64,000 nucleotides of DNA, from positions 118,380,331 to 118,444,330 of the forward strand of contig CM037585.1 in assembly GCA_021018995.1 (NCBI GenBank). Direction: 5' to 3'. The DNA comes from Chloranthus sessilifolius. Lineage: Eukaryota > Streptophyta > Magnoliopsida > Chloranthales > Chloranthaceae. This document shows positions 1-64,000 of this stretch, in pieces. Below the pieces are notes generated by a model. The model did not search any database, was not told the DNA's origin, and was given only the letters and a program-made list of their open reading frames with translations. Positions within the stretch are counted from its first letter, which is position 1; each line of letters starts with the position of its first letter. The translations under genes and the position numbers were made by a program.

Positions 1-420
1 AGTAAGTAGTCCTACAAAAATGAATAACTAGAATTTTTTTTAAAAATCCTATAAGATATTTTCTAAAAGAGGAAGATAAGGAAAAAGAAACTCCTACAAA
101 ATCTAAAATAAGAAGTCCTAAAAATCTCTACTTCCTAAAAGAACTCCACAAAATCTTACCAAAGAGGAGAAAAATAAGGGAAAGAAGATTTTGCAAATAA
201 AAAATCCAAATATTAATTTTTTTTTTAAATTCAAAAATCAAAATTCACACAAGAAAATCAAAATTAAATTTCAAAAATTCTAATTGCAAAAATTTAAGTT
301 TGAAAATCAAAAATCAACCTTTGAGCACCAAATTTCAGATTTCATAATCTACAAACTTCAAAAATTTCAAAATTAAAGATTTTTTTTTTTTTTTCGATTT
401 TATTTTTTTTACTCACCACA

Positions 421-518
421 GTCGATCGATTGACTCTTTGGTGTCAATCGATTGACAAAGCAGTGCTTACAACCACAAAACACAGTCAATCGATTGAAGT
501 AGAATTCTCAATCGATTG
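421..518. repeat. Two palindrome pairs in Athila leader
   Basis: Cores CGATCGATTG (423-432), CAATCGATTG (445-454), CAATCGATTG (487-496) and CAATCGATTG (509-518) form two pairs. Within each pair the start-to-start distance is exactly 22 nt, and the 12-nt spacers are unrelated in sequence. The location matches the array in element A's leader (55270-55543). Confidence 0.9.
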
Positions 519-571
519 ACTGTTAAAAACACACAAATCCCTATCCGAATTAATCAAAATTTTGCCGATTT

Positions 572-588
572 TCTCGGCAACGGCGCAA
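572..588 (-). other. Primer-binding site, tRNA-Asp type (mutated)
   Basis: On the minus strand this reads TTGCGCCGTTGCCGAGA. The intact site in element A is TGGCGCCGTTGCCGGGGA, the complement of the 3' end of plant tRNA-Asp. Three or so changes suggest an old copy. It lies a few bases inside the LTR end, as expected. Confidence 0.8.
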
Positions 589-594
589 AAAACT

Positions 595-2094
595 TGATCG
601 ATTTTAAATGTAACCCTTGCAAGTGCATAAAATCTATTGTAGTATGGCAAGAACAAGGGTGTCGAACCCACAGGGAAACGTGAATTTTAATTAATTCTTT
701 CAGAGATTTAAAACGTCCCCAAAGAAGTACCAAGGGGCAGATTCAATATACCAAAAATTTATCACACTTTTCCTAAATACAAGAGAAATAAATTAATCTA
801 AACAACTAATTACTGATGAATCTAAGAACAATATTTAAAGATGATCAAGGAATATGCTGCCCCAGATTAGTACCCCTTTTCTATCATTAAAATCCACAGT
901 TTCATTAAAGCATCATTCGTCTAGAAAAATAATTCGTAATAAAATATGATCATCAATCCGGCATACCCTATCTAAAAACAATGACTCAACCTATCATTGC
1001 GGTATGACTCATAAAAGAAGCATAGCGTATCTCATGATGTTTAGATCACAACAATAAATATATAATCGCTCTGCAGCCTAGATCAGCCTGCAGGTCCAGA
1101 TCTAACGATTATAGCCGTTGATACGCGCAATCAAAGGTCATAACAAAGCATTCAATATATTTTCAATAACACAAACTTTTAGCAAAACGATTCCATGATG
1201 ACAATAATAGACTGCGGTATTAATCATAAAAAATTGCTACTTATCTGGGGATCGCATCTTCCCCGATCAACGGATTTAACCGCTCATCCTTGGTGTATGA
1301 TTTCCTTGTTCATTCAAAGTCATTCCACTTTTCATTTCTTCTAAAAGATCTTTGTTTACAATGCTTTCTCCTAAATACAATTTATGCTTAAAAGAAAATA
1401 ATATAAATCCTAAGTACAATCTACCCAAACCAAAACCCTAGAAGAAGGAGAAGAGAAAACCCTTGAAAAGATGAAAAGAATTCCCCCAAAAATTCCCAAA
1501 GTGTATCCTCCTAAAGATGCAAAAATTCCTTTATAAAAGAATCCCCCCAAGCAAACTCATAGCTTCCAATTTATAGGGTCGAACAAACCTAACCCTAATA
1601 ACCTCAATCGATTGAGAATTAAATCTCAATCGATTGACTTTTAAGTAGGGACAAAGTTGTCTTCATGTGTCAATCGATTGACACTTAGTCCTCAATCGAT
1701 TGACATCTAAAAGCAATTTCTGTGAACTCCTGCCCAACTTTGCATCAGACACTGCCTTGGTATTTTAGCTATAACTTTCTGTTTCGAACTAGGATTGAGG
1801 TGATTCATACGGTGTTGGAAAGAAGACGACAAGCTCTACAACTTTTGTGTTTTAGAAATGTCGTAAATCGGACGTCTTGAAGGTCCAAATTAAGCTATAA
1901 GTCACACTAAGTTCTCGGTGACTCAAAATTACAGTGTTTTGACATTATTTTCGGAATTCTTGGGCGGTTTTAGAAACTTGGATTGTATTTACCTGAAACA
2001 CTTTAAATCTAGTAAATCTCATCAGATAGCCTTCATTGGACAACTAAATATAGGTATTTAGGGGTAAAATATCATCATATTTTACTACTCATCA
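595..2094 (-). repeat. Athila 5' LTR (about 1.5 kb)
   Basis: Read on the minus strand it starts TGATGAGTAG at 2094 and ends in CA at 595, next to the PBS. It is homologous to the 1.6-kb LTR at 52833-54431. The neighbouring sequence beyond 2094 is unrelated, so this is an insertion edge. The internal palindromes differ from those of the homologous LTR (see 1605-1702). Confidence 0.85.
1605..1702. repeat. Two palindrome pairs inside Athila LTR
   Basis: CAATCGATTG occurs at 1605-1614, 1627-1636, 1671-1680 and 1693-1702. Both pairs have the exact 22-nt pitch. The homologous place in the LTR of element A (about 53219-53252) holds a pair with different palindromes but the same pitch. Confidence 0.9.
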
Positions 2095-3766
2095 GGGCCC
2101 TGTGACTCGCTCACACGAGGACTTAAGTGACTTGAGACTCGCTCACGCAAGTCCTCGCATGACCATCAGCAACCGACCATTCCAGTCGGTCGCGCGAGAA
2201 AAGCTGTGTTTTGGGCTCGCGCGAGAAACAGAGTCAGATTTATTTGGATTCTTGTGATGAGAATTCTTTGGAAATATATATCTTTAGGTTTTCTTATGCA
2301 TTCCTAAGGGATATTTTGGACACTTTGAATGTAGGATTAAAGTGTTGAGCTTGCGTGTGAGTTCTTAGGAGAGCGATGCATGGAATGTGATGAGCGTGAT
2401 TTGAGGTAGGGGATCTTCAATGAAAAATTACATGTTCGACTTTGGTTCATAGTTCCTTGATATAATTGAATATGATAAGTTTGATTGTGTTTGAACTTGT
2501 ATTTGAATTCTTTGAAATTAGAACTAGAATTTTATAAATTTAAATATGAACTCTGAAAATTTGTAGGAGAAATTCAATGCTTATTGAACTTAAATCGTGA
2601 TTTGTAAAGATGCATTTGATACTGTTTGATTTTAAACAGCCATTGATATTGTTTTGAGCTTGACTCGTACGATGAAAGTTAGATTGTGAAATGGTTTTTG
2701 AACTCGTTTGGATTGCTTTGACTGCCTTAGAAAGATGTGAATTATTGATGCTTGGAAATGTCGACTAACTCGACGCTTGGACTTTTGACATGAAACTTGC
2801 ATTATGAATCCTTTGAATTCTTTTAACTGCATCCCTTGGAGCTAGTATGGCGGCATAATCCGTACATGCATTCATACATACACTGCATATGCATCCCTTG
2901 GAGCATCATTCATCCCTTAGAAATATCATGCATCCCTTGGACAATCATTGAACCTTAGACACCCTTGAAAACATTGAAACACATTGGACACATTGGACAC
3001 ATTGGCAACATTGAGACACCCTTGAAGACATTGAGACACCCTTGGATACATTGTGATACCCTTGGACACCCTTGTATAGTTTTGGTTGCAAATTTGGCAT
3101 TGTTTGCAAGTGTGATTGAAACTTAGATACCCTTGGATAAGACGGACTGTTTTAAAACGATCTTTTTATCGATACGGTTTTGATGAAACTCCGTTTTGAA
3201 AAGTAAATGACACTTTGAAGTTATGTTTGAAATGAAAGAAAATGATAAATGCTTTGAAACTCAGTTTTGAAAGATGGTTTTAACTCATATCATTGAATCT
3301 ATGATTTACAATGATAAAAATATGAATTTATATTGGATGTCCTCTACTGAGCTTAATTGTTAGCTCACCTTGACTATACGTCACAGGTATAACACTTATC
3401 AGGACACCGGACTTGTGGATTGAGGACTTGAAGATTTGTAAGATTTCCAGGATCGTAGATTATGTACTTTATGGAGTTTGGTAAGTTCGGACTCGGTACT
3501 CCTTGTACTTGTATACCTATTGTATACCACTATTTGGTGATGGTTGGACATCACCGGTGATTTGTTTTAGTTTACTATTTTTGTTGCATGTTAGAACTTG
3601 AGTTTTTATTTTATGTCATATGTTTGTACCAAGAATTTCTATATCAGATTGTGATCTACGATCTGGCGGTCTGAATTTTTTCATTGATTTTGTATGTTGG
3701 AAAAATTCTTGTTGTCACACGGATCTCCAAGATAGTGTTTTCACATGATACGGGGTCCCCAAAACA
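2095..3766 (+). mobile_element. Probable degenerate LTR remnant (Del/Tekay-like)
   Basis: No gene is visible. A segment near 3350-3400 (an ACTGAGCT-type motif followed by GACTATACGTCACAGGT) closely resembles one in the LTR of element B near 43550-43595, which suggests a solo or truncated Tekay-type LTR in plus orientation. Its left part was lost or displaced by the Athila insertion at 2094. A possible end is the CA near 3766. No PBS was found after it, so a solo LTR is the best reading, but the boundaries are uncertain. Confidence 0.4.
2822..3075 (+). repeat. Degenerate minisatellite (catcccttgga / cattggacac)
   Basis: Repeated short units CATCCCTTGGA, then CATTGGACAC and GAGACACCCTTG, run for about 250 bp inside the probable LTR remnant. 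Units are 10-25 bp and imperfect. Small open frames crossing it are not meaningful. Confidence 0.7.
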
Positions 3767-4060
3767 CCAAGTCTTTCTTTTAAATTATGTGCAGGGGCAA
3801 ACTTTGATGCACATAATGTAAAATAAATTGTGGGGTAAATATTAAGGGTACCTATGTTCGCGCCTACGTTCGAAACCAACTGAAAATCGTTCACTATTTC
3901 GAATCAAATGATGGAGATTCTTTTTCGCCCCAATCTTCCACACGTTGGATCTTGAGACCATGAGCTTTAGTTTTAAAAAAAGGGTACGACTCTCATGACC
4001 ATCATGTAAGCAAAAAAAAAATGGTGCTTAAATGATCATTTGTTGTTCATGAGCTCAACG
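3767..4060. other. Unassigned non-coding sequence
   Basis: AT-rich sequence without a credible frame or recognisable repeat, ending at the first CACTA-type terminus. The segment ATGGTGCTTAAATGATCATT (near 4021-4040) is repeated inverted just beyond 4632, so the MITE may sit inside another small inverted-repeat element. Confidence 0.4.
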
Positions 4061-4632
4061 CACTACAAAAAATAAGATTAGTAGTGGCACCAAAAACTGT
4101 CGCTACTAGTCATGTCGCTATTGAAACAACTAGTTTTCTTATTAATAGCGGCAGTTTTTGGTGTCACTAATAGTCTTCGTGCGGGTAATCCACGCCGTCA
4201 AAGTGATAGATCATAAGTTGAAAGGCAGTGGGGCGTAAAATCAAATTTTTTGATAAGTTTTAACCATCTAATTTGTGCACACTAATGCCAACCGTTATGT
4301 GTAGTTGTAATGGTTGAGTTATGGACTTGATTCTTTGGCTAAAACATTTTCCAATGATGGATTACCAACTAAACCATTTAAATGGATCATAAATCGGTGG
4401 CACATGACATAAATCAGTGTCACACCACACTTCAATGGTGTGACATATTAGGAAATCACACTTTAGTTGCACTATAAAATGTTGACCATTAGTGGCAGCC
4501 AAAAATTGCTGCTATTAATAAAAATTGTTGCTATTAGTTTTATCGCTACCAAAAATGGCCGCTATTAGTCTTGTCACAATAAAAAAATTGCCTTAATAGC
4601 ATGTGCCGCTGAAACACCTTCTTTTTATAGTG
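4061..4632. mobile_element. CACTA-type non-autonomous element (or composite)
   Basis: Starts CACTACAAAAAATAAG and ends CTTTTTATAGTG, the inverted form with mutations. Subterminal regions contain several inverted copies of GTGGCACCAAAAACTG / CCGCTATTAGT motifs, as in the two short MITEs at 6323 and 6465. The flanking 3-bp sequences do not match, so this may be two MITEs with a spacer rather than one element. Confidence 0.5.
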
Positions 4633-5480
4633 TTATAATAGATCATTTAAACACCATTTGATATTTAAATGGCAATCAACAGCCATTATACTTTTAAAAA
4701 AAATATCGTTTTTTTACATTCGAATTATTAAACATAGTAGCATAAAAGCAATTGAATTAGATAATAACAATAAAACTAAAATATATTAAAAATAATTGCA
4801 TAATTATGGAATCGACCTTAATAATAACAATATCAGTAATGTGGATTATCATCATGTACAGACCCAAATAATAGTTACTCGTATTGTTTATGAGGTTTAA
4901 TGAAAAATATTAGACACATTTAAGACCATGGCTGAAACCAATAGATGAGCAACAACTAATAAAATAGCCCAATTTTCATCCATTGAAACTTTAAGAGCAC
5001 CCATCTTGCACTAGTACTATCATTTGCACCTAAAAAGTGGAAGGTGGGTGTTCTTAGAGTTAAGGCAGTGAAATAGAGCCACCATAACTAATATTGCAAT
5101 CTGGATCTATATTAGATACCTGATTAGAGTATTGACGCCCGTAGAGGACTAAGTAATGCACTTGTGCTTCATGTGACATTAAAATAATGTTTTGAGTGCC
5201 ACATAAAGCTTCATGTAGGATCTTAGAGGACGCTCACCGTCCTCTTTTGAAGGATGAAACCCTTTTCCATATATATATATATGGACACTGTTAAGTGAAG
5301 GATAGATTTTATACAGATTATACAGATAAAGTGCAAGTAGTGATGTGGCATGATGCATGGGCGTTGAGGCTCAGTTAATACGTAGCGCCACATCAGCTGC
5401 CTGTACTTTGTCTATATCAAACTTGGTCTCACGTTTATAATTTATATATATATATATACACACGATACATTTGTGTCGAC
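4633..5480. other. Non-coding stretch
   Basis: No gene is seen. It contains AT-rich sequence and a short TA microsatellite near 5270-5280 and 5440-5458. Nothing here has the look of an exon. Confidence 0.5.
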
Positions 5481-5632
5481 TTGGAACCGGATATGTATTA
5501 GTTATGAATCATTGGGAACGTGCAAAACAAAATTTACTACCTCAGATCTCGAGTGTGAATCTTTAAACAATGTCTGCCATTGACTTTGGCTTTGTGTAAA
5601 ATGAGCAAGCCACTTGCTGTCAACAATGAGTA
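5481..5632 (+). repeat. Left arm of a long inverted repeat
   Basis: This arm matches the reverse complement of 7834-7956: shared blocks include GATATGTATTAGTTATGAATC, GCCATTGACTTTG, and TTTGTGTAAAATGAGCA. The left arm holds about 50 bp (near 5520-5570) absent from the right arm. The arms enclose about 2.2 kb with two CACTA MITEs. It could be a terminal inverted repeat of a MULE or foldback element, or an old inverted duplication. Confidence 0.75.
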
Positions 5633-6319
5633 GTAGGGTAGCAAAGTCGACGCTAGCGCAGCTCACAGGCATGTGCCTTCATTTCGCAACCCGAAGCTCA
5701 TTAATTGAGATCTGTGTCGGTGGTAGCAGTCCAACACATAGATGGGACTTCCTTGGGCTCACAATTTATTGTTTCTAAACATCTCAAAAAATTACAATTT
5801 CTACTTGTGTGCTAATACTTGCACCCTAGATATAATTCGTTGCACCAATATTTAAATAGAAAAATAAAATTTTCAAAAGGGTGCAATCCCCTCATCTACC
5901 TTATCTACCCCTATTTCTCTACCGATATGCCCATGGTACCCTTATCTTTTCCCTCTTCCAAACTTTGCCCACTCTCTTTAGCCGACACCTTTCTCACTCA
6001 TAGATTACTCTTAATCGAATGCCTCTCCAGCTCTTTTCCATTAACATCTTTATTTTCCCTATCGATATCAAACTAATATTCCATAATTATTAGCTAATTA
6101 AAATCAAATACTCAAAACTCTTATAAATCCCCCTTTCCGTTCTCATGTTGGTACCATTACGGGTAGCATTAAAAGCACCCACCAAACCTTGCTGAACACC
6201 TACTTTAAAAATTATTGATTGTTTTAAATCACACAATTGAGATCATTTTTCTCTCTAATCTTTTGAACAATAGATCTTCAGATCACGACATACTTATTAG
6301 AGGATAAGTTTTCAACTCC
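5633..6319. other. Non-coding interior of inverted repeat
   Basis: No coding potential. The open frame at 5819-6076 has no similarity I recognise and an AT/TC-biased composition. Confidence 0.5.
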
Positions 6320-6322
6320 ACA

Positions 6323-6457
6323 CACTACAAGACATAAGACTATTAGCGGCAGAAACTATCACTATTAATAAAAACACTTGTTGTTTCAATAGCGATGTTA
6401 GTTTTTTTGTTAATAGTGGCAATTTTTGGTGCCACTATAGTCATATTTATTGTAGTG
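6323..6457. mobile_element. CACTA-type MITE with 3-bp TSD
   Basis: 135 bp, starting CACTACAAGACATAAG and ending ATTTATTGTAGTG. It is flanked by ACA at 6320-6322 and ACA at 6458-6460, the 3-bp target duplication typical of CACTA transposons. The interior is an imperfect hairpin with GGCAGAAACTATC-type arms. Confidence 0.8.
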
Positions 6458-6464
6458 ACATGGC

Positions 6465-6585
6465 CACTACAAAAAATAAGACTACTAGCGACAATAAAAA
6501 ATTGCCACTATTAATAAAAACACTGCACTAATAGTCTTAATAGTTTTTTTGTTAATAACTGTTAATAGTCTTATTTTTTGTTGTG
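6465..6585. mobile_element. CACTA-type MITE with 3-bp TSD
   Basis: 121 bp, starting CACTACAAAAAATAAGAC and ending CTTATTTTTTGTTGTG. It is flanked by GGC at 6462-6464 and GGC at 6586-6588. It is a near relative of the MITE eight bases upstream and of the termini at 4061. Confidence 0.8.
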
Positions 6586-6590
6586 GGCAT

Positions 6591-6670
6591 AGATCCCAAA
6601 AAGTAGCCCTAAAGTTAAGTTTGGGCATGATATGTGTCATGCAACTTTAGGGTCACTTTTTTTAGATCTG
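6591..6670. repeat. Small hairpin MITE-like repeat
   Basis: The arm CCCAAAAAGTAGCCCTAAAG is followed by an inverted counterpart near 6641-6670 (CTTTAGGGTCACTTTTTTT). It is a foldback of about 80 bp. A related, more degenerate hairpin lies near 7005-7095 (TGTGGCACATATC paired with TATGTGCCACATG). Confidence 0.55.
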
Positions 6671-7004
6671 TCCCATATGGAATCTAAAATTGACCGTCTG
6701 ATAGGTGCACCATGTTCTAAAGATCCTTTATGGGGAAGATTGGAGCAAAAAATGATCTTCATCGTCTACTTTAAAGCAAATAATGATTTTTAGTGTAGGT
6801 GCCCAACAAGATTCAGTGGGTGCTTTTAAAGCTACTTGTACCATTATTCGCACACAATAAAATTAGAACCTGCTCGAGCCATTCTGCATGGAACACATCG
6901 AATAAGATGACTTATAATGTTTTTAGTTTCAATCTTCTACAAGATGGATCTTGGGACAGTGGTCGTTTAGCGTACCATTAAGCGATTAATTTTTATTTCA
7001 TGTG

Positions 7005-7095
7005 GCACATATCTTAAAAAGTAATTCTTAAATCATGTTTAAATATAATATGTGCCACATGATTTTAGGATCAATTTTTTCTGGGATATGTAGAT
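7005..7095. repeat. Second hairpin of the same type
   Basis: An inverted motif TGTGGCACATAT / ATATGTGCCACA flanks a TTAAATCATG core. Arms are imperfect and no target duplication was assigned. Confidence 0.4.
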
Positions 7096-7391
7096 CATGG
7101 AATAAAAAAATTGACCATTACCCGTATCTTTTGTGATTGGCCTTAATTAGTATTCTTTAATGAATTATTTACTACTTTTTGTTTTTTTTAGATGAATTAT
7201 TATTTACTACTCAGCCGATCATAATATGGTAGACAAGAGATTGAATGGATCCGATTGATTGTTGTTGTTTGTGTCAATTTAATGTTGATAATTAGGGCTG
7301 TCAATAGGTTGGGTTGACCCAATACCCAATTGACCCAACTCGAGTCCACTGGGAAGTCTGGCTGGGTTTATATATAAAAAATATAAAAAAT

Positions 7392-7394
<3 letters not shown>

Positions 7395-7446
<52 letters not shown>
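7395..7446. repeat. (TA)n microsatellite
   Basis: About 26 uninterrupted TA units. Open frames on both strands across it are artefacts of the repeat. Confidence 0.95.
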
Positions 7447-7449
<3 letters not shown>

Positions 7450-7833
7450 ACCGCATGATAGGGCAGTCACAGCTCTTAAGCAAAAGAAAAAAGAGCTGTT
7501 GACCGCTTTGAATCAGACAACAAGAGATTTTTTTTGTCCCAAATTATATCATAGATCTAAAAGATCGTAGCTTAGAAGAAGACAATAAGATGTTTATTTC
7601 ATGCGTGGGACACATCTTAAAAATAAAATTTACCCTAGTAAGCCGGGATCACATCCACATTCCCTAAACGTGTCTTTCTGATCTTTTGTGATCACATCTG
7701 CTTTCGCTAAAACCCTCCCTCCAATCTTTTATACCATAAATCACAAGATCATGGATGTCAAATCATAAAATAAATACGCGGGTTTTCAGCAAGGCACAAG
7801 TCCCAAACATGACCCGAATTCTACGGGCATCAA

Positions 7834-7956
7834 TACTCATTGTTTACAGCAAATGGCCTGCTCATCGTGCTCATTTTACACAAACTCAAAGTCAATGGCA
7901 GCCATGGTCCCAATGATTCATAACTAATACATATCCGCAAATCGGCCCGGTTCCAA
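7834..7956 (-). repeat. Right arm of a long inverted repeat
   Basis: Reverse complement of most of 5481-5632; see that entry. Beyond it a duplicated TATATAAGTGCATTTT phrase occurs twice near 7964-8015. Confidence 0.75.
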
Positions 7957-8301
7957 TATTTTATATATAAGTGCATTTTCATTAGAGGTTCATTGTATAT
8001 ATAAGTGCATTTTTATACGAGGGACGAGGCTATGGGTCAGCACGCAAAGATATTTTTGTGCCTATTCTTAGGGGTTCGACACTTAGCATATTTTTTTACT
8101 GATTTTGGTTAATCCGACATTCCAACCTTTTTCTCATTTAAACCCCCTTAAATTATAATTACCACTGACAGAATCAGAAAGGCAGAGTGATGCGAAGCGC
8201 CTGGGCAAACGTTTCTGACATTGGGGGTTGAAATGGGCATTATCACCCTTTAAAAAGACTATTATTGCCCCATTTTTAATCATTTTATCTGTTTCATTTA
8301 T

Positions 8302-8390
8302 GAAGCGTTTACGCTTCTCTGTAGAAGCATCATCGTTCCATTACGGAGCGTTAGCGCCTCTATCTTGAAGCGTCAAAGCTCCTACAGGGA
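8302..8390. repeat. GAAGCG palindrome array, 22-nt pitch
   Basis: Four units of the type GAAGCG-T-TTACGCTTC, each a degenerate palindrome, start at about 8305, 8327, 8348 and 8370 (core G positions), that is 22, 21 and 22 nt apart. Non-coding. Confidence 0.8.
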
Positions 8391-8652
8391 ATAAAAGGTG
8401 CCTACAATATGACACGTAGTAACTTTTTGTTGACACGAAATTTTTTTTTGTATGAAGCGATATTTGACCTTTTATCATTTATTACTGTTGTCAGAATCAT
8501 AAATGAGAAGTGGGGCGAAGCGAAGAAGAATATTGTTTCTAACATCGTGGTTTACAATGACCATCATTATCATTTGAAATGACTATTTGAGGCGGCCCTT
8601 CAAAAATACCATTTTTGCCCCAATTTTTATTATTTTTTGGCTCTTCTATTAC

Positions 8653-8735
8653 GAAGCGCTAGCTCTTCTGACAAGAATCGTCATCACTTCTTTAACGGTG
8701 TGCTAGCGTTCTATCATGAGGTGTTAACGCTCCGT
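8653..8735. repeat. GAAGCG palindrome array, 22-nt pitch
   Basis: Units with cores at about 8656, 8678, 8700 and 8721; the first contains the palindrome AGCGCT next to GCTAGC. Same family and pitch as 8302-8390, in the second ~300-bp repeat. Confidence 0.8.
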
Positions 8736-8813
8736 TAATGAATGGAAACCACCGTCAATATGACACGAAGTACCTTTTAGTTGACATGTAGCACCTCTTT
8801 GTGAGAAGAAACG

Positions 8814-9487
8814 TGTCACGGGGTCACTCGTCCAGCAGTGTCAGCCCAAGCGGTACCTAACGCCCCATGCACTAAGTCAGCCTAATTCAACTCACAACCC
8901 TGCGAAGCAATGCAGCAAGTTAGAAAAGTCTTGTGCGAATTTTCAAAGGCAACTAAGAATGCGATAGGCAGTGACGATTAGAGAGGCTGCCCCGCTTTGG
9001 GGGTAGACCTGCACCGCGGGGGAAGCTGGAAACCACCTCAAACACGATGACCCTAGTACACGACATAACTAGAGCGACCAAGCACCAAGCAAGGCTCGGA
9101 TGCACGCACTCAAGCCCACAAGGCTAGTGCACATGTTGGATCGGGGGACTCCAGCTCATGCCCCTTATATAAGGGTAAAATAGCAGTTATGAAAAAATAA
9201 CGGAAGAACCTCAAGCGTATTGGTTTGACATACTGCCCACATGGTACAAGTCCTCAGCACTAATACGCCCGCAACGCCTCGCATCGACCCCCACAGGATC
9301 ATATCGTGACCGTGTCGCGCCGATATATGAACCCTTCATGTTATTGTGTTGCGACGCCCTCGTGGCCCACGACCAACACACTCAGTGCAGCTCTCATGGC
9401 TTGTGAGACACCTAAGATGCACTGATACGGAAAAGAAAAATGGCCCTACGACTGACCTGAATGGCCGCGCCGCATGCTCCCATCACA
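8814..9487 (-). repeat. Element F 3' LTR
   Basis: Plus-strand reading starts TGTCACGGGG and ends CCATCACA. It is homologous to 11078-11748 over its whole length with many transitions, so the insertion is old. It is adjacent to a polypurine tract on the inner side. Confidence 0.85.
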
Positions 9488-9500
9488 TCCTCCCCCACTC
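9488..9500 (-). other. Element F polypurine tract
   Basis: On the minus strand this reads GAGTGGGGGAGGA immediately before the 3' LTR, which fixes the element's direction. Confidence 0.75.
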
Positions 9501-9989
9501 AAAATCGTCAACGTCCTCGTTGACGTGAAGATACTTCTATATCTAGAATCTGCCCTCCCCCGCATGTTATAGTCTCTGAACTCAGTCTTCACTACACGCA
9601 CTTCGCATAAGCGACTGACCCTTCTCTGGTTCGACGTAGTTCGCAATTTCTGCCCACTGCCATGGTCCCTCGACAACTCCCCTACCTTCACCCCTATAGC
9701 TCAAAATAAGCAACGCTGCTCTCTAGTCTCTCGGCCCCTAAATCTTGCACTCTGAGTTGCATTTGCAAAACACTCCCACTACTGCTGTCTCTCGACACCC
9801 ATACCTTCTCTTGGGTAGCAAAACTATACACAAGGAAAATAACGCTGCTCTCGTCCCTTAGCAACTTCTACCTTTACCATGAGTAGCAAAGCTATTCACA
9901 AAGCAGTACACTTCAAACTCTGTACACGATTGGTGTCTAAGTCTTCCCATAGCCCACACCAACATGACCAAGTGCCCCACTCCTCAATA

Positions 9990-10895
9990 GTTGATTAGCC
10001 AGATCGTCCCTACCCTAGGAACGACTTCCTCATCATCAACTTCCTTCTCGTTACTCTTCGTCTTCTCTGTGATCATCGCGTTCAGGGCGGCCTTCTGTTG
10101 GCACTCCCACACTAGATGCAGCCCACCACACAAGAAGCAGCTCTTTATCTTCGACCTGTCCTCTCTCTTCTTTTCATATCTACTCCTCTTCTAACCAAAC
10201 CGCTCCTGTTCATACTCATTCTGCTTTCTCACCTATTTATCAACATCGTCTATGGGCGTTTGGTCCACCTTCTCGCGCTCTTGGCAATGCTCGGTTAGCT
10301 GTTCGGCAGCAGCGAACGTCTCATCCAGGTGAGTCAGTCCTCTACGAGTCAACTCATGTTGTGCCCATGGCGCCAAGAAGTCCCGGTCTTTCTCGCTCAT
10401 ATGGTCAATGTCTAGCATCAGGCTAGTTAAGGTCTTAATATACTCATGCAACAGTCTTGTGTGTTTCAACATCAATAATACCTTTCATGTTGTCCATCCG
10501 ACATTGGTAAGTAGAAATTTAACCCGCAACTCCTTCAAATTAGCCCAAGAAGCAACTGCCCCATTCTCCAGACGTGCCTCTAACACACGATGCCTCCACC
10601 ACAACTTGGCATCTCCAATCAAGTATCTCGATGTAATCCTCAGCTTGACTTTCCCATCGAGGCCCCCCAAAGATTCAAGGTATTCCTCTACGTCTCAAAT
10701 AAAGTTCTCGAGGTCTTTTGCCTCTCGAGAGCCCTTAAATGTTTCTGGCTCGAGGAACATGAACCGAGGTGTTGGCGTCCCTGCTGGCATTGTAAGGATA
10801 AGCTTCTTCAGCACGCTCATGTCATCACACATCTCCTCCAACGTGACTTTTATCTCCCGCACTTCTACGGATAGCTGCTCTACGGTCTCAATCAA
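9990..10895 (-). pseudogene. Element F gag
   Basis: Gag polyprotein, the capsid/nucleocapsid protein of the retrotransposon particle. One minus-strand frame runs 10895-10233 with in-frame stops near 10695 and 10482, both explained by single transitions. It shows a retrotransposon gag core: LWWRHR, then WANLKELRVKFL, then LKHTRLLHEYIKTLTSLMLDI and LAPWAQHELTRRG. After a frameshift, a CCHC zinc knuckle with C-x2-C-x3-H-x4-C spacing (CFLCGGLH) lies at about 10101-10138. No pol follows, so mobility would depend on another element's enzymes. The plus-strand frames here (for example 10408-10905) are shadows. Confidence 0.8.
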
Positions 10896-11063
10896 GGCGG
10901 CATAGCTTCTCTCATCCCTATTCAGTCAATCCCCTTGGGATGTTACAACTACCATCACCGAATCCAAATATTCCGTCTGAGCTTCTAGATCCTCTATCCG
11001 TTCCCTTGTCGAATGCCGTCTGGTATCTTCACTTGTTCCATCCACCTCAGCCATCTTAACTTA

Positions 11064-11075
11064 GCTCTAATACCA
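11064..11075 (-). other. Element F primer-binding site
   Basis: Minus-strand TGGTATTAGAGC, one mismatch from the common initiator tRNA-Met site TGGTATCAGAGC, two bases from the LTR end. Confidence 0.8.
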
Positions 11076-11077
11076 AT

Positions 11078-11748
11078 TGTCATGGAGTCACTCGCCCAGA
11101 AGTGTCAGCCTGTGCGACACCTAATTCTCGATGCGCTAAGCCAGCCTAATTCAACTCACAACCCTGTGAAGGAATGCAACAGGTTAGAGAAGTCTTATGC
11201 GGATTCTCGAAGGCAACTAAGAATGTGATAGGCTACGACAATTAGAGGGGCAGCCCTGCTTTGGGAGTAGACCTGCACCACGGGGGTGGCTGGAAACCAT
11301 CCCAAACACAATCGCCCTAATACACAACATAACTAAAGCGACTAAGCACCAAACACCAAGCAAAGCCCGGATGCACGCACTCAAGCCCACAAGGCTAATG
11401 CACATGTTAGGTCAGGGGACTCCAGCTCATGTCCCCCTATATAAGGGTAAGACAGTAGTTATGAAAAAATAATGGAAGAACCTCAAACATATTGGCTTGA
11501 CATACTGCCCACATGGCACGCATCCTCCACACCAATAAGCCCGCAACTCCCCTCATCGACCCCCATACGACCATGTTGCGACCATGTCTCAACTCTTCAT
11601 GCCATTGTGTCGCGACACCCTTGTGGCCCATGACCAACACACTCGATGCAGCCCTCATGGCTTGTGAGGCACTTAAGATGCACTGATGAGGAGAAGAAAA
11701 ATGGCCCTACGACTGACCTGAATGGTCGCACCGCATGCCCCCGTCACA
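11078..11748 (-). repeat. Element F 5' LTR
   Basis: Plus-strand reading starts TGTCATGGAG and ends CCCGTCACA. Pairs with 8814-9487. Confidence 0.85.
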
Positions 11749-12061
11749 GACGTCTGACCTTATATCATTTATTATCGTTGTCAGAACCTTAAATGAGAAG
11801 TGGATGGAGCGGATCGGAATTCGGTGTGTGACATCATGGTTTGCAATTGCTATCATTACTATTCAAAAATACTATTTAAGGCAGCAAATTTGTGAATTAA
11901 AAATTTTCAAATTACTTTTTTGCTTTACCCTAATTTTAATTTTCTCATAGCACAGTAAGAAGACACATCGAAGTAGTGAACTCCTTTTTCATTTTTATAG
12001 AACAAAGTGAGTGTCATTTTATATTCATTCCTCTTCAAATATGCTCCATCCCTTCCTTGAT

Positions 12062-12176
12062 GGAGCGCTAACGCTTCTTTCATGGTGCGTTAGTGCCTCT
12101 GCACCTCTATTTAGAGGCACAATCGCTTCATGTAAGGAGCACTAACGCTTCTTATTGAAACCATCAGTGCTTCTAT
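12062..12176. repeat. GAAGCG palindrome array, 22-nt pitch
   Basis: Units with cores at about 12065, 12087, 12117, 12139 and 12161, in one run of two and one run of three, each at 22 nt. Lies just upstream of the first recognisable coding segment of the DUF1985 pseudogene. Confidence 0.8.
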
Positions 12177-12337
12177 CTACAACGAGGAAGCAACGACATT
12201 CCTTTTTTATATCTTCTTTTGTAACTTCTTATGATTCACAAATTTTCAAGATGGTTACAAGACCCCAGCGAATAAGTGTACCATTGTGAAAGTGTCGGTC
12301 GATCTACAACGAGGCCACTGAAGATAGGAAAACTCTG

Positions 12338-12960
12338 CTAACGGATTCAGCCTTCAAACAATTCTTTTTAGCACCGAAGGGAGTGAAAAGTGTCAACGGC
12401 CTCCTAGACGCAATTATCAAGTTTTGAGTTGAGAAAAACATCTTGGATTTTGAGAATGGCACTATTAAATTTTGCCCACTTGATTTTTGCTTAGTAACTG
12501 GTCTTCGAATGACTGGCCCCTGTCAATAACCTCCCTCCAAGCCCCTTCTCGAAGACCAAACGATCAAAAATAAGTTTTTCAGGGACAGTAACCCTGTAAA
12601 GAGGGGAGACATCCTCAATGCCATTAATGGCGTAGCTAAGGGTGCCGACGAGGACTTCCTGAAGCTCTATTTGTTGTTCATCCTCATCACCGTCTTCTTT
12701 CTAAACACAAAATGTACTCTTGACGGCCCCCTACCTTGATCTCAATGATAATTTCTCAAATTTCAATGAATATCCATGGGGTGATGCGACGTACAAGCAC
12801 CTTTTGTAGTGTGTGTGGACAAAGCAAAGAGAAATTAGAGAATAGCAGAGAGGGCAAAGGTTGTATGAGATTATAATATTTATGGTTGCACAATTGCTCT
12901 GCAGATAATGTCGCCTACTCTAATTTTGAGGGTAATATGTCTGCTCTAATTTTGTATTTT
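12338..12960 (+). pseudogene. DUF1985-like segment of the above
   Basis: From 12338 one frame reads FKQFFLAPKG, VNGLLDAIIKF, a stop, then ILDFENGTIKFCPLDFCLVTGLRM. The pattern of a hydrophobic helix, a short G-x-I/F-x-F strand and the 'TGL' turn matches the DUF1985 family as I know it. Further fragments (EYPWGDATYKHL near 12770-12810) fit the later part of the domain. Several stops and shifts. Confidence 0.65.
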
Positions 12961-13169
12961 ATTTCCTATAAATCCCATAAAAATTTCATCAATATGTTCT
13001 TCCTCAGATCTGAGCATACGAGATCAACCCGAAGAGCGCCCCAACGAGGGTTGAAGGCATCGCCCGTTTTCCAAGGTTACTGAAATGAGAGGTAAATGAG
13101 AGTACGAGAAAGTTCTACATCAAAGACTTTGACTATAAGGTAATTTCTATACAAGGTGATATCGCTTTC

Positions 13170-13380
13170 CAACCGAGGAGCATTCACTTCACATTAGAAG
13201 CGATTGCACTTCTACTACGAGGGGCAATCTCTTCACATAAGATGCGATGGCACGTCTACGTCGAGACGCAATCATTTCACAGAAGAAGCGATAGAGCGGC
13301 TATTTCTAACATGCATTCGCTTCTTGTAAGAAGTGATGGCAGGGTTACGCTAAGGCGCAATCGCTTCATAACGAAGCGAT
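13170..13380. repeat. Long GAAGCG palindrome array, 22-nt pitch
   Basis: About nine units. The unit ends (TTC-type) fall at about 13212, 13234, 13256, 13278, 13300, 13323, 13345 and 13367: a nearly uninterrupted 22-nt ladder. It lies between two coding segments, that is, in an intron. Confidence 0.8.
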
Positions 13381-13695
13381 GTCGATTTTCTTAATTCTTT
13401 ATCATTCATCAATAATATGGAAAATATATATTCTTGTAAGCCTTTCGGGAACTGGAGTGCACACTCTATGAGAAGACCCAGCTTGTGATAGAAGATTTAT
13501 TGCGATCAGAGCAGAGATCTACAAAAGCGGGTAAAGGACCTATTGTCCCTCTCATTATTGTGTGGAGGAAGAGGTCAGACATTGATGATATTGACCTAGA
13601 GGAAGAGGAAGAGGGAGAAGAAGAAGAAGAGGCTCCCAAAGCTCGTAAGTTCATGAAATCACAGATTGTTGAATAATGGATGCAATCTGCAGATG

Positions 13696-15070
13696 TGGTT
13701 GTGCTGGTTATATGTGTCTCTAATTAAGTATTAACTTATTGCAAGTGCACAATGGATATTATAGTACTAGCAAAGGATCGTTCCCACAGAGACAAGTTTA
13801 TATATATAATAATTTAATTTTTCTGAAAACTTATACTTATCTTTTAAGATCATAAACTACTGAAAAAATATGAATAAAGAATTATTTCTTAATCTAAATT
13901 GTAGAAAATAAATCCTAAATCCTCCTACTTCAGATTATGGTCGTCAATCACAATCTTCAGCTATCGGATGTTTACAAATTTAAAATACCATTATACTATA
14001 TCTCACTCTTCTTAAATTTGGGTGTCAATCAAAAACTAGCCTCATTCAATATAGATTTATACTAATCAACAATCTTCTAAAACTTAGGCATCAATCAAAT
14101 TCTAGAAAACTGAATATGGAAAAGTAAAAGCGTTACACTAATCTGCAAACTTCAATCTAAGTCGTCAATTCAAATTAAAATTCGAAGATGTTTACAAAGT
14201 AGAAAATTGCAATAAAATAAATCTAAACTAGAAAGCAAAATAAATTTTTGTTATATCCTTCACCCCTCAGCTACAGGCGTCAATTGCTTCTGAGAAACTA
14301 TGGATACCTAAACTAAACTACTCTAATGTTGATTGAAAGAAAACCCAACCTCAGTCGTCAATTGATGCTGAGAATTTCTTCGATGGTTATTCTTATACCA
14401 AACCCTCTTATTTATAGATCATAAGGGGTCGGTTTACAAAACTCTTAATTATAATAAAAGAAATTAAACTATCCTAATATAACTCTACTCTAATCTTATA
14501 GTTCCTTACTTTCTATTCTGTTGATGTACTTATAGATTTCTTACTTTGTTTCAGCAGCAGAGTCCTCTTAAGATTCTTATTGGTCAATCTCCCAGATCTG
14601 TGATCAACCAAACTTCTAAGATAAGAATTCTTCTAATTTTATGCATGGCGATGTTCACTCTCACGTGATCAACAACTTTAAAAAGTCTCTTCTCTAGAAA
14701 ATCATAAATCATGATTTTCTATTCTTTACTTTCTATACACTTCCTATTAGACGATTTTCTTTTTATGATTCATCGCTTTTCTTATATCACACTCTTTTGA
14801 ATGGCTTCTTCTGAAGAATCGTAAATTATAATTTTCTATAGTTTTCTTTTTGTAAAACATGATTTTTCATTCTTTCAGCAGACGGTGAATTGTCTTTTAG
14901 TTTAATCGTCTTTTTATTGCTTTATGAGTTCATTTTGATAAATATTAGCATTTTAGTTCTCTTTTATTGTTTATCTTTAATATCTGCGCATCGGTAACTT
15001 ATTAGTAACAAACTAAGTCCTAGCATCACTAAGTTAAGAGTGATAAATTGGTATATTATGTGGCTGATCA
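13696..15070 (-). mobile_element. Solo LTR E1 with perfect 5-bp TSD
   Basis: A 1375-bp LTR without internal region, minus orientation, starting TGATCAGCCACATA at 15070. It is flanked by AGATG at 13691-13695 and AGATG at 15071-15075. It matches, in reverse complement, the solo LTR at 22598-24108 over its whole length, apart from the last ~40 bp. It interrupts the DUF1985/Ulp1 pseudogene just after its acidic exon. The GTGCACTTGCAA and CCCACAGAGAC phrases near its 3' end recall the Athila LTR end. Confidence 0.85.
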
Positions 15071-15319
15071 AGATGCAAGAATTACAAACTGTCAGAGATT
15101 AGTCAGAGAGTGGAGTACAAGTTTCGACGACCTCAGACTACAGGTTCTCAAGCTTGAACAAGAGAACTAGAAACTGAAGCAACATAATGCCCAAGTCTTG
15201 AAGGAGCAGGGCTATATGAGGCGGCAGATGATCCTGATCCTTCAAGATTAAGCCTGTCTGTGGATCAATTGAAAAAAATATCCAAGGTATGCTATTTGTT
15301 TAAAGCTTATGATGCGATG

Positions 15320-15430
15320 TGTCAGCGCTTCCAAATGACTCGCTACGAAGCATCGACGCATCGTTTATGAAGTGTCAACGCTTCGTTTATGAAGTGTCGA
15401 CACTTTGTCTATGAAACACCGACATTTCTT
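15320..15430. repeat. GAAGCG palindrome array, exact 22-nt pitch
   Basis: Units beginning GAAGCATCGACG, GAAGTGTCAACG, GAAGTGTCGACA and GAAACACCGACA follow each other at exactly 22 nt (cores at about 15350, 15372, 15394, 15416), with a TTTAT-type spacer. Intron position. Confidence 0.85.
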
Positions 15431-16439
15431 TACTTAATAATACGTCTATGCTCTCATATTGCAGGACAATACTGTGGCGAGAAGCATGTTGGTGCTCGTG
15501 GGAAACACTAGACAGCTATCCCCCAACCAAAAATGTTTGCCACCAGTTCCTCCTATGTCGTCATGCATCACCTACCACCGATTGTGATCCCACCTCAAGA
15601 CTCTACACCCCAGTTCCAACCCTAAACCTAGCCCCATCCTCCTACTACCTCCAGAACCCAACCCCAACCCCAACCTCCTACCCAATCCGAACCCCCACCT
15701 CTCACAAAGTCTAAACCCCAATCTCCTACAAATTCCAAACCCCAACACCAGCCTCCACCACCATCACCAACTGCGTCTCATGACTTCGGTCATGACATGC
15801 CCATTACACAGACATGCACCAAGGAGAAGTCTTCAATGCAAGCTGTAGAAGAAGACGACGACTAAGATGGCTCAGTCGCCTTCAGGAGATGTGAGAGGAA
15901 TCAGGGTAAAGCTCCCATAGTGATTCCTCCCACACAAACTCTCTCTAAAAGAAAGGGAGAGTTGGTCTCCCAACCTATAAAAAGAAGGCTAAAATGGGGA
16001 GGGACCCCAACATCAGCGACAACTTATATGAAGGCTATTTAGGAAAAGCCCGACAGTGAGAACGAGTAAGTATATCCCCTCACCATAGTTATTGCGGGCA
16101 TAAGTATATCCCCTTGTGCTTTAACTTATGTCTGAATTTGAATATAAGACTATGATCTCGACTGTTTAGGGCCAACACATTACCTTCGAGCAACTGCACA
16201 ACCTACGGGCCCCAACGAAAATAGAAGACCCAGTAAGTTTTAATCTCCATTGAAACGCGTCGCTTTTTTTATTCCATATTGATATTTTTACCTTCATATA
16301 TAAATAATGTTCACGTACTTTAGGGTCATTGACAAGCGGGAGGACAAGCAATATGACACCTTTAAGAATAAATTCAGGATGTCCCCTGTGGCGCTCAAAT
16401 GCATGACATCGGATTTTAAAGCATTTGAGAAGAATAATA

Positions 16440-17075
16440 AGGAGAATGTAGCTTTCCTCCTTGCCGACATAGGGGGACTATGCAAGGCTTATGCCCAATT
16501 TTTGATGCGCAACATGGCACCAAGCCAATGGCGTGTTTCCTCATCAATAAGAATCACGCATTGTCTGCGATAGACTGTGAAGAGATATTTATTCCAATTC
16601 ACATTGACCAGCCACTCCACTGGGCGCTTGCTTTGGCCACCTCCTCAAACCATTAGATCATTGTCGTGGACCCTTGCCCGAACCAGCATCCGGCCTCCAA
16701 ATTTGCGAAGGAGATCAGGGCCCTAGTAAGATTGAAGAGCCTCCAAAGAAGCGATTGAAGCGCTAGTGCTACTAAGTCGAAGCGTCGACGCTTCTTATCG
16801 GTAGCATCGGGGCGTCAGTACCCCCAAAGCTTCTCTATCGTTGCATCAGGGCCCCGCCCCCTTGTATTTTCTAAATGTCTGTGTAACCTCTCTCCATTTT
16901 TTTTACAGACGTAGTATTTGCCTGCCTTATTATATATGCACGACGCAATAGATACAATTTCTGGGGAATATCGTTGAAACTGTTTGGGTGTAAGTAACGC
17001 ACCATACTAAGGAAACGGTTATGACTGTGGGATTTTTGTGATGAAGTACGTTGATTATTTCAGTAGTGACCTCCA
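16440..17075 (+). pseudogene. Ulp1 (C48) catalytic core of the above
   Basis: SUMO-protease-like cysteine peptidase core. FIPIHIDQPLHWALA has the catalytic His at 16618-16620; VVDPCPNQ holds the Asp; NGYDCGIFVMKYVDYF holds the Cys at 17026-17028. The GAAGCG array at 16745-16850 separates the His/Asp exon from the Cys exon, which marks an intron. An in-frame stop follows the His motif and a one-base shift precedes it, so the enzyme cannot be made as read. Confidence 0.75.
16745..16850. repeat. GAAGCG palindrome array in Ulp1 intron
   Basis: Units such as GAAGCGATTGAAGCG and GAAGCGTCGACGCTTC, the latter a perfect 16-bp palindrome. Same family as the other arrays of this relic. Confidence 0.75.
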
Positions 17076-17439
17076 TCTCACACTTATATAGGGTGGCATC
17101 CCTCGTTTTAGGGTCGAGATTGGACAAGTCATTGCTACGCACCAGGAAGAGAATTAGGATGCCAGTAACGATATTGAATCGCTGATTTAAATTTATTGTT
17201 ATACATAAATGTACTTTAAAATTTATTGTTACAGAAAGTATGTTCTTTAAAATTTGTTGTTAAACAAAGCATGTACTTTAAATTTTTTGTTATATCTCCT
17301 TACACAGGATTGATACAATGTAAACTTAAAATTGTTCAATTTATACACAAAAATTATTTCTAGGATTTGTTATTATACCTCCTTACAATTTATCATTTTA
17401 GACTTTACAATTTATCCTTGAAAGATTTACACCTTCTAT

Positions 17440-17725
17440 GCAGAAGCGCCAAAGCTTCTTATTGGTAGCGCTGAAACTTCAATGTCGAAGTGCTGACGCC
17501 CATTATTGGTAGCGCTAGCACTGCTTGGTAGAAGCGACAAACCCCATTCAGTGTAGCAGTAGAAGTTAACACCATACACAATCGAATTTACCCAATGACG
17601 CGTCAGCGCTCCTTATTGGTAGCGCTAACGCTTCTTCCACGACGTGCGAACGCTCCCTATTGGTCGCACTGGTGCTTTTCTTTGAAGCGCTCCTTATTGG
17701 TAGCGTTGGCATTCGTCTCAATAAT
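17440..17725. repeat. GAAGCG palindrome array, paired, 22-nt pitch
   Basis: At least four pairs with cores at 17446/17468, 17490/17512, 17600/17622 and 17644/17666, all exactly 22 nt apart. In this array the spacer TTATTGGTAGCG is itself repeated. Confidence 0.85.
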
Positions 17726-18459
17726 GCACGGAAACTAATAGCATAATGATGAATACAAACAATTGCTGAAATAATGTTAGAAAAGACTATTTCATTGGAA
17801 CTCTCAAACGTCATCCCTCCTTTTGGGGCAGTGCACAATAGATGAAAGCACATGTCTATGTAATTTGGTTGTTATTTAAAAGGATCATTGTGCTCAGTTT
17901 GTTTTATCTCACATCTTTCCTTCGCTTTTCGTCTCCTCTCCTCTCATCTGCCTCAACCCCGTAGGACCGAAATGCAACGCAACGGTTTACGGAGGAGCCA
18001 CCAACTGGTGTGCTAGCATTTTGTCCGTTCTTACGATGGTTCGGCGATCGACATCCACGACGATAATGAGTTGGTCATCGTCCCCGACCACAACGACCAT
18101 GTGGTCCCCCCCCGTCGAAGTTATCTTTATTCCAGACGACAACAGCCTTGTTATAGTGTCGGAGGAAGCTCCACTGGCTCAAGAGCCCCTTTTTCTCCCG
18201 GCTCCAGAGCTGGTGGTTCCCCTAACTCCAGAGAATAAATAACACTCTGACAAATCATTTTGTGGCTTAAATAATGGTCTGACAAATGGATTCTCCCATT
18301 CAAAGAAAAAATGTACTCAATTATAATTGTAGGCCAACCGTATAAAAAAATAGAATCAATCATTCAAATTAATAATGAACGCATATATATATATATATAA
18401 AGGAATAAACACTTAAAAGGATTACCACGGTCCATTAAATTCCAAATTACAACTCGGAT

Positions 18460-18625
18460 CAAATAGGCGCTCAGGCTTCTAAACGAAGCATTGACGAAGC
18501 TCCCATGCATCATAAACGGAATGCCAACTCGTTATCATTTTGTAAACGAGGTGTCAGCGCTTCCAAGCAAAAGCACCCACGCTTCGTATTCGAAGCATCG
18601 TCGCTTCCAAATCGAAGCGATTGCA
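18460..18625. repeat. GAAGCG palindrome array
   Basis: Degenerate units including GCGCTCAGGCTTC, GAAGCATTGACGAAGC and GAAGCGATTGC. The first two are 21 nt apart. Last array before the transposase pseudogene. Confidence 0.7.
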
Positions 18626-18689
18626 CTTTTCATAAAATTGAGTCAATGTGACTCTATAATACTACACTTTCCATCGTCCCCTATTCTCT

Positions 18690-20618
18690 TTGGCTCTGTC
18701 CAGTGATAGCGGCCATCATCTTGACCTTCTTTATCGGACAAGTTATGATTTTATGACCCAACTCACCATAGCCCTTACAATTTCCTTCTCTGCTTCTTTG
18801 ATTGTTCAATACTAACCTCTATTCCAGACTTCATTCTATCATTGTTGTTTCACTTATCTTTGGTGGCACATCGTACTGGATCTCGTACTGTAATATTGGG
18901 TTGCTCTTGCAATGATATTCCTTGGCTCGCCTGGGAGAGCCACCCGGAGAGGCCGCGATACTAGTGGTTCTTTCATTCTCCTCTTCCCTTCTAATGGCCT
19001 CTATGCCTCTTAATAATTTCATCATCCCTCCCAACGAGTAATCCACCAAGCGAAGCGACTGCATCCCAACTGAATTGACTTGAGTCTAGCTTCTCTCACC
19101 TTCAATATTTTTATCGTAGATAAAGAATTGGTATACTCTTTCTCACCAACTCTCAAACATATAGTACTGTATCTAGCGTCTTTTGTCCATCAAGGTAGAA
19201 TGTATTTAGATGGAATTTAGTCTATATCTTCCTTATAGTAAATATGGAAGATGTGAGAACACAACAAGCCCTCCGTCTCAAAGTGCTTGCAATCACAAGT
19301 GTCCAAAGCATCTCCACATACGAAACGAACCTTGAATATTCGACCACTATCCTCTGTCATCCCCACCACTTCTATCTACTTCATATACTTTAACCTCCCC
19401 GGTGGGACTTAAAGGAAGCAAACTTTCGAAACTCAGTGTGAAATCTATAGAACATGGTTCTCGTATACACAATAAAGGCATGCCTCTCGATTAAATTTCC
19501 AACCAAGAAATCCGGTGTCATAGACATTGAGATAAAATCCTCTCTATTTTCTTTATCACGATGAGATTGGATGGCAAAATTGTATTGCTTGATTAATTTC
19601 GACAAACCCGTTTGGGCACTGACATAGTTATCAAAGAAGGAATTTATACTTTCACCACGTTGCATAGTGGCCATACCAACCCAGAAGTTATCACTCAAGT
19701 AGCATGAATTTCATTTGCTTCTATCGTACATTTATTTGAACCACACATTGTCTTGCAATTGAAAACTCTCGATGAGTTTTCCTATCTTCTTTCAAAATTA
19801 TCAATCACATGATCGAACTTGCACTGATTGTAATTTTTTCTAAAATTCTCAAACCTTAGCTTCAGCTGGTAGCAATGGTTCAGTTCATTCCTCCCAATGT
19901 GCCATATGCAGAGGTAATGCAAAGTTTTCGAAAGGACTTCGGAGATGGCCTTACTCATCTTATAGCATTAATCGGTGATAATTGCATTAGGTTGTTTATC
20001 ACCTATGCACTTCGGCCACATTTTAAACAATCAAATGAATGTTTCCTCCGTCTCATCCACGAGCAACACACATCTAAAAAGTGTCGTCTGCCAAACCCCC
20101 ATAACTGTGGTGAACGGTAGCAGCAATTTGTTCATTTTGTAAGTGGTGTTGAATACCACCACATCACAAAAATATTGATACGTAATTTGTGCCTATGATA
20201 AGCCCAAAATATACTTCGCATACGATATTCTTCGTCTAGTTCGGCTTCAAAGAGGAAACCATCTTTTTTATTCTACCTATCAATGAAAGTTTTGATGACA
20301 GTCATGCACATCGGATGGCTATTACTCTCCTCTCTTATCTTCTTTAGATAATCCTAAGTTTGTCGAGGGCTTACCATCACACTAGCCTCTCCATTCAAAC
20401 TCGACAAAATAGTAAAAATCTTCGAAGAATAAATGATGTCATCAAATACTCCTATCAACGATTTACTTACCCCATTCATCTTATTATGAAATCGTAATTC
20501 CTCCACCTTCGTCGTTGTAAATAACTAATGATTATGTGGCTCTCTAAATTTTATTAACTCTCATAACTTTATCTCGTCGATCATAATCTTTAACCTTGCC
20601 TCACATTCACATCTGTTG
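18690..20618 (-). pseudogene. FAR1/FRS-type MULE transposase, 5'-truncated
   Basis: Minus-strand relic of a MURA-like transposase of the FAR1/FHY3 (FRS) branch. In order from 20618: the end of a FAR1 zinc-finger domain (CECEARLKI ... PHNH), EEYRMRSIFWAY, a transposase core with DETEETFI and KQPNAIITD, then LCIWHIGRNEL, SDNFWVGMATMQRGESINSFF (19698-19390), a SWIM zinc finger CDCKHFETEGLLCSHIF (19303-19245), and a knuckle-like CKGYGELGHKIITCP with the second Cys lost (about 18700-18760). Several stops and frameshifts. The N-terminal half of the zinc-finger domain is missing because element D begins at 20619. Probably the transposase of the MULE that also carried the DUF1985/Ulp1 gene. Confidence 0.8.
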
Positions 20619-20782
20619 TGTAATGATTCAAATTTCACGTCTTTGATACACTTAATTTATTATGTGTGCCTAATAGTGTATACACCGCATGCTTTGATTT
20701 TCAAAATATTTTAATTAAAAATATATGATTTGATTTTTCAAAACTCTTATATTTATTTTCGTCATTAATTGACACAAGTTAT

Positions 20783-20838
20783 GTGGTAGCCTATTGGTTA
20801 GAGGCTTGAGTTTGAGACAAGAGGTCAGAGGATCGAAC
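20783..20838 (+). other. tRNA-like segment (A/B box) in LTR
   Basis: GGTAGCCTATTGGTTAGAGG resembles a pol III A box region and GGATCGAACC, about 40 nt later, resembles a B box (GGTTCGAACC with one change). It lacks the rest of a cloverleaf. A tRNA-derived SINE head or an old tRNA fragment is possible; it is not a functional tRNA gene. Confidence 0.35.
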
Positions 20839-21409
20839 CTTAATATATAAGTTTTAAACTTTTATTTTGTACCTTGAAGTAAATGCTTATACATTCCTCT
20901 TTGGTGTGTTAGCATAACACTGAATATTTTCCTAATAGGTTATAAAGGTGTATTATGGGAAAAATTCCAAATCGTAATCTCATTTAGAGTTCTTCTTAAT
21001 AATAGAAGTTCTTCCTGTAAAAAAACCCTAGAGACCTTAGAGAAGAGATTCTAGATCCTCCTTTTCTAGAGTTTTTCTTTTTAGAAGATCGGCGAGACGT
21101 TTGCACCTGTTTTCAAGCGGCCTTCGCCTCTTTCAAAAGCTATCATCGTAGTGAGAAACTCGATCAAATTACGGAGATACGATTAATCTAGGTATGAAGA
21201 AATCATATTTTCCCTTAAAACTTAAAATATCGATTTTAAACATGAGTTTTATATTAGTTAAATATTTTATTGCATAAATAACGAATGGAATGCTTAGATG
21301 TAATGCATGCTACGCTCGATGTATTTTGATGTTGATGTTTTTGGCTAAAATTGGATTAAAGTCCCATCATGAAATTTGAGAGACTTTGGGGTGTGCTCAT
21401 TGGTCGAAA

Positions 21410-21640
21410 TTGATCAATCGAGTTTGGAGATCGATCGATTGATTTATGAATGATAATTCACAGTATGCTCACAGGTTGAAATTGATTGACCGAGTTTGAG
21501 AAATCGATCGACCGATTTCCTACTGATAATTTATTGAATGTTCACGAGTTGGAATCGATCGATCGAGTTTAACTGAAACGGGTTTTGAAAAATCTCGAGA
21601 AAATCGATCGATCGAGCTAAGAAATCAATCGATAGATTCT
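21410..21640. repeat. ATCGATCGAT-type palindrome pairs in D LTR
   Basis: Pairs GATCAATCGA (21412) / GATCGATTGA (21433), GATTGACCGA (21484) / GATCGACCGA (21506) and GATCGATCGA (21606) / a degenerate partner at 21627 are 21, 22 and 21 nt apart. A further ATCGATCGATCGAG stands near 21556. Same pair architecture as in the Athila and Tekay C/B elements, with a different palindrome. Confidence 0.8.
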
Positions 21641-21807
21641 GGGCTGAAAACTTTCACATTCAGTTTATTTTACAAAAGTTTGATTAAATGCCAACGTTTA
21701 TGATCAATGATTTTATTCACATGCACCTTAATATTTTATGATGGTCCCCGGATTGCATGATTAAGTCACATGAACATGATGAAATGTTAAACAATAATCA
21801 TGTTTGA

Positions 21808-22035
21808 TTAGACCCAACTTCTTGAGAGGGACAGAGTCTAATGAATATTAAATAATGAAAGTAATTAGACCCAACGTCTTGAGAGGGACGGAGTCTAATG
21901 AATATTAAATAATAAGCATGATTAGACCCCACGTCTTGAGAGGGACGAAGTCTAACGAAACAATGAATAAGGACACATTAGACCGAACGTCTTAAAAATG
22001 ACGAAGTCTAAAAGTCGTCTTGAGAGGGACAGATA
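21808..22035 (+). repeat. ~66-bp tandem repeat in D LTR
   Basis: Four to five imperfect copies of a unit containing TTAGACCCAACGTC, TTGAGAGGGACGGAGTCTAA and TGAATATTAAATAAT. Each unit has an internal inverted motif (TTAGAC...GTCTAA), so each could fold as a stem. Confidence 0.8.
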
Positions 22036-22597
22036 AAAGATGAACAAAAAAGAAAAGATAAACTCATGAGATAATGATTTTCATACCATGCTTTAGTTCC
22101 TTTCAACTCATTGAAATTTTACATGCCACAAGTATGCACTCATGAATTATGAAATTATTTATGTTACGATGATTGATATCTTATATTTTAATAGATTGCA
22201 TGTCTGGTCCATACAAGTACAAACTTATATCTCTTATTGATGTGCGTGACAAGATGAGACAAGTGTAGCTGAGGATAATGTATGGGCTTATGGTGATGAG
22301 ATTGTTCGTATTGTTCAGGAACCTGAGATGGATGGCGATGAAGGTTTCGTAGCCTAAGTATTTATTTTATTTTAATATTATTATTTTCAAATGGACAAGA
22401 CAATGATTGGCTAGGAGTTTTATTATGAATGTTTTAGGCTTTTAAGCATGTCAGACTTTATAATTTGGAATAAGATGATTGTCATGGGTTTTTATTGCGA
22501 TTCATTCATACTTATTGAATCTTCTATTCTATTGTTTAAGGCACTCATAGTGCCTTATAAATTTTTTTTTGTGCTTCATGATATGCGATGGTACGGC

Positions 22598-24108
22598 TGA
22601 TCAGTCACATAATTTACCATTTTATCACCCTTAACTTAATGATTCTAGGACTTAGTTTGCTACTAATGTGATACTGATGTGCAGATATAAGAGATAAGCA
22701 GTAAAATATAGCCAAAGTAATAATATTCATCAAAATGAACTTATGAAATAATAAGAATGACAATTGAGCATAAAGTAACGATTCGCCATGAGTTTAGAGA
22801 TAGAAAATTGTACTTTACGATTTGGCGCTACCGCTGAAGGAAAAGAAAGAAAGAAAAGTAAGACATCGTAAGTTTACGATTCTTCAAAAGACGATTCTTC
22901 AGGAAGATAAAAGAAGAAGGACACTGAATCGTTGTAAATAGAAAATTGTCCAGTATGAAAGCCATGAAAGAAGAGAAAATCATGATGAACAATTTTCCTG
23001 AAAAAGAACGATTATTTGAAATTAAGCTTTCTGCTACTTGCTGCTGCTACTGATCACTTGAAAACCATCACCGCCATAAATAGAATTAGAAGATCTCTAT
23101 AACTAGAAGTTCTGCTGATCATAGATCTAAGAAGATTGATGAAGATATATCCCGAAGGACTCTGCTGCTGCTAAAAAAAGAACAATCCAGAAGCGCATCA
23201 ACAAAAGAAAGAAGAAAAGATAAAATTAGGAATTAGAGTTATATTAGGATACTTTTAGTTTCTTTTATTAGAACTAGATCTTTGTAAACCAACTCCTTAT
23301 GATCTATAAATAAGAGAGCTCGACATAGGAATAAGCATCGAAGAATTTAAGCATCAATTGACGACTGAGGTTGGATTTTCTTTCGATCAGTAGTGTATAC
23401 TAATTAGAGTAGATTAGATATCAGAGGTTTCTCAAGAGTAATTAACGACTGCAATTGAGTGTTGAAGATTAGTGTAGATATCCTAATTTCTCATAAGAAA
23501 TCGATGACTGTGGCTGAGGGGTGAAAGATATATTTTTACTTTGCTTTCAAGTTTAGATTTATTTGCTTTGTAAACATCTTCAAGTTTTGATTTGAATTGA
23601 CGACTCAGGTTGGAATTTGCAGATTAGTGTAACGATTTTTTATTTTCCATCTTCAGCTTTCTAAAGTTTGATTGATGCCTAGATTTTAAGAAGTTGTTGA
23701 TTAGATTAAATTTGTATTGATAGGATCTTAGACTTGATTGACGACCAATGCTAGGAGACTAGAAATATGATATAACGGTACTATTTATTTTTATAAATAT
23801 CCAATAGCTGAAGATTGAGATTAACGACCTTAATCTGAAGAAGGAGGATTATGATTTATTTTTATGCACTTTAGATTTAGAAAATATTCTTTTATTCATA
23901 TTTCTCTAGTAGATTAGATCTTAAAGATAAGTAGAAGTTTTTAAAATAAGGATTTAGATAGAAGGTAGAAGTAAGGAGATAAAATAGATAAATCACTTTC
24001 TCGTGGAAATGATCCTATGCTAATACTATAATTTCCATTGTGCACTTGTAATAGGTTAAGACTTAAATTTAACATAATATATATATACACATAAACAAGA
24101 TACAATCA
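22598..24108 (+). mobile_element. Solo LTR E2 with perfect 5-bp TSD
   Basis: 1511 bp, begins TGATCAGTCACATA and ends ATACAATCA. It is flanked by ACGGC at 22593-22597 and ACGGC at 24109-24113. Same family as E1 (13696-15070), opposite strand. No internal region, so it is the product of LTR-LTR recombination. It contains ATCGTAAGTTTACGAT, a near-perfect palindrome, near 22868. Confidence 0.9.
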
Positions 24109-24159
24109 ACGGCCTAAGATCTTACAATAAGAAGTTGTGAGATTTCGGATCGCTGCAGT

Positions 24160-24172
24160 TGGTATCAGAGCC
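24160..24172 (+). other. Element D primer-binding site
   Basis: TGGTATCAGAGCC, complementary to the 3' end of initiator tRNA-Met, two bases after the LTR end. Confidence 0.9.
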
Positions 24173-24231
24173 TAAGGTTGATTCTTACGTCGGGAATATG
24201 TAAAACTAGAGTCTAATGTAAGTTTGGTCAG

Positions 24232-25260
24232 TTGCAGATAACGAACAAGAGCATTGATATATTGACCGAGGAGATTGTGAATGCCATCAATGCAACTAGA
24301 TCTCTAAATTATCATCCTACCCCTACTCTTAGGTCAAAATTGAACGAATTCAGGAAGAACCGATCGCGTCACTTCAATGGGATGAGAGAAAGCACTAAGG
24401 CTATAAAATGGGTGCAGCAGATGGAGATGATATTCGATCTGATGGAATGTAACGAGACGACAAAGGTGAGATTGGCAACTTACAAACATGAAGGGGATGG
24501 CCAGAATTAGTAGAGACAATTGAAAGAGGTGACTCGTGTTGAAGAGCCTAGATATGTTTGGAATTGGGACAAATTAGTGAAGGTATTTTACGATAAGTAC
24601 TACCCTCAAAGCGTCTAAGAAGCGAAGATAGATTAACTCCTGAACCTTCTGTAGGGAGAGATGATCATAGACGCTTATGCCCAGCTCATTACGGAACTGA
24701 GTCAATTTGCACCGACATGATTTCTAACGAGACCTTTAGACTCAGGAGGTGTGAGAGGGGTTTGAGGGCCTAAATCAAGAAATTTGTGGTTGTACATCAT
24801 AGCGAGTCATATAAGGATATGATTGATAAGTGTTACACCATCGAGAGAGAACTGGAGGTGATTCCTATGATTGGTGATGTTGATCAGAGCTCAGCTAGAA
24901 ACTTTCAATCTGACCATAGAGATCGAGTATTTTCGAAATCAAACACAAGATCGGAGAGTAGGACCACGCCTTACTCGAGACCGATGTTCTCTCAGCAAAG
25001 CAAGAATGTCTCAGCAATGGCATCGGCTACAAATACTATTCTGATTTGTACCACATGTGACAATCATTATGGAACCCGGCTGAGAGGATTGGGTGCTTGT
25101 TTCAACTGTGGGCAGTAAGGGTATAAAGGAGCTAAGTGCAGAATGCCTAGGAAGTCATCTGGATTAAGGACTACACCTCTGGTGATGATTACGGCTAATG
25201 GGCGAGTGTATACCCTATCTGAAGTTGACACAAGAACTTCAGACGATGTCATCCAGGGTA
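24232..25260 (+). pseudogene. Element D gag
   Basis: Retrotransposon capsid/nucleocapsid gene with stops. 24232-24508 reads FNGMRESTKAIKWVQQMEMIFDLM, the usual start of the gag core. KVFYDKYYPQSV and DAYAQLITELSQFAP follow in broken frames. A zinc knuckle CFNCGQ ... near 25098-25140 has a stop inside and its His position reads Tyr. Ends with a SDDVIQG linker at about 25250, which in B also precedes protease. Confidence 0.75.
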
Positions 25261-25439
25261 TGCTTGTTTTATTAAAATTTATGATTAATTTTTTTCATAC
25301 CTATATATGTAATAATGTCATGCATATTAATTTAAGTAAAATAATCAGCTTTTCACTGTCGTTTGGTTTAATAAAAATGAATAATTTGGGAATTAATATT
25401 ACCTTATAGACATTAATATTTAAATTGATTGATAATTAT

Positions 25440-26310
25440 TATGCTAGATAATTTAAATTACGATATGTCTTGTATGCCCAAGTTCAATATTGATCGATGG
25501 GCTTTTTGCTCACGTACTTTTAGATTCAAGTGCTTTCTATTTATTCGTCTCCTTAAACTTTACTATGTATCTCGATAAGGACTCATCTCCAATGAACATT
25601 CCATTGACCGTACCAGCTCCCTTAGGGTAGAGTGTATTAGCTAACAGATTCTATCCTCAATGTTCTCTCCAGGTTGGGACCCATGCATTAGTTTTCAACC
25701 TGATTGAATTAGACTTTGAAGATTTTGACGTTATCTTAGGGATGGATTGGTTGCTAAATCTCATGTGACCTTAGATTATTATGTCAAGACCATGATTTTT
25801 ACCCCTTTGGATGGACCGATGTTTAAATTCAAGGGAGCATGGAAAGATGTCATTCCTAAACACTTTTCTTTAATGGAAGTCGAGGAAACGCAGGGAGATA
25901 TATCTTCGACACTTGTTGTGAATGAATTTGCGAAAGTTTTTCCTGATGAAGTGATAGGTTTGCCACCGAGTAGGGAAGTCAAATTTCAAATTGAGCAAAT
26001 ACATGCTACGATGTCGATAGCCAAAACTCCTTACAAGATGGCACCTACAAAACTGTCAGAATTAAATAAATAGTTACAGGAACTTCAAGATAAGGGCTTT
26101 ATTAGGAGGAGTCACAGTTGAACCAGACGACTATTAAAAACAAGTATCCATTTCCATGAATCGATATTTTATTTAATCAATTGTAAGGTGCAAGATACTT
26201 CTCTAAGATCGATCTGAGATCGGGATATCACCAGTTGAGGGTGAGAGAGTCCGTTGTGGCCAAGACGACATTCAGTATGAGGTATGGGTAGTATGAATTT
26301 CTAGTAATAC
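25440..26310 (+). pseudogene. Element D protease and N-terminal half of RT
   Basis: The protease region around 25490-25750 shows AHVLLDSSAF, where the active-site DSG has become DSS, and EDFDVILGMDWL, a family motif. The RT start follows: NEFAKVFPDEVIGLPPSREV and APTKLSELNK (25915-26070), then [13 protein letters not shown] (26190-26240). The frame holds stops and a short deletion after GFIRR. The sequence breaks at 26310 where element C begins; its partner half starts at 39138. Confidence 0.8.
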
Positions 26311-26312
26311 TT

Positions 26313-28945
26313 TGACAGCCCGGATTTCGGCACCCCGAAACCCGTGCCATCAGCACGATCATCTTGACCGTGCCCCTTAACTATGCACGGAACACTGGTA
26401 TATCAAGCATAAAAAGAAGTAAGAACAACTCGCGGAATTTAAATCTAATTAGAAATACTTTTCAAAAGACAGTTCTACCCTCATGCCCCTACATGAAGGG
26501 AGAACCGATCCGAACCATCGATGATATAAATCATCACAGATGGTTCGCCCCAAAGGAATAATCCAAACTCTATACATATACATGTTTTCACAAAATAAAG
26601 GCTTGACATACCAAGCCGTACAATCTCTACTCAAAACTCCTCAAAGTAGCACAACGGAGTCCTCTAGAAGAAGTCCTCTGGAGGTGGCTCCAACTCCTCG
26701 CCGGCAGCAAAGTCCGACTCGCCGGGATCAGCGTCCCCTGAAACCTCGGCAGCTGCTACTAATGGACCTGCGACGTATAGTCTATAGGGTGAGCTACATC
26801 CTAGCCCAATAGGGAACAAACACTGTTGAACATATAAGCTATAACTCACCTATATTCTATGATATACCATGCATGATGTAACTATGGGTTGTTGATAAAG
26901 ACTTAAAAGCATTCGATTTCTTATGTTTTCATTTACTCATGAAAAATGCTGAAAAGGCCTAAAGCAAAACTTAAACTTTCAACTTAAGTAATCCCCGAGC
27001 AATATAGCATCGAGCCCCGATGAGCTACCCTTCATCGTCATCTATATAGACAGTTTTAATGTATTCCCTGGGAATACCATATAGTACCCAAGCCCCCTTC
27101 CCGGGATTGGTGGCGGGTTTCACTTATCTCAATCAACACCCACAGGGTGTGCTTACTATGTCTGGATAAGCCTCCGCTGCCTACGGTTTAGCCCGTATTT
27201 GGTCACGGATATCCCGCCGTGTCATCGTGGGTATCCCCTAAGGACCCTAAAATAACAAAAATATCGGTGCCTTACATATAGTTATTCACCGTGTAAGTGT
27301 GCTATCTTATATCAGTTAGGCCCTATCAAACATGATTCAATCTGTGGATACATCCCTGGGATGTATCCATTAACTTGCATCACACCTGATGCTCTTATCT
27401 CTTTACTTCTTCATCCCCTGGGGATGGCTCATTCGTTTACTCTTATGAATGTCACACACACACACTTTTCACAATTCTTTGAGCAGTAAAAATAATTGAA
27501 TTGAAATTTATATCACTACATACATGCTCTTGTAAAATAAAGTACATGTTCAAGGTGTTCCCTACCTCAAGGTTATTCTTTTTCAATGCATCAAGGTCCC
27601 ACGTGGCTCCTTGTGCACTAGCTCACACGCACCACCTATGGTACCACATAATGGTAAAACACTTCACAAGGGATGCAATAAAGAAGGTATAAGATCCTCG
27701 CACAATCTTGAAGTCAAACCTAAAAGTCAACAAAATTTACCACCGATTAATCGAAATCGATTAATCGAACTTGGTTCGATTAATCGATTTCAAAATCGAT
27801 TAATCAAGGTCAATATCGATTAATCAAGTAATTTCGATTAATCGAAATTCTCCTTTCGCAAGTAAACTCACCGTTGAATAAATGAGTTTCCGCTCGATTA
27901 ATCGAATCCGGTTCGATTAATCAAATCTTCTTTTCGAAGAACACTTACTATTCGAGCAGTTGAGTTTCCATTCGATTAATCTTGCTTCGATTAATCGAAT
28001 TCTTCGTCAAAAGTTCTCTTACAACTCGAGCGATTGAGTTTCTATTCGATTAATCAATTGATTTGATGTCGAATCTCTCCTTTTCATAAAGTACACTTCT
28101 TGTTGAGCGGTTGATCGATTAATCGATCCCAATTCGATTAATCGAAAACTCATCGATTAATCAAATCCCATTTCGATTAGTCGATTTTCATAAATCATTT
28201 CCTCCAACCCTTGGGGTCCTTTGGAGTTCCCGATCGATTAATGATTTTCAAATCGATTAATCGAAATCAAACCGATTAGTCGAAATCCAACTCGATTAAT
28301 CGAAATCGTGTCTTCTGACCTTTCAACTTCCTGGCCAATTTCGATTAATCGAACCCAATTTCGATTAATCGAAATTGTCAGATTCAGCCCCTTTCGAGCT
28401 GTTCTTCCCAATCTTTTCCCATACTTTTCCTTTATTTTCTAAACCATTATCCTATGATTTAACCCACATTTAACCACAACTTAACCCCTATGATCTATGC
28501 ATCTTATTTACAAGAATTTACCTTGGATAGATCTCAAGTTGATTTCTATCGCTAGTTGGAAGGCTAGGGTTTCTAGCTTTGGCTCTAACGGATCCCTTGC
28601 GTCGAATCCGGCCTTCTTAATGCTTGACTCCTTCTTCCAAACAGTTGCAATAACTCTTCTCTCACTCCTCTCTCTTTCTCTCTCTTCTTTACTTGTCTGA
28701 ACCAGAAAAACATGAAAGTTAGGGTTTTGACGCTTTTTATTTTATTTCTTTTCTCTGTGGAACATACACACCCCTCGTGTATGTTACTCTACACACCCTC
28801 TATCTCTCCACTCTTCTACACCGGTTCACACATCACATCCTCATCTCACTTTAAGTTCATCTTTGAACTATCTATGGTCAAACCTAAGACCAATCGGCAC
28901 GGATCCCGAGGTCATAGTTTAACGTGATTTTTTAGGGCTATTACA
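26313..28945 (-). repeat. Element C 3' LTR
   Basis: Plus-strand reading begins TGACAGCCCGGATTTCGG and ends GGGCTATTACA. It pairs with 36492-39137; long blocks are identical while differences are mostly small insertions/deletions (see findings). Confidence 0.9.
27738..28385. repeat. TCGATTAATCGA array in C 3' LTR
   Basis: About twenty copies or near-copies of the 12-bp palindrome, in groups of two to four with 18-21 nt between unit starts. Groups are separated by unique sequence. Matches the array in the other LTR unit by unit, though several units differ by small indels. Confidence 0.9.
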
Positions 28946-28958
28946 TCCTCCCCACCTT
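28946..28958 (-). other. Element C polypurine tract
   Basis: Minus-strand AAGGTGGGGAGGA immediately before the 3' LTR start TGTAATAGCCC. Confidence 0.85.
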
Positions 28959-29259
28959 GGGAATTTTCGTCTCTAAAATAACCCAAGGTTTATCTCGCTC
29001 TAGGTCTCTCTCTCCCCTGCACGTCGGGTGAGGTAGTCCAATTTAGTCAGACGCACTCAAGTAGTCACACATTCACACTTATAAACATGGAAGTAAACTT
29101 GTAACAACAAAAAGAGCAACAATTACACAAAAAGTTGAATTTCTATTAATATAGTAAAATTTTACAAGGCGCCATATGAGTTGGCGTACAAGATATACGT
29201 CTATACAAAACATGACTGATAAAAAAAAATATATAAATAAAACTCATGCAGGCCCCTCG

Positions 29260-30729
29260 CTAGGTGGTCAGGTCAGGAGCTGCTGCATGTGGAAGGGTCT
29301 CTGCGGAGTAGTAGATGTGGATGTGGAGGAACCGCGTCCAGGTGGGATGGAAGATCGGTCCTGTATGGAAGGCGGTGCGTCGGGCCGTCCACTCTTCTTC
29401 GCGGGCCAACATATCCATGTAGGTGTGGGGGTAGATGAACTGGAGGGTGTGAAACATGAGGAAATCAATCCTCCTGTTCATCCTCTCATTATTTGCGTCC
29501 ATTTCGGCCGACGTCCTCTATGGTAGGATCGGATGGAGCGGGCCAAGTGTAGGATGAGGTGGAGTCGCGCGTGAGTGTGCAGTGGTGTCAGCGTGGCGTG
29601 GTGTGGGAGGGAACCCTCTCCATGGATGGCTCGGCTGGCGGTGTGCCCCACCCTCAAGTGGGTCCCTGAGGTGGTGGGGTGGTGGCGGTGCTATCAGCTG
29701 CTGCCGCTTCTTCTTCTTCTTCTTTGGGCTGCTGGGCGGGAGCGGGACCCGAGCTGGTAGGGTCCGCTTCAGTTGTAGCTACGGGTCCATGAAGACTTTG
29801 TGAATGTCTTCACGCGATCGTAGCCCTCACCTCGTGAGGTGAGATAGTGTAGGAGGGATCGTTGAGTAGCACTCCAACATGCTTGAGATGAGCCGAGCAT
29901 CGGCATCTTCTCCTTGGGCCGCATGTTGCCCTTCATCGCTTTAGTCTTGATGTACCGCATCCCTCAAGGATGACCTTGGTAGCATCAAACCACCGACCCT
30001 GAAGGCGCGTAAAGTGCATGTTGCACTTTGTCGACACGCGTCGGTGTAAAGGTTGCATTTGATTATGGAGTCGAGCATCCACATGTAGGGTGGAAGATCA
30101 ACCCTCTTGATGGAAATGCCCGACCCCTTCTTGCCATTTGTCATGAGGGTCATGACTTCCTCAAATCGGGGGTCTTCCACAAAGGGTGGAAATAGGGTAG
30201 TCTCGGGGGTGAACTCGAGGTAGCACTCGAGCACCTCGTGAATGTGACGCCGAGTGATCGTGTAGAGACGACCCTCGATCTTGGTGATGATGCAGTCGTC
30301 GGTAGGGCCATTGATTAGCCCTTGGTAGAATAATCTCACCAATCTAGGGTAGTAGGAACCCCGGATTGGTTTGAGAAGATTGCCGAGACCGGCATTGTTT
30401 ATGTAGTTTTGAGCCCATTGGGTCTCGCCCGGTACATCGGGATCGGTGAAAAGGGTAGGGTCGATGGTATATTCGACCTCAAAGGTCTTGGCTGCCCACC
30501 ACTCGTTTGGTTGCTCCACGTTGGTGGGTGGTGGTGGCATGGGGGTGGATTCGCGGGAAGACTCGCGCGTAGATGCGCTCGTCGAACCGGAGGTGGTCTC
30601 CGATTCCGACGGTGTCGGAGTCCTCACCGGCGATGGGGTAGGTGGTGGTGGTGCGGCGTTCTTACGCCTAACCGGCAACTTGGAGGTTGCCTTCTTCGAA
30701 GATAAACGGGTTTTGGGCGGCATGTTCAC
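29260..30729 (-). CDS. Element C extra ORF (aORF), 'putative plant transposon protein' type
   Basis: Lies between pol and the 3' LTR, same strand as pol. The first 262 codons (30729-29941) are open: MPPKTR start, basic KLPVRRK, a Ser/Thr/Pro-rich linker, then NEWWAAKTFEVEY, LGNLLKPIRGSYYPRLVRLF, a GRLYTITRRHIHEVLECYLEF segment and RVDLPPYMWMLDSIIK. A one-base shift then leads to FDATK, YIKTKAMKG (from 29960), a Pro-rich part and a C-terminal segment with DFLMFHTLQFIYPHTYMDML (to 29260). Collinear with the aORF of element B (49856-51290), so the product is about 480-490 residues. The YPRLVRLFY ... MPY.HLIS pattern resembles the plant domain named 'putative plant transposon protein' (Transposase_32 in Pfam, from memory). 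Function unknown; not integrase, RT or env. Plus-strand frames here are shadows. Confidence 0.75.
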
Positions 30730-30935
30730 TAAACTAGGGTTTATCTAGCTTGAATTGAAGAAAAAACGGAAATCTAGGGTTTACCTTAGGTTTCGGAGGC
30801 GAATGCGGCGAAAAACCCAAACCCTAGAGCACTCGGTTGGTTGGAGAAGAAGGAGAAGATGAAACGCCCAAAAAATCCCAAGCCAAATGATTTCGAATGG
30901 GAAATGAAATCCCCAAATTTATTTATATAGCCCGC
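30730..30935 (-). promoter_or_regulatory. Putative promoter, 5' UTR and intron of C aORF
   Basis: Minus-strand TATATAAAT at 30929-30921 is followed by a CTTCTCCTTCTTCTCC pyrimidine patch, AAACCCTAG-type plant 5'-UTR motifs and a splice-donor-like AAG-GTAAACCCTAG (GT at 30784-30783), all before the ATG at 30729. The same order is present before the aORF of element B. Confidence 0.55.
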
Positions 30936-30938
30936 GGC

Positions 30939-31390
30939 TCGATTAATCGAAATTCCATTTCGATTAATCGAAATTCAAAACTAGGTTAAGCCGCGTAAAA
31001 TCGATTAATCGATTTCTCAAATCGATTAATCGAAAATAAAATTCGATTAATCGAAAATATTTCGATTAATCGAAATCGTGTTTGTTTAAAAATTTAAAAT
31101 TTTGAGCTCATCGGCGTGCGATCGAAATTCATTTCGATTAATCGAAATCTCAAAATCGATTAATCGAACTTAGTTTGATTAATCAAATCGTCTAAAAACT
31201 TCAAAATTTTCCAAAATTTCCTTAAGTATTCGATTAATCGAAATCCCATTTCGATTAATCGAAATTTCTTCTATGCTTAACTCAACTTTTCATTTCCAGA
31301 CACTGGCACATGCCAGTCGTCTACTCGAACAAGATCGAGTAATCGAAATTGCAAATCGATTAATCGATTTGAAATTCGATTTATCGATTT
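30939..31390. repeat. TCGATTAATCGA array upstream of C aORF
   Basis: About fourteen units, mostly spaced 19-22 nt in groups (for example starts 31002, 31023, 31044, 31063). It fills the gap between the end of pol and the TATA box of the aORF. Confidence 0.9.
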
Positions 31391-31524
31391 TGCCCAGTTT
31401 CTTCAGAATTTAAATCTCTTTGTTTCTTTTCTTATTTTCGACAATTCATGATTGGATTAAAATTTCCATTGAATTACAAGTATAGTGGAGATTTCACAAC
31501 ACGTTTGTGGTTTACATTGCACTT

Positions 31525-33190
31525 TCACGTCGTTGGAAACAAGGCTGGGTATTGTTCTTTTACATCGGCCTCTCGTTCCCAAGTAGCCTCTTCTTTAGGA
31601 TGATTGTTCCATCGAACAAGCACTAAGGGAATTACTTTAGTGCGCAGTGCTTGCTCTTTTCGATCCAAGATCTCCACTGGTTCCTCTATCATGCTCATGT
31701 CCTCACACATCTCTATAGGTTGCTTCGCTAACACATGAGACGGATCATTCACGCATTTCTGAGCATCGATATGTGGAAGACATTATGTACTCGATCGAAT
31801 AGCGGTGGTAAACTAATGCGATATGCAACTTCACCTATTCGTCCCAAAATTTCAAATGGTCCAACATAACGTGGACTTAACTTCCCCCTCTTGCCAAATC
31901 GCATTACACCTTTCATAGGTGACACCTTCACAAACACATGCTCGCCCACTTTGTAGTCAACACTAGTCCGCTTCACATCGGCGGAACTTTTACATCTACT
32001 GTCTTTGTCTTCAACCTTTCTCTGATAATTCGGACGACGGTAGCATTATCTTCAAGTAGCTTTGGTCCTAATACAAATTTCTCACCTGTTTCTTCCCAAT
32101 TGAGGGGTGACTTGCATCGTCGTCCATATAGAGCTTCATATGGTGCCATGCCAATGCTCGTTTGAAAACTGTTATTATACGCGAACTCGAGCATCGGTAG
32201 ATACTCATCCCAGTATCCTTGCATATCAAGCATGCACGCTCTGAGCATGTCTTCTATCACTTGGTTCACTCGCGCTGTCATCGTCATCGGTTTGAGGATG
32301 GAAAATGAACTAAAGTCTAGTCGCGTTCCCATTCTTCTTGAAATTTCTTCCAAAACTTGGACGTATACAGTGGATCACGATCTGAAACTATGCTGCTTGG
32401 AATACCATGTAATCTTACAATCTCTTTCATATATAGGTCTGCCAATCTTCCTGCCGTATACGTAGTATTGTATGGCAAAAAGTGCGCTGATTTGGTCAAT
32501 CGGTCTACGACGACCCAAATAGCATTATGTCTCTTGGCAGTACGAGGTAATCCAACAATGAAATCCATTGAGATCGATTCCCACTTCCATTCTGGTATTG
32601 GTAAAGGTTGCAATAGTCCCGCAGGATGTCTATGATCAACCTTCACTTGTTGACAAGTCAAACATCGTGACACATACTCGGCCACGTCTTGTTTCAGTCC
32701 TCTCCACCAGTAATTCTTTTTCAAATCTTGGTACATTTTGGTGCTACCAGGGTGGATCGCATAATTTGACTTATGAGCTTCATCAAGAATTGTTCGTCTT
32801 AGATCGGCATTATCCGGGATGCATAGACGGCCTTTAAACAACAAAGAACCATCTGCTTTTACTGAGAAGTCCGAACTGATGCCTTCACTCACGTCTTGAC
32901 GAATCTTTGTTAATGCTGGGTCTTTCATCTGTAGCTCGTGGATATGTTCAAATATCACTGGCTTTACTGAGATGTTAGCCAAAAAGGATCCAGTGTCCTT
33001 TGACTCAATGTTCGCATCATAGCATGCCAGGTCTTCCAATAGTTTCCATCGGTGCATACCCAAAATCAATGAAGCTAAGCGAAATGAACCTTTCGACTCA
33101 ATGCATCGGCTACTACATTCGCCTTGCCGGATGGTATTGTATAGAGCAATCGTAGTCCTTGAGAATTCCATCCATCTCATTTGTCTCATA
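31525..33190 (-). pseudogene. Element C integrase and chromodomain
   Basis: From 33189 down: the end of RNase H, then zinc-binding integrase start (HPGSTKMYQDL ... CLTCQQVK), catalytic core with D in SMDFIVGLP and D in IVSDRDPLY (to 32317). After a frameshift the part with the catalytic Glu region and APYEALYGRRCKSP follows (32353-31973), then VFVKVSPMKGVMRFGKRGKLSPRYVGPFEI (31976-31749) and a chromodomain-type end PLVLVRWNNHPKEEATWE (31752-31525). Inserts DNA copies into the genome; the chromodomain directs chromovirus insertion to heterochromatin. Three frames in total, so disrupted as assembled. Confidence 0.85.
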
Positions 33191-34625
33191 TTGAGCTCCT
33201 TCGTGAGCAGAGATATCGGAGGCTCTTATGATCGGTGAAAATTTCAAAAGTCTCACCATACAAGTAATGTCTCCAAATCTTTAGCAAAAATGAGCCTTTC
33301 CAAGTCATGAGTCGGGTAATTTTTCTCGTGTTCTTTCAGCTGTCTTGATCCGTAAGCTATCACCTTCTTGTGTTGGTTGAGCACACAACCAAGGCCATTG
33401 TATGACGCGTCGCTGTACACTGCATATCCTCCACTGCCTGAAGGAATTGCCAACACTGGAGCTGAAGTGAGTCTCGTTTTGAGTTCTTGAAAACTCTTCT
33501 CGCATGCCTCACTCCACTCAAACCTTGAATCTTTTCGTGTCAGCTTTGTGAGAGGTCCCGATATCTTTGAAAACCCCTCAACGAAACGTCGATAATAGCC
33601 TGCTAAGCCCAGAAAACTTCGGACATCGGTCACTGTCTTTGGTTGTTCCCAATTAACTACTGCTTCTATCTTTGCTGGATCTACCGTGACACCATGCTTT
33701 GAGACGACATGTCCCAAAAAGCTAACTTCTTCCAACCAAAATTCACACTTACTGAGTTTGGCGTACAATTGGTGTTCACGTAGCGTCTGTAGAGAAATCC
33801 TCAAATGTTCTTCGTGTTCCGTCTTGGATTTGGAGTATATCAGTATATCATCAACAAATACTACAGCGAGTCCAAGTGTGGTTTAAACACTTTCGGTTCA
33901 TCGGATCCATAAGCACGGAGCATTCGTTAACCCAAACGGCATCACAAGGAATTCATAGTGTCCATACCGTGTCCGGAAGCATCTTCTAATGTCCTCGCTT
34001 TGACTCATGGAAGATGATACCCAGATCTCAGGTCTATCTTGGAAAAATACTTTGCACCTTGCAGTTGGTCGAATAGATCGTCAATTCTAGGCAAAGGGTA
34101 TCGGTTCTTCACGGTGAGTTTGTTCAATTGTCGATAGTCAATGCATAGTCTCATTGACCCATCTTTCTTCTTGACAAACAAGACCGGTGCTCCCCATGGA
34201 GATACACTTGGTCTAACAAACCCCTTGTCCATAAGCTCTTGTAGTTGTTCCTTCAACTCCTTTAACTCAGCGGGAGCCATTCTATAAGGTGCTTTTGAAA
34301 TAGGCTCGTTCACGGTGCTAAGTCAATGGCGAATTCTACTTCTCTTTCTGGAGGTAATCCAGGCAATTCTTCTGGAAACACGTCAGCGAAGTCTCGCACA
34401 ATTGCTATCTCAGAAATGACGTTCTTTTCCTCCTTGTCCTCCTTTAAGAAAGCTAAGTATCCACTGCATCCCTTTCTGATCATTTTCTCGGCCCTTCTTT
34501 CTTTGAGATCGATGCGAATAGCGACCTCACTCCTTGAAACCGAAATGATCTTCTTGTGTTGGAGTGCGAAAATGACTACCTTGTTCTTGCAATCAATGGT
34601 CGCTGTCGCCAACCGAGGATCACAT
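33191..34625 (-). pseudogene. Element C reverse transcriptase and RNase H
   Basis: Copies the element RNA to DNA. RT starts in 34612-34310 ([14 protein letters not shown], then [22 protein letters not shown]) and continues after a frameshift at 34313-34005 with [21 protein letters not shown]. The catalytic FVDD is intact (Asp codons at 33847-33852), but lies in a shifted frame. The thumb and RNase H start follow in 33804-33253 ([32 protein letters not shown]), then the frame is lost again near 33250. Confidence 0.85.
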
Positions 34626-35010
34626 CAAACCCTTGCATGTCTAATACCAACTTTGCTTCCAATTCATGCACTTCTAAGTCTTGAGCCTTTCTACGATGAT
34701 GGATTTGCAAGCTAACTCGTGTCTACTAACTCTCGATCGGAATAGACACGAATGGGGCCGAAATCAACGTCTACTGGAGCGATCTTCATCTTCTTAACAA
34801 AAGCGTGGAGTGACGAATGAGTGGGTAGACCCGGTCTATCAACACTCGGCGTCATGTCTAAATACACTTCCTTTCATACATAGTTAAAGTACCTATAATA
34901 TATATACACATACATAAATTTACACATCAAAATGCACTCTCGGTTTATATTAAAAGAACCTACACTATTCCTAATGCATGCACCTTTTCCATCTAAAATT
35001 CTTTATGAAA
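34626..35010 (-). pseudogene. Element C protease region, degraded
   Basis: Between gag and RT the frame is broken. Fragments such as KKMKIAPVDVDFGPIRVYSD align with the protease of element B (KKMKVNPETLDFILAI). The active-site Asp triad is not clearly visible. A 100-200 bp section near 34860-34960 is unlike B and may be inserted or deleted sequence. Confidence 0.5.
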
Positions 35011-35039
35011 CGGAATTTTCTTTAATAAAATAAAATTTC

Positions 35040-36395
35040 TCACCTTGGATGACGTCGTGCATTCCACATTCCTTCTGACGGTGGTAGACTCTCCCCTAAC
35101 AATCGGCTTCCTTGCTTGAATGGGTCGTGGTGTCAGAATGCTGAAGCCGTCTTGCCCTTGTCTCTCGGGCAATCCTTGATCATGTGGCCCACCTTGCCAC
35201 ATCGGAAACAACCTCTAGTTCGATTCTCTATAGTCCTATGCGCCACATCGGCACACCGTCTCTCGAGGTGCGGAAGATACGATCGAGAACCACAGTGTGA
35301 TAGTGGCACCGAGACATGGCGGGGCTCTCATAGCGAATAGGTCTCCCCCCGCAAGTAATGGAAACCTCTGTTGGTGTTGTTGTTCTTTGTTGTTCGGTCT
35401 TCCAAAACCTCCTCAAAGCTGGTCTCGACTCGACCCACGAACCTCGGCTTTTTATTCACCGGTTCAGTTCCCCATCCTTCCGTGGTCAAGTCCTCTCTGC
35501 TCTCTCTGTCTATACCTGTTCGTGTTCTCCTCTTCTACAACCAATGCTTTGCTCCTGACCTCTTCATAGGTCCTGAGTTGCACTGGGGCTACGCCTCCCC
35601 TAACCTCAGGCTTCAAACCTTGCTGAACCCTCCTGGACTTCATTACTTCAGAAGCGACGTAATCCGAGCAAACAGACCAAGTCGTAGAAACTCTACCCGT
35701 ATTCTCTCACGGTCATTCTCCTTGTACTAACTGCAAAAATTGTATCTCTAATTGGTTCCTCACCACTTAGGAAATATTGTTTGTTGAACTCCTCAACAAA
35801 TTCCTCCCAAGTCCAAGGCAACTCTGGGTCTCCACGAGCCCGAGTCCTTATCACGGACTTCCACCAAGGCCAGCCTCCCCATCCAACATGTAAGTGCCCA
35901 TCTTACACTCTCGTCTTCCGTGCAAGTTAGCACGCTAAAGACTTTCTCCATCTCCATCAGCCAATTCTCAGCGGCCATTGTGTCTGCCTGCCCAGAAAAT
36001 GAAGGAGGTCTCATCCTTCTAAACTCTGTAAAAGATGAGGGCACAGGCAACGCAGGTCCTACAGGTGGTGTAGGTGGCTGCCGTTCTCTTGACGCATGAG
36101 CTGCAAAGGATGCTGCTTGTTGTGCCATGGCAGCTGCCATAGTCTCCATAGTGTGCATCATCCTTTGTCGTTCCTCTCTATCTTCTTGCCTTTCTCTCAA
36201 TCTTTCTTGCTCTCTTAGATCTTGATCCTGATGATCTCGATCCTCTTCCTCATGATGTCTGCTACTACTGCCCCCTGGGGCCTCGTTACCTCCTAAAGGC
36301 ACTCTGTTGGTAGGAGAGATGTAACCATCTCCACTACGTAAACTCCTTTGATGGCCTCCCCTTGGTCGGCCTCTCCTCTAGTGACATTGCGGCAT
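35040..36395 (-). pseudogene. Element C gag
   Basis: Capsid/nucleocapsid gene. The likely start is at about 36395 by comparison with B (a GRPRGGH motif follows), though an in-frame stop lies just after it. The frame 36302-35793 reads a charged coiled segment (REQERLRERQEDREERQRMM), a MAAAMAQQAASFAAH stretch, then FRRMRPPSFSGQADTMAAEN and MEKVFSVLTCTEDESVRWA. A frameshift follows; WTWEEFVEEFNKQYF lies in the next frame. A CCHC knuckle (CFRCGKVGHMIKDC) is at about 35155-35215. Confidence 0.8.
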
Positions 36396-36475
36396 TTGAA
36401 ACTAAGGTTTCAAGATTAGCAGAAGCCCCTATGATCTGACGAAAGAACCCTTGTCAGAATTGCTAAAAGAAAATA

Positions 36476-36487
36476 GCTTTGATACCA
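36476..36487 (-). other. Element C primer-binding site
   Basis: Minus-strand TGGTATCAAAGC, initiator tRNA-Met type with one change, four bases from the 5' LTR end. Confidence 0.85.
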
Positions 36488-36491
36488 ACTG

Positions 36492-39137
36492 TGACAGCCC
36501 GGATTTCGGCACCCCGAAACCCGTGCCATCAGCACGATCATCTTGACCGTGCCCCTTAACTATGCACGGAACACTGGTATATCAAGCATAAAAAGAAGTA
36601 AGAACAACTCATGAATTTAAATCTAATTAGAAATACTTTTCAAAAGAGTTCTACCCTCATGCCCCTACATGAAGGAGAACGATCCAACCATCGATGATAT
36701 AAATCATCACGATGGTTCCCCAAAGAATAATCCAAACTCTATACATATACATGTTTTCACAAAATAAAGGCTTGACATACCAAGCCGTACAAACTCTCAA
36801 AAACTCCTCAAAGTAGCTGTGAGTCCTCTAGAAGTCCTCTCGAGGTGGCTCCAACTCCTCGCCGGCCGAAAGTCCGACTCCGGGATCGGCGTCCCTGAAA
36901 CCTCGTGCTACTAATGGACTAGGGTGAGCTACATCCTAGCCCAATAGGAACAAACACTGCTTGAACATATAAGTTATAACTCACATATATTCTATGATAT
37001 ACCATGCATGATGTAACTATGCGATTGTTGATAAAAGCGATTAAAAGCATTCGTTTCTTGTTGATTTCTTATGTTTTCATTTACTCATGAAAAATCTTTG
37101 AAAAGGCCTAAAGCAAAACTTAAACTTTCAACTTAAGTAATCCCGAGCAATATAGCATCGAGCCCGATGAGCTACCCTTCATCGTCATCTATATGAGCAG
37201 TTTTAATGTATTCCACAGGAATACCATATAGTACCAAGCCCCTTTCCACAGGGATTGGTGGCGAAATTTCACTTGTCTCAATCAACACCCACAGGGTGTG
37301 CTTACTATGTCTGGATAAGCCTCACTTGGCAGCCTACGGTTTGCCCGTATCGGTCCACGGATATCCTGCCCGTGTCGATCGTGGATATCCCATGCGTCGG
37401 TGGGGTAACCTAAGGAACCTCAAATAACAAAAATATCGATTGCCTTACATATAGTTATTCACCGTGTAAGTGTGCTATCTTATATCGATTAGGCCCTATC
37501 AAACATGATTCAATCTGTGGATACATCACAGGATGTATCCATTAACACATCACGATGCTCTTATCTCTTACTTCTTCATCCCACAGGGATGGCTCATTCG
37601 TTACTCTTATGAATGTCACACACACACTTTTCACAATTCTTTGGCGGTAAAAATAATTGAATTGAAATTTATATCACTACATACATGCTCTTGTAAAATA
37701 AAGTACATGTTCAAGGTGTTCCCTACCTCAAGTCTTTTGATTCAATGCATCAGGTCCCACGTGGCTCCTTGTGCACTAGCTCACGTACCACCTATGGTAC
37801 CACATAAGGTAAAACACATCACAAGGGATGCAATAAAGAAGGTATAAGATCCTCCAAGAATCTTGAAGTCAAACCTAAAAGTCAACAAAATTTATCGATT
37901 AATCGAAATCCGAATCGATTAATCGAACTTGGTTCGATGTCGTTTTCCAAAATCGATTAATCGAAGGTCAATATCGATTAATCGAAGTAATTTCGATTAA
38001 TCGAAATTCTCCTTTAATAAGTAAACTCACTCGCTCGACGATTGAGTTTCGATTAATCAATCGAATCAGGTTTCGATTAATCGAAATCTTCTTCAAAGAA
38101 CACTTACTATTGAGCAGTTCGAGATTCCATTCGATTAATCGAATTCAGTTACGATTAATCGAATGCTTCTGTTCGCAAAGTTCTCTTACAATTCGAACAG
38201 TTCGAGTTTCTATTCGATTAATCGAATTCAGTTTCGATTAATCGAATCTCCTTTTCAGAAAGTACACTTCATTGAGCGATTGACTTTCACAAGTCGATTA
38301 ATCGATCCCAATTCGATTAATCGAAAACTAAATCGATTAATCGAAATCCCATTTCGATTAGTCGATTTTTCCTTAAATCATTTCCTCCAACCCTTGGGGT
38401 CCACTGGAGGTTCCCAGTCGATTAATCGATTTTCAAATCGATTAATCGAAATCCAAATTCGATTAGTCGAAATCCAACTCGATTAATCGAAATCGTGTCT
38501 TCTGACCTTTCAACTTCCTGGCCAATTTCGATTAATCGAAACCCAATTTCGATTAATCGAAATTGTCGATCGACCCTTCTGTTTCTTCCCAATCTTTTCC
38601 CATACTTTTCCTTTATTTTCTAAACCATTATCCTATGATTTAACCCACATTTAACCACAACTTAACCCCTATGATCTATGCATCTTATTTACAAGAATTT
38701 ACCTTGGATAGATCTCAAGTTGATTTCTATCGCTAGTTGGAAGGCTAGGGTTTCTAGCTTTGGCTCTAACGGATCCCTTGCGTCGAATCCGGCCTTCTTA
38801 ATGCTTGACTCCTTCTTCCAAACAGTTGCAATAACTCTTCTCTCACTCCTCTCTCTTTCTCTCTCTTCTTTACTTCTCTCAACCACAAAAACATGAAAGT
38901 TAGGGTTTTCACCCTTTTTATTTTATTTCTTTTCTCGGTGTGGAACACATACACACCCCTCGGTGTATGTTACTCTACACACCCTCTATCTCTCCACTCT
39001 TCTACACTGGTTCACACATCACATCCGCTCATCTCACTTTAAGTTCATCTTTGAACTATCTTATGGTCAAACCTAAGACCAATCGGGCACGGATCCCGAG
39101 GTCATAGTTTAACGTGATTTTTTTTAGGGCTATTACA
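36492..39137 (-). repeat. Element C 5' LTR
   Basis: 2646 bp, plus-strand reading TGACAGCCCGG ... GGGCTATTACA. Pairs with 26313-28945. Confidence 0.9.
37895..38565. repeat. TCGATTAATCGA array in C 5' LTR
   Basis: About 21 units counted by eye; unit-to-unit distances inside groups are 19-21 nt (for example 38132/38152, 38215/38235, 38295/38314/38334/38355, 38419/38439/38460/38480, 38529/38550). Confidence 0.9.
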
Positions 39138-40017
39138 AATACCCTTCGAATTGACTAATGCCCCTGTAATATTCATGGAATTGATGAACCATATTTTCAA
39201 GCCCTCTTTGGATTTGTTTATGGTGGTATTCGTCGATGGCATCCTGATCTATTCCAAATCCAAAGAACAGGTCGAGCACTTGAGGATAGTCCTAGAAACC
39301 CTCTTGGACCACCAGTTGTATGCTAAGACAAGTAAATGTGAATTATAGATGCGTGAAGTAACATTCCTGGACCACAAGATTTCTGAAGTAGGGATTACTG
39401 TTGATCCTGCTAAAATTGAAGCCATTATAAATTGGGCGAGTCCCAAGAGTGTTACTGAAGTACGGACATTCATGAGCTTAGCAGGTTACCATAGAAGGTT
39501 CGTGAAGGGATTCTCAAAGATCTCTGGACCACTTATCGAACCAATCAAGAAGAATGTGAAATTTGATTGGATTAAAGAGTGCGCAAGAAGAGCTTTCTCG
39601 AATTGAAGAAAAGGTCAACTATTGCACCTATTCTAGTGATACCTACTAGCAGTGGTGGCTTTATCGTTAATACTGATGCTTCGTATAAAGGATTAGGCTG
39701 TGTATTTATGTAGAATGAGAGAGTTGTGGCTTACGAATCTAGGCAGCTAAAGGATCACGAAAAGAATTATCCTATGCATGATCTAGAATTGGCTACTATC
39801 ATATTCACGCTGAAGATCTAGAAACACTACCTTTATGGAAAGAAATTCATTATCTCCACGGATCATCAAAGTCTAAAAGGTCTTTTTACTCAAAAATATT
39901 TGAATATGAGATAGAGAAGATAGTTAGAATTCCTTATCGATTATGATTACGAGATCAAATATCATCTGAGAAAGGCTAATGTAGTTGTTGATGCCCTCAG
40001 CAGATTTATTCCAGAGT
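39138..40017 (+). pseudogene. Element D RT C-terminal half and RNase H
   Basis: Continues the RT interrupted at 26310. The catalytic pair reads FVDG instead of FVDD: the second Asp codon at 39238-39240 is GGC. Then [10 protein letters not shown], a stop, [36 protein letters not shown]. RNase H follows at about 39650-39960 with NTDASYKGLGCVF and DHQSLK. Several stops and shifts. Confidence 0.85.
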
Positions 40018-41475
40018 AGGTGACTCGACCAAGGGCATTGCTTTCATATATTATTATCATCTCCTTATTACTTGATCGAATCAGGGAACTACAGCTTGAA
40101 GATCCTAACCTTTTGAAACTAAAGGACAGTGGAAGGCCGAAAATAACTGTCAGAGATGATGGGATGATTTGTTTCAGGGACACTACTATGTACCCAATAA
40201 TTTAGAATTGAAGGGAGAGATCTTGGACAAAGCTCATAATTTCAAATTCTCTATTCACCCTGGAACAATAAGATGTATAAAGGGTTGAAGAAAAATTATT
40301 GGTGGAATGACATGAAGAGAGAGATCACTGACTACGAGGTAATATGTGTCACATGTCAGCAAGTTAAAGCCGAACACCAAAAAGTACCTGGTTTACTTCA
40401 TCCGCTATCGATTCTAGGATGGAAATGGGAAAGTATCGGTATGGATTTCATCACCGGTTTACCAAGGACTTTGAAGAAATACAATGCTATTTGGGTTGCT
40501 GTCGACAGATTGACTAAATCATTTCGTACCACGTGACCTATTCAGCTTCACAGTTGGCTGATATTTACATTCGGGAGATTGTCAGATACATGGAGTACAT
40601 ACTGATATTGTGTCTGATGGGGTCTAAGTTGAAATTTCGTCGAGGTTTTGATTGAAATTTCAGGATGGGATGGGGTCTAAGTTGAAATTTAGCTCCGCTT
40701 TTTATCGTCAGACGAATGGATAGACTGAAAGGTTGAATCAAGTTTTAGAAGACATGTTACGTGCTTGTGTACTAGACTTTGGAGGCAATTGGGATGAACA
40801 TCTATCTCTTGCGGAGTTCTCCTATAATAATAGTTACCAATCTACTATACAGATGGCTCCGTATGAAGCCTTATATGGGCGAAGTTGTAGAACTCCTTTG
40901 TGTTAGGATGAGGTCGGTGTGAGAAGTTTGCTAGGACCTCAGATTATTGAAGATACATCTAAGTAAGTTCAGTTAATCCGAGAACGAATGCGAACCGTAC
41001 AGAGCAGGCAGAAGAGCTACGCTGATTTGAAGCGTAGGAATTGGGAACTTATCGAAGGGGATAAAGTCTTTGTAAAAATCTCACCTATGAAAGGAGTGAT
41101 GAGATTCGAGCTGAAAGGAAACCTTAGTCCGAGATTTATAGGATCATTTGAAGTCTTAAAGAGAATCAAAGAAACGGCATATCGAGTCAAACTACCGCTA
41201 AAGTTTGTCAAGGTGCATAATGTTTTTCACATATCTATGCTAAAGAAATATGTGGCAGACCCTGCTCACGTTATTGACTGGGAACCCTTGGATATTTATA
41301 AGGATATGTCCGTTGTAGAGATGCATGTTCAAATTTTTGAACGGAAAGAGCAGACCCTGAGAGATAAAGTTATACCATTGGTCCTCATGATTTGGTAGCA
41401 TCACTCTCGTGAAGAAGCCACTTGAGAATGTAAGGATATTATCAAGAAGGACTATCCCCTTCTCTTCGAGTAAAG
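40018..41475 (+). pseudogene. Element D integrase and chromodomain
   Basis: Zinc-binding start (MYKGLKKNYWW ... VICVTCQQVKAEHQ, about 40273-40380), core with D in IGMDFITGLPR (40436-40465), then a patch near 40616-40695 where the phrase GATGGGGTCTAAGTTGAAAT occurs twice and replaces the second catalytic region. MAPYEALYGRSCRTPL (about 40855-40900) and the 40988-41396 frame follow: VFVKISPMKGVMRFELKGNLSPRFIGSFEV and a chromodomain-like PLVLMIW. Ends at LLFE, about 40 bp before the polypurine tract. Confidence 0.8.
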
Positions 41476-41507
41476 GAATGACTCAATTTCGAGGATGAAA
41501 TTTTTAT

Positions 41508-41683
41508 AAGTAGGGAAGATTGTAGTGATTCGAATTTCATGCCTTTAATACACCTAATTTATTTATGTGTCTAATAGCGTATACACTACATGCTTTGATT
41601 TTCAAAATGTTTTAATTAAAAATACATGATTTAGTTTTTCAAACTCTTAAATTTATTTTCGTCATTAATTGACACAAGTTATA
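41508..41683 (+). repeat. Element D polypurine tract and truncated 3' LTR
   Basis: AAGTAGGGAAGAT precedes TGTAGTGATTCG at 41521. The LTR matches the 5' LTR from 20619 for 163 bp and stops at 41683, where element B starts. The remainder should lie right of the window. Confidence 0.85.
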
Positions 41684-44071
41684 TGTAACATCCCCGAAAA
41701 TTTGGGCTTCGAATAGTATCCTCGAGATACATGCCCGACTGGTCGTAAGTTTTACCAAGTGAAAGTCAACTTAATAAATTAGGCTAGACTAGGCTTGAGA
41801 TGAAAAGTACACCTAGGTGTGTGGTGTGGGTCTTGTTATAAGGTCACATACACCTGTTATAGGTGTGTGTGCTTTACACCAAAGAAGTGGAATGGGTTAA
41901 ATAGGTATTAGTTAAAGAGAAGTTATTTCTCTTTGATTTTGGTGGTTAGGAATTTATGAAGAGAGAGAGAGAGAGAGAGGAAGGGAGAAGGAGTAAATGC
42001 TAAGGATTTGGTGTGGAATTTCATATTTGAAGCCATACGTGGGCGATTAATCTCGAAGGCAACATGTGTAAATTCGTTGGAGTCGAAGCTAAGAACCCTA
42101 GCTTTTTACCCAAGTCATTAAATCACTCATGCTATGGATTTGAGGTGAGATTTCATTAATTTATGATGTGTGTGATGTTGTGCATGAATTTATTGAATTA
42201 ATGATGAATTAGATAAATAGAAAGAGTAAAGATATGAGAGAAAACAAAGTTGGAAGAACAGCCCGAAGAGGGCTGTTTTCTGACAAAATAGATTTATTGA
42301 ATTTAGAATTGATTAATCGACTTTTGTCAGAAATCAATTTTAGAGACTAAAGCACGAAACTGATTAATCGAAATTAATTCGATTAATCAATTTTTAATTT
42401 TTGATTAATCGATTTGGAATAGATTACTCGACAGGGTACTTTCAGTGGCTAGAAAAGTCTGAGTTTTGGAAAATCGATTAATCGATTTTGGAATTTCAAT
42501 TAATCGATTTGAGATCAATTAATCAAATTTTGGAATTCGATGAATCGATTTTAACAGTTTAGTGTGGGTTCTATTTTTTATCGCGGAGTTCTGGGAGGGC
42601 CTTGTACCCTTCTTTCTTGCATCGTTCTTGATGTTTTGTGTATGACATGATGTACTTTAGGTTGAGCACTTAGAATTTAAGCATGTTGAGCTACCTTGGA
42701 CCTTGATGCTTGGGGTTGAAGCACGTGAGGTAGGAAATAATTTGAACATGTACCCTTGATTACAAAATCATGTATGTAGTGATGTGATATGTACATGTAT
42801 GTGTTACGAGCATAGTCATTCGATTGTTAATCGAAATTGAGCTTAAGAATATGAATTTAAGATGCGTATGTGTGTGTATGTACACTGAGTAAGAAACCAG
42901 TAAGCATATAAGTGCATGACATCCCATGGATATATATGAGATGTGAGCATCTAAGTGATGCATATGAGTATGTGACATCCCAGGGATGCATAGTCAAATG
43001 AGAAACTATGTGAATGAGCCTTAAACAAACTTGAAATATTATAATTAGCACAATTACACGGTGATAAACTACATGTATTTTGTACAATTGATTTGAGGTT
43101 CGTAGAATATCCACCGACTTGGTGGTATACCCGTGACTGACTCGACAGAATATCCGTGATCGGTACGACGGCCAATCCGTACACCAGTAAGACATCCCAG
43201 GGATGTATATGAGTTATGTACCCCATCGCCCAGGAGAAAGGGACTTGGGTTATGTTACATTGAAATATAGTTCAATTGGACGACGATGGTGGGTATTCCA
43301 TCGGAGTTCGATGCTATATTGCTCAAGGATTATTTAAGTTATTTGATTTAAGTTTCAAAACCTATCTTCTAGCCCGTGTGAATAAGTTGAAAACAAGTTA
43401 ATACATGTAGAGTAACGGATGCATTCAGTTCATGCTTTCAGTAACTTAAATTATTTTCCAGCTATCTTTCATTGATAAATCATATTTCATAATGCCATGG
43501 AATATATGTGAGTAAGATAGACTTATATGTTCATTCAATTATTTCCCTACTGAGCTATGATGTAGCTCACTCCTTCGACTATACGTCACAGGTCCAGTGT
43601 TAGCGGTTGCTGCTGCTTCGGGAGACATTGATCCAGAGGATTCGAATTACGTGTCTGGGGATGAGTCAGAGCCCCCTTCTGAGGATTTCTTCTAGAGGAC
43701 CCTCTGCGTACTTTGATTATTTTGTGAGAGAGATTATACGGCTTGATATGTCCAGCCTTTTGTATAAGATAATGTAAATTTTGTTAAATATTCTTTTGGC
43801 GAACCATCTGGGGTGACGGCTGTTTAGTCACTGATGATTCAAGTTGGTTCTTTTGCTCATGCAGTGGCATGAGATCAGAACTATCTTTTGGGCTATATGT
43901 TGTTGGCTTTATCTTATAGAATTAGATTTTTAGTTCTGTATTAGCTCTTTAGTGTATGTTTTGCTTTCTAGTTGTGTGAATATACCAAATGTTCCGTGTA
44001 TGTGTATGGGGCATGACCTCGAGAGTCATGTCGATGGCGCAGGTTTCAAGATGCCAAAATTCGGGCTGTCA
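41684..44071 (+). repeat. Element B 5' LTR
   Basis: 2388 bp, TGTAACATCCCCGAAAATTTG ... TTCGGGCTGTCA. A (GA)n run lies at 41959-41980. Matches 51700-52832 up to the element A insertion. Confidence 0.9.
42296..42552. repeat. TCGATTAATCGA array in B 5' LTR, degenerate
   Basis: About nine units such as TCGATTAATCGA, TCAATTAATCGA, TCGATGAATCGA. Several neighbours are 22 nt apart. A matching array stands in the 3' LTR at about 52310-52575. Confidence 0.85.
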
Positions 44072-44075
44072 TAGT

Positions 44076-44087
44076 TGGTATCAAAGC
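44076..44087 (+). other. Element B primer-binding site
   Basis: TGGTATCAAAGC, initiator tRNA-Met type, four bases after the LTR end. Confidence 0.9.
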
Positions 44088-44164
44088 ATTTTTTTTTTAA
44101 ATTTTTGACAAGTTTTAATTTTATCAGAGTATAGGACCTTCTGCTAATGAAACTGTAGTTTCAT

Positions 44165-45592
44165 ATGCAAAGCGTTATGTCTTCTAGAGGAAGGGGTCGG
44201 CCCAGAGGTGGCCATGATAGAAACTTGCGTAGCAGAGACGTTTTTGTCTCGGCTTCAAATAGAGTGCCGTTGGAGAATAGGAATGCCCCAAGAGCCAGTA
44301 ATCAGGAGAATAAAGACTAAAAGGGGAATCAAGATAGAGATCAGAGAGAACAAGAAAGGGTAAGAGAAAGAAATAAGGAAAGAGAAAAGCGACAGAGGAT
44401 GATGCATATTATAGAAACCATGACGAACGCCATGGCTCAGCAAACGGCGTCTTTGGCAGCACATAATGCCAATGACCAGCATCAGCCACCTTCTACGCCT
44501 CCAGTAGGTACTACATAGCCATTGCCCTCAGCATTCACAAAGTTTCGGAGGATGCATCCATCGAGTTTTTCAGGACAAGCAGAGCCAATGGACGCAGAGA
44601 ATTGGCTAAGTGAGATGGAGAAGGTGTTCAGTGTGCTTACGTTCACTGAAGATGAAAGTGTCCGTTGGGCGGCATATATGTTAGATGGAGAGGCAGGCCC
44701 ATGGTGGAAGTCTGTGTCAAGGACTAGAGCTTAGGAAACCTCATGATTGCCATGGACATGGGATGAATTCGTGATCGAATTCAATAAACAATATTTCCTT
44801 GAAGTCATGCGTAATCAGATGGAAGTAAAATTTCTTCAACTTAAACAGGGAAAGATGTCAGTAAGGGAATACAGAGTAGAGTTTATGAGGCTTGCTCGCT
44901 TTGCTCCTGATTACTTGGTTACAGACATGATGAAAGCCAAGAGGCTTCAACGCGGCTTGAGGCCAAATATTAGGGGGTGAGTGGCTGCCTTTGAATTGAA
45001 AACCTATGGAGAGGTTATGAGCAAGGCTCTGGTGATCGAGGAAGATAATGAGGATCGATACCGGAGAAGAGACCAGTAAGGAAGGAGCAGGATGGAGCAG
45101 AGTAAAGTGGGAAACTACGAGCCAATGAACCAAAAATCGCTATTCGTAGCACCCATTTAGAGGTAACAGTTTCAGATTAGACTGACGCAGACAAACTATC
45201 CAAGACTGCCTATGCTTGCATCTAGGAGATCGATCAGATATGAGAACCCTGTTACCACTATCGAAGTATCAGTTTCCCAGGATTTCTCACGGGCAGCATC
45301 GTCTACAATAGCTGAGACTTGTGCCAAGTGTGTCAAGTCTTACAAAATGAAAAATTATAGGCGGGGTACTCGGGGTTGTTTCAAGTGTGGGAAGATAGGT
45401 CACTTGATTCGAGATTGCCCTGAGACGAATAAGGAGAGAACGGCATCTGCTTTCATGCCGAGACCGATACAATCAAAGAAGTTGGTCATGCAAGGAAGAG
45501 CCTATGCGGTTACTACCCAAGAAGCACAGAATGCCAATGACATTATCCAAGGTGAGATTTTCTTTAAAAAATTAAGAATTTCAATTACTTAA
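44165..45592 (+). pseudogene. Element B gag
   Basis: One frame from ATG 44165 to 45592 with several stops. SSRGRGRPRGGH, a charged coiled segment (DQREQERVRERNKEREKRQR), AMAQQTASLAAH, FRRMHPSSFSGQAEPMDAEN, MEKVFSVLTFTEDESVRWA, GPWWKSV, WTWDEFVIEFNKQYF, SVREYRVEFMRLARFAPDYL, and a CCHC knuckle CFKCGKIGHLIRDC (45377-45418). Ends with NANDIIQGE. The start is chosen because the N-terminus matches element C. Confidence 0.85.
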
Positions 45593-45670
45593 GGTTGTTA
45601 GATAGAGAAGGTGCATCCATGTAGGAAGTAGAGTAGACTCATTCCTGTATATAAATTTTGATGTATAAGT

Positions 45671-45676
<6 letters not shown>

Positions 45677-45724
<48 letters not shown>
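45677..45724. repeat. (TA)n microsatellite with GTAT tail
   Basis: Pure TA run followed by a short (TATG)n, placed exactly between gag and protease, where the frames would need to be continuous. Confidence 0.95.
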
Positions 45725-45737
<13 letters not shown>

Positions 45738-45739
45738 GT

Positions 45740-46126
45740 ATGTATGATATAGATACCTTACAATTGTACGGAAAGAGAAGTGACGTAGCTTATAAAGCTA
45801 GAGTGTTGATAGACCCGGAATCTAGCCATTCGTTTACTACTCTTCGATTTGTAAAAAAGATGAAGGTCAACCCAGAGACGTTGGATTTTATCTTGGCTAT
45901 ATCTATCCCGACTAGGGAATCGGTCGATATGAACTTAGTTTGTAAGTCGGTGATAGTAACCATTAGAGATAGGGACGTCTTTGAACTAGCAACAAATTTA
46001 GTTCTGTTGGATATGCAAGGATTCGACATGACCTTTGACATGGATTGGTTGTCAATTCATTATACAATGGTCGATTGTAAGAACAAAGTGGTTATCTTTA
46101 GACCGAATACAAGGAGATCATTCTGA
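45740..46126 (+). pseudogene. Element B protease
   Basis: Aspartic protease region: VLIDPESSHSF where family members have D-S-G, so the catalytic DSG is altered to DPE; then FVKKMKV, VFELATNLVLLDMQGFDMTFDMDWL and [11 protein letters not shown] frame change separates it from RT. Confidence 0.75.
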
Positions 46127-46164
46127 TTTATAGGGGTGAGAACAAAGTTTCAATTCTGTCACTT

Positions 46165-47575
46165 GTGTCCGCCATCAGAGTCGAGCGCTTGATCAGAAAG
46201 GGATGCAGTGGTTACTTGGCATTCTTGAAGGAAGACAAGGAAGGAAAGAACATCATTTCAGAGATTGTGGTTGCGTGTGAGATTGAGGATGTCTTTCCGA
46301 AGGAATTGCCAGGGTTACCTCCTGATAGAGAGGTAGAATTCGCTATCGACTTAACACCTGGAACGGAATCGGTTTCCAAAGCACCATACCGAATAGCTCC
46401 TACTAAGTTGAAGGAATTGAAAGAGCAGTTGCAAGAGCTCTTAGATGAGGGGTTTGTAAGGCCGAGCGTGTCTCCTTCGGGAGCACCGGTCTTATTTATC
46501 AAGAAGAAAGACGGGTTGATGAGACTATGCATCGACTATCGTCAGTTAAACAAATTAGCCATTAAGAATCGATATCCATTTCCTAGGATTGATGATTTAT
46601 TTGATCAGCTGTAAGGAGCAAGGTATATCTTCAAGATCGATCTGAGATCTAGATACCATCAGCTGAGAGTCAAGGCAGAGGACATCCAGAAGACAGCATT
46701 TAGGACGCAGTACGGACACTACAAGTTCTTGGTGATGTCATTTGGTTTGACGAATGCACCGGCATCGTTTATAGATTTGATGAATCGGGTGTTTAAACCA
46801 CACCTGGATACTTGTGTTGTGGTATTCGTCGATGACATCCTGATATATTTTAAGTCAAAGAAGGAACATGAAGAACATTTAAGAGTTACTCTATAAACTC
46901 TACATGAACACCAACTGTACGCCAAACTCAGTAAGCGTGAGTTTTGGTTGGAGAAAGTTAGCTTTTTGGGATATGTCGTCTCAAATGATGGTGTCACAGT
47001 AGATTCAACTAAGATCAAAGCAGTGGTATAATGGGAACAACTAAAGACGGTGACAGATATTCGTAGTTTTCTTTGTCTAACTAGATACTATCGATGTTTT
47101 ATGAAGGGATTTTCGAAAATATCAGGACCGCTTACGAGACTCACAAAAGGATGCGAGATTTGAGTGGAATGAAGCGTGCAAAAAAAGTTTTCAAGAACTC
47201 AAGAAGATACTCACTTCAGCTCCAGTACAAGCAATTCCTTCAGGCAATGGAGGGTTTGCGGTATATAGTGATGCTTCACATAGTGGTTTAGGTTGTGTGC
47301 TTAACCAGGATAAGAAAGTGATTGCTTATGGGTCGAGGCAGCTAAAAGATCATAAGAAGAACTATCCGACCCATGACCTAAAACTAGCAGCGGTTATATT
47401 TGTATTAAAAATGTGAAGACATTATTTGTACGGTGAAACCTTTGAGATCTTCACCGACTATGAGAGCCTCAGGTACCTATTCACACAAAAGGAATTGAAT
47501 ATGAGGCAGCGCAGGTGGATGGCTTTCATTATATGATGCAAATATCAAGGTACAAGCCTCAGGGGCTTTCTTAGC
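46165..47575 (+). pseudogene. Element B reverse transcriptase and RNase H
   Basis: 46165-46614 is open: [50 protein letters not shown] motif and [10 protein letters not shown], then a stop. FVDDILIY is intact (Asp codons 46831-46836). [19 protein letters not shown] and [12 protein letters not shown] follow. RNase H (about 47240-47540) is frameshifted, and part of the stretch before integrase appears deleted near 47545. Confidence 0.85.
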
Positions 47576-47579
47576 CAAC

Positions 47580-49057
47580 ATCATAGTGAGACCGAAGATC
47601 TTTGAGCATATTCACGAGCTACAAATGAAAGACTCGGAGTTAATCAAAATTCGACAAGATGTGATTGAGGGCACCAAACTAGAATTTTTAGTGAAAGAGG
47701 ATGGTTCCTTACTATTCAGAGGATGCCTTGGTATTCCAGTTGATGCCGATCTGCGGCAAATTATTTTAGATAAGGCTGACAAATTGAGATATGCGACCCA
47801 CCTCGATAGCACCAAAATGTATCAAGACTTGAGGAAGAGTTACTGGTGGAGAGGTCTGAAGCAAGACGTAGACAAGTATGTGTCAAAGTGTTTGACATGT
47901 TAGCAGGTGAAAGTGAGCCACAGACACCCTGCTGGATTGTTGCAACCTCTACCTATACCGGAGTGGAAGTGGGAGTCAATCTCCATGGATTTTATTGTAG
48001 GGTTATCGCAATCTCCATGGATTTTATTATAGGGTTATCGCATACAACAAAGAGATACAACGCTATTTAGGTAGTCATTGATCGACTGACCGAGTCAGCT
48101 TACTTCTTACCCTATAAAATGATGCACACAGCAGGAAGACTCGCAGAGTTGTATATGAAGGAGATAGTACAGTTGCACGGAATTCCTAATAGCATTGTCT
48201 GTGACCCCGTTATATACTTTAAAATTTTGGAAGAAGTTTCAAGAAGGCATGGGTATGCGATTGGACTTTAGTTCAACATTCCATCCATAGACCGATGGGC
48301 AAATGGAGCGGGTAAATCAGGTAATAGAAGATATGCCTAGAGCGTGTATGCTTGAATTTAAAGGATCATGGGATCAATATCTATCGTTGATCGAATTTGC
48401 ATACAATAATAACTTCTAAGCGAGTATTAGAATGACACCTTATAAAGCTCTTTATGGAAGGCGATGTATATCACTTATCAATTGGAAAGAGACCGGTAAA
48501 AAGTTTGTATTAGGACCGGAGTTATTTGAAGATAATGCCATTATTGTTTGTATGATAAGGGAGCGACTTAAATTGGCTCAGAGTAGACAGAAGAGCTATG
48601 CTGATATCAAAAGAACGAGCGTGGACTATGTCGTTGGCGATCATGTGTTCGTAAAGGTATCGCCCATGAAAGGCGTCATGAGATTTGGAAAGAGGGGAAA
48701 GCTGAGTCCCTGTTACCTTGGACCTTCGAGGTTTTAGGTCGAGTCGGCGGGGTCGCTTATCGCATTGGATTACCTCCGTTATTTGATCGGGTACATAATA
48801 TGTTTCATGTATCCATGCTCTGAAAGTATGTAAATGACCCTACACATATCTTAGGAGGTCAGCCGATCGAAATGCACGAAGACATGGCCATGATAGAAGA
48901 AGTGGCCCAAATATTGGATAGAAAAGAGCAAGTTTTACATACGAAGGTGATTCCTTTAGTGCTTGTCAGGTGGAAGAATCATTCGGCCAAAGAAGCTACT
49001 TGGGAACGCGAGGCGGATGTGAGGGAACAGTATCCGAACTTGTTTGAGGAGAGCTGA
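47580..49057 (+). pseudogene. Element B integrase and chromodomain
   Basis: EHIHELQMKDSELIKIRQDV opens the linker, then STKMYQDLRKSYWWRGL and KCLTC (47586-47903). [11 protein letters not shown] (about 47960-47995) is followed by a 32-bp tandem duplication that shifts the frame. The part with APYEALYGRR-like PYKALYGRRC and VKVSPMKGVMRFGKRGKLSPC is at 48432-48735; a chromodomain-type end IPLVLVRWKNHSAKEATWE is at 48872-49057. Confidence 0.85.
47977..48040 (+). repeat. 32-bp tandem duplication in integrase
   Basis: Units 47977-48008 and 48009-48040 differ by one base (GTAGGG vs ATAGGG). Thirty-two is not a multiple of three, so the duplication breaks the integrase core. Confidence 0.9.
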
Positions 49058-49600
49058 GAGCATATTTGTATCATTGCATGTAGTTTTGTGAACTTGACGT
49101 GTCTATGTAAGCGAAAGTCAGCATGTATACATTAACCTTATCAAGGGAATGAAGAGGAAGATATTATTTATAAATTGATCTTTTATGAACTTCGGCATGG
49201 TCATCAAGAATGTGTATATAGCGTGAAATAAATGAATGTCACACCTTGATTATAGGTTTGTGGTGTAGTAATATATAGCAAGAAGCAAAAGAAAAGTCAG
49301 CAAGTGAATAAATTAAATTCTATAGGGAATATGAAAAAACAAAGAAGCTAATGAAGAAAAAAAATCAAAAATATGAATTTTTATAGTTTCTGTCAAAATC
49401 GATTAATCGATTTTGATTTTTCAACTAATCAAAAATGTTCCGATTGAACGACTAGCTCACATCAATGAGCTGAGGAACCTAGAAAAAGTTTTGAAGTTAA
49501 ATTCGACTAATCGATTTTTGAAACCAATTAATCAATTTCGGGCAACTGAGTTAGAATTGTGAGAACTTATTAATCGATTTTAAAAATCGATTAATCGATT
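49058..49600. repeat. Spacer with TCGATTAATCGA array upstream of B aORF
   Basis: No frame of interest. From about 49398 it carries about six units (TCGATTAATCGA, TCGACTAATCGA, TCAATTAATC-type), the last two 21 nt apart, ending just before the TATA-like box. Same place as the array at 30939-31390 in element C. Confidence 0.8.
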
Positions 49601-49855
49601 TTTTCCTATAAGTAACAGTTTTGGAGAATTTTCTCCCCATTCGAATTTCAAATTGTTTTTTTTTATTTTGGGCGCCTTTCTTCTTCCTTTGGCCGGAGAT
49701 AACCGAGAGGGTTTAAGGACCTTGGGAATCGAGATCGGATAAAAAACCCTAGCCATCGGATCCATTGCGCACGGTAAGCCCTAAATCTAGAAATTCTTAC
49801 AGTATTTTGAGTATTATAAAGCCCTATATTTAAATTTCTAGTTTAAAACCCTAGA
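49601..49855 (+). promoter_or_regulatory. Putative promoter, 5' UTR and intron of B aORF
   Basis: TATAAGTA at 49607-49614, then CCCCATTCGAA, TTTGGGCGCCTTTCTTCTTCC, AACCCTAG motifs, and a donor-like ACG-GTAAGCCCTAAATCTAG (GT at 49774-49775) with AACCCTAG before the ATG at 49856. The CATTCGAA, TTTGGGCG, CTTCTTC and GGTAA-CCCTA blocks recur in the same order before the aORF of element C. Confidence 0.55.
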
Positions 49856-51290
49856 ATGCCTCCTAAAACCCGGCAAGCTTCGAAGCAAGCGGCTTCTAAA
49901 ATACCTGTACGGCGTAAGAACGCTGTGCCACCACCGCCATTACCTTCACCTTCACCTTCACTTCACTTTCACTTTCCTCTTCGTCATCATATTCGGCGGA
50001 GGCGTCATCGCACCAGTTGTCACCACCACCACCTCAACCCGGCCAGTTACCACAACCTAATGAGTGGTGTGCCGCGAAAGACTTTGAGAATGAATATATT
50101 ATCGACGAGGCTCTGTTTCTGGATTCCGAGGATGAGGGCGAGACGAAATGGGCCCGAAAATACCTCATTGATGCGGGCCTCGGTAATCTCTTGAAGCCCT
50201 TGCATGATTATTATTACCCTAGGCTAGTTAGGTTATTTTACCAGCATTTGCAAGAGGGTAGGAAAGCTGGCACCATTACGACCGAAATCGATGGTCGTAA
50301 GTATCTTTTTAGCCTGCGCCACATTCATGAATCTTTGAAATGTTTTTCGGTATACGTGCCAAAGACCAACCCTTTACCCCCTTTCGAACAGCCCATAAGT
50401 TTTGAAGAAATTAGGACCAAAATGACCAAGGGAAATAAAGGGTCTGAAAAGTCCATTCGGAGGGTTGACTTACCCCCTTATACGTTGATGCTTGACACCA
50501 TTATTAAGTGAAGCCTCTACCCTCTGCGCCATGACACTAAAAGGGTAGAGGGGGTGCATAGGCAATGTACGCAACATACCGAGGCTGTTGGTTCGACGCT
50601 ACTAAACTAGTGTTGGAGGGCATGATCTATATCAAGGGTAAGATGATGAAGGGACCCTTAAGATCGAAGGAGCGTATGCCATATGCTCATCTTATTTCTA
50701 GCATGATTGAGTGCTACTCTGCTGTCGTCAAGTATGTTATTTCTCCGACCAAGCCAAGGGCTACAAATCATGTCAAAAGTTATTCCATTGCTTCCTGGAG
50801 CCAAAGCTACAATCTTTTGAAGAAGGTGCTACCACCGGAGGGAGCAGCACTTGCTCACGCTGGTGATGCCCCACCATAGCAGGACCAACCAGCAGTGGGG
50901 GAGCAGCCTCCTGACCCTGTACAGCCTGCAAAGCAGCCTCTTGCACCACCTTCTACTCCTACGCAGTCTGCTCCTGCTACTGCTATGTGGTCTCACAGGA
51001 GACGGGCATCTCAAGCCCCACCACCCGGTACTATAGATGACGTCCTCGCCCTCATGGTAGAGAACAATCGCCAGATGCTAGCGCACCACAGGCGTACGGA
51101 AGAGAGCAACACCCAGATGAACTACCGGCCTGATTTTCATGAGGCGCTGCTATACCAGACCATGCAATATATGTATCCCAGCGATTACCATCAACGCATA
51201 GCGGCAGCGCGGACATGGACTCCTAACGCATCAAGTTTGAGTACACGTGAGCACGATGGGGAGGATCAGCCAGGGGATGGGACTGCTTGA
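49856..51290 (+). pseudogene. Element B extra ORF (aORF), 'putative plant transposon protein' type
   Basis: Three overlapping frames give one product collinear with the C aORF. 49856: MPPKTRQASKQAASKIPVRR. 50017-50511: NEWCAAKDFENEYIID, LGNLLKPLHDYYYPRLVRLF, DGRKYLFSLRHIHESLKCF and RVDLPPYTLMLDTIIK. 50565-51290, with one stop at 50877: FDATKLVLEGMIYIKGKMMKG, MPYAHLISSMIECYSAVVK, a Pro/Gln-rich linker, DDVLALMVENNRQMLAHHRR and HEALLYQTMQYMYPSDYHQR. Two frameshifts and one stop make it a pseudogene here. The linker and tail look like a flexible region plus a helical end. Function unknown; the family match is from memory. Confidence 0.75.
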
Positions 51291-51699
51291 TTCCTATCTT
51301 TTGATGTTTCTTTTTGGGTTGTAATTATTTTGTCCATTTTGAGAACATGTGAATGCGTCTTTTTGGAGAATATAAATGGTAGTTTTTAAAACCATAGTTG
51401 AAAATCTGTTGTACCGAACTATGTGGCATGGTTACCATTTATTTTTGGATCAAATGGTACAAAATTTGGTTGTTGCTTTATCATGTTATTTATTGTTAGA
51501 AATATCCAAATAATTAAATTTCTTTTGATGCAGGATGTGTTGTGGATGCTAAGAAATATACAAATGGTTTACGTTTTCTACTGGATGTCTAGTGATTGCG
51601 GTTATATATATCGCCGTGGATAAAATGTGTGTGCATCTTCCATGAAGGGGAAGCCCTTGGGTGCATTTTCGAGGACGAAAATTCCCAAGGTGGAGAGAA
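51291..51699 (+). other. Spacer and polypurine tract of element B
   Basis: No gene. The tract CAAGGTGGAGAGAA ends at 51699, directly before the 3' LTR. The upstream phrase GCATTTTCGAGGACGAAAATTCCC is the usual context before the tract in plant Tekay elements. Confidence 0.75.
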
Positions 51700-52832
51700 T
51701 GTAACATCCCCGAAAATTTGGAATTTGAATAATATCCTCAGGATACATGCCCGACTGGTTGTAAGTTTGACCAAGTGAAAGTCTACTTAATAACTTAGGC
51801 TAGACTAGGCTTGAGGTGAAAAGTACACCTAGGTGTGTGGTGTGGGTCTTGTTATAAGGTCACATACACCTGTTATAGTTGTGTGTGCTTTGCACCAATG
51901 AAGTAGAATGGGTTAGATAGGTATTAGTTAAAGAGAAGTTTTTTCTCTTTGATTTTGGTGGTTAGGAATTTATGAAGAGAGAGAGAGAGAGAGAGAGAGA
52001 GTGAGGAAGAGAGGAGTAAATGCTAAGGATTTGGTGTGAAATTTCAGATTTTAAGTCATATGTGGGCGGTTAATCTCGAAGGCAACGTGTGTGAATTCGT
52101 TGGAGTCGAAGCTAAGAACCCTAGCTTTTGACCCAAGTCATTAAATCACTCATGCTATGGATTTGAGGTGAGATTTCATTAATTTATTATGTGTGTGATG
52201 TTGTGAATGAATTTATTGAATTAATGATGAATTAGAAAAATAGAAAGATTAAAGATATGAGAGAAAACAAAGTTGGAAGAACAGCCCGAAGAGGGCTATT
52301 TTCTAACAAAATCGATTAATCGATTTTTGTCATAAATCAATTCTAGAGACTAAAGCACGAAACCAATTAATTGAAATTAATTCGATTAATCAATTTTTAG
52401 TTTTCGATTAATCAATTTGGAATCGATTACTCGACTGGGTACTTCCAGTGGTTGGAAAAGTCTAAGTTTTGGAAAACTGATTAATCGATTTTGCAATTGC
52501 GATTAATCAATTTGAGATCGATTTATCGAATTTTGGAATTCGATTAATCGATATTATGATCGATTAATCAATTTTGACAGTTTAGTGTGGGTTTTGTTTT
52601 TGACCGCGGAGTTCTGGGAGGGCCTTGTACCATTCTTTCTTACATCGTTCTTGATGTTTTGTTTATAACATGATGTACTTTAGGTTGAACACTTAGAATT
52701 TAAGCATGGGGAGCTACCTTGGACCTTGATGCCTGGGGTTGAAGCATGTGAGGTAGGGAATACTCTAAACATATACCCTTGATTACGAAATCATATATGT
52801 AGTGATGTGATTGTACATGTGTGTGTTATGAG
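51700..52832 (+). repeat. Element B 3' LTR, left part
   Basis: Matches the 5' LTR from 41684 to about 42810 with scattered substitutions and one small insertion. Contains (GA)n at 51975-52002 and a palindrome array at about 52310-52575. Cut off at 52832 by element A. Confidence 0.9.
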
Positions 52833-54431
52833 TGATGAGTAGTGAAATATGATGATATTTCACCCCTAGATACCTATATTTAGCTATCCGATGAAGGCTA
52901 TCTGATAAGAATTATTAGATTTGAAGTGTTTCAGGTAAATACAAGCCAAGTGCAAAAAACAGCCCAAGTTTTCAAAAATAATGTCAAAACACTGTAACTT
53001 TGGGTCATCGAGAACTTAGTGTGACTTGCAGATCCATTTGAACCTTCAAGACGGCCGAATTATGATATTGTCAAAACACAAACGTTGTAGATCTTTCTGT
53101 CAGCCTTCCAACGGCGTATGAATCGCCTCAATCTGATTTCAGAACAGAATGTTATGGCCAAAATACCGAAGCAGTGTTTGATACAAAGTTCGGCGGAAAT
53201 TCACAAAAATCTGGGAGGTCGATGCATCGACCCTATTGGGTCGATTAATCGACCCTAAATTTTCGAGTTGGAACACCTCTGCGGCTAGGAAACTTTGGCT
53301 CTATTTAAAGTGGATCAAACACTTCGAGAAAAGAGGAATTAGATATAGGAATTAGAGGAAGGAGAGATAGGAATTAGAGAGAAAAATTAGAGATAGGAAT
53401 TAGAGAGAAAAATTAGAGATAGAGAATTAGAGAGTTAGTTTTAGCTTTTTCTTTTTTTTAGAGTTTTTGGAGAGAATTTTTTAGAAGATTATTATTCATT
53501 ATTATTATTTTTTGTTTTAGACTCCTCTTGGCATCTTTTCAAGAGTTCTTCTTTCTCTTTCTTCTAGGGTTCCATCTGGGTAGATTGTACCTAGGATTTG
53601 CATTGTTTTTTCTTTACGTTAATGAAAGCATAGATTGTATTTAGGAAAAGGCATTGTAAACAAAGATCTTTGGAAAAAATAAAAAGAGGAATGGCTTTGA
53701 ATGAACAAGGAGATCATACACCAAAGATGAGCGGCTAAATCAATAGATCGGGGAAGATGCGATCCCCAGATAAGTACCCTTATTTATGATTAATACCATA
53801 GTCGATTTATTGTCATTATGGAATCATTTTGCTAAAAGTTTGTGTTATTGAAAATATATTGAATGCTTGTTATGACCGTTGATGGCGCGTATCAACGGAT
53901 ATAATCGCTAGATCTTGACCTGCAGACTGATCTAGGCTGCAGAGCGAATATGTATTTACTGTTGTGATCTAAACATCATGAGATACGCTATGCTTCTTAC
54001 ATGACTCATACCGCAATGATAGGCTGAGTCATAGTTTTTAGATAGGGTATGCAGGATTGATGATCATATTTTATTACGAATCATCTCTATAGCTGAATGA
54101 TGGTGTGAATAATGCTTTAATGAAACTGTGGGTTTTAATGGTGGAAAAGGGGTACAAATCTGGGGTAGCATATTCCTTGATCTCATTTAATTATTATTTT
54201 AGATTCATCGGTAATTAGTTGTTTAGATTAATTTATTTTTTTGCATTTAGGAAAAGTGTGATAAATTTTGGTAAAATTGAATCTGCCCTTTGGTACTTCC
54301 TTAGGGACGTTTTTAAATCTCTGAAAGAATTAATTAAAATTCAAGATTTCCCTGTGGGTTTAACACCTTTGTTCTTGCCATACTGCAATAGATCTTGTGC
54401 ACTTGCAAGGGTTACACTTTAAAATCGATCA
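52833..54431 (+). repeat. Element A 5' LTR
   Basis: Starts TGATGAGTAGTGAAATATG and ends GATCA, six bases before the PBS. Near 53219-53252 it holds the palindromes TCGATGCATCGA and TCGATTAATCGA, 22 nt apart. A short GAATTAGAGA-type repeat lies at about 53335-53420. Confidence 0.9.
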
Positions 54432-54437
54432 AGTTTT

Positions 54438-54455
54438 TGGCGCCGTTGCCGGGGA
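54438..54455 (+). other. Element A primer-binding site
   Basis: TGGCGCCGTTGCCGGGGA, an 18-nt match to the complement of the 3' end of plant tRNA-Asp, the primer used by Athila elements. Confidence 0.95.
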
Positions 54456-54539
54456 GATCGACGAAATTTTGATTAATTCGGTTAGGAATTTTTGTGTTTT
54501 GATTTTTTTTTTTTTTTTTTTTTTAATTCTAAAATTTAG

Positions 54540-55140
54540 ATTTTTGATTTGTAAAATCTTCTTTCCCTTATTTTTCTCTCTTAGGTAAGTTTTGTAGGAC
54601 TCTTTTAGAAAATTTAGGTTTTTAGGACTTCTTATTTTAGTAGGATTCTTTTTCCTTATTTTCCTCTTTTAGATATTCTAGGATTTTCTAAAATTAGTTA
54701 TTAATTTTTTTTTAAGAAGTTTATAAATTTAGGATACCTTCCTTAGGAAATTTAGGAATCTTTTATTCTTTCCCTTATTTTTCTCTTTTAGATAAGATTC
54801 TTAGGATTGCCCTTAGATTTAAAATTTTAATTTCTAATTTTAATTTTAAGTTTTGAAATTCGAATTTAAAAAAAAAAAAAAAAAAAAAATCAAATTTTGG
54901 ATTTTTGCTTTGCGGAATCTTCTTTCCCTTATTTTTCTCTCTTAGGTAAGTATTTTTTTAGGAGTCTTTTAGGAAGTTGAGATTTTTAGGCTTTTTATTT
55001 TAGATTTTGTAGGAGTCTTTTTAGGAAGTATAGATTTTTAGGATACCTTCCTTAAAAAATTTAGGAATCTTTTATTCTTTCCCTTATTTTTCTCTTTTAG
55101 ATAAGATTTTGTAGGATTGCCATTAGGTTTAAAATTTAAT
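54540..55140 (+). repeat. Leader repeats with fused acceptor/donor-like motif
   Basis: About five imperfect copies of TTCCCTTATTTTTCTCTTTTAG followed by ATAAG or GTAAG and TAGGA phrases, at about 54565, 54650, 54768, 54920 and 55078. Two copies read CTCTCTTAGGTAAG, a pyrimidine tract plus AG joined to a GTAAG donor-like motif. Poly-A/T runs interrupt them. Confidence 0.75.
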
Positions 55141-55269
55141 TTTTTTTATTTTAATTTTTGAAATTCGGATTTTTTAAAAAAAAAAAAAAATTAAAAAAAA
55201 AATTAAAATTAATTTATCTTGTTTTGCTTTTCTTTTCTTCTTATTTTGGCCACTGTTCATATTAGAGCT

Positions 55270-55543
55270 CAATCGATTGAAGCTTCAGGTTCAATCGATT
55301 GAGACTGAAATATTCTCTGTCGTGATCTTTGCTTTTCTTTCAATCGATTGACATTCCTCTGTCAATCGATTGACAAAAATTCTGTGCTTGCCATTTCGGC
55401 TGAAATTCCTGTGTTACTTGCTTTGACCTTTGAACCTCAATCGATTGAGAACAGTTCTTCAATCGATTGACTGATAAAGTCATTTCTGTGAAATTTTAAG
55501 TGTGCTTCTGTCAATCGATTGAGATCTTTGCTGCAATCGATTG
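55270..55543. repeat. Four CAATCGATTG palindrome pairs in element A leader
   Basis: Cores at 55270/55292, 55341/55363, 55438/55460 and 55512/55534. All four pairs have a start-to-start distance of exactly 22 nt and unrelated 12-nt spacers. The array ends about 55 bp before the first possible gag start. Confidence 0.95.
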
Positions 55544-55713
55544 AGCCTATTTTGTGGATTTGTTTTGGATTCTTCAATCCCTGTTTGTGAGCGTGGTGTA
55601 TGAGCTTTACTCGTTCTCATCACCCACATCTGCTACCATTTAATCTTGAGATCGAACGATCTTGTAGAGAGAATCGTAGAATTCAAAGGAATCAGTATCA
55701 TCATACTGATACC

Positions 55714-57706
55714 ATGGCTGATCAAAGGCAAGAAATGAATGGGAACAACCAGAATATCAATAATGGCAATAATGGAAATAATGGAAATGATGGGAATAAC
55801 AATTACAATGAGGGCCCTAGAACACTCGAATATTATAATGATTCTAGTTTTTACGAGGATCAGGAATGTATAATGCATGATCTCATTCCAGGAAACCACT
55901 ATGAATTCAAATCAGCGATGATCCAAATGCTACCAATTTTCCATGGGTTAGCAAATGAAAATCCGCACGTTCATCTAAATGAATTCACTGGGGTATGCAA
56001 AATGTTTAGAGTCCACAATGCCACTGATGAGATAGCTAAACTCTGACTCTTTCCTTTCTCTTTAAGGGACAAGGCAAAAACATGGTTTTATTCCTTAGAA
56101 CCGCAATCTATTCAGAGTTGGGTAGAGCTACACCGTCAGTTTCTTAAAAAATATTTTCTCATGACCAAAACCATTGAGTTGCGTCAGAAGATTCAATTCT
56201 TTTCCCAACAACCTACTGAAACATTCCATGAATGTTGGGAACGTTTTAAGGAATTGATTAAGAGTTGTCCAAATCATCAGGTTCCAAGGTGGCAACAGGT
56301 CCAAAGTTTTTATAATGGACTGATTCCTGAAGAGAGACGCATGGTTGATGCATCGTGTGGTGGATCATGTGCCACAAGAAGTTTGATGAATTGTGGGCAT
56401 TGTTTGAGAAGTTATACCAAACTTGATACAAAGTGAAACATCTTGAACTAACTTGGATTTGGCATCTAAATCTCATGTGTTGACAAGAGATGGATTGTAT
56501 AATGTCAAAAATAATACCTCTGATCTATCGACAAAGGTTGATATGTTGTCCAAGCAAATGAATATGTTGTTAGCTGCGACCAAGCAAGCTAAAGCTCCTG
56601 TCACCCCCACTGTATATTCAATTTGTGACCACCCAGGTCACATGGCTAATGAGTGCCTCACTACCTTGTCATTATTCCCTGATGAACCTACTCCTCAAGA
56701 GGAGGTGAATCTGACTCAATCTTATCAACGGCAGGGTAGAAACATATACTCCAATACCTATAACCCGGAATGGAAAAATCACCCCAACTTAGGATGGGGT
56801 GGTTCGAACCAAACTGGTCAGGTAAACCAGCAGTACAGAGCCAACACAATGGGTGGACAACAAAATTTCCGCCCACAACAGAATCCCACTACCCAGCAGA
56901 ATTCTAATTTCCAGCAGAACCCTCCTTATTACCATCCGAATTCCGATTACCGAAAAAATCAGAATTTTAATCAGAATTTTAATCAACCTCAGGCTACCGT
57001 TTCTAGAGATTCTGATTTGGAGGAAAAGGTGATGCGAAGCATGCATGCTTTCCAACAGATGATGATAGATCAATTCAGTCAACTGACAAATCAGCTGAGT
57101 CAACGAGAGGAAGGTAGGCTCCCTAGCCAACCCGTCAACAATCCTCGAGGTCAAGCACCACCTGATGCAGGACCATCGAATAGTCAACAGTTGAAAGCTG
57201 TTACGGTGCTGAGAAGTGGAAGAGAAGTTGATAATCAAGTGGAAATGCCTGTGGAATCTGATCAGGAAAAAGAGGAAGCAAGAGAAGCAGCAAAAGAGAA
57301 AGAAAACAAATCAGAGAAAAGAACAGAGAAAGAGAAAAGAAAAGAGAAAGAGAAAGAGCAAAGAAGAGAGAAGGGAAAAGAAAAAGTAATCGAGGATGAG
57401 TCTCCCTCAACTGTCCAACTAGGACATGAACAAGAATCAAAAATGGAACCTGCACCTTATGTCCCAAGGGCACCATTCCCTCAATGCCTAACTCCTCCAT
57501 CTAGAATGGGAAAGGGACCAGCAAAAATGGAAGAAATTTTCGAAACATTCAAGCAAGTAAAGATAAATCTTCCATTGCTTGAAACAATCAAACAAGTGCC
57601 TGAGTATGCAAAAATTTTCAAAGATTTATGCACTCGTAAGCGAAAGGCGCGTACTCATATTTCCAAGAGAGTGTTCCTGACTAATCAAGTCAGTTCAATA
57701 TTATAA
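55714..57706 (+). pseudogene. Element A gag
   Basis: Athila gag. The ATG at 55714 (MADQRQEMNG) is preferred over 55600, as Athila gag usually starts MADQ. Core: RTLEYYNDSSFYEDQ, HVHLNEFTGVCKMF, a TGA (CGA-type) stop at 56044, LRDKAKTWFYSL, ELRQKIQFFSQQPTETFHECWERFKELI. A frameshift near 56400 moves to the frame of 56453-57706: Asn/Gln-rich NQNFNQNFNQPQ, a knuckle CDHPGHMANEC whose first Cys is lost, and a Lys/Glu-rich segment (57240-57390). One long polyprotein frame then runs on into protease with a single TAA at 57704. Confidence 0.85.
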
Positions 57707-58471
57707 TTGAAAACCCCACGGAAACTGAAAGACCCTGGAGTTCCAACTGTTCCATGTGTCATTGGTGGACAACCAATTGGAAAAGCGCTATTAGATTTAG
57801 GAGCAAGTGTGAATCTAATCTCATACTCAATATACGAGAAACTCGGATTTGGTGAATTGCAACCCACGACGGTCACACTACAACTGGCTGATAGGTCAGA
57901 AAGAAGACCTAGGGGAATTATCGAGGATGTTTTGGTTGGAATAGACAAGTTTGTCTTTCCAGTGGACTTTGTTGTTTTAGACATGGAACCACCTGTTAAA
58001 TCAATTAATCAAGTCCCCATCATCCTTGGGCGTCCGTTTCTCGCCACTACAAACGCTTGCATTAATTGTCGAACGGGAGTCATGGACGTTTCTTTTGGGA
58101 ACATGAAGGTCAGATTGAACAGATTTTATGCGATGAACCATTTCCCTAACGAGGATGAGGTAGAATGTTTTTACATCGATCAGATGGACGAAGTGGTGGA
58201 TGAAGCATTACCATCAATGCTCACCAAAGAAGAATTTGAAACCACTTTGTTGGCCATCTATGAAGAAAAATGATCTGAAAGGAAGTAGTCCGAAGAAGCG
58301 AGGTTGAGTTTATCATGTCCATATGATAACTTATGTGAAGTTGTGACTAAGATAGAACCGTTACCCATTGAAGTAAAAGCTGAACCGACTCCATCAATTG
58401 AGGAGCCACCAACTGTGGAATTGAAACGGTTGCCTGAATCGCTCAAATACGCTTTTCTAGGGCCATGAGAA
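57707..58471 (+). pseudogene. Element A protease
   Basis: Retropepsin-like aspartic protease of Athila type: GKALLDLGASVNLISYSIYEKLG (Asp in DLGA), VDFVVLDMEP and PIILGRPFLATTNACINCRTG. Same frame as gag and pol. Stops at 58271 and shortly after, and at 58469, break it. Confidence 0.85.
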
Positions 58472-60040
58472 ATGTTTCCGGTGATAATTTCATCCACGTT
58501 GTCTGAAGAACAAGAGCATGACCTGTTGAAAGTGCTTCTAGATCACAAGCAGGCTATCGGATGGACTCTAGCTGATTTAAAAGGGATTGACCCATCAGTA
58601 TGTATGCACAAAATACATCTGGAAGATGAGAGTAAACCATCGAGAGAACCGCAGAGGCGACTTAATCCGAATATGCAAGAAATCGTTTTAAAGGAAATCA
58701 TTAAATTACTCGATGCTGGAATCATCTATCCGATTTCTGATAGTGAATGGGTTAGTCCAGTCCAAATTGTCCCAAAAAAGTACGGAATCACTGTGAAAGA
58801 AACTGCGAAAGGAGAATTGTTGCCTACTCGTGAAACTACTGGGTGGCGTGTCTGCATTGATTATAGAAAATTAAACATAGCTACCAGAAAGGATCATTTT
58901 CCCCTTCCATTCATCGATCAAATTCTCGAGAAGGTAGCAGGACAAGAGTTTTATTGCTTTCTTGATGGTTATTCGGGATACAATCAAGTGCCCGTTTTTC
59001 CACCTGATCAAGAGAAAACGACATTCACATGCCCGTACGGTACTTTTGCATATCGAAGGATGTCATTCGGCTTATGTAATGCACCTGCTACTTTCCAACG
59101 ATGTATGTTGGCCATATTTTCGGATATGATTGACAAGTTCATCGAGGTGTTCATAGACGACTTCTCGGTTTTTGGGAAAACATTTAGTTCTTGTTTGAAT
59201 CACCTCGCACAAGTTTTACAACGTTGTGTGGATTCTAAACTTGTTCTTAGCTGGGAGAAGAGCCATTTCATGGTTCAACAAGGAATTATTCTGGGGCATA
59301 TTGTTTCCAAGAAAGGAATTGAAGTGGATAAGGCCAAAGTCGACCTAATTGCCAATTTGCCCCCACCAAAGAGTGTTCGCCAAATTCGATCATTTTTGGG
59401 GCATGCTGAATTTTATAGGCGATTCATTAAGGATTTTAGCAAGGTGGCTAAACCTTTATGTACCTTGCTTGGTAAAGATGTCCCTTTTGAATTTGATAAG
59501 CATTGCATGAAATCATTTCTGAAGCTGCGTGAACGCTTATCAACTGCACCAATAATCCAACCACCGGATTATTCTCTCCCATTCAAACTCATGTGTGATG
59601 CATCTGATTACGCTATCGGAGCTGTTTTAGGGCAAAGGGTGAACAAATTACCTCACGTAATTTATTATGCCAGTAAGACGTTGATCGATGCACAGCTTAA
59701 ATACACCACCACTGAGAAAGAACTATTAGCTGTGGTGTATGCTCTGGATAAATTTCGTTCTTATCTGCTTGGATCAAAAATAGTGGTCTTTTCAAACCAC
59801 TCTGCATTGAAATATTTGTTGGCAAAGAAGGATGCCAAACCACGATTGATCCGCTGAATTCTGCTACTTCAAGAGTTTAATTTCGAAATCAAGGATAAAA
59901 AGGGAGTCGAGAATGTTATGGCTGATCACTTGTCTCGCATTTTGCTTGAAGAATTGGTTACACCTGAACCTATCCGGGACACTTTTTCGGATGAGAAATT
60001 AATGGCAATTGACGTGACCGCTACGAAAGTTCCTTGATTT
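58472..60040 (+). pseudogene. Element A reverse transcriptase and RNase H
   Basis: A 461-codon open stretch (58472-59857) with CIDYRKLNIATRKDHFPLPF, DGYSGYNQV, SFGLCNAPATFQRCM and FIDDFSVFG (catalytic Asp codons 59156-59161 intact). LGHAEFYRRFIKDFSKVAKPL follows, then RNase H with CDASDYAIGAVLGQ, ELLAVVYALDKFRSYL and VFSNHSALKYLL. A TGA at 59855 and a TGA near 60034 are single-base (TGG-type) stops; the frame is otherwise continuous with integrase. Confidence 0.9.
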
Positions 60041-61310
60041 GCCAATATCGTAAATTATTTGGTCACGGGCAAAATCCCTACTGAATGGGGAAAGAATGAT
60101 AAGAACCTCTTTTTCTCCCAAATCAAATACTATTTTTGGGATGAACCACATTTGTTCAAGATCTGTTCAGATCAAATCATCAGGAGATGTGTACTAGCAG
60201 AAGAGCAACTAAGCGTTCTCGATTTCTGCCATGCTGAAGCCTGTGGAGGCCATTTTGGAGGACAGAAGACTGCACAGAAAATTATTCAAAGCGGATTCTA
60301 CTGGCCCTCCATCTTTTGTGACGCTGCTCAATTTTGCAAAGCATGCCAAAGATGTCAGCAGCTTGGAAATATTTCAAAACGGAATATGATGCCCCTTAAC
60401 CCGATTTTGATTGTTGAAATTTTTGATGTTTGGGGGATTGACTTCATGGCTCCTTTTCCCCCATCTTTTGGGTATTCATATATTCTCGTAGCTATTGACT
60501 ACGTTTCCAAATGGATTGAAGCTGTGGCAACCCATTCAAATGACCATAAAGTGGTGGTCAAATTTCTGAAGGAAAATGTCTTTAATAGATTCGAGTTTCC
60601 ACGTGCGATCATTAGTAATGGCGGTTCGCACTTCTGCAACCGCCATTTTGCTACTTTAATGAAGAAATACGGCGTCACCCACAAGGTTGCAACGCCGTAT
60701 CACCTGCAAACTAGTGGTCAGGTGGAAGTGTCGAACCGAGAGATTAAACAAATTTTAGAAAAGACGATACGATCGGATAGAAGAGACTGGTCAAACCGGC
60801 TCTCTGATGCTCTGTGGGCCTATCGTACCGCCTTCAAGACACCAATTGGAATGTCTCCGTTCAGAATTGTCTACGGGAAAGTATGTCATCTTCCTGTTGA
60901 ATTGGAGCATAAAGCATTTTGGGCCATCAAAAGATTAAATTTCGATATGCAAGCAGCAGGATCAAATCGAAGGCTACAGCTAAGTGAATTGAAAAAGCTA
61001 CGCTATGATGCATATGAAAACTCAAAGATGTACAAAGAAAGGTATAAAAAGCTGCATGATGAGTCCATTTCTCGGAAAGAGTTCCACATTGGACAAAAGG
61101 TTTGCTCAACTCGGACTTAAGCTCCACCCGAAACGAAATCTAGATGGGAAGGCCTGCTTTGTTGTTTCCATTAGTATGCATGGTGCGATTGAGATCCGCA
61201 GTCTCAAGGACAATCAAGTCTTCAAAGTCAATGGGCAACGCCTTAAACCAATGTTTGAGCGGATGACCCAGTTCGGAATTGAGGCGATGCACCTCAGTGA
61301 CCCAGATTAA
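60041..61310 (+). pseudogene. Element A integrase
   Basis: Zinc-binding H-H-C-C start ([15 protein letters not shown] ... CKACQRCQQ), core with the first Asp at 60440-60442 (GIDFM), the second catalytic position changed from Asp to Asn (codon AAT at 60617-60619 in ISNGGSHFC), and Glu at 60725-60727 ([10 protein letters not shown]). [24 protein letters not shown] follows. A frameshift near 61105 leads to the tail at 61130-61310 (KVNGQRLKPMFE). The Asn change would abolish strand transfer. Confidence 0.9.
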
Positions 61311-62483
61311 AGGAGTTGGACTCAGGTTTAGTTTAGGATTTAGGATTCCTCTTTTCGTATGTTTAGTTTTAGAATATTAGTTTTTAGTTTAGTTTAAGTT
61401 ATTTTTAATTTCCAAATTAGTGTAGCCGCATTACCTTCAATCTATTTTTGGTCATGTTTTAATTTGATGCACATATTCTTTGCAGCTGATCTTTGTGTTG
61501 AGGTACTTTTCAACAGATTTGGGGGTGTGCTACTTATTTCAATCAATGAGGACATTGTCATTTTTAGGTTTGGGGGTATGATTCTCTATCTTGCGTCACT
61601 TTCTTATTTTTCTTCATATAAAAAAAGATTCTCTATCTTGCGTCACTTTCTTATTTTTCTTCATATAAAAAAAAATAAATAAATAAATTAAAATAAAATA
61701 AAATAAATTTTGAACCATCATACATGAATTATTTTTCGATAGTTTTCAAACGTTAGTTGATGATGCATGTGAATTTAATTTTGATAATATCGATGTCAGA
61801 TTTTGAATGCTTGTATCTAGGATAATGAAGCTTAATGTGATATTTTGTGGGTAATTTTGATATTCATGCTTAGAATTTTTACACTTATACCAAGCTAAGA
61901 CTCAGAAATCGATGAACTGTTTTGAACGGTGAATCTTAGGTTCTTAGTGGAGACTAAACCCGGTAAGCTTTAGAGCTAATTTCCCGTCATTGATAAGTGA
62001 ATACAAAAACTCGGAGTTTTCTTTGAATACGAATTATTTTGAATAATCTCATACATTTTATTTTGACTTGTGACTTTGTATGATATCAAATTCATATTAT
62101 TGTGTTAGAACGTACTGTATATCTACTCAAGACAAATAGGTAAGGTTACCATCTTTTAAGGAAATGATTGAAGGCCATCTTTGGCTCGTTTGTGCTTAAA
62201 TGCCCCACCTCATATAAATTTATCCTTCTAGTACCCCTTTGAGCCTATTGAAAAATTTACCTTTATACATTCTTTGATAAGCCACATTAACCTTTAACCC
62301 TTCACCATTTCTGAAAATTCAGCTTTACCCTTCTTATTTCTGAGAAATTAGGAACGAGGGATGAGAGTAAACAAAAAGAGAGTAAGTAGAGAGTTACTAA
62401 GTTGTGGTGTTTACTGAGAGTGTATGGCAAAAATATAAAAGAAAAAGGGGGGAGAAAAAGAAAAAGGAAATTGTGAAAAATAA
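61311..62483 (+). other. Element A 3' untranslated region
   Basis: No ORF of note; Athila relatives may carry an env-like gene here, and I see none. It contains a 47-bp tandem duplication at 61581-61674 and a purine-rich run at about 62437-62470. Confidence 0.75.
61581..61674 (+). repeat. 47-bp tandem duplication
   Basis: Two copies starting ATTCTCTATCTTGCGTCAC at 61581 and 61628, differing only in the length of the A run. Confidence 0.9.
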
Positions 62484-62496
62484 TGAAAAAGGGGTG
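62484..62496 (+). other. Element A polypurine tract
   Basis: TGAAAAAGGGGTG directly before the 3' LTR. Confidence 0.8.
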
Positions 62497-64000
62497 TGAT
62501 GAGTAGTGAAATATGATAATATTTCACCCCTAGATACCTATATTTAGCTATCCGATGAAGGCTATCTGATAAGAATTATTAGATTTGAAGTGTTTCAGGT
62601 AAATAGAAGCCAAGTGCAGAAAACAGCCCAAGAATTCTAAAAATAATGTCAAAACACTGTAACTTTGGGTCATCGAGAACTTGGTGTGACTTGCAGATCA
62701 ATTTGGACCTTCAAGACGGCCTAATTATGAAATTGTCAAAACACAAAAGTTGTAGATCTTTCTATCAGCCTTCCAAAGGTGCAAGAATCGCCTCAATCTA
62801 AATTCGGGACAGAAAGTTATGGCCAAAATACCGAAGCCGTGTCTGATGCAAAGTTCGGCGGAAATTCACGAAAATATGGGAGGTCGATGCATCGACCCTA
62901 TTGGGTCGATTAATCGACCCTAAATTTTCGAGTTGGAACACCTCTGCGGCTAGGAAACTTTGGCTCTATTTAAAGTGGATCAAACACTTCGAGAAAAGAG
63001 GAATTAGAGATAGGAATTAGAGGAAGAAGGAGAGATAGGAATTAGAGAGAAAAATTAGAGATAGAGAATTAGAGAGTTAGTTTTAGCTTTTCCTTTTTTT
63101 TAGAGTTTTTAGAGAGAATTTTTTAGAAGATTATTATTCATTATTATTATTTTTGGTTTTAGACTCCTCTTGGCATCTTTTCAAGAGTTCTTCTTTCTCT
63201 TTATTCTAGGGTTCCATCTGGGTAGATTGTACCTAGGATTTGCATTGTTTTTCCTTTACGTTAATGAAAGCATAGATTGTATTTAGGAAAAGGCATTGTA
63301 AATAAAGATCTTTAAAAAAAATAAAAAGAGGAATGGCTTTGAATGAACAAGAAGATCATACACCAAAGATAAGCGGCTAAATCAGTAGATCGGGGAAGAT
63401 GCAATCCCCAGATAAGTACCCTTATTTATGATTAATACCATAGTCGATTTATTGTCATCATGGAATCGTTTTGCTAAAAGTTTGTGTTATTGAAAATATA
63501 TTGAATGCTTGTTATGACCATTGATGGCGCGTATCAACGGCTATAATTGCTAGATCTTGACCTGCAGACTGATCTAGGCTACAGAGCGATTATGTGTTTA
63601 CTGTTGTGATCTAAACATCATGAGATACGCTATGCTTCTTACATGACTCATACCGCAATGATAAGCTGAGTCATAGTTTTTAGATAGGGTATGCCGGATT
63701 GATGATCATATTTTATTACGAATCATCTCTATAGCTGAATGATGGTGTGAATAATGCTTTAATGAAACTGTGGGTTTTAATGGTAGAAAAGGGGTACAAA
63801 TCTGGGGTAGCATATTCTTTGATCTCATTTAATTATTATTTTAGATTCATCGGTAATTAGTTGTTTAGATTAATTTATTTTTTTGCATTTAGGAAAAGTG
63901 TGATAAATTTTGATAAAATTGAATCTGCCCTTTGGTACTTCCTTAGGGACGTTTTTAAATCTCTGAAAGAATTAATTAAAATTCAAGATTTTCCTGTGGG
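62497..64000 (+). repeat. Element A 3' LTR (cut by window)
   Basis: Same as 52833-54358 with scattered substitutions and a few short indels. The GAATTAGAGA repeat is one unit shorter than in the 5' LTR. The TCGATGCATCGA / TCGATTAATCGA pair is conserved near 62884-62917. Confidence 0.9.

Follow-up and report, generated by a model that had tools for sequence, protein, structure and literature searches.

The LTR retrotransposons in a 64,000-nucleotide stretch of Chloranthus sessilifolius DNA (the window, analysed at its full length) carry clusters of a 12-bp palindrome, and the palindromes, like the spacing between them, prove real and far outside what chance would produce. We lean towards reading these clusters as cis-regulatory arrays, promoter elements made of putative sites for a homodimeric DNA-binding protein and probably read by the host. 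Each palindrome, of the form TCRAT-NN-ATYGA with the half-site TCRAT, would bind one dimer, and sites 19-22 bp apart, sharing one face of the helix, could seat two cooperating dimers side by side. For the LTR promoter the arrays would be upstream elements, and two chromovirus-type elements (E1 and E2) may also use them in a separate promoter driving an additional ORF (aORF). Palindrome clusters at a two-turn pitch, in some cases immediately ahead of likely gene-start signals, argue for probable docking arrays.

The exact count in the window is 46 for TCGATTAATCGA and 14 for TCAATCGATTGA, ATCGATCGAT occurring only three times. For the merged pattern TCRATNNATYGA, 70 exact sites were counted, whereas 50 dinucleotide shuffles of the window average 0.62 and never exceed 3. 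None of the 70 lies inside the listed retroelement coding spans (20,054 bp); an earlier, sequence-only reading had described the palindromes as confined to non-coding DNA. A motif-free scan, with half-sites of low complexity excluded, put TCGAT-2-ATCGA at the head of its ranking with 53 and TCAAT-2-ATTGA in fifth place with 14, while no count across 20 block shuffles exceeded 4. Pattern scans of a viral contig collection gave no matches. Scanning prokaryotes at large for the exact pair pattern turned up 81 stretches (80 of them listed) in a collection of 257 billion bases versus 12 pairs in the window, a rough background only, as base composition differs. Searches of other genomes gave no match to the E1 integrase and no confirmed relative of the Athila RT among the seven stretches matched.

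E1 contains a chromodomain together with Ty3/gypsy-type RT and integrase pieces, and the Athila copy E3 has a Ty3/gypsy-type pol and a PBS that we take to be of Athila type. The sites in E1, E2, E3, a further Athila copy (E4) and the cluster called 'Tekay D' are as follows.

400..520, minus strand, E4 5' leader, two palindrome pairs (422/444 and 486/508), pitch 22
1604..1703, minus strand, E4 LTR, two palindrome pairs (1604/1626 and 1670/1692), pitch 22
21410..21636, no strand, 'Tekay D' cluster of TCGATCGA-type sites
27743..28372, minus strand, E1 3' LTR array, 11 exact TCGATTAATCGA sites
29941..30723, minus strand, E1 aORF (MPPKTR...), weak match to Transposase_32 (PF20167), 24.7 bits (cut-off 45)
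30920..30929, minus strand, E1 TATA-like TATATAAATA, which in sense follows the final palindrome of the aORF array by 9 nt
30939..31387, minus strand, E1 array in the interval between pol and aORF, 12 exact sites
37895..38560, minus strand, E1 5' LTR array, 17 exact sites
42289..42548, plus strand, E2 5' LTR array, three exact sites and several decayed
49399..49598, plus strand, E2 array in the interval between pol and aORF, two exact sites and decayed ones, last palindrome at 49587-49598
49607..49612, plus strand, E2 TATA-like TATAAG, 8 nt past the last palindrome of the aORF array
49856..50511, plus strand, E2 aORF region opening MPPKTR, weak PF20167 match, 19.9 bits
52312..52570, plus strand, E2 3' LTR array
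53219..53252, plus strand, E3 5' LTR pair TCGATGCATCGA-10-TCGATTAATCGA, aligned with an E4 pair
55269..55544, plus strand, E3 5' leader (PBS-to-gag interval), four pairs, pitch 22
62884..62917, plus strand, E3 3' LTR, pair identical to that of the 5' LTR

High copy number of the palindrome in a single element is seen in E1 (11, 17 and 12 exact sites), with fewer exact ones in E2 and Athila; the final site of the E3 leader, at 55533, has one mismatch. The 'Tekay D' cluster probably sits in an LTR whose chromovirus-type element is older and has been interrupted. The long open frame of the E2 aORF region (49918-50511) is in another frame than its MPPKTR opening, and no extra gene was found 3' of pol in E3 or E4. 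GC content of the arrays is just 32-37%; CpG observed/expected is 2.48-3.21 in the E1 arrays versus 0.65-0.81 in other parts of E1, and 0.98-1.06 in the Athila arrays.

Across 11 clusters, 28 of the 57 gaps between adjacent sites measure 19-22 bp, and none falls within 12-18 or 23-37 bp, in a count that includes both members of the LTR pairs of E1 and E2 (the two LTRs of an element being copies of one another) and omits the E3 3' LTR pair (one further gap of 22). No more than 14 gaps of 19-22 arose in any of 5000 random placements. The earlier statement that neighbours sit 19-22 nt apart is carried by these counts, with the exception of the cluster at 21.4-21.6 kb, which has no exact-site gap in that range and only two 21-bp gaps when one mismatch is admitted. 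The pitch was also said to be most often exactly 22, which fits Athila and a MULE-like region but not E1, whose 18 exact-site gaps within 19-22 include 17 of 19-21 bp. All nine distinct Athila pairs are at 22 bp, and 8 of 13 gaps in the three larger Athila clusters are exactly 22 (counting one site with one mismatch), a number reached in none of 20,000 random placements. Spacers had been described as usually unrelated. Those of Athila are dissimilar, yet slightly above chance (pairwise identity averages 0.333, against 0.251 after shuffling), whereas those of E1 are clearly related and those of E2 partly so, in a comparison of 22 of the 32 listed E1 spacers and 9 of 10 from E2 that dropped repeats and most 3' LTR copies, the E2 spacers coming from both LTRs and hence not being independent. 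As the Tekay spacers are partly related and their pitch is mostly 19-21 bp, tandem duplication contributed to the Tekay arrays. The earlier claim of conserved geometry with changing sequence has its clearest case in the Athila LTR: at corresponding sites, E3 and E4 differ in their palindromes and have kept the 22-bp pair, which fits a putative one-helix-face binding geometry better than plain duplication.

The idea that each family has a palindrome of its own does not survive for the LTR elements. The half-site TCRAT is common to the Athila and chromovirus-type elements, and TCGATTAATCGA, the 'Tekay' palindrome, is found in E1, in E2 and in both LTRs of Athila E3, which carries both palindromes. 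A core, CAATCGATTG, is common to these sites and to the box ACAATCGATTGT of the tobacco Ty1/copia element Tnd-1, as given in the sections of PMC2829016 used here. A family code is rejected for the LTR elements because E3 has both palindromes and Tnd-1 has the matching core. The core shared by Athila and Tnd-1 points to a putative common reader, and a host transcription factor or small family of factors would be the most likely binder, since Athila, chromovirus-type and tobacco copia elements have nearly the same site. The earlier interpretation keeps its conserved geometry with changing sequence and loses its family-specific code per element; the underlying observation of palindromes and spacing is real, its exact-22 rule and unrelated spacers hold in part, and its family privacy fails for the LTR elements.

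A TATA-like box lies within 50 nt downstream of 5 of 12 clusters (4 of 9 with LTR copies counted once), compared with 7.2-7.3% of all positions that have such a box that near, under a definition of the box chosen after the sites had been seen. Both aORF clusters have one 8-9 nt downstream, and palindrome-linked promoters there would offer a concrete way to ask when the aORFs are expressed and what they do. In favour of the regulatory reading, E1 and E2 have the last palindrome of this array and the leader behind it in common, although further upstream their arrays differ. In the E4 LTR, TATAAATTG is 28 nt downstream (sense) of the pairs, and in the E3 5' LTR, TATTTAAAG is 49 nt downstream of the pair. 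The remaining five of the nine distinct clusters count against the promoter reading, with boxes at 221-244 nt for the E1 LTRs and 358 nt for the E2 5' LTR, none within 400 nt for the 'Tekay D' cluster and the E3 leader, and none up to the window edge for the E4 leader. The E2 3' LTR, a copy of the 5' one, has none within 400 nt.

On a rival explanation, tandem duplication would by itself have made such arrays, with units of about 20-22 bp and longer grown by slippage or unequal exchange and the palindrome functionless. E1 shows TRF periods of 19-22 bp and an 83-bp unit, its spacers are related (those of E2 partly so), and comparing its two LTRs gives a difference of about 15% within the array and 5.4% elsewhere, although the array alignment is uncertain. 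However, the nearly unrelated Athila spacers at exactly 22 rule out duplication as the sole cause there and leave it as a contributor for Tekay, and the change of palindrome between E3 and E4 at constant pitch, the one half-site in different lineages and the 20 aligned E1 sites that one LTR or both retain in perfect form make it distinctly unlikely as the general explanation. Eight of these 20 sites are perfect in both LTRs. Between the two LTRs of E1, 22 of 151 palindrome columns and 48 of 326 spacer columns differ, an equal divergence that shows no sign of constraint since insertion and counts against the regulatory reading. A role at the RNA level is a very improbable alternative, in which a palindrome pair, being an inverted repeat, would form 12-bp transcript hairpins for packaging, dimerisation or as a small-RNA source. 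All nine Athila pairs do form predicted hairpins (free energies of -13.3 to -20.0 kcal/mol, computed without a shuffled control), six of the nine sit in the leader after the PBS, and small RNAs are drawn to palindrome clusters of maize Sireviruses according to the sections of PMC10760457 used here. Yet a hairpin requires complementary arms, not arms that are individually palindromic; isolated Tekay sites such as 38073 and 38479 remain perfect palindromes, and sites upstream of a TATA box would lie outside the transcript of that promoter. The two members of the E3 LTR pair are each palindromic with centres that mismatch, which disfavours a hairpin-only reading.

An anti-silencing system resembling VANC, in which the aORF product would bind the arrays of its own element at the LTR and aORF promoter and lift silencing, is in our view rather unlikely. 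E1 and E2 each have an array ahead of the aORF; the two aORF frames are 51% identical, that of E1 opens with basic residues, and each gives its weak Transposase_32 match. VANC21 recognises motif arrays in the non-coding DNA of its own family, as reported in the sections of PMC5735166 used here, where its motifs are described in one orientation, whereas the present sites are palindromic. Athila E3 has arrays, yet Transposase_32 gave no match in the six E3 pieces scanned, and the site is common to several lineages. Protein searches with the aORFs found no homologue and identified no VANC relative, and the fold prediction (mean pLDDT 37.3) is too poor to use. A broader scheme seems decidedly unlikely, namely that a two-turn palindrome code runs across Ty3/gypsy lineages, with a dimeric regulator encoded by the aORF in some elements and exploited by others, and with the gag-pol and aORF promoters joined in one anti-silencing circuit.

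Among known systems, the En/Spm TnpA subterminal arrays are short repeated sites at transposon ends that are read by an element-encoded binder. Closer to the cis-regulatory arrays favoured here are the palindromic boxes that Bousios et al. 2010 (PMC2829016) described upstream of the TATA box and env in Ty1/copia Sireviruses. In the sections used, these are likewise palindromic and present in many copies per element, with divergent flanks and with extra copies before an additional gene (env there; in E1 and E2 an aORF that need not be env). They are also placed in the LTR upstream of the TATA box and CpG-rich in clusters, features that some of the arrays here have and others do not. The hosts differ, being Ty3/gypsy of Athila and chromovirus type, with a different palindrome in the MULE-like region; the core here is TCRAT-NN-ATYGA and not the CGG-CCG of 12 of 13 Sirevirus boxes, to which Tnd-1 is the published exception; and the 19-22 bp pitch is not among the features described in those sections. 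Tnd-1, the best motif match, is there stated to have neither the TATA motif of Sireviruses nor a CpG island, which counts against the promoter reading. We take the arrays to be probably of the Sirevirus kind, carried by further lineages and set at a fixed two-turn pitch. The VANDAL/VANC arrays, in the sections of PMC5735166 and PMC10398659 used, are similarly short, fast-changing tandem motif arrays in transposon non-coding DNA that differ by family. They belong to DNA transposons with a known, element-encoded binder and not to LTR elements, and their motif is of one family (YAGTATTAY for VANC21, in one orientation), unlike the palindromic TCGATTAATCGA of E1, E2 and E3. The SIRC of Arabidopsis also combine short direct repeats, diverse spacers and links to mobile elements, ATHILA and VANDAL among them, but have 2-8 repeats, are without palindromes in about 57% of cases and, in the sections of PMC10342631 used, are not described with a promoter-linked two-turn pitch.

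The MULE-like region at 8-19 kb has a palindromic unit unlike that of the LTR elements and likewise a 22-bp pitch. The arrays and the nearby coding remnants are listed below.

8302..8733, no strand, palindrome units at 22-bp pitch
12062..12202, no strand, palindrome units at 22-bp pitch
13153..13388, no strand, array of 11 units (up to 4 mismatches), pitch about 22 bp
15316..15428, no strand, array
16757..16816, no strand, array with a perfect GAAGCGTCGACGCTTC
17443..17715, no strand, array
18548..18629, no strand, array near transposase remnants
19220-19967, minus strand, SWIM-like and MULE-like transposase pieces, both under the Pfam cut-off

DUF1985 gave no match in the subset of pieces from 5.8-26 kb that was scanned against Pfam. 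The loose motif is only moderately specific, with 44 sites in the region versus 42 in the other 53 kb, and at four mismatches 92 versus 263 elsewhere. A test for compensatory change per unit found none, arm-to-arm covariation being 0.676 versus 0.678 shuffled, which counts against the regulatory reading. When up to three mismatches are allowed, neighbouring units no more than 140 apart give 33 gaps, 22 of them exactly 22. In the array at 13153..13388, the orientation of the 4-nt centre tends to alternate, and the TRF period is 44.

The sequences TCAATCGATTGA (14 occurrences in the window), TCGATTAATCGA (46 occurrences), TCGATGCATCGA and TCGATCGATCGA, as well as a few variants that lack the symmetry, all fit the 12-bp form TCRAT-NN-ATYGA, of which there are 70 exact sites against a mean of 0.62 in 50 dinucleotide shuffles. 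In a motif-free scan TCGAT-2-ATCGA comes top (53) and TCAAT-2-ATTGA fifth (14), ranks 2-4 being the same sites in overlapping frames, and the highest count over 20 shuffles is 4. None of the 70 exact sites lies inside the listed coding spans, which bears out the claim of the sequence-only reading that the palindromes occur only in non-coding sequence. Judging from the sequence of this one window, we lean slightly towards the view that the clusters are cis-regulatory arrays, which would be bound by a homodimeric protein, probably of the host. The window is plant DNA with mobile elements nested in one another:

26309-28945 and 36488-39137, minus strand: LTRs (89.5% alike) of E1, a chromovirus
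41683-42810 and 51699-52832, plus strand: LTRs of E2, an E1-related element
from 52833 and from 62497, plus strand: LTRs of E3, Athila-type, PBS at 54438
1-2094, minus strand: E4, an Athila-type fragment
21.4-21.6 kb: palindrome cluster, probably within an LTR of 'Tekay D', an older, interrupted chromovirus-type element
MULE-like region: a further mobile-element part of the window

The names Tekay and Athila are inherited from the sequence-only reading. E1 contains a chromodomain (PF00385, E 1.1e-6), the E2 scan in the chromodomain search consists of one SH3_Tf2-1 piece only, and the pol regions of the two are 72-77% alike. Both carry an additional ORF (aORF) on the 3' side of pol. In sunflower, according to PMC11728184, Tekay aORFs lie 5' of pol and Athila aORFs, with similarity to Transposase_32, lie 3' of it, so that Tekay is an uncertain label for E1 and E2. 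Nearly all of the named relatives among the best 120 of 8000 proteins listed for the E3 RT piece come from eudicot plants.

The arrays occupy LTRs, Athila leaders, and the stretch between pol and the aORF in E1 and E2. There, the last palindrome is followed by a TATA-like box after 9 nt (E1) or 8 nt (E2), beyond which the two elements have leaders related to each other and an ATG that begins MPPKTR. Whereas 7.2-7.3% of all positions have such a box within 50 nt downstream, 5 of 12 clusters do (4 of 9 if the copies of an LTR count as one). Because the box was defined after the sites had been seen, the tendency of clusters to precede it is suggestive only. The remaining clusters have a box at 221-358 nt, or none within 400 nt. 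Ahead of the ATG, the aORF leaders of E1 (30724-30919) and E2 (49613-49855) each contain pyrimidine-rich stretches and what may be the start of a leader intron (GGTAAACC, GGTAAGCC), as in ordinary plant genes.

The study of Bousios et al. (2010) describes 13 Sireviruses (Ty1/copia) with 8-32 palindromic boxes in their LTRs and a TATA box after them, the nine env-bearing ones having extra boxes upstream of env; it gives ACAATCGATTGT for the tobacco element Tnd-1, without the Sirevirus TATA motif and CpG island, and reports the boxes as not found in other Ty1/copia elements. As far as searches show, in a literature thin on subscription papers, no Sirevirus-like plan with a strict two-turn pitch has been described from Ty3/gypsy elements before.

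Among 57 start-to-start gaps between neighbours in 11 clusters (both LTR copies of E1 and of E2 included, the E3 3' LTR pair excluded), 28 are of 19-22 nt, none of 12-18 and none of 23-37; 5000 random placements, with the gap of two-site clusters held fixed, gave at most 14 at 19-22. The nine distinct Athila pairs (ten with the E3 3' LTR copy) are each at 22, all members being exact save the site at 55533, with one mismatch. A 16-bp palindrome recurs every 22 bp in the MULE-like region (22 of 33 gaps, up to 3 mismatches), where none of 40 block shuffles, scored at up to 4 mismatches, had more than 2 adjacent gaps of 22 bp. The earlier statement that the pitch is most often exactly 22 thus holds for these two groups, but not for E1, with gaps chiefly of 19-21. 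Base-match autocorrelation of the MULE-like region puts lag 22 among the top lags in all four subregions tested; in three of them lags 44 and 66 rank there too. When 38 units drawn from 11 stretches are folded at a 22-bp period, the result is GAAGCGCTAACGCTTC-TTATAC, as palindromic in 0 of 2000 column permutations, with phase re-randomised and with stretches picked from palindromic-pattern matches, which favours a palindromic result. Arm-to-arm covariation within units was absent (36 units, 0.676 vs 0.678), a result that tells against individual sites being maintained at present in this relic.

The spacers bear on whether the arrays are a by-product of duplication, an account we hold unlikely. 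They are clearly alike in E1 (22 of 32 spacers taken), and in E2 (9 of 10, from both LTRs) alike at the first three bases and the core, but not at the last three; duplication therefore contributed to the Tekay arrays, and the earlier dismissal of simple tandem duplication needs amending there. Unrelated spacers, as had been described, fit Athila best (mean pairwise identity 0.333 vs 0.251 shuffled, a value reached by about 0.1% of 5000). The sequence-only reading had also proposed a VANC-like recognition code. Control of that kind, with the aORF product acting on the arrays, seems rather unlikely; VANC targets are likewise motif arrays in non-coding DNA, but they have another symmetry and a known, element-encoded binder. 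That the palindromes function at the RNA level is very unlikely.

At 20 sites aligned between the two LTRs of E1, at least one copy is perfect, and at 8 of these both copies are; the tally omits sites imperfect in both, at least two of which are visible in the alignment. Excluding gap-adjacent columns, the LTRs differ at 22 of 151 palindrome and 48 of 326 spacer columns; divergence is about 15% in the array vs 5.4% outside. On these counts, the sites were mostly whole when inserted and then decayed as their surroundings did. Upkeep before insertion, via selection or homogenisation, is what we infer. Against the 5' LTR, the 3' LTR (27796-28245) has lost a single base four times (G three times, C once), at CG positions within palindromes; this is either genuine decay or a pattern of sequencing errors where sites are methylated.

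When E3 and E4 are aligned, TCGATGCATCGA-10-TCGATTAATCGA in E3 faces TCAATCGATTGA-10-TCAATCGATTGA in E4 at corresponding LTR positions. Geometry thus appears to have been kept while the motif changed, base-by-base orthology being presumed from a weak local alignment; with the E3 LTRs being copies of each other, this counts as a single evolutionary observation.

Elsewhere, a piece at 16441-16653, reading IFIPIHIDQPLHWALAL, has no match in Pfam and by eye resembles Ulp1-type proteases. Inverted similarity of about 79-82% joins 13826-15070 and 22598-23941, which may represent the terminal repeats of a MULE, or else a second piece, in inverted orientation, of the LTR of the older chromovirus-type element. 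Direct repeats at 8814-9487 and 11078-11748 (83% alike) flank gag-like pieces on the minus strand that include a stretch resembling a zinc knuckle (9987-10925, by eye), and the whole is probably a small LTR element inserted amid the palindromes of the MULE-like region.
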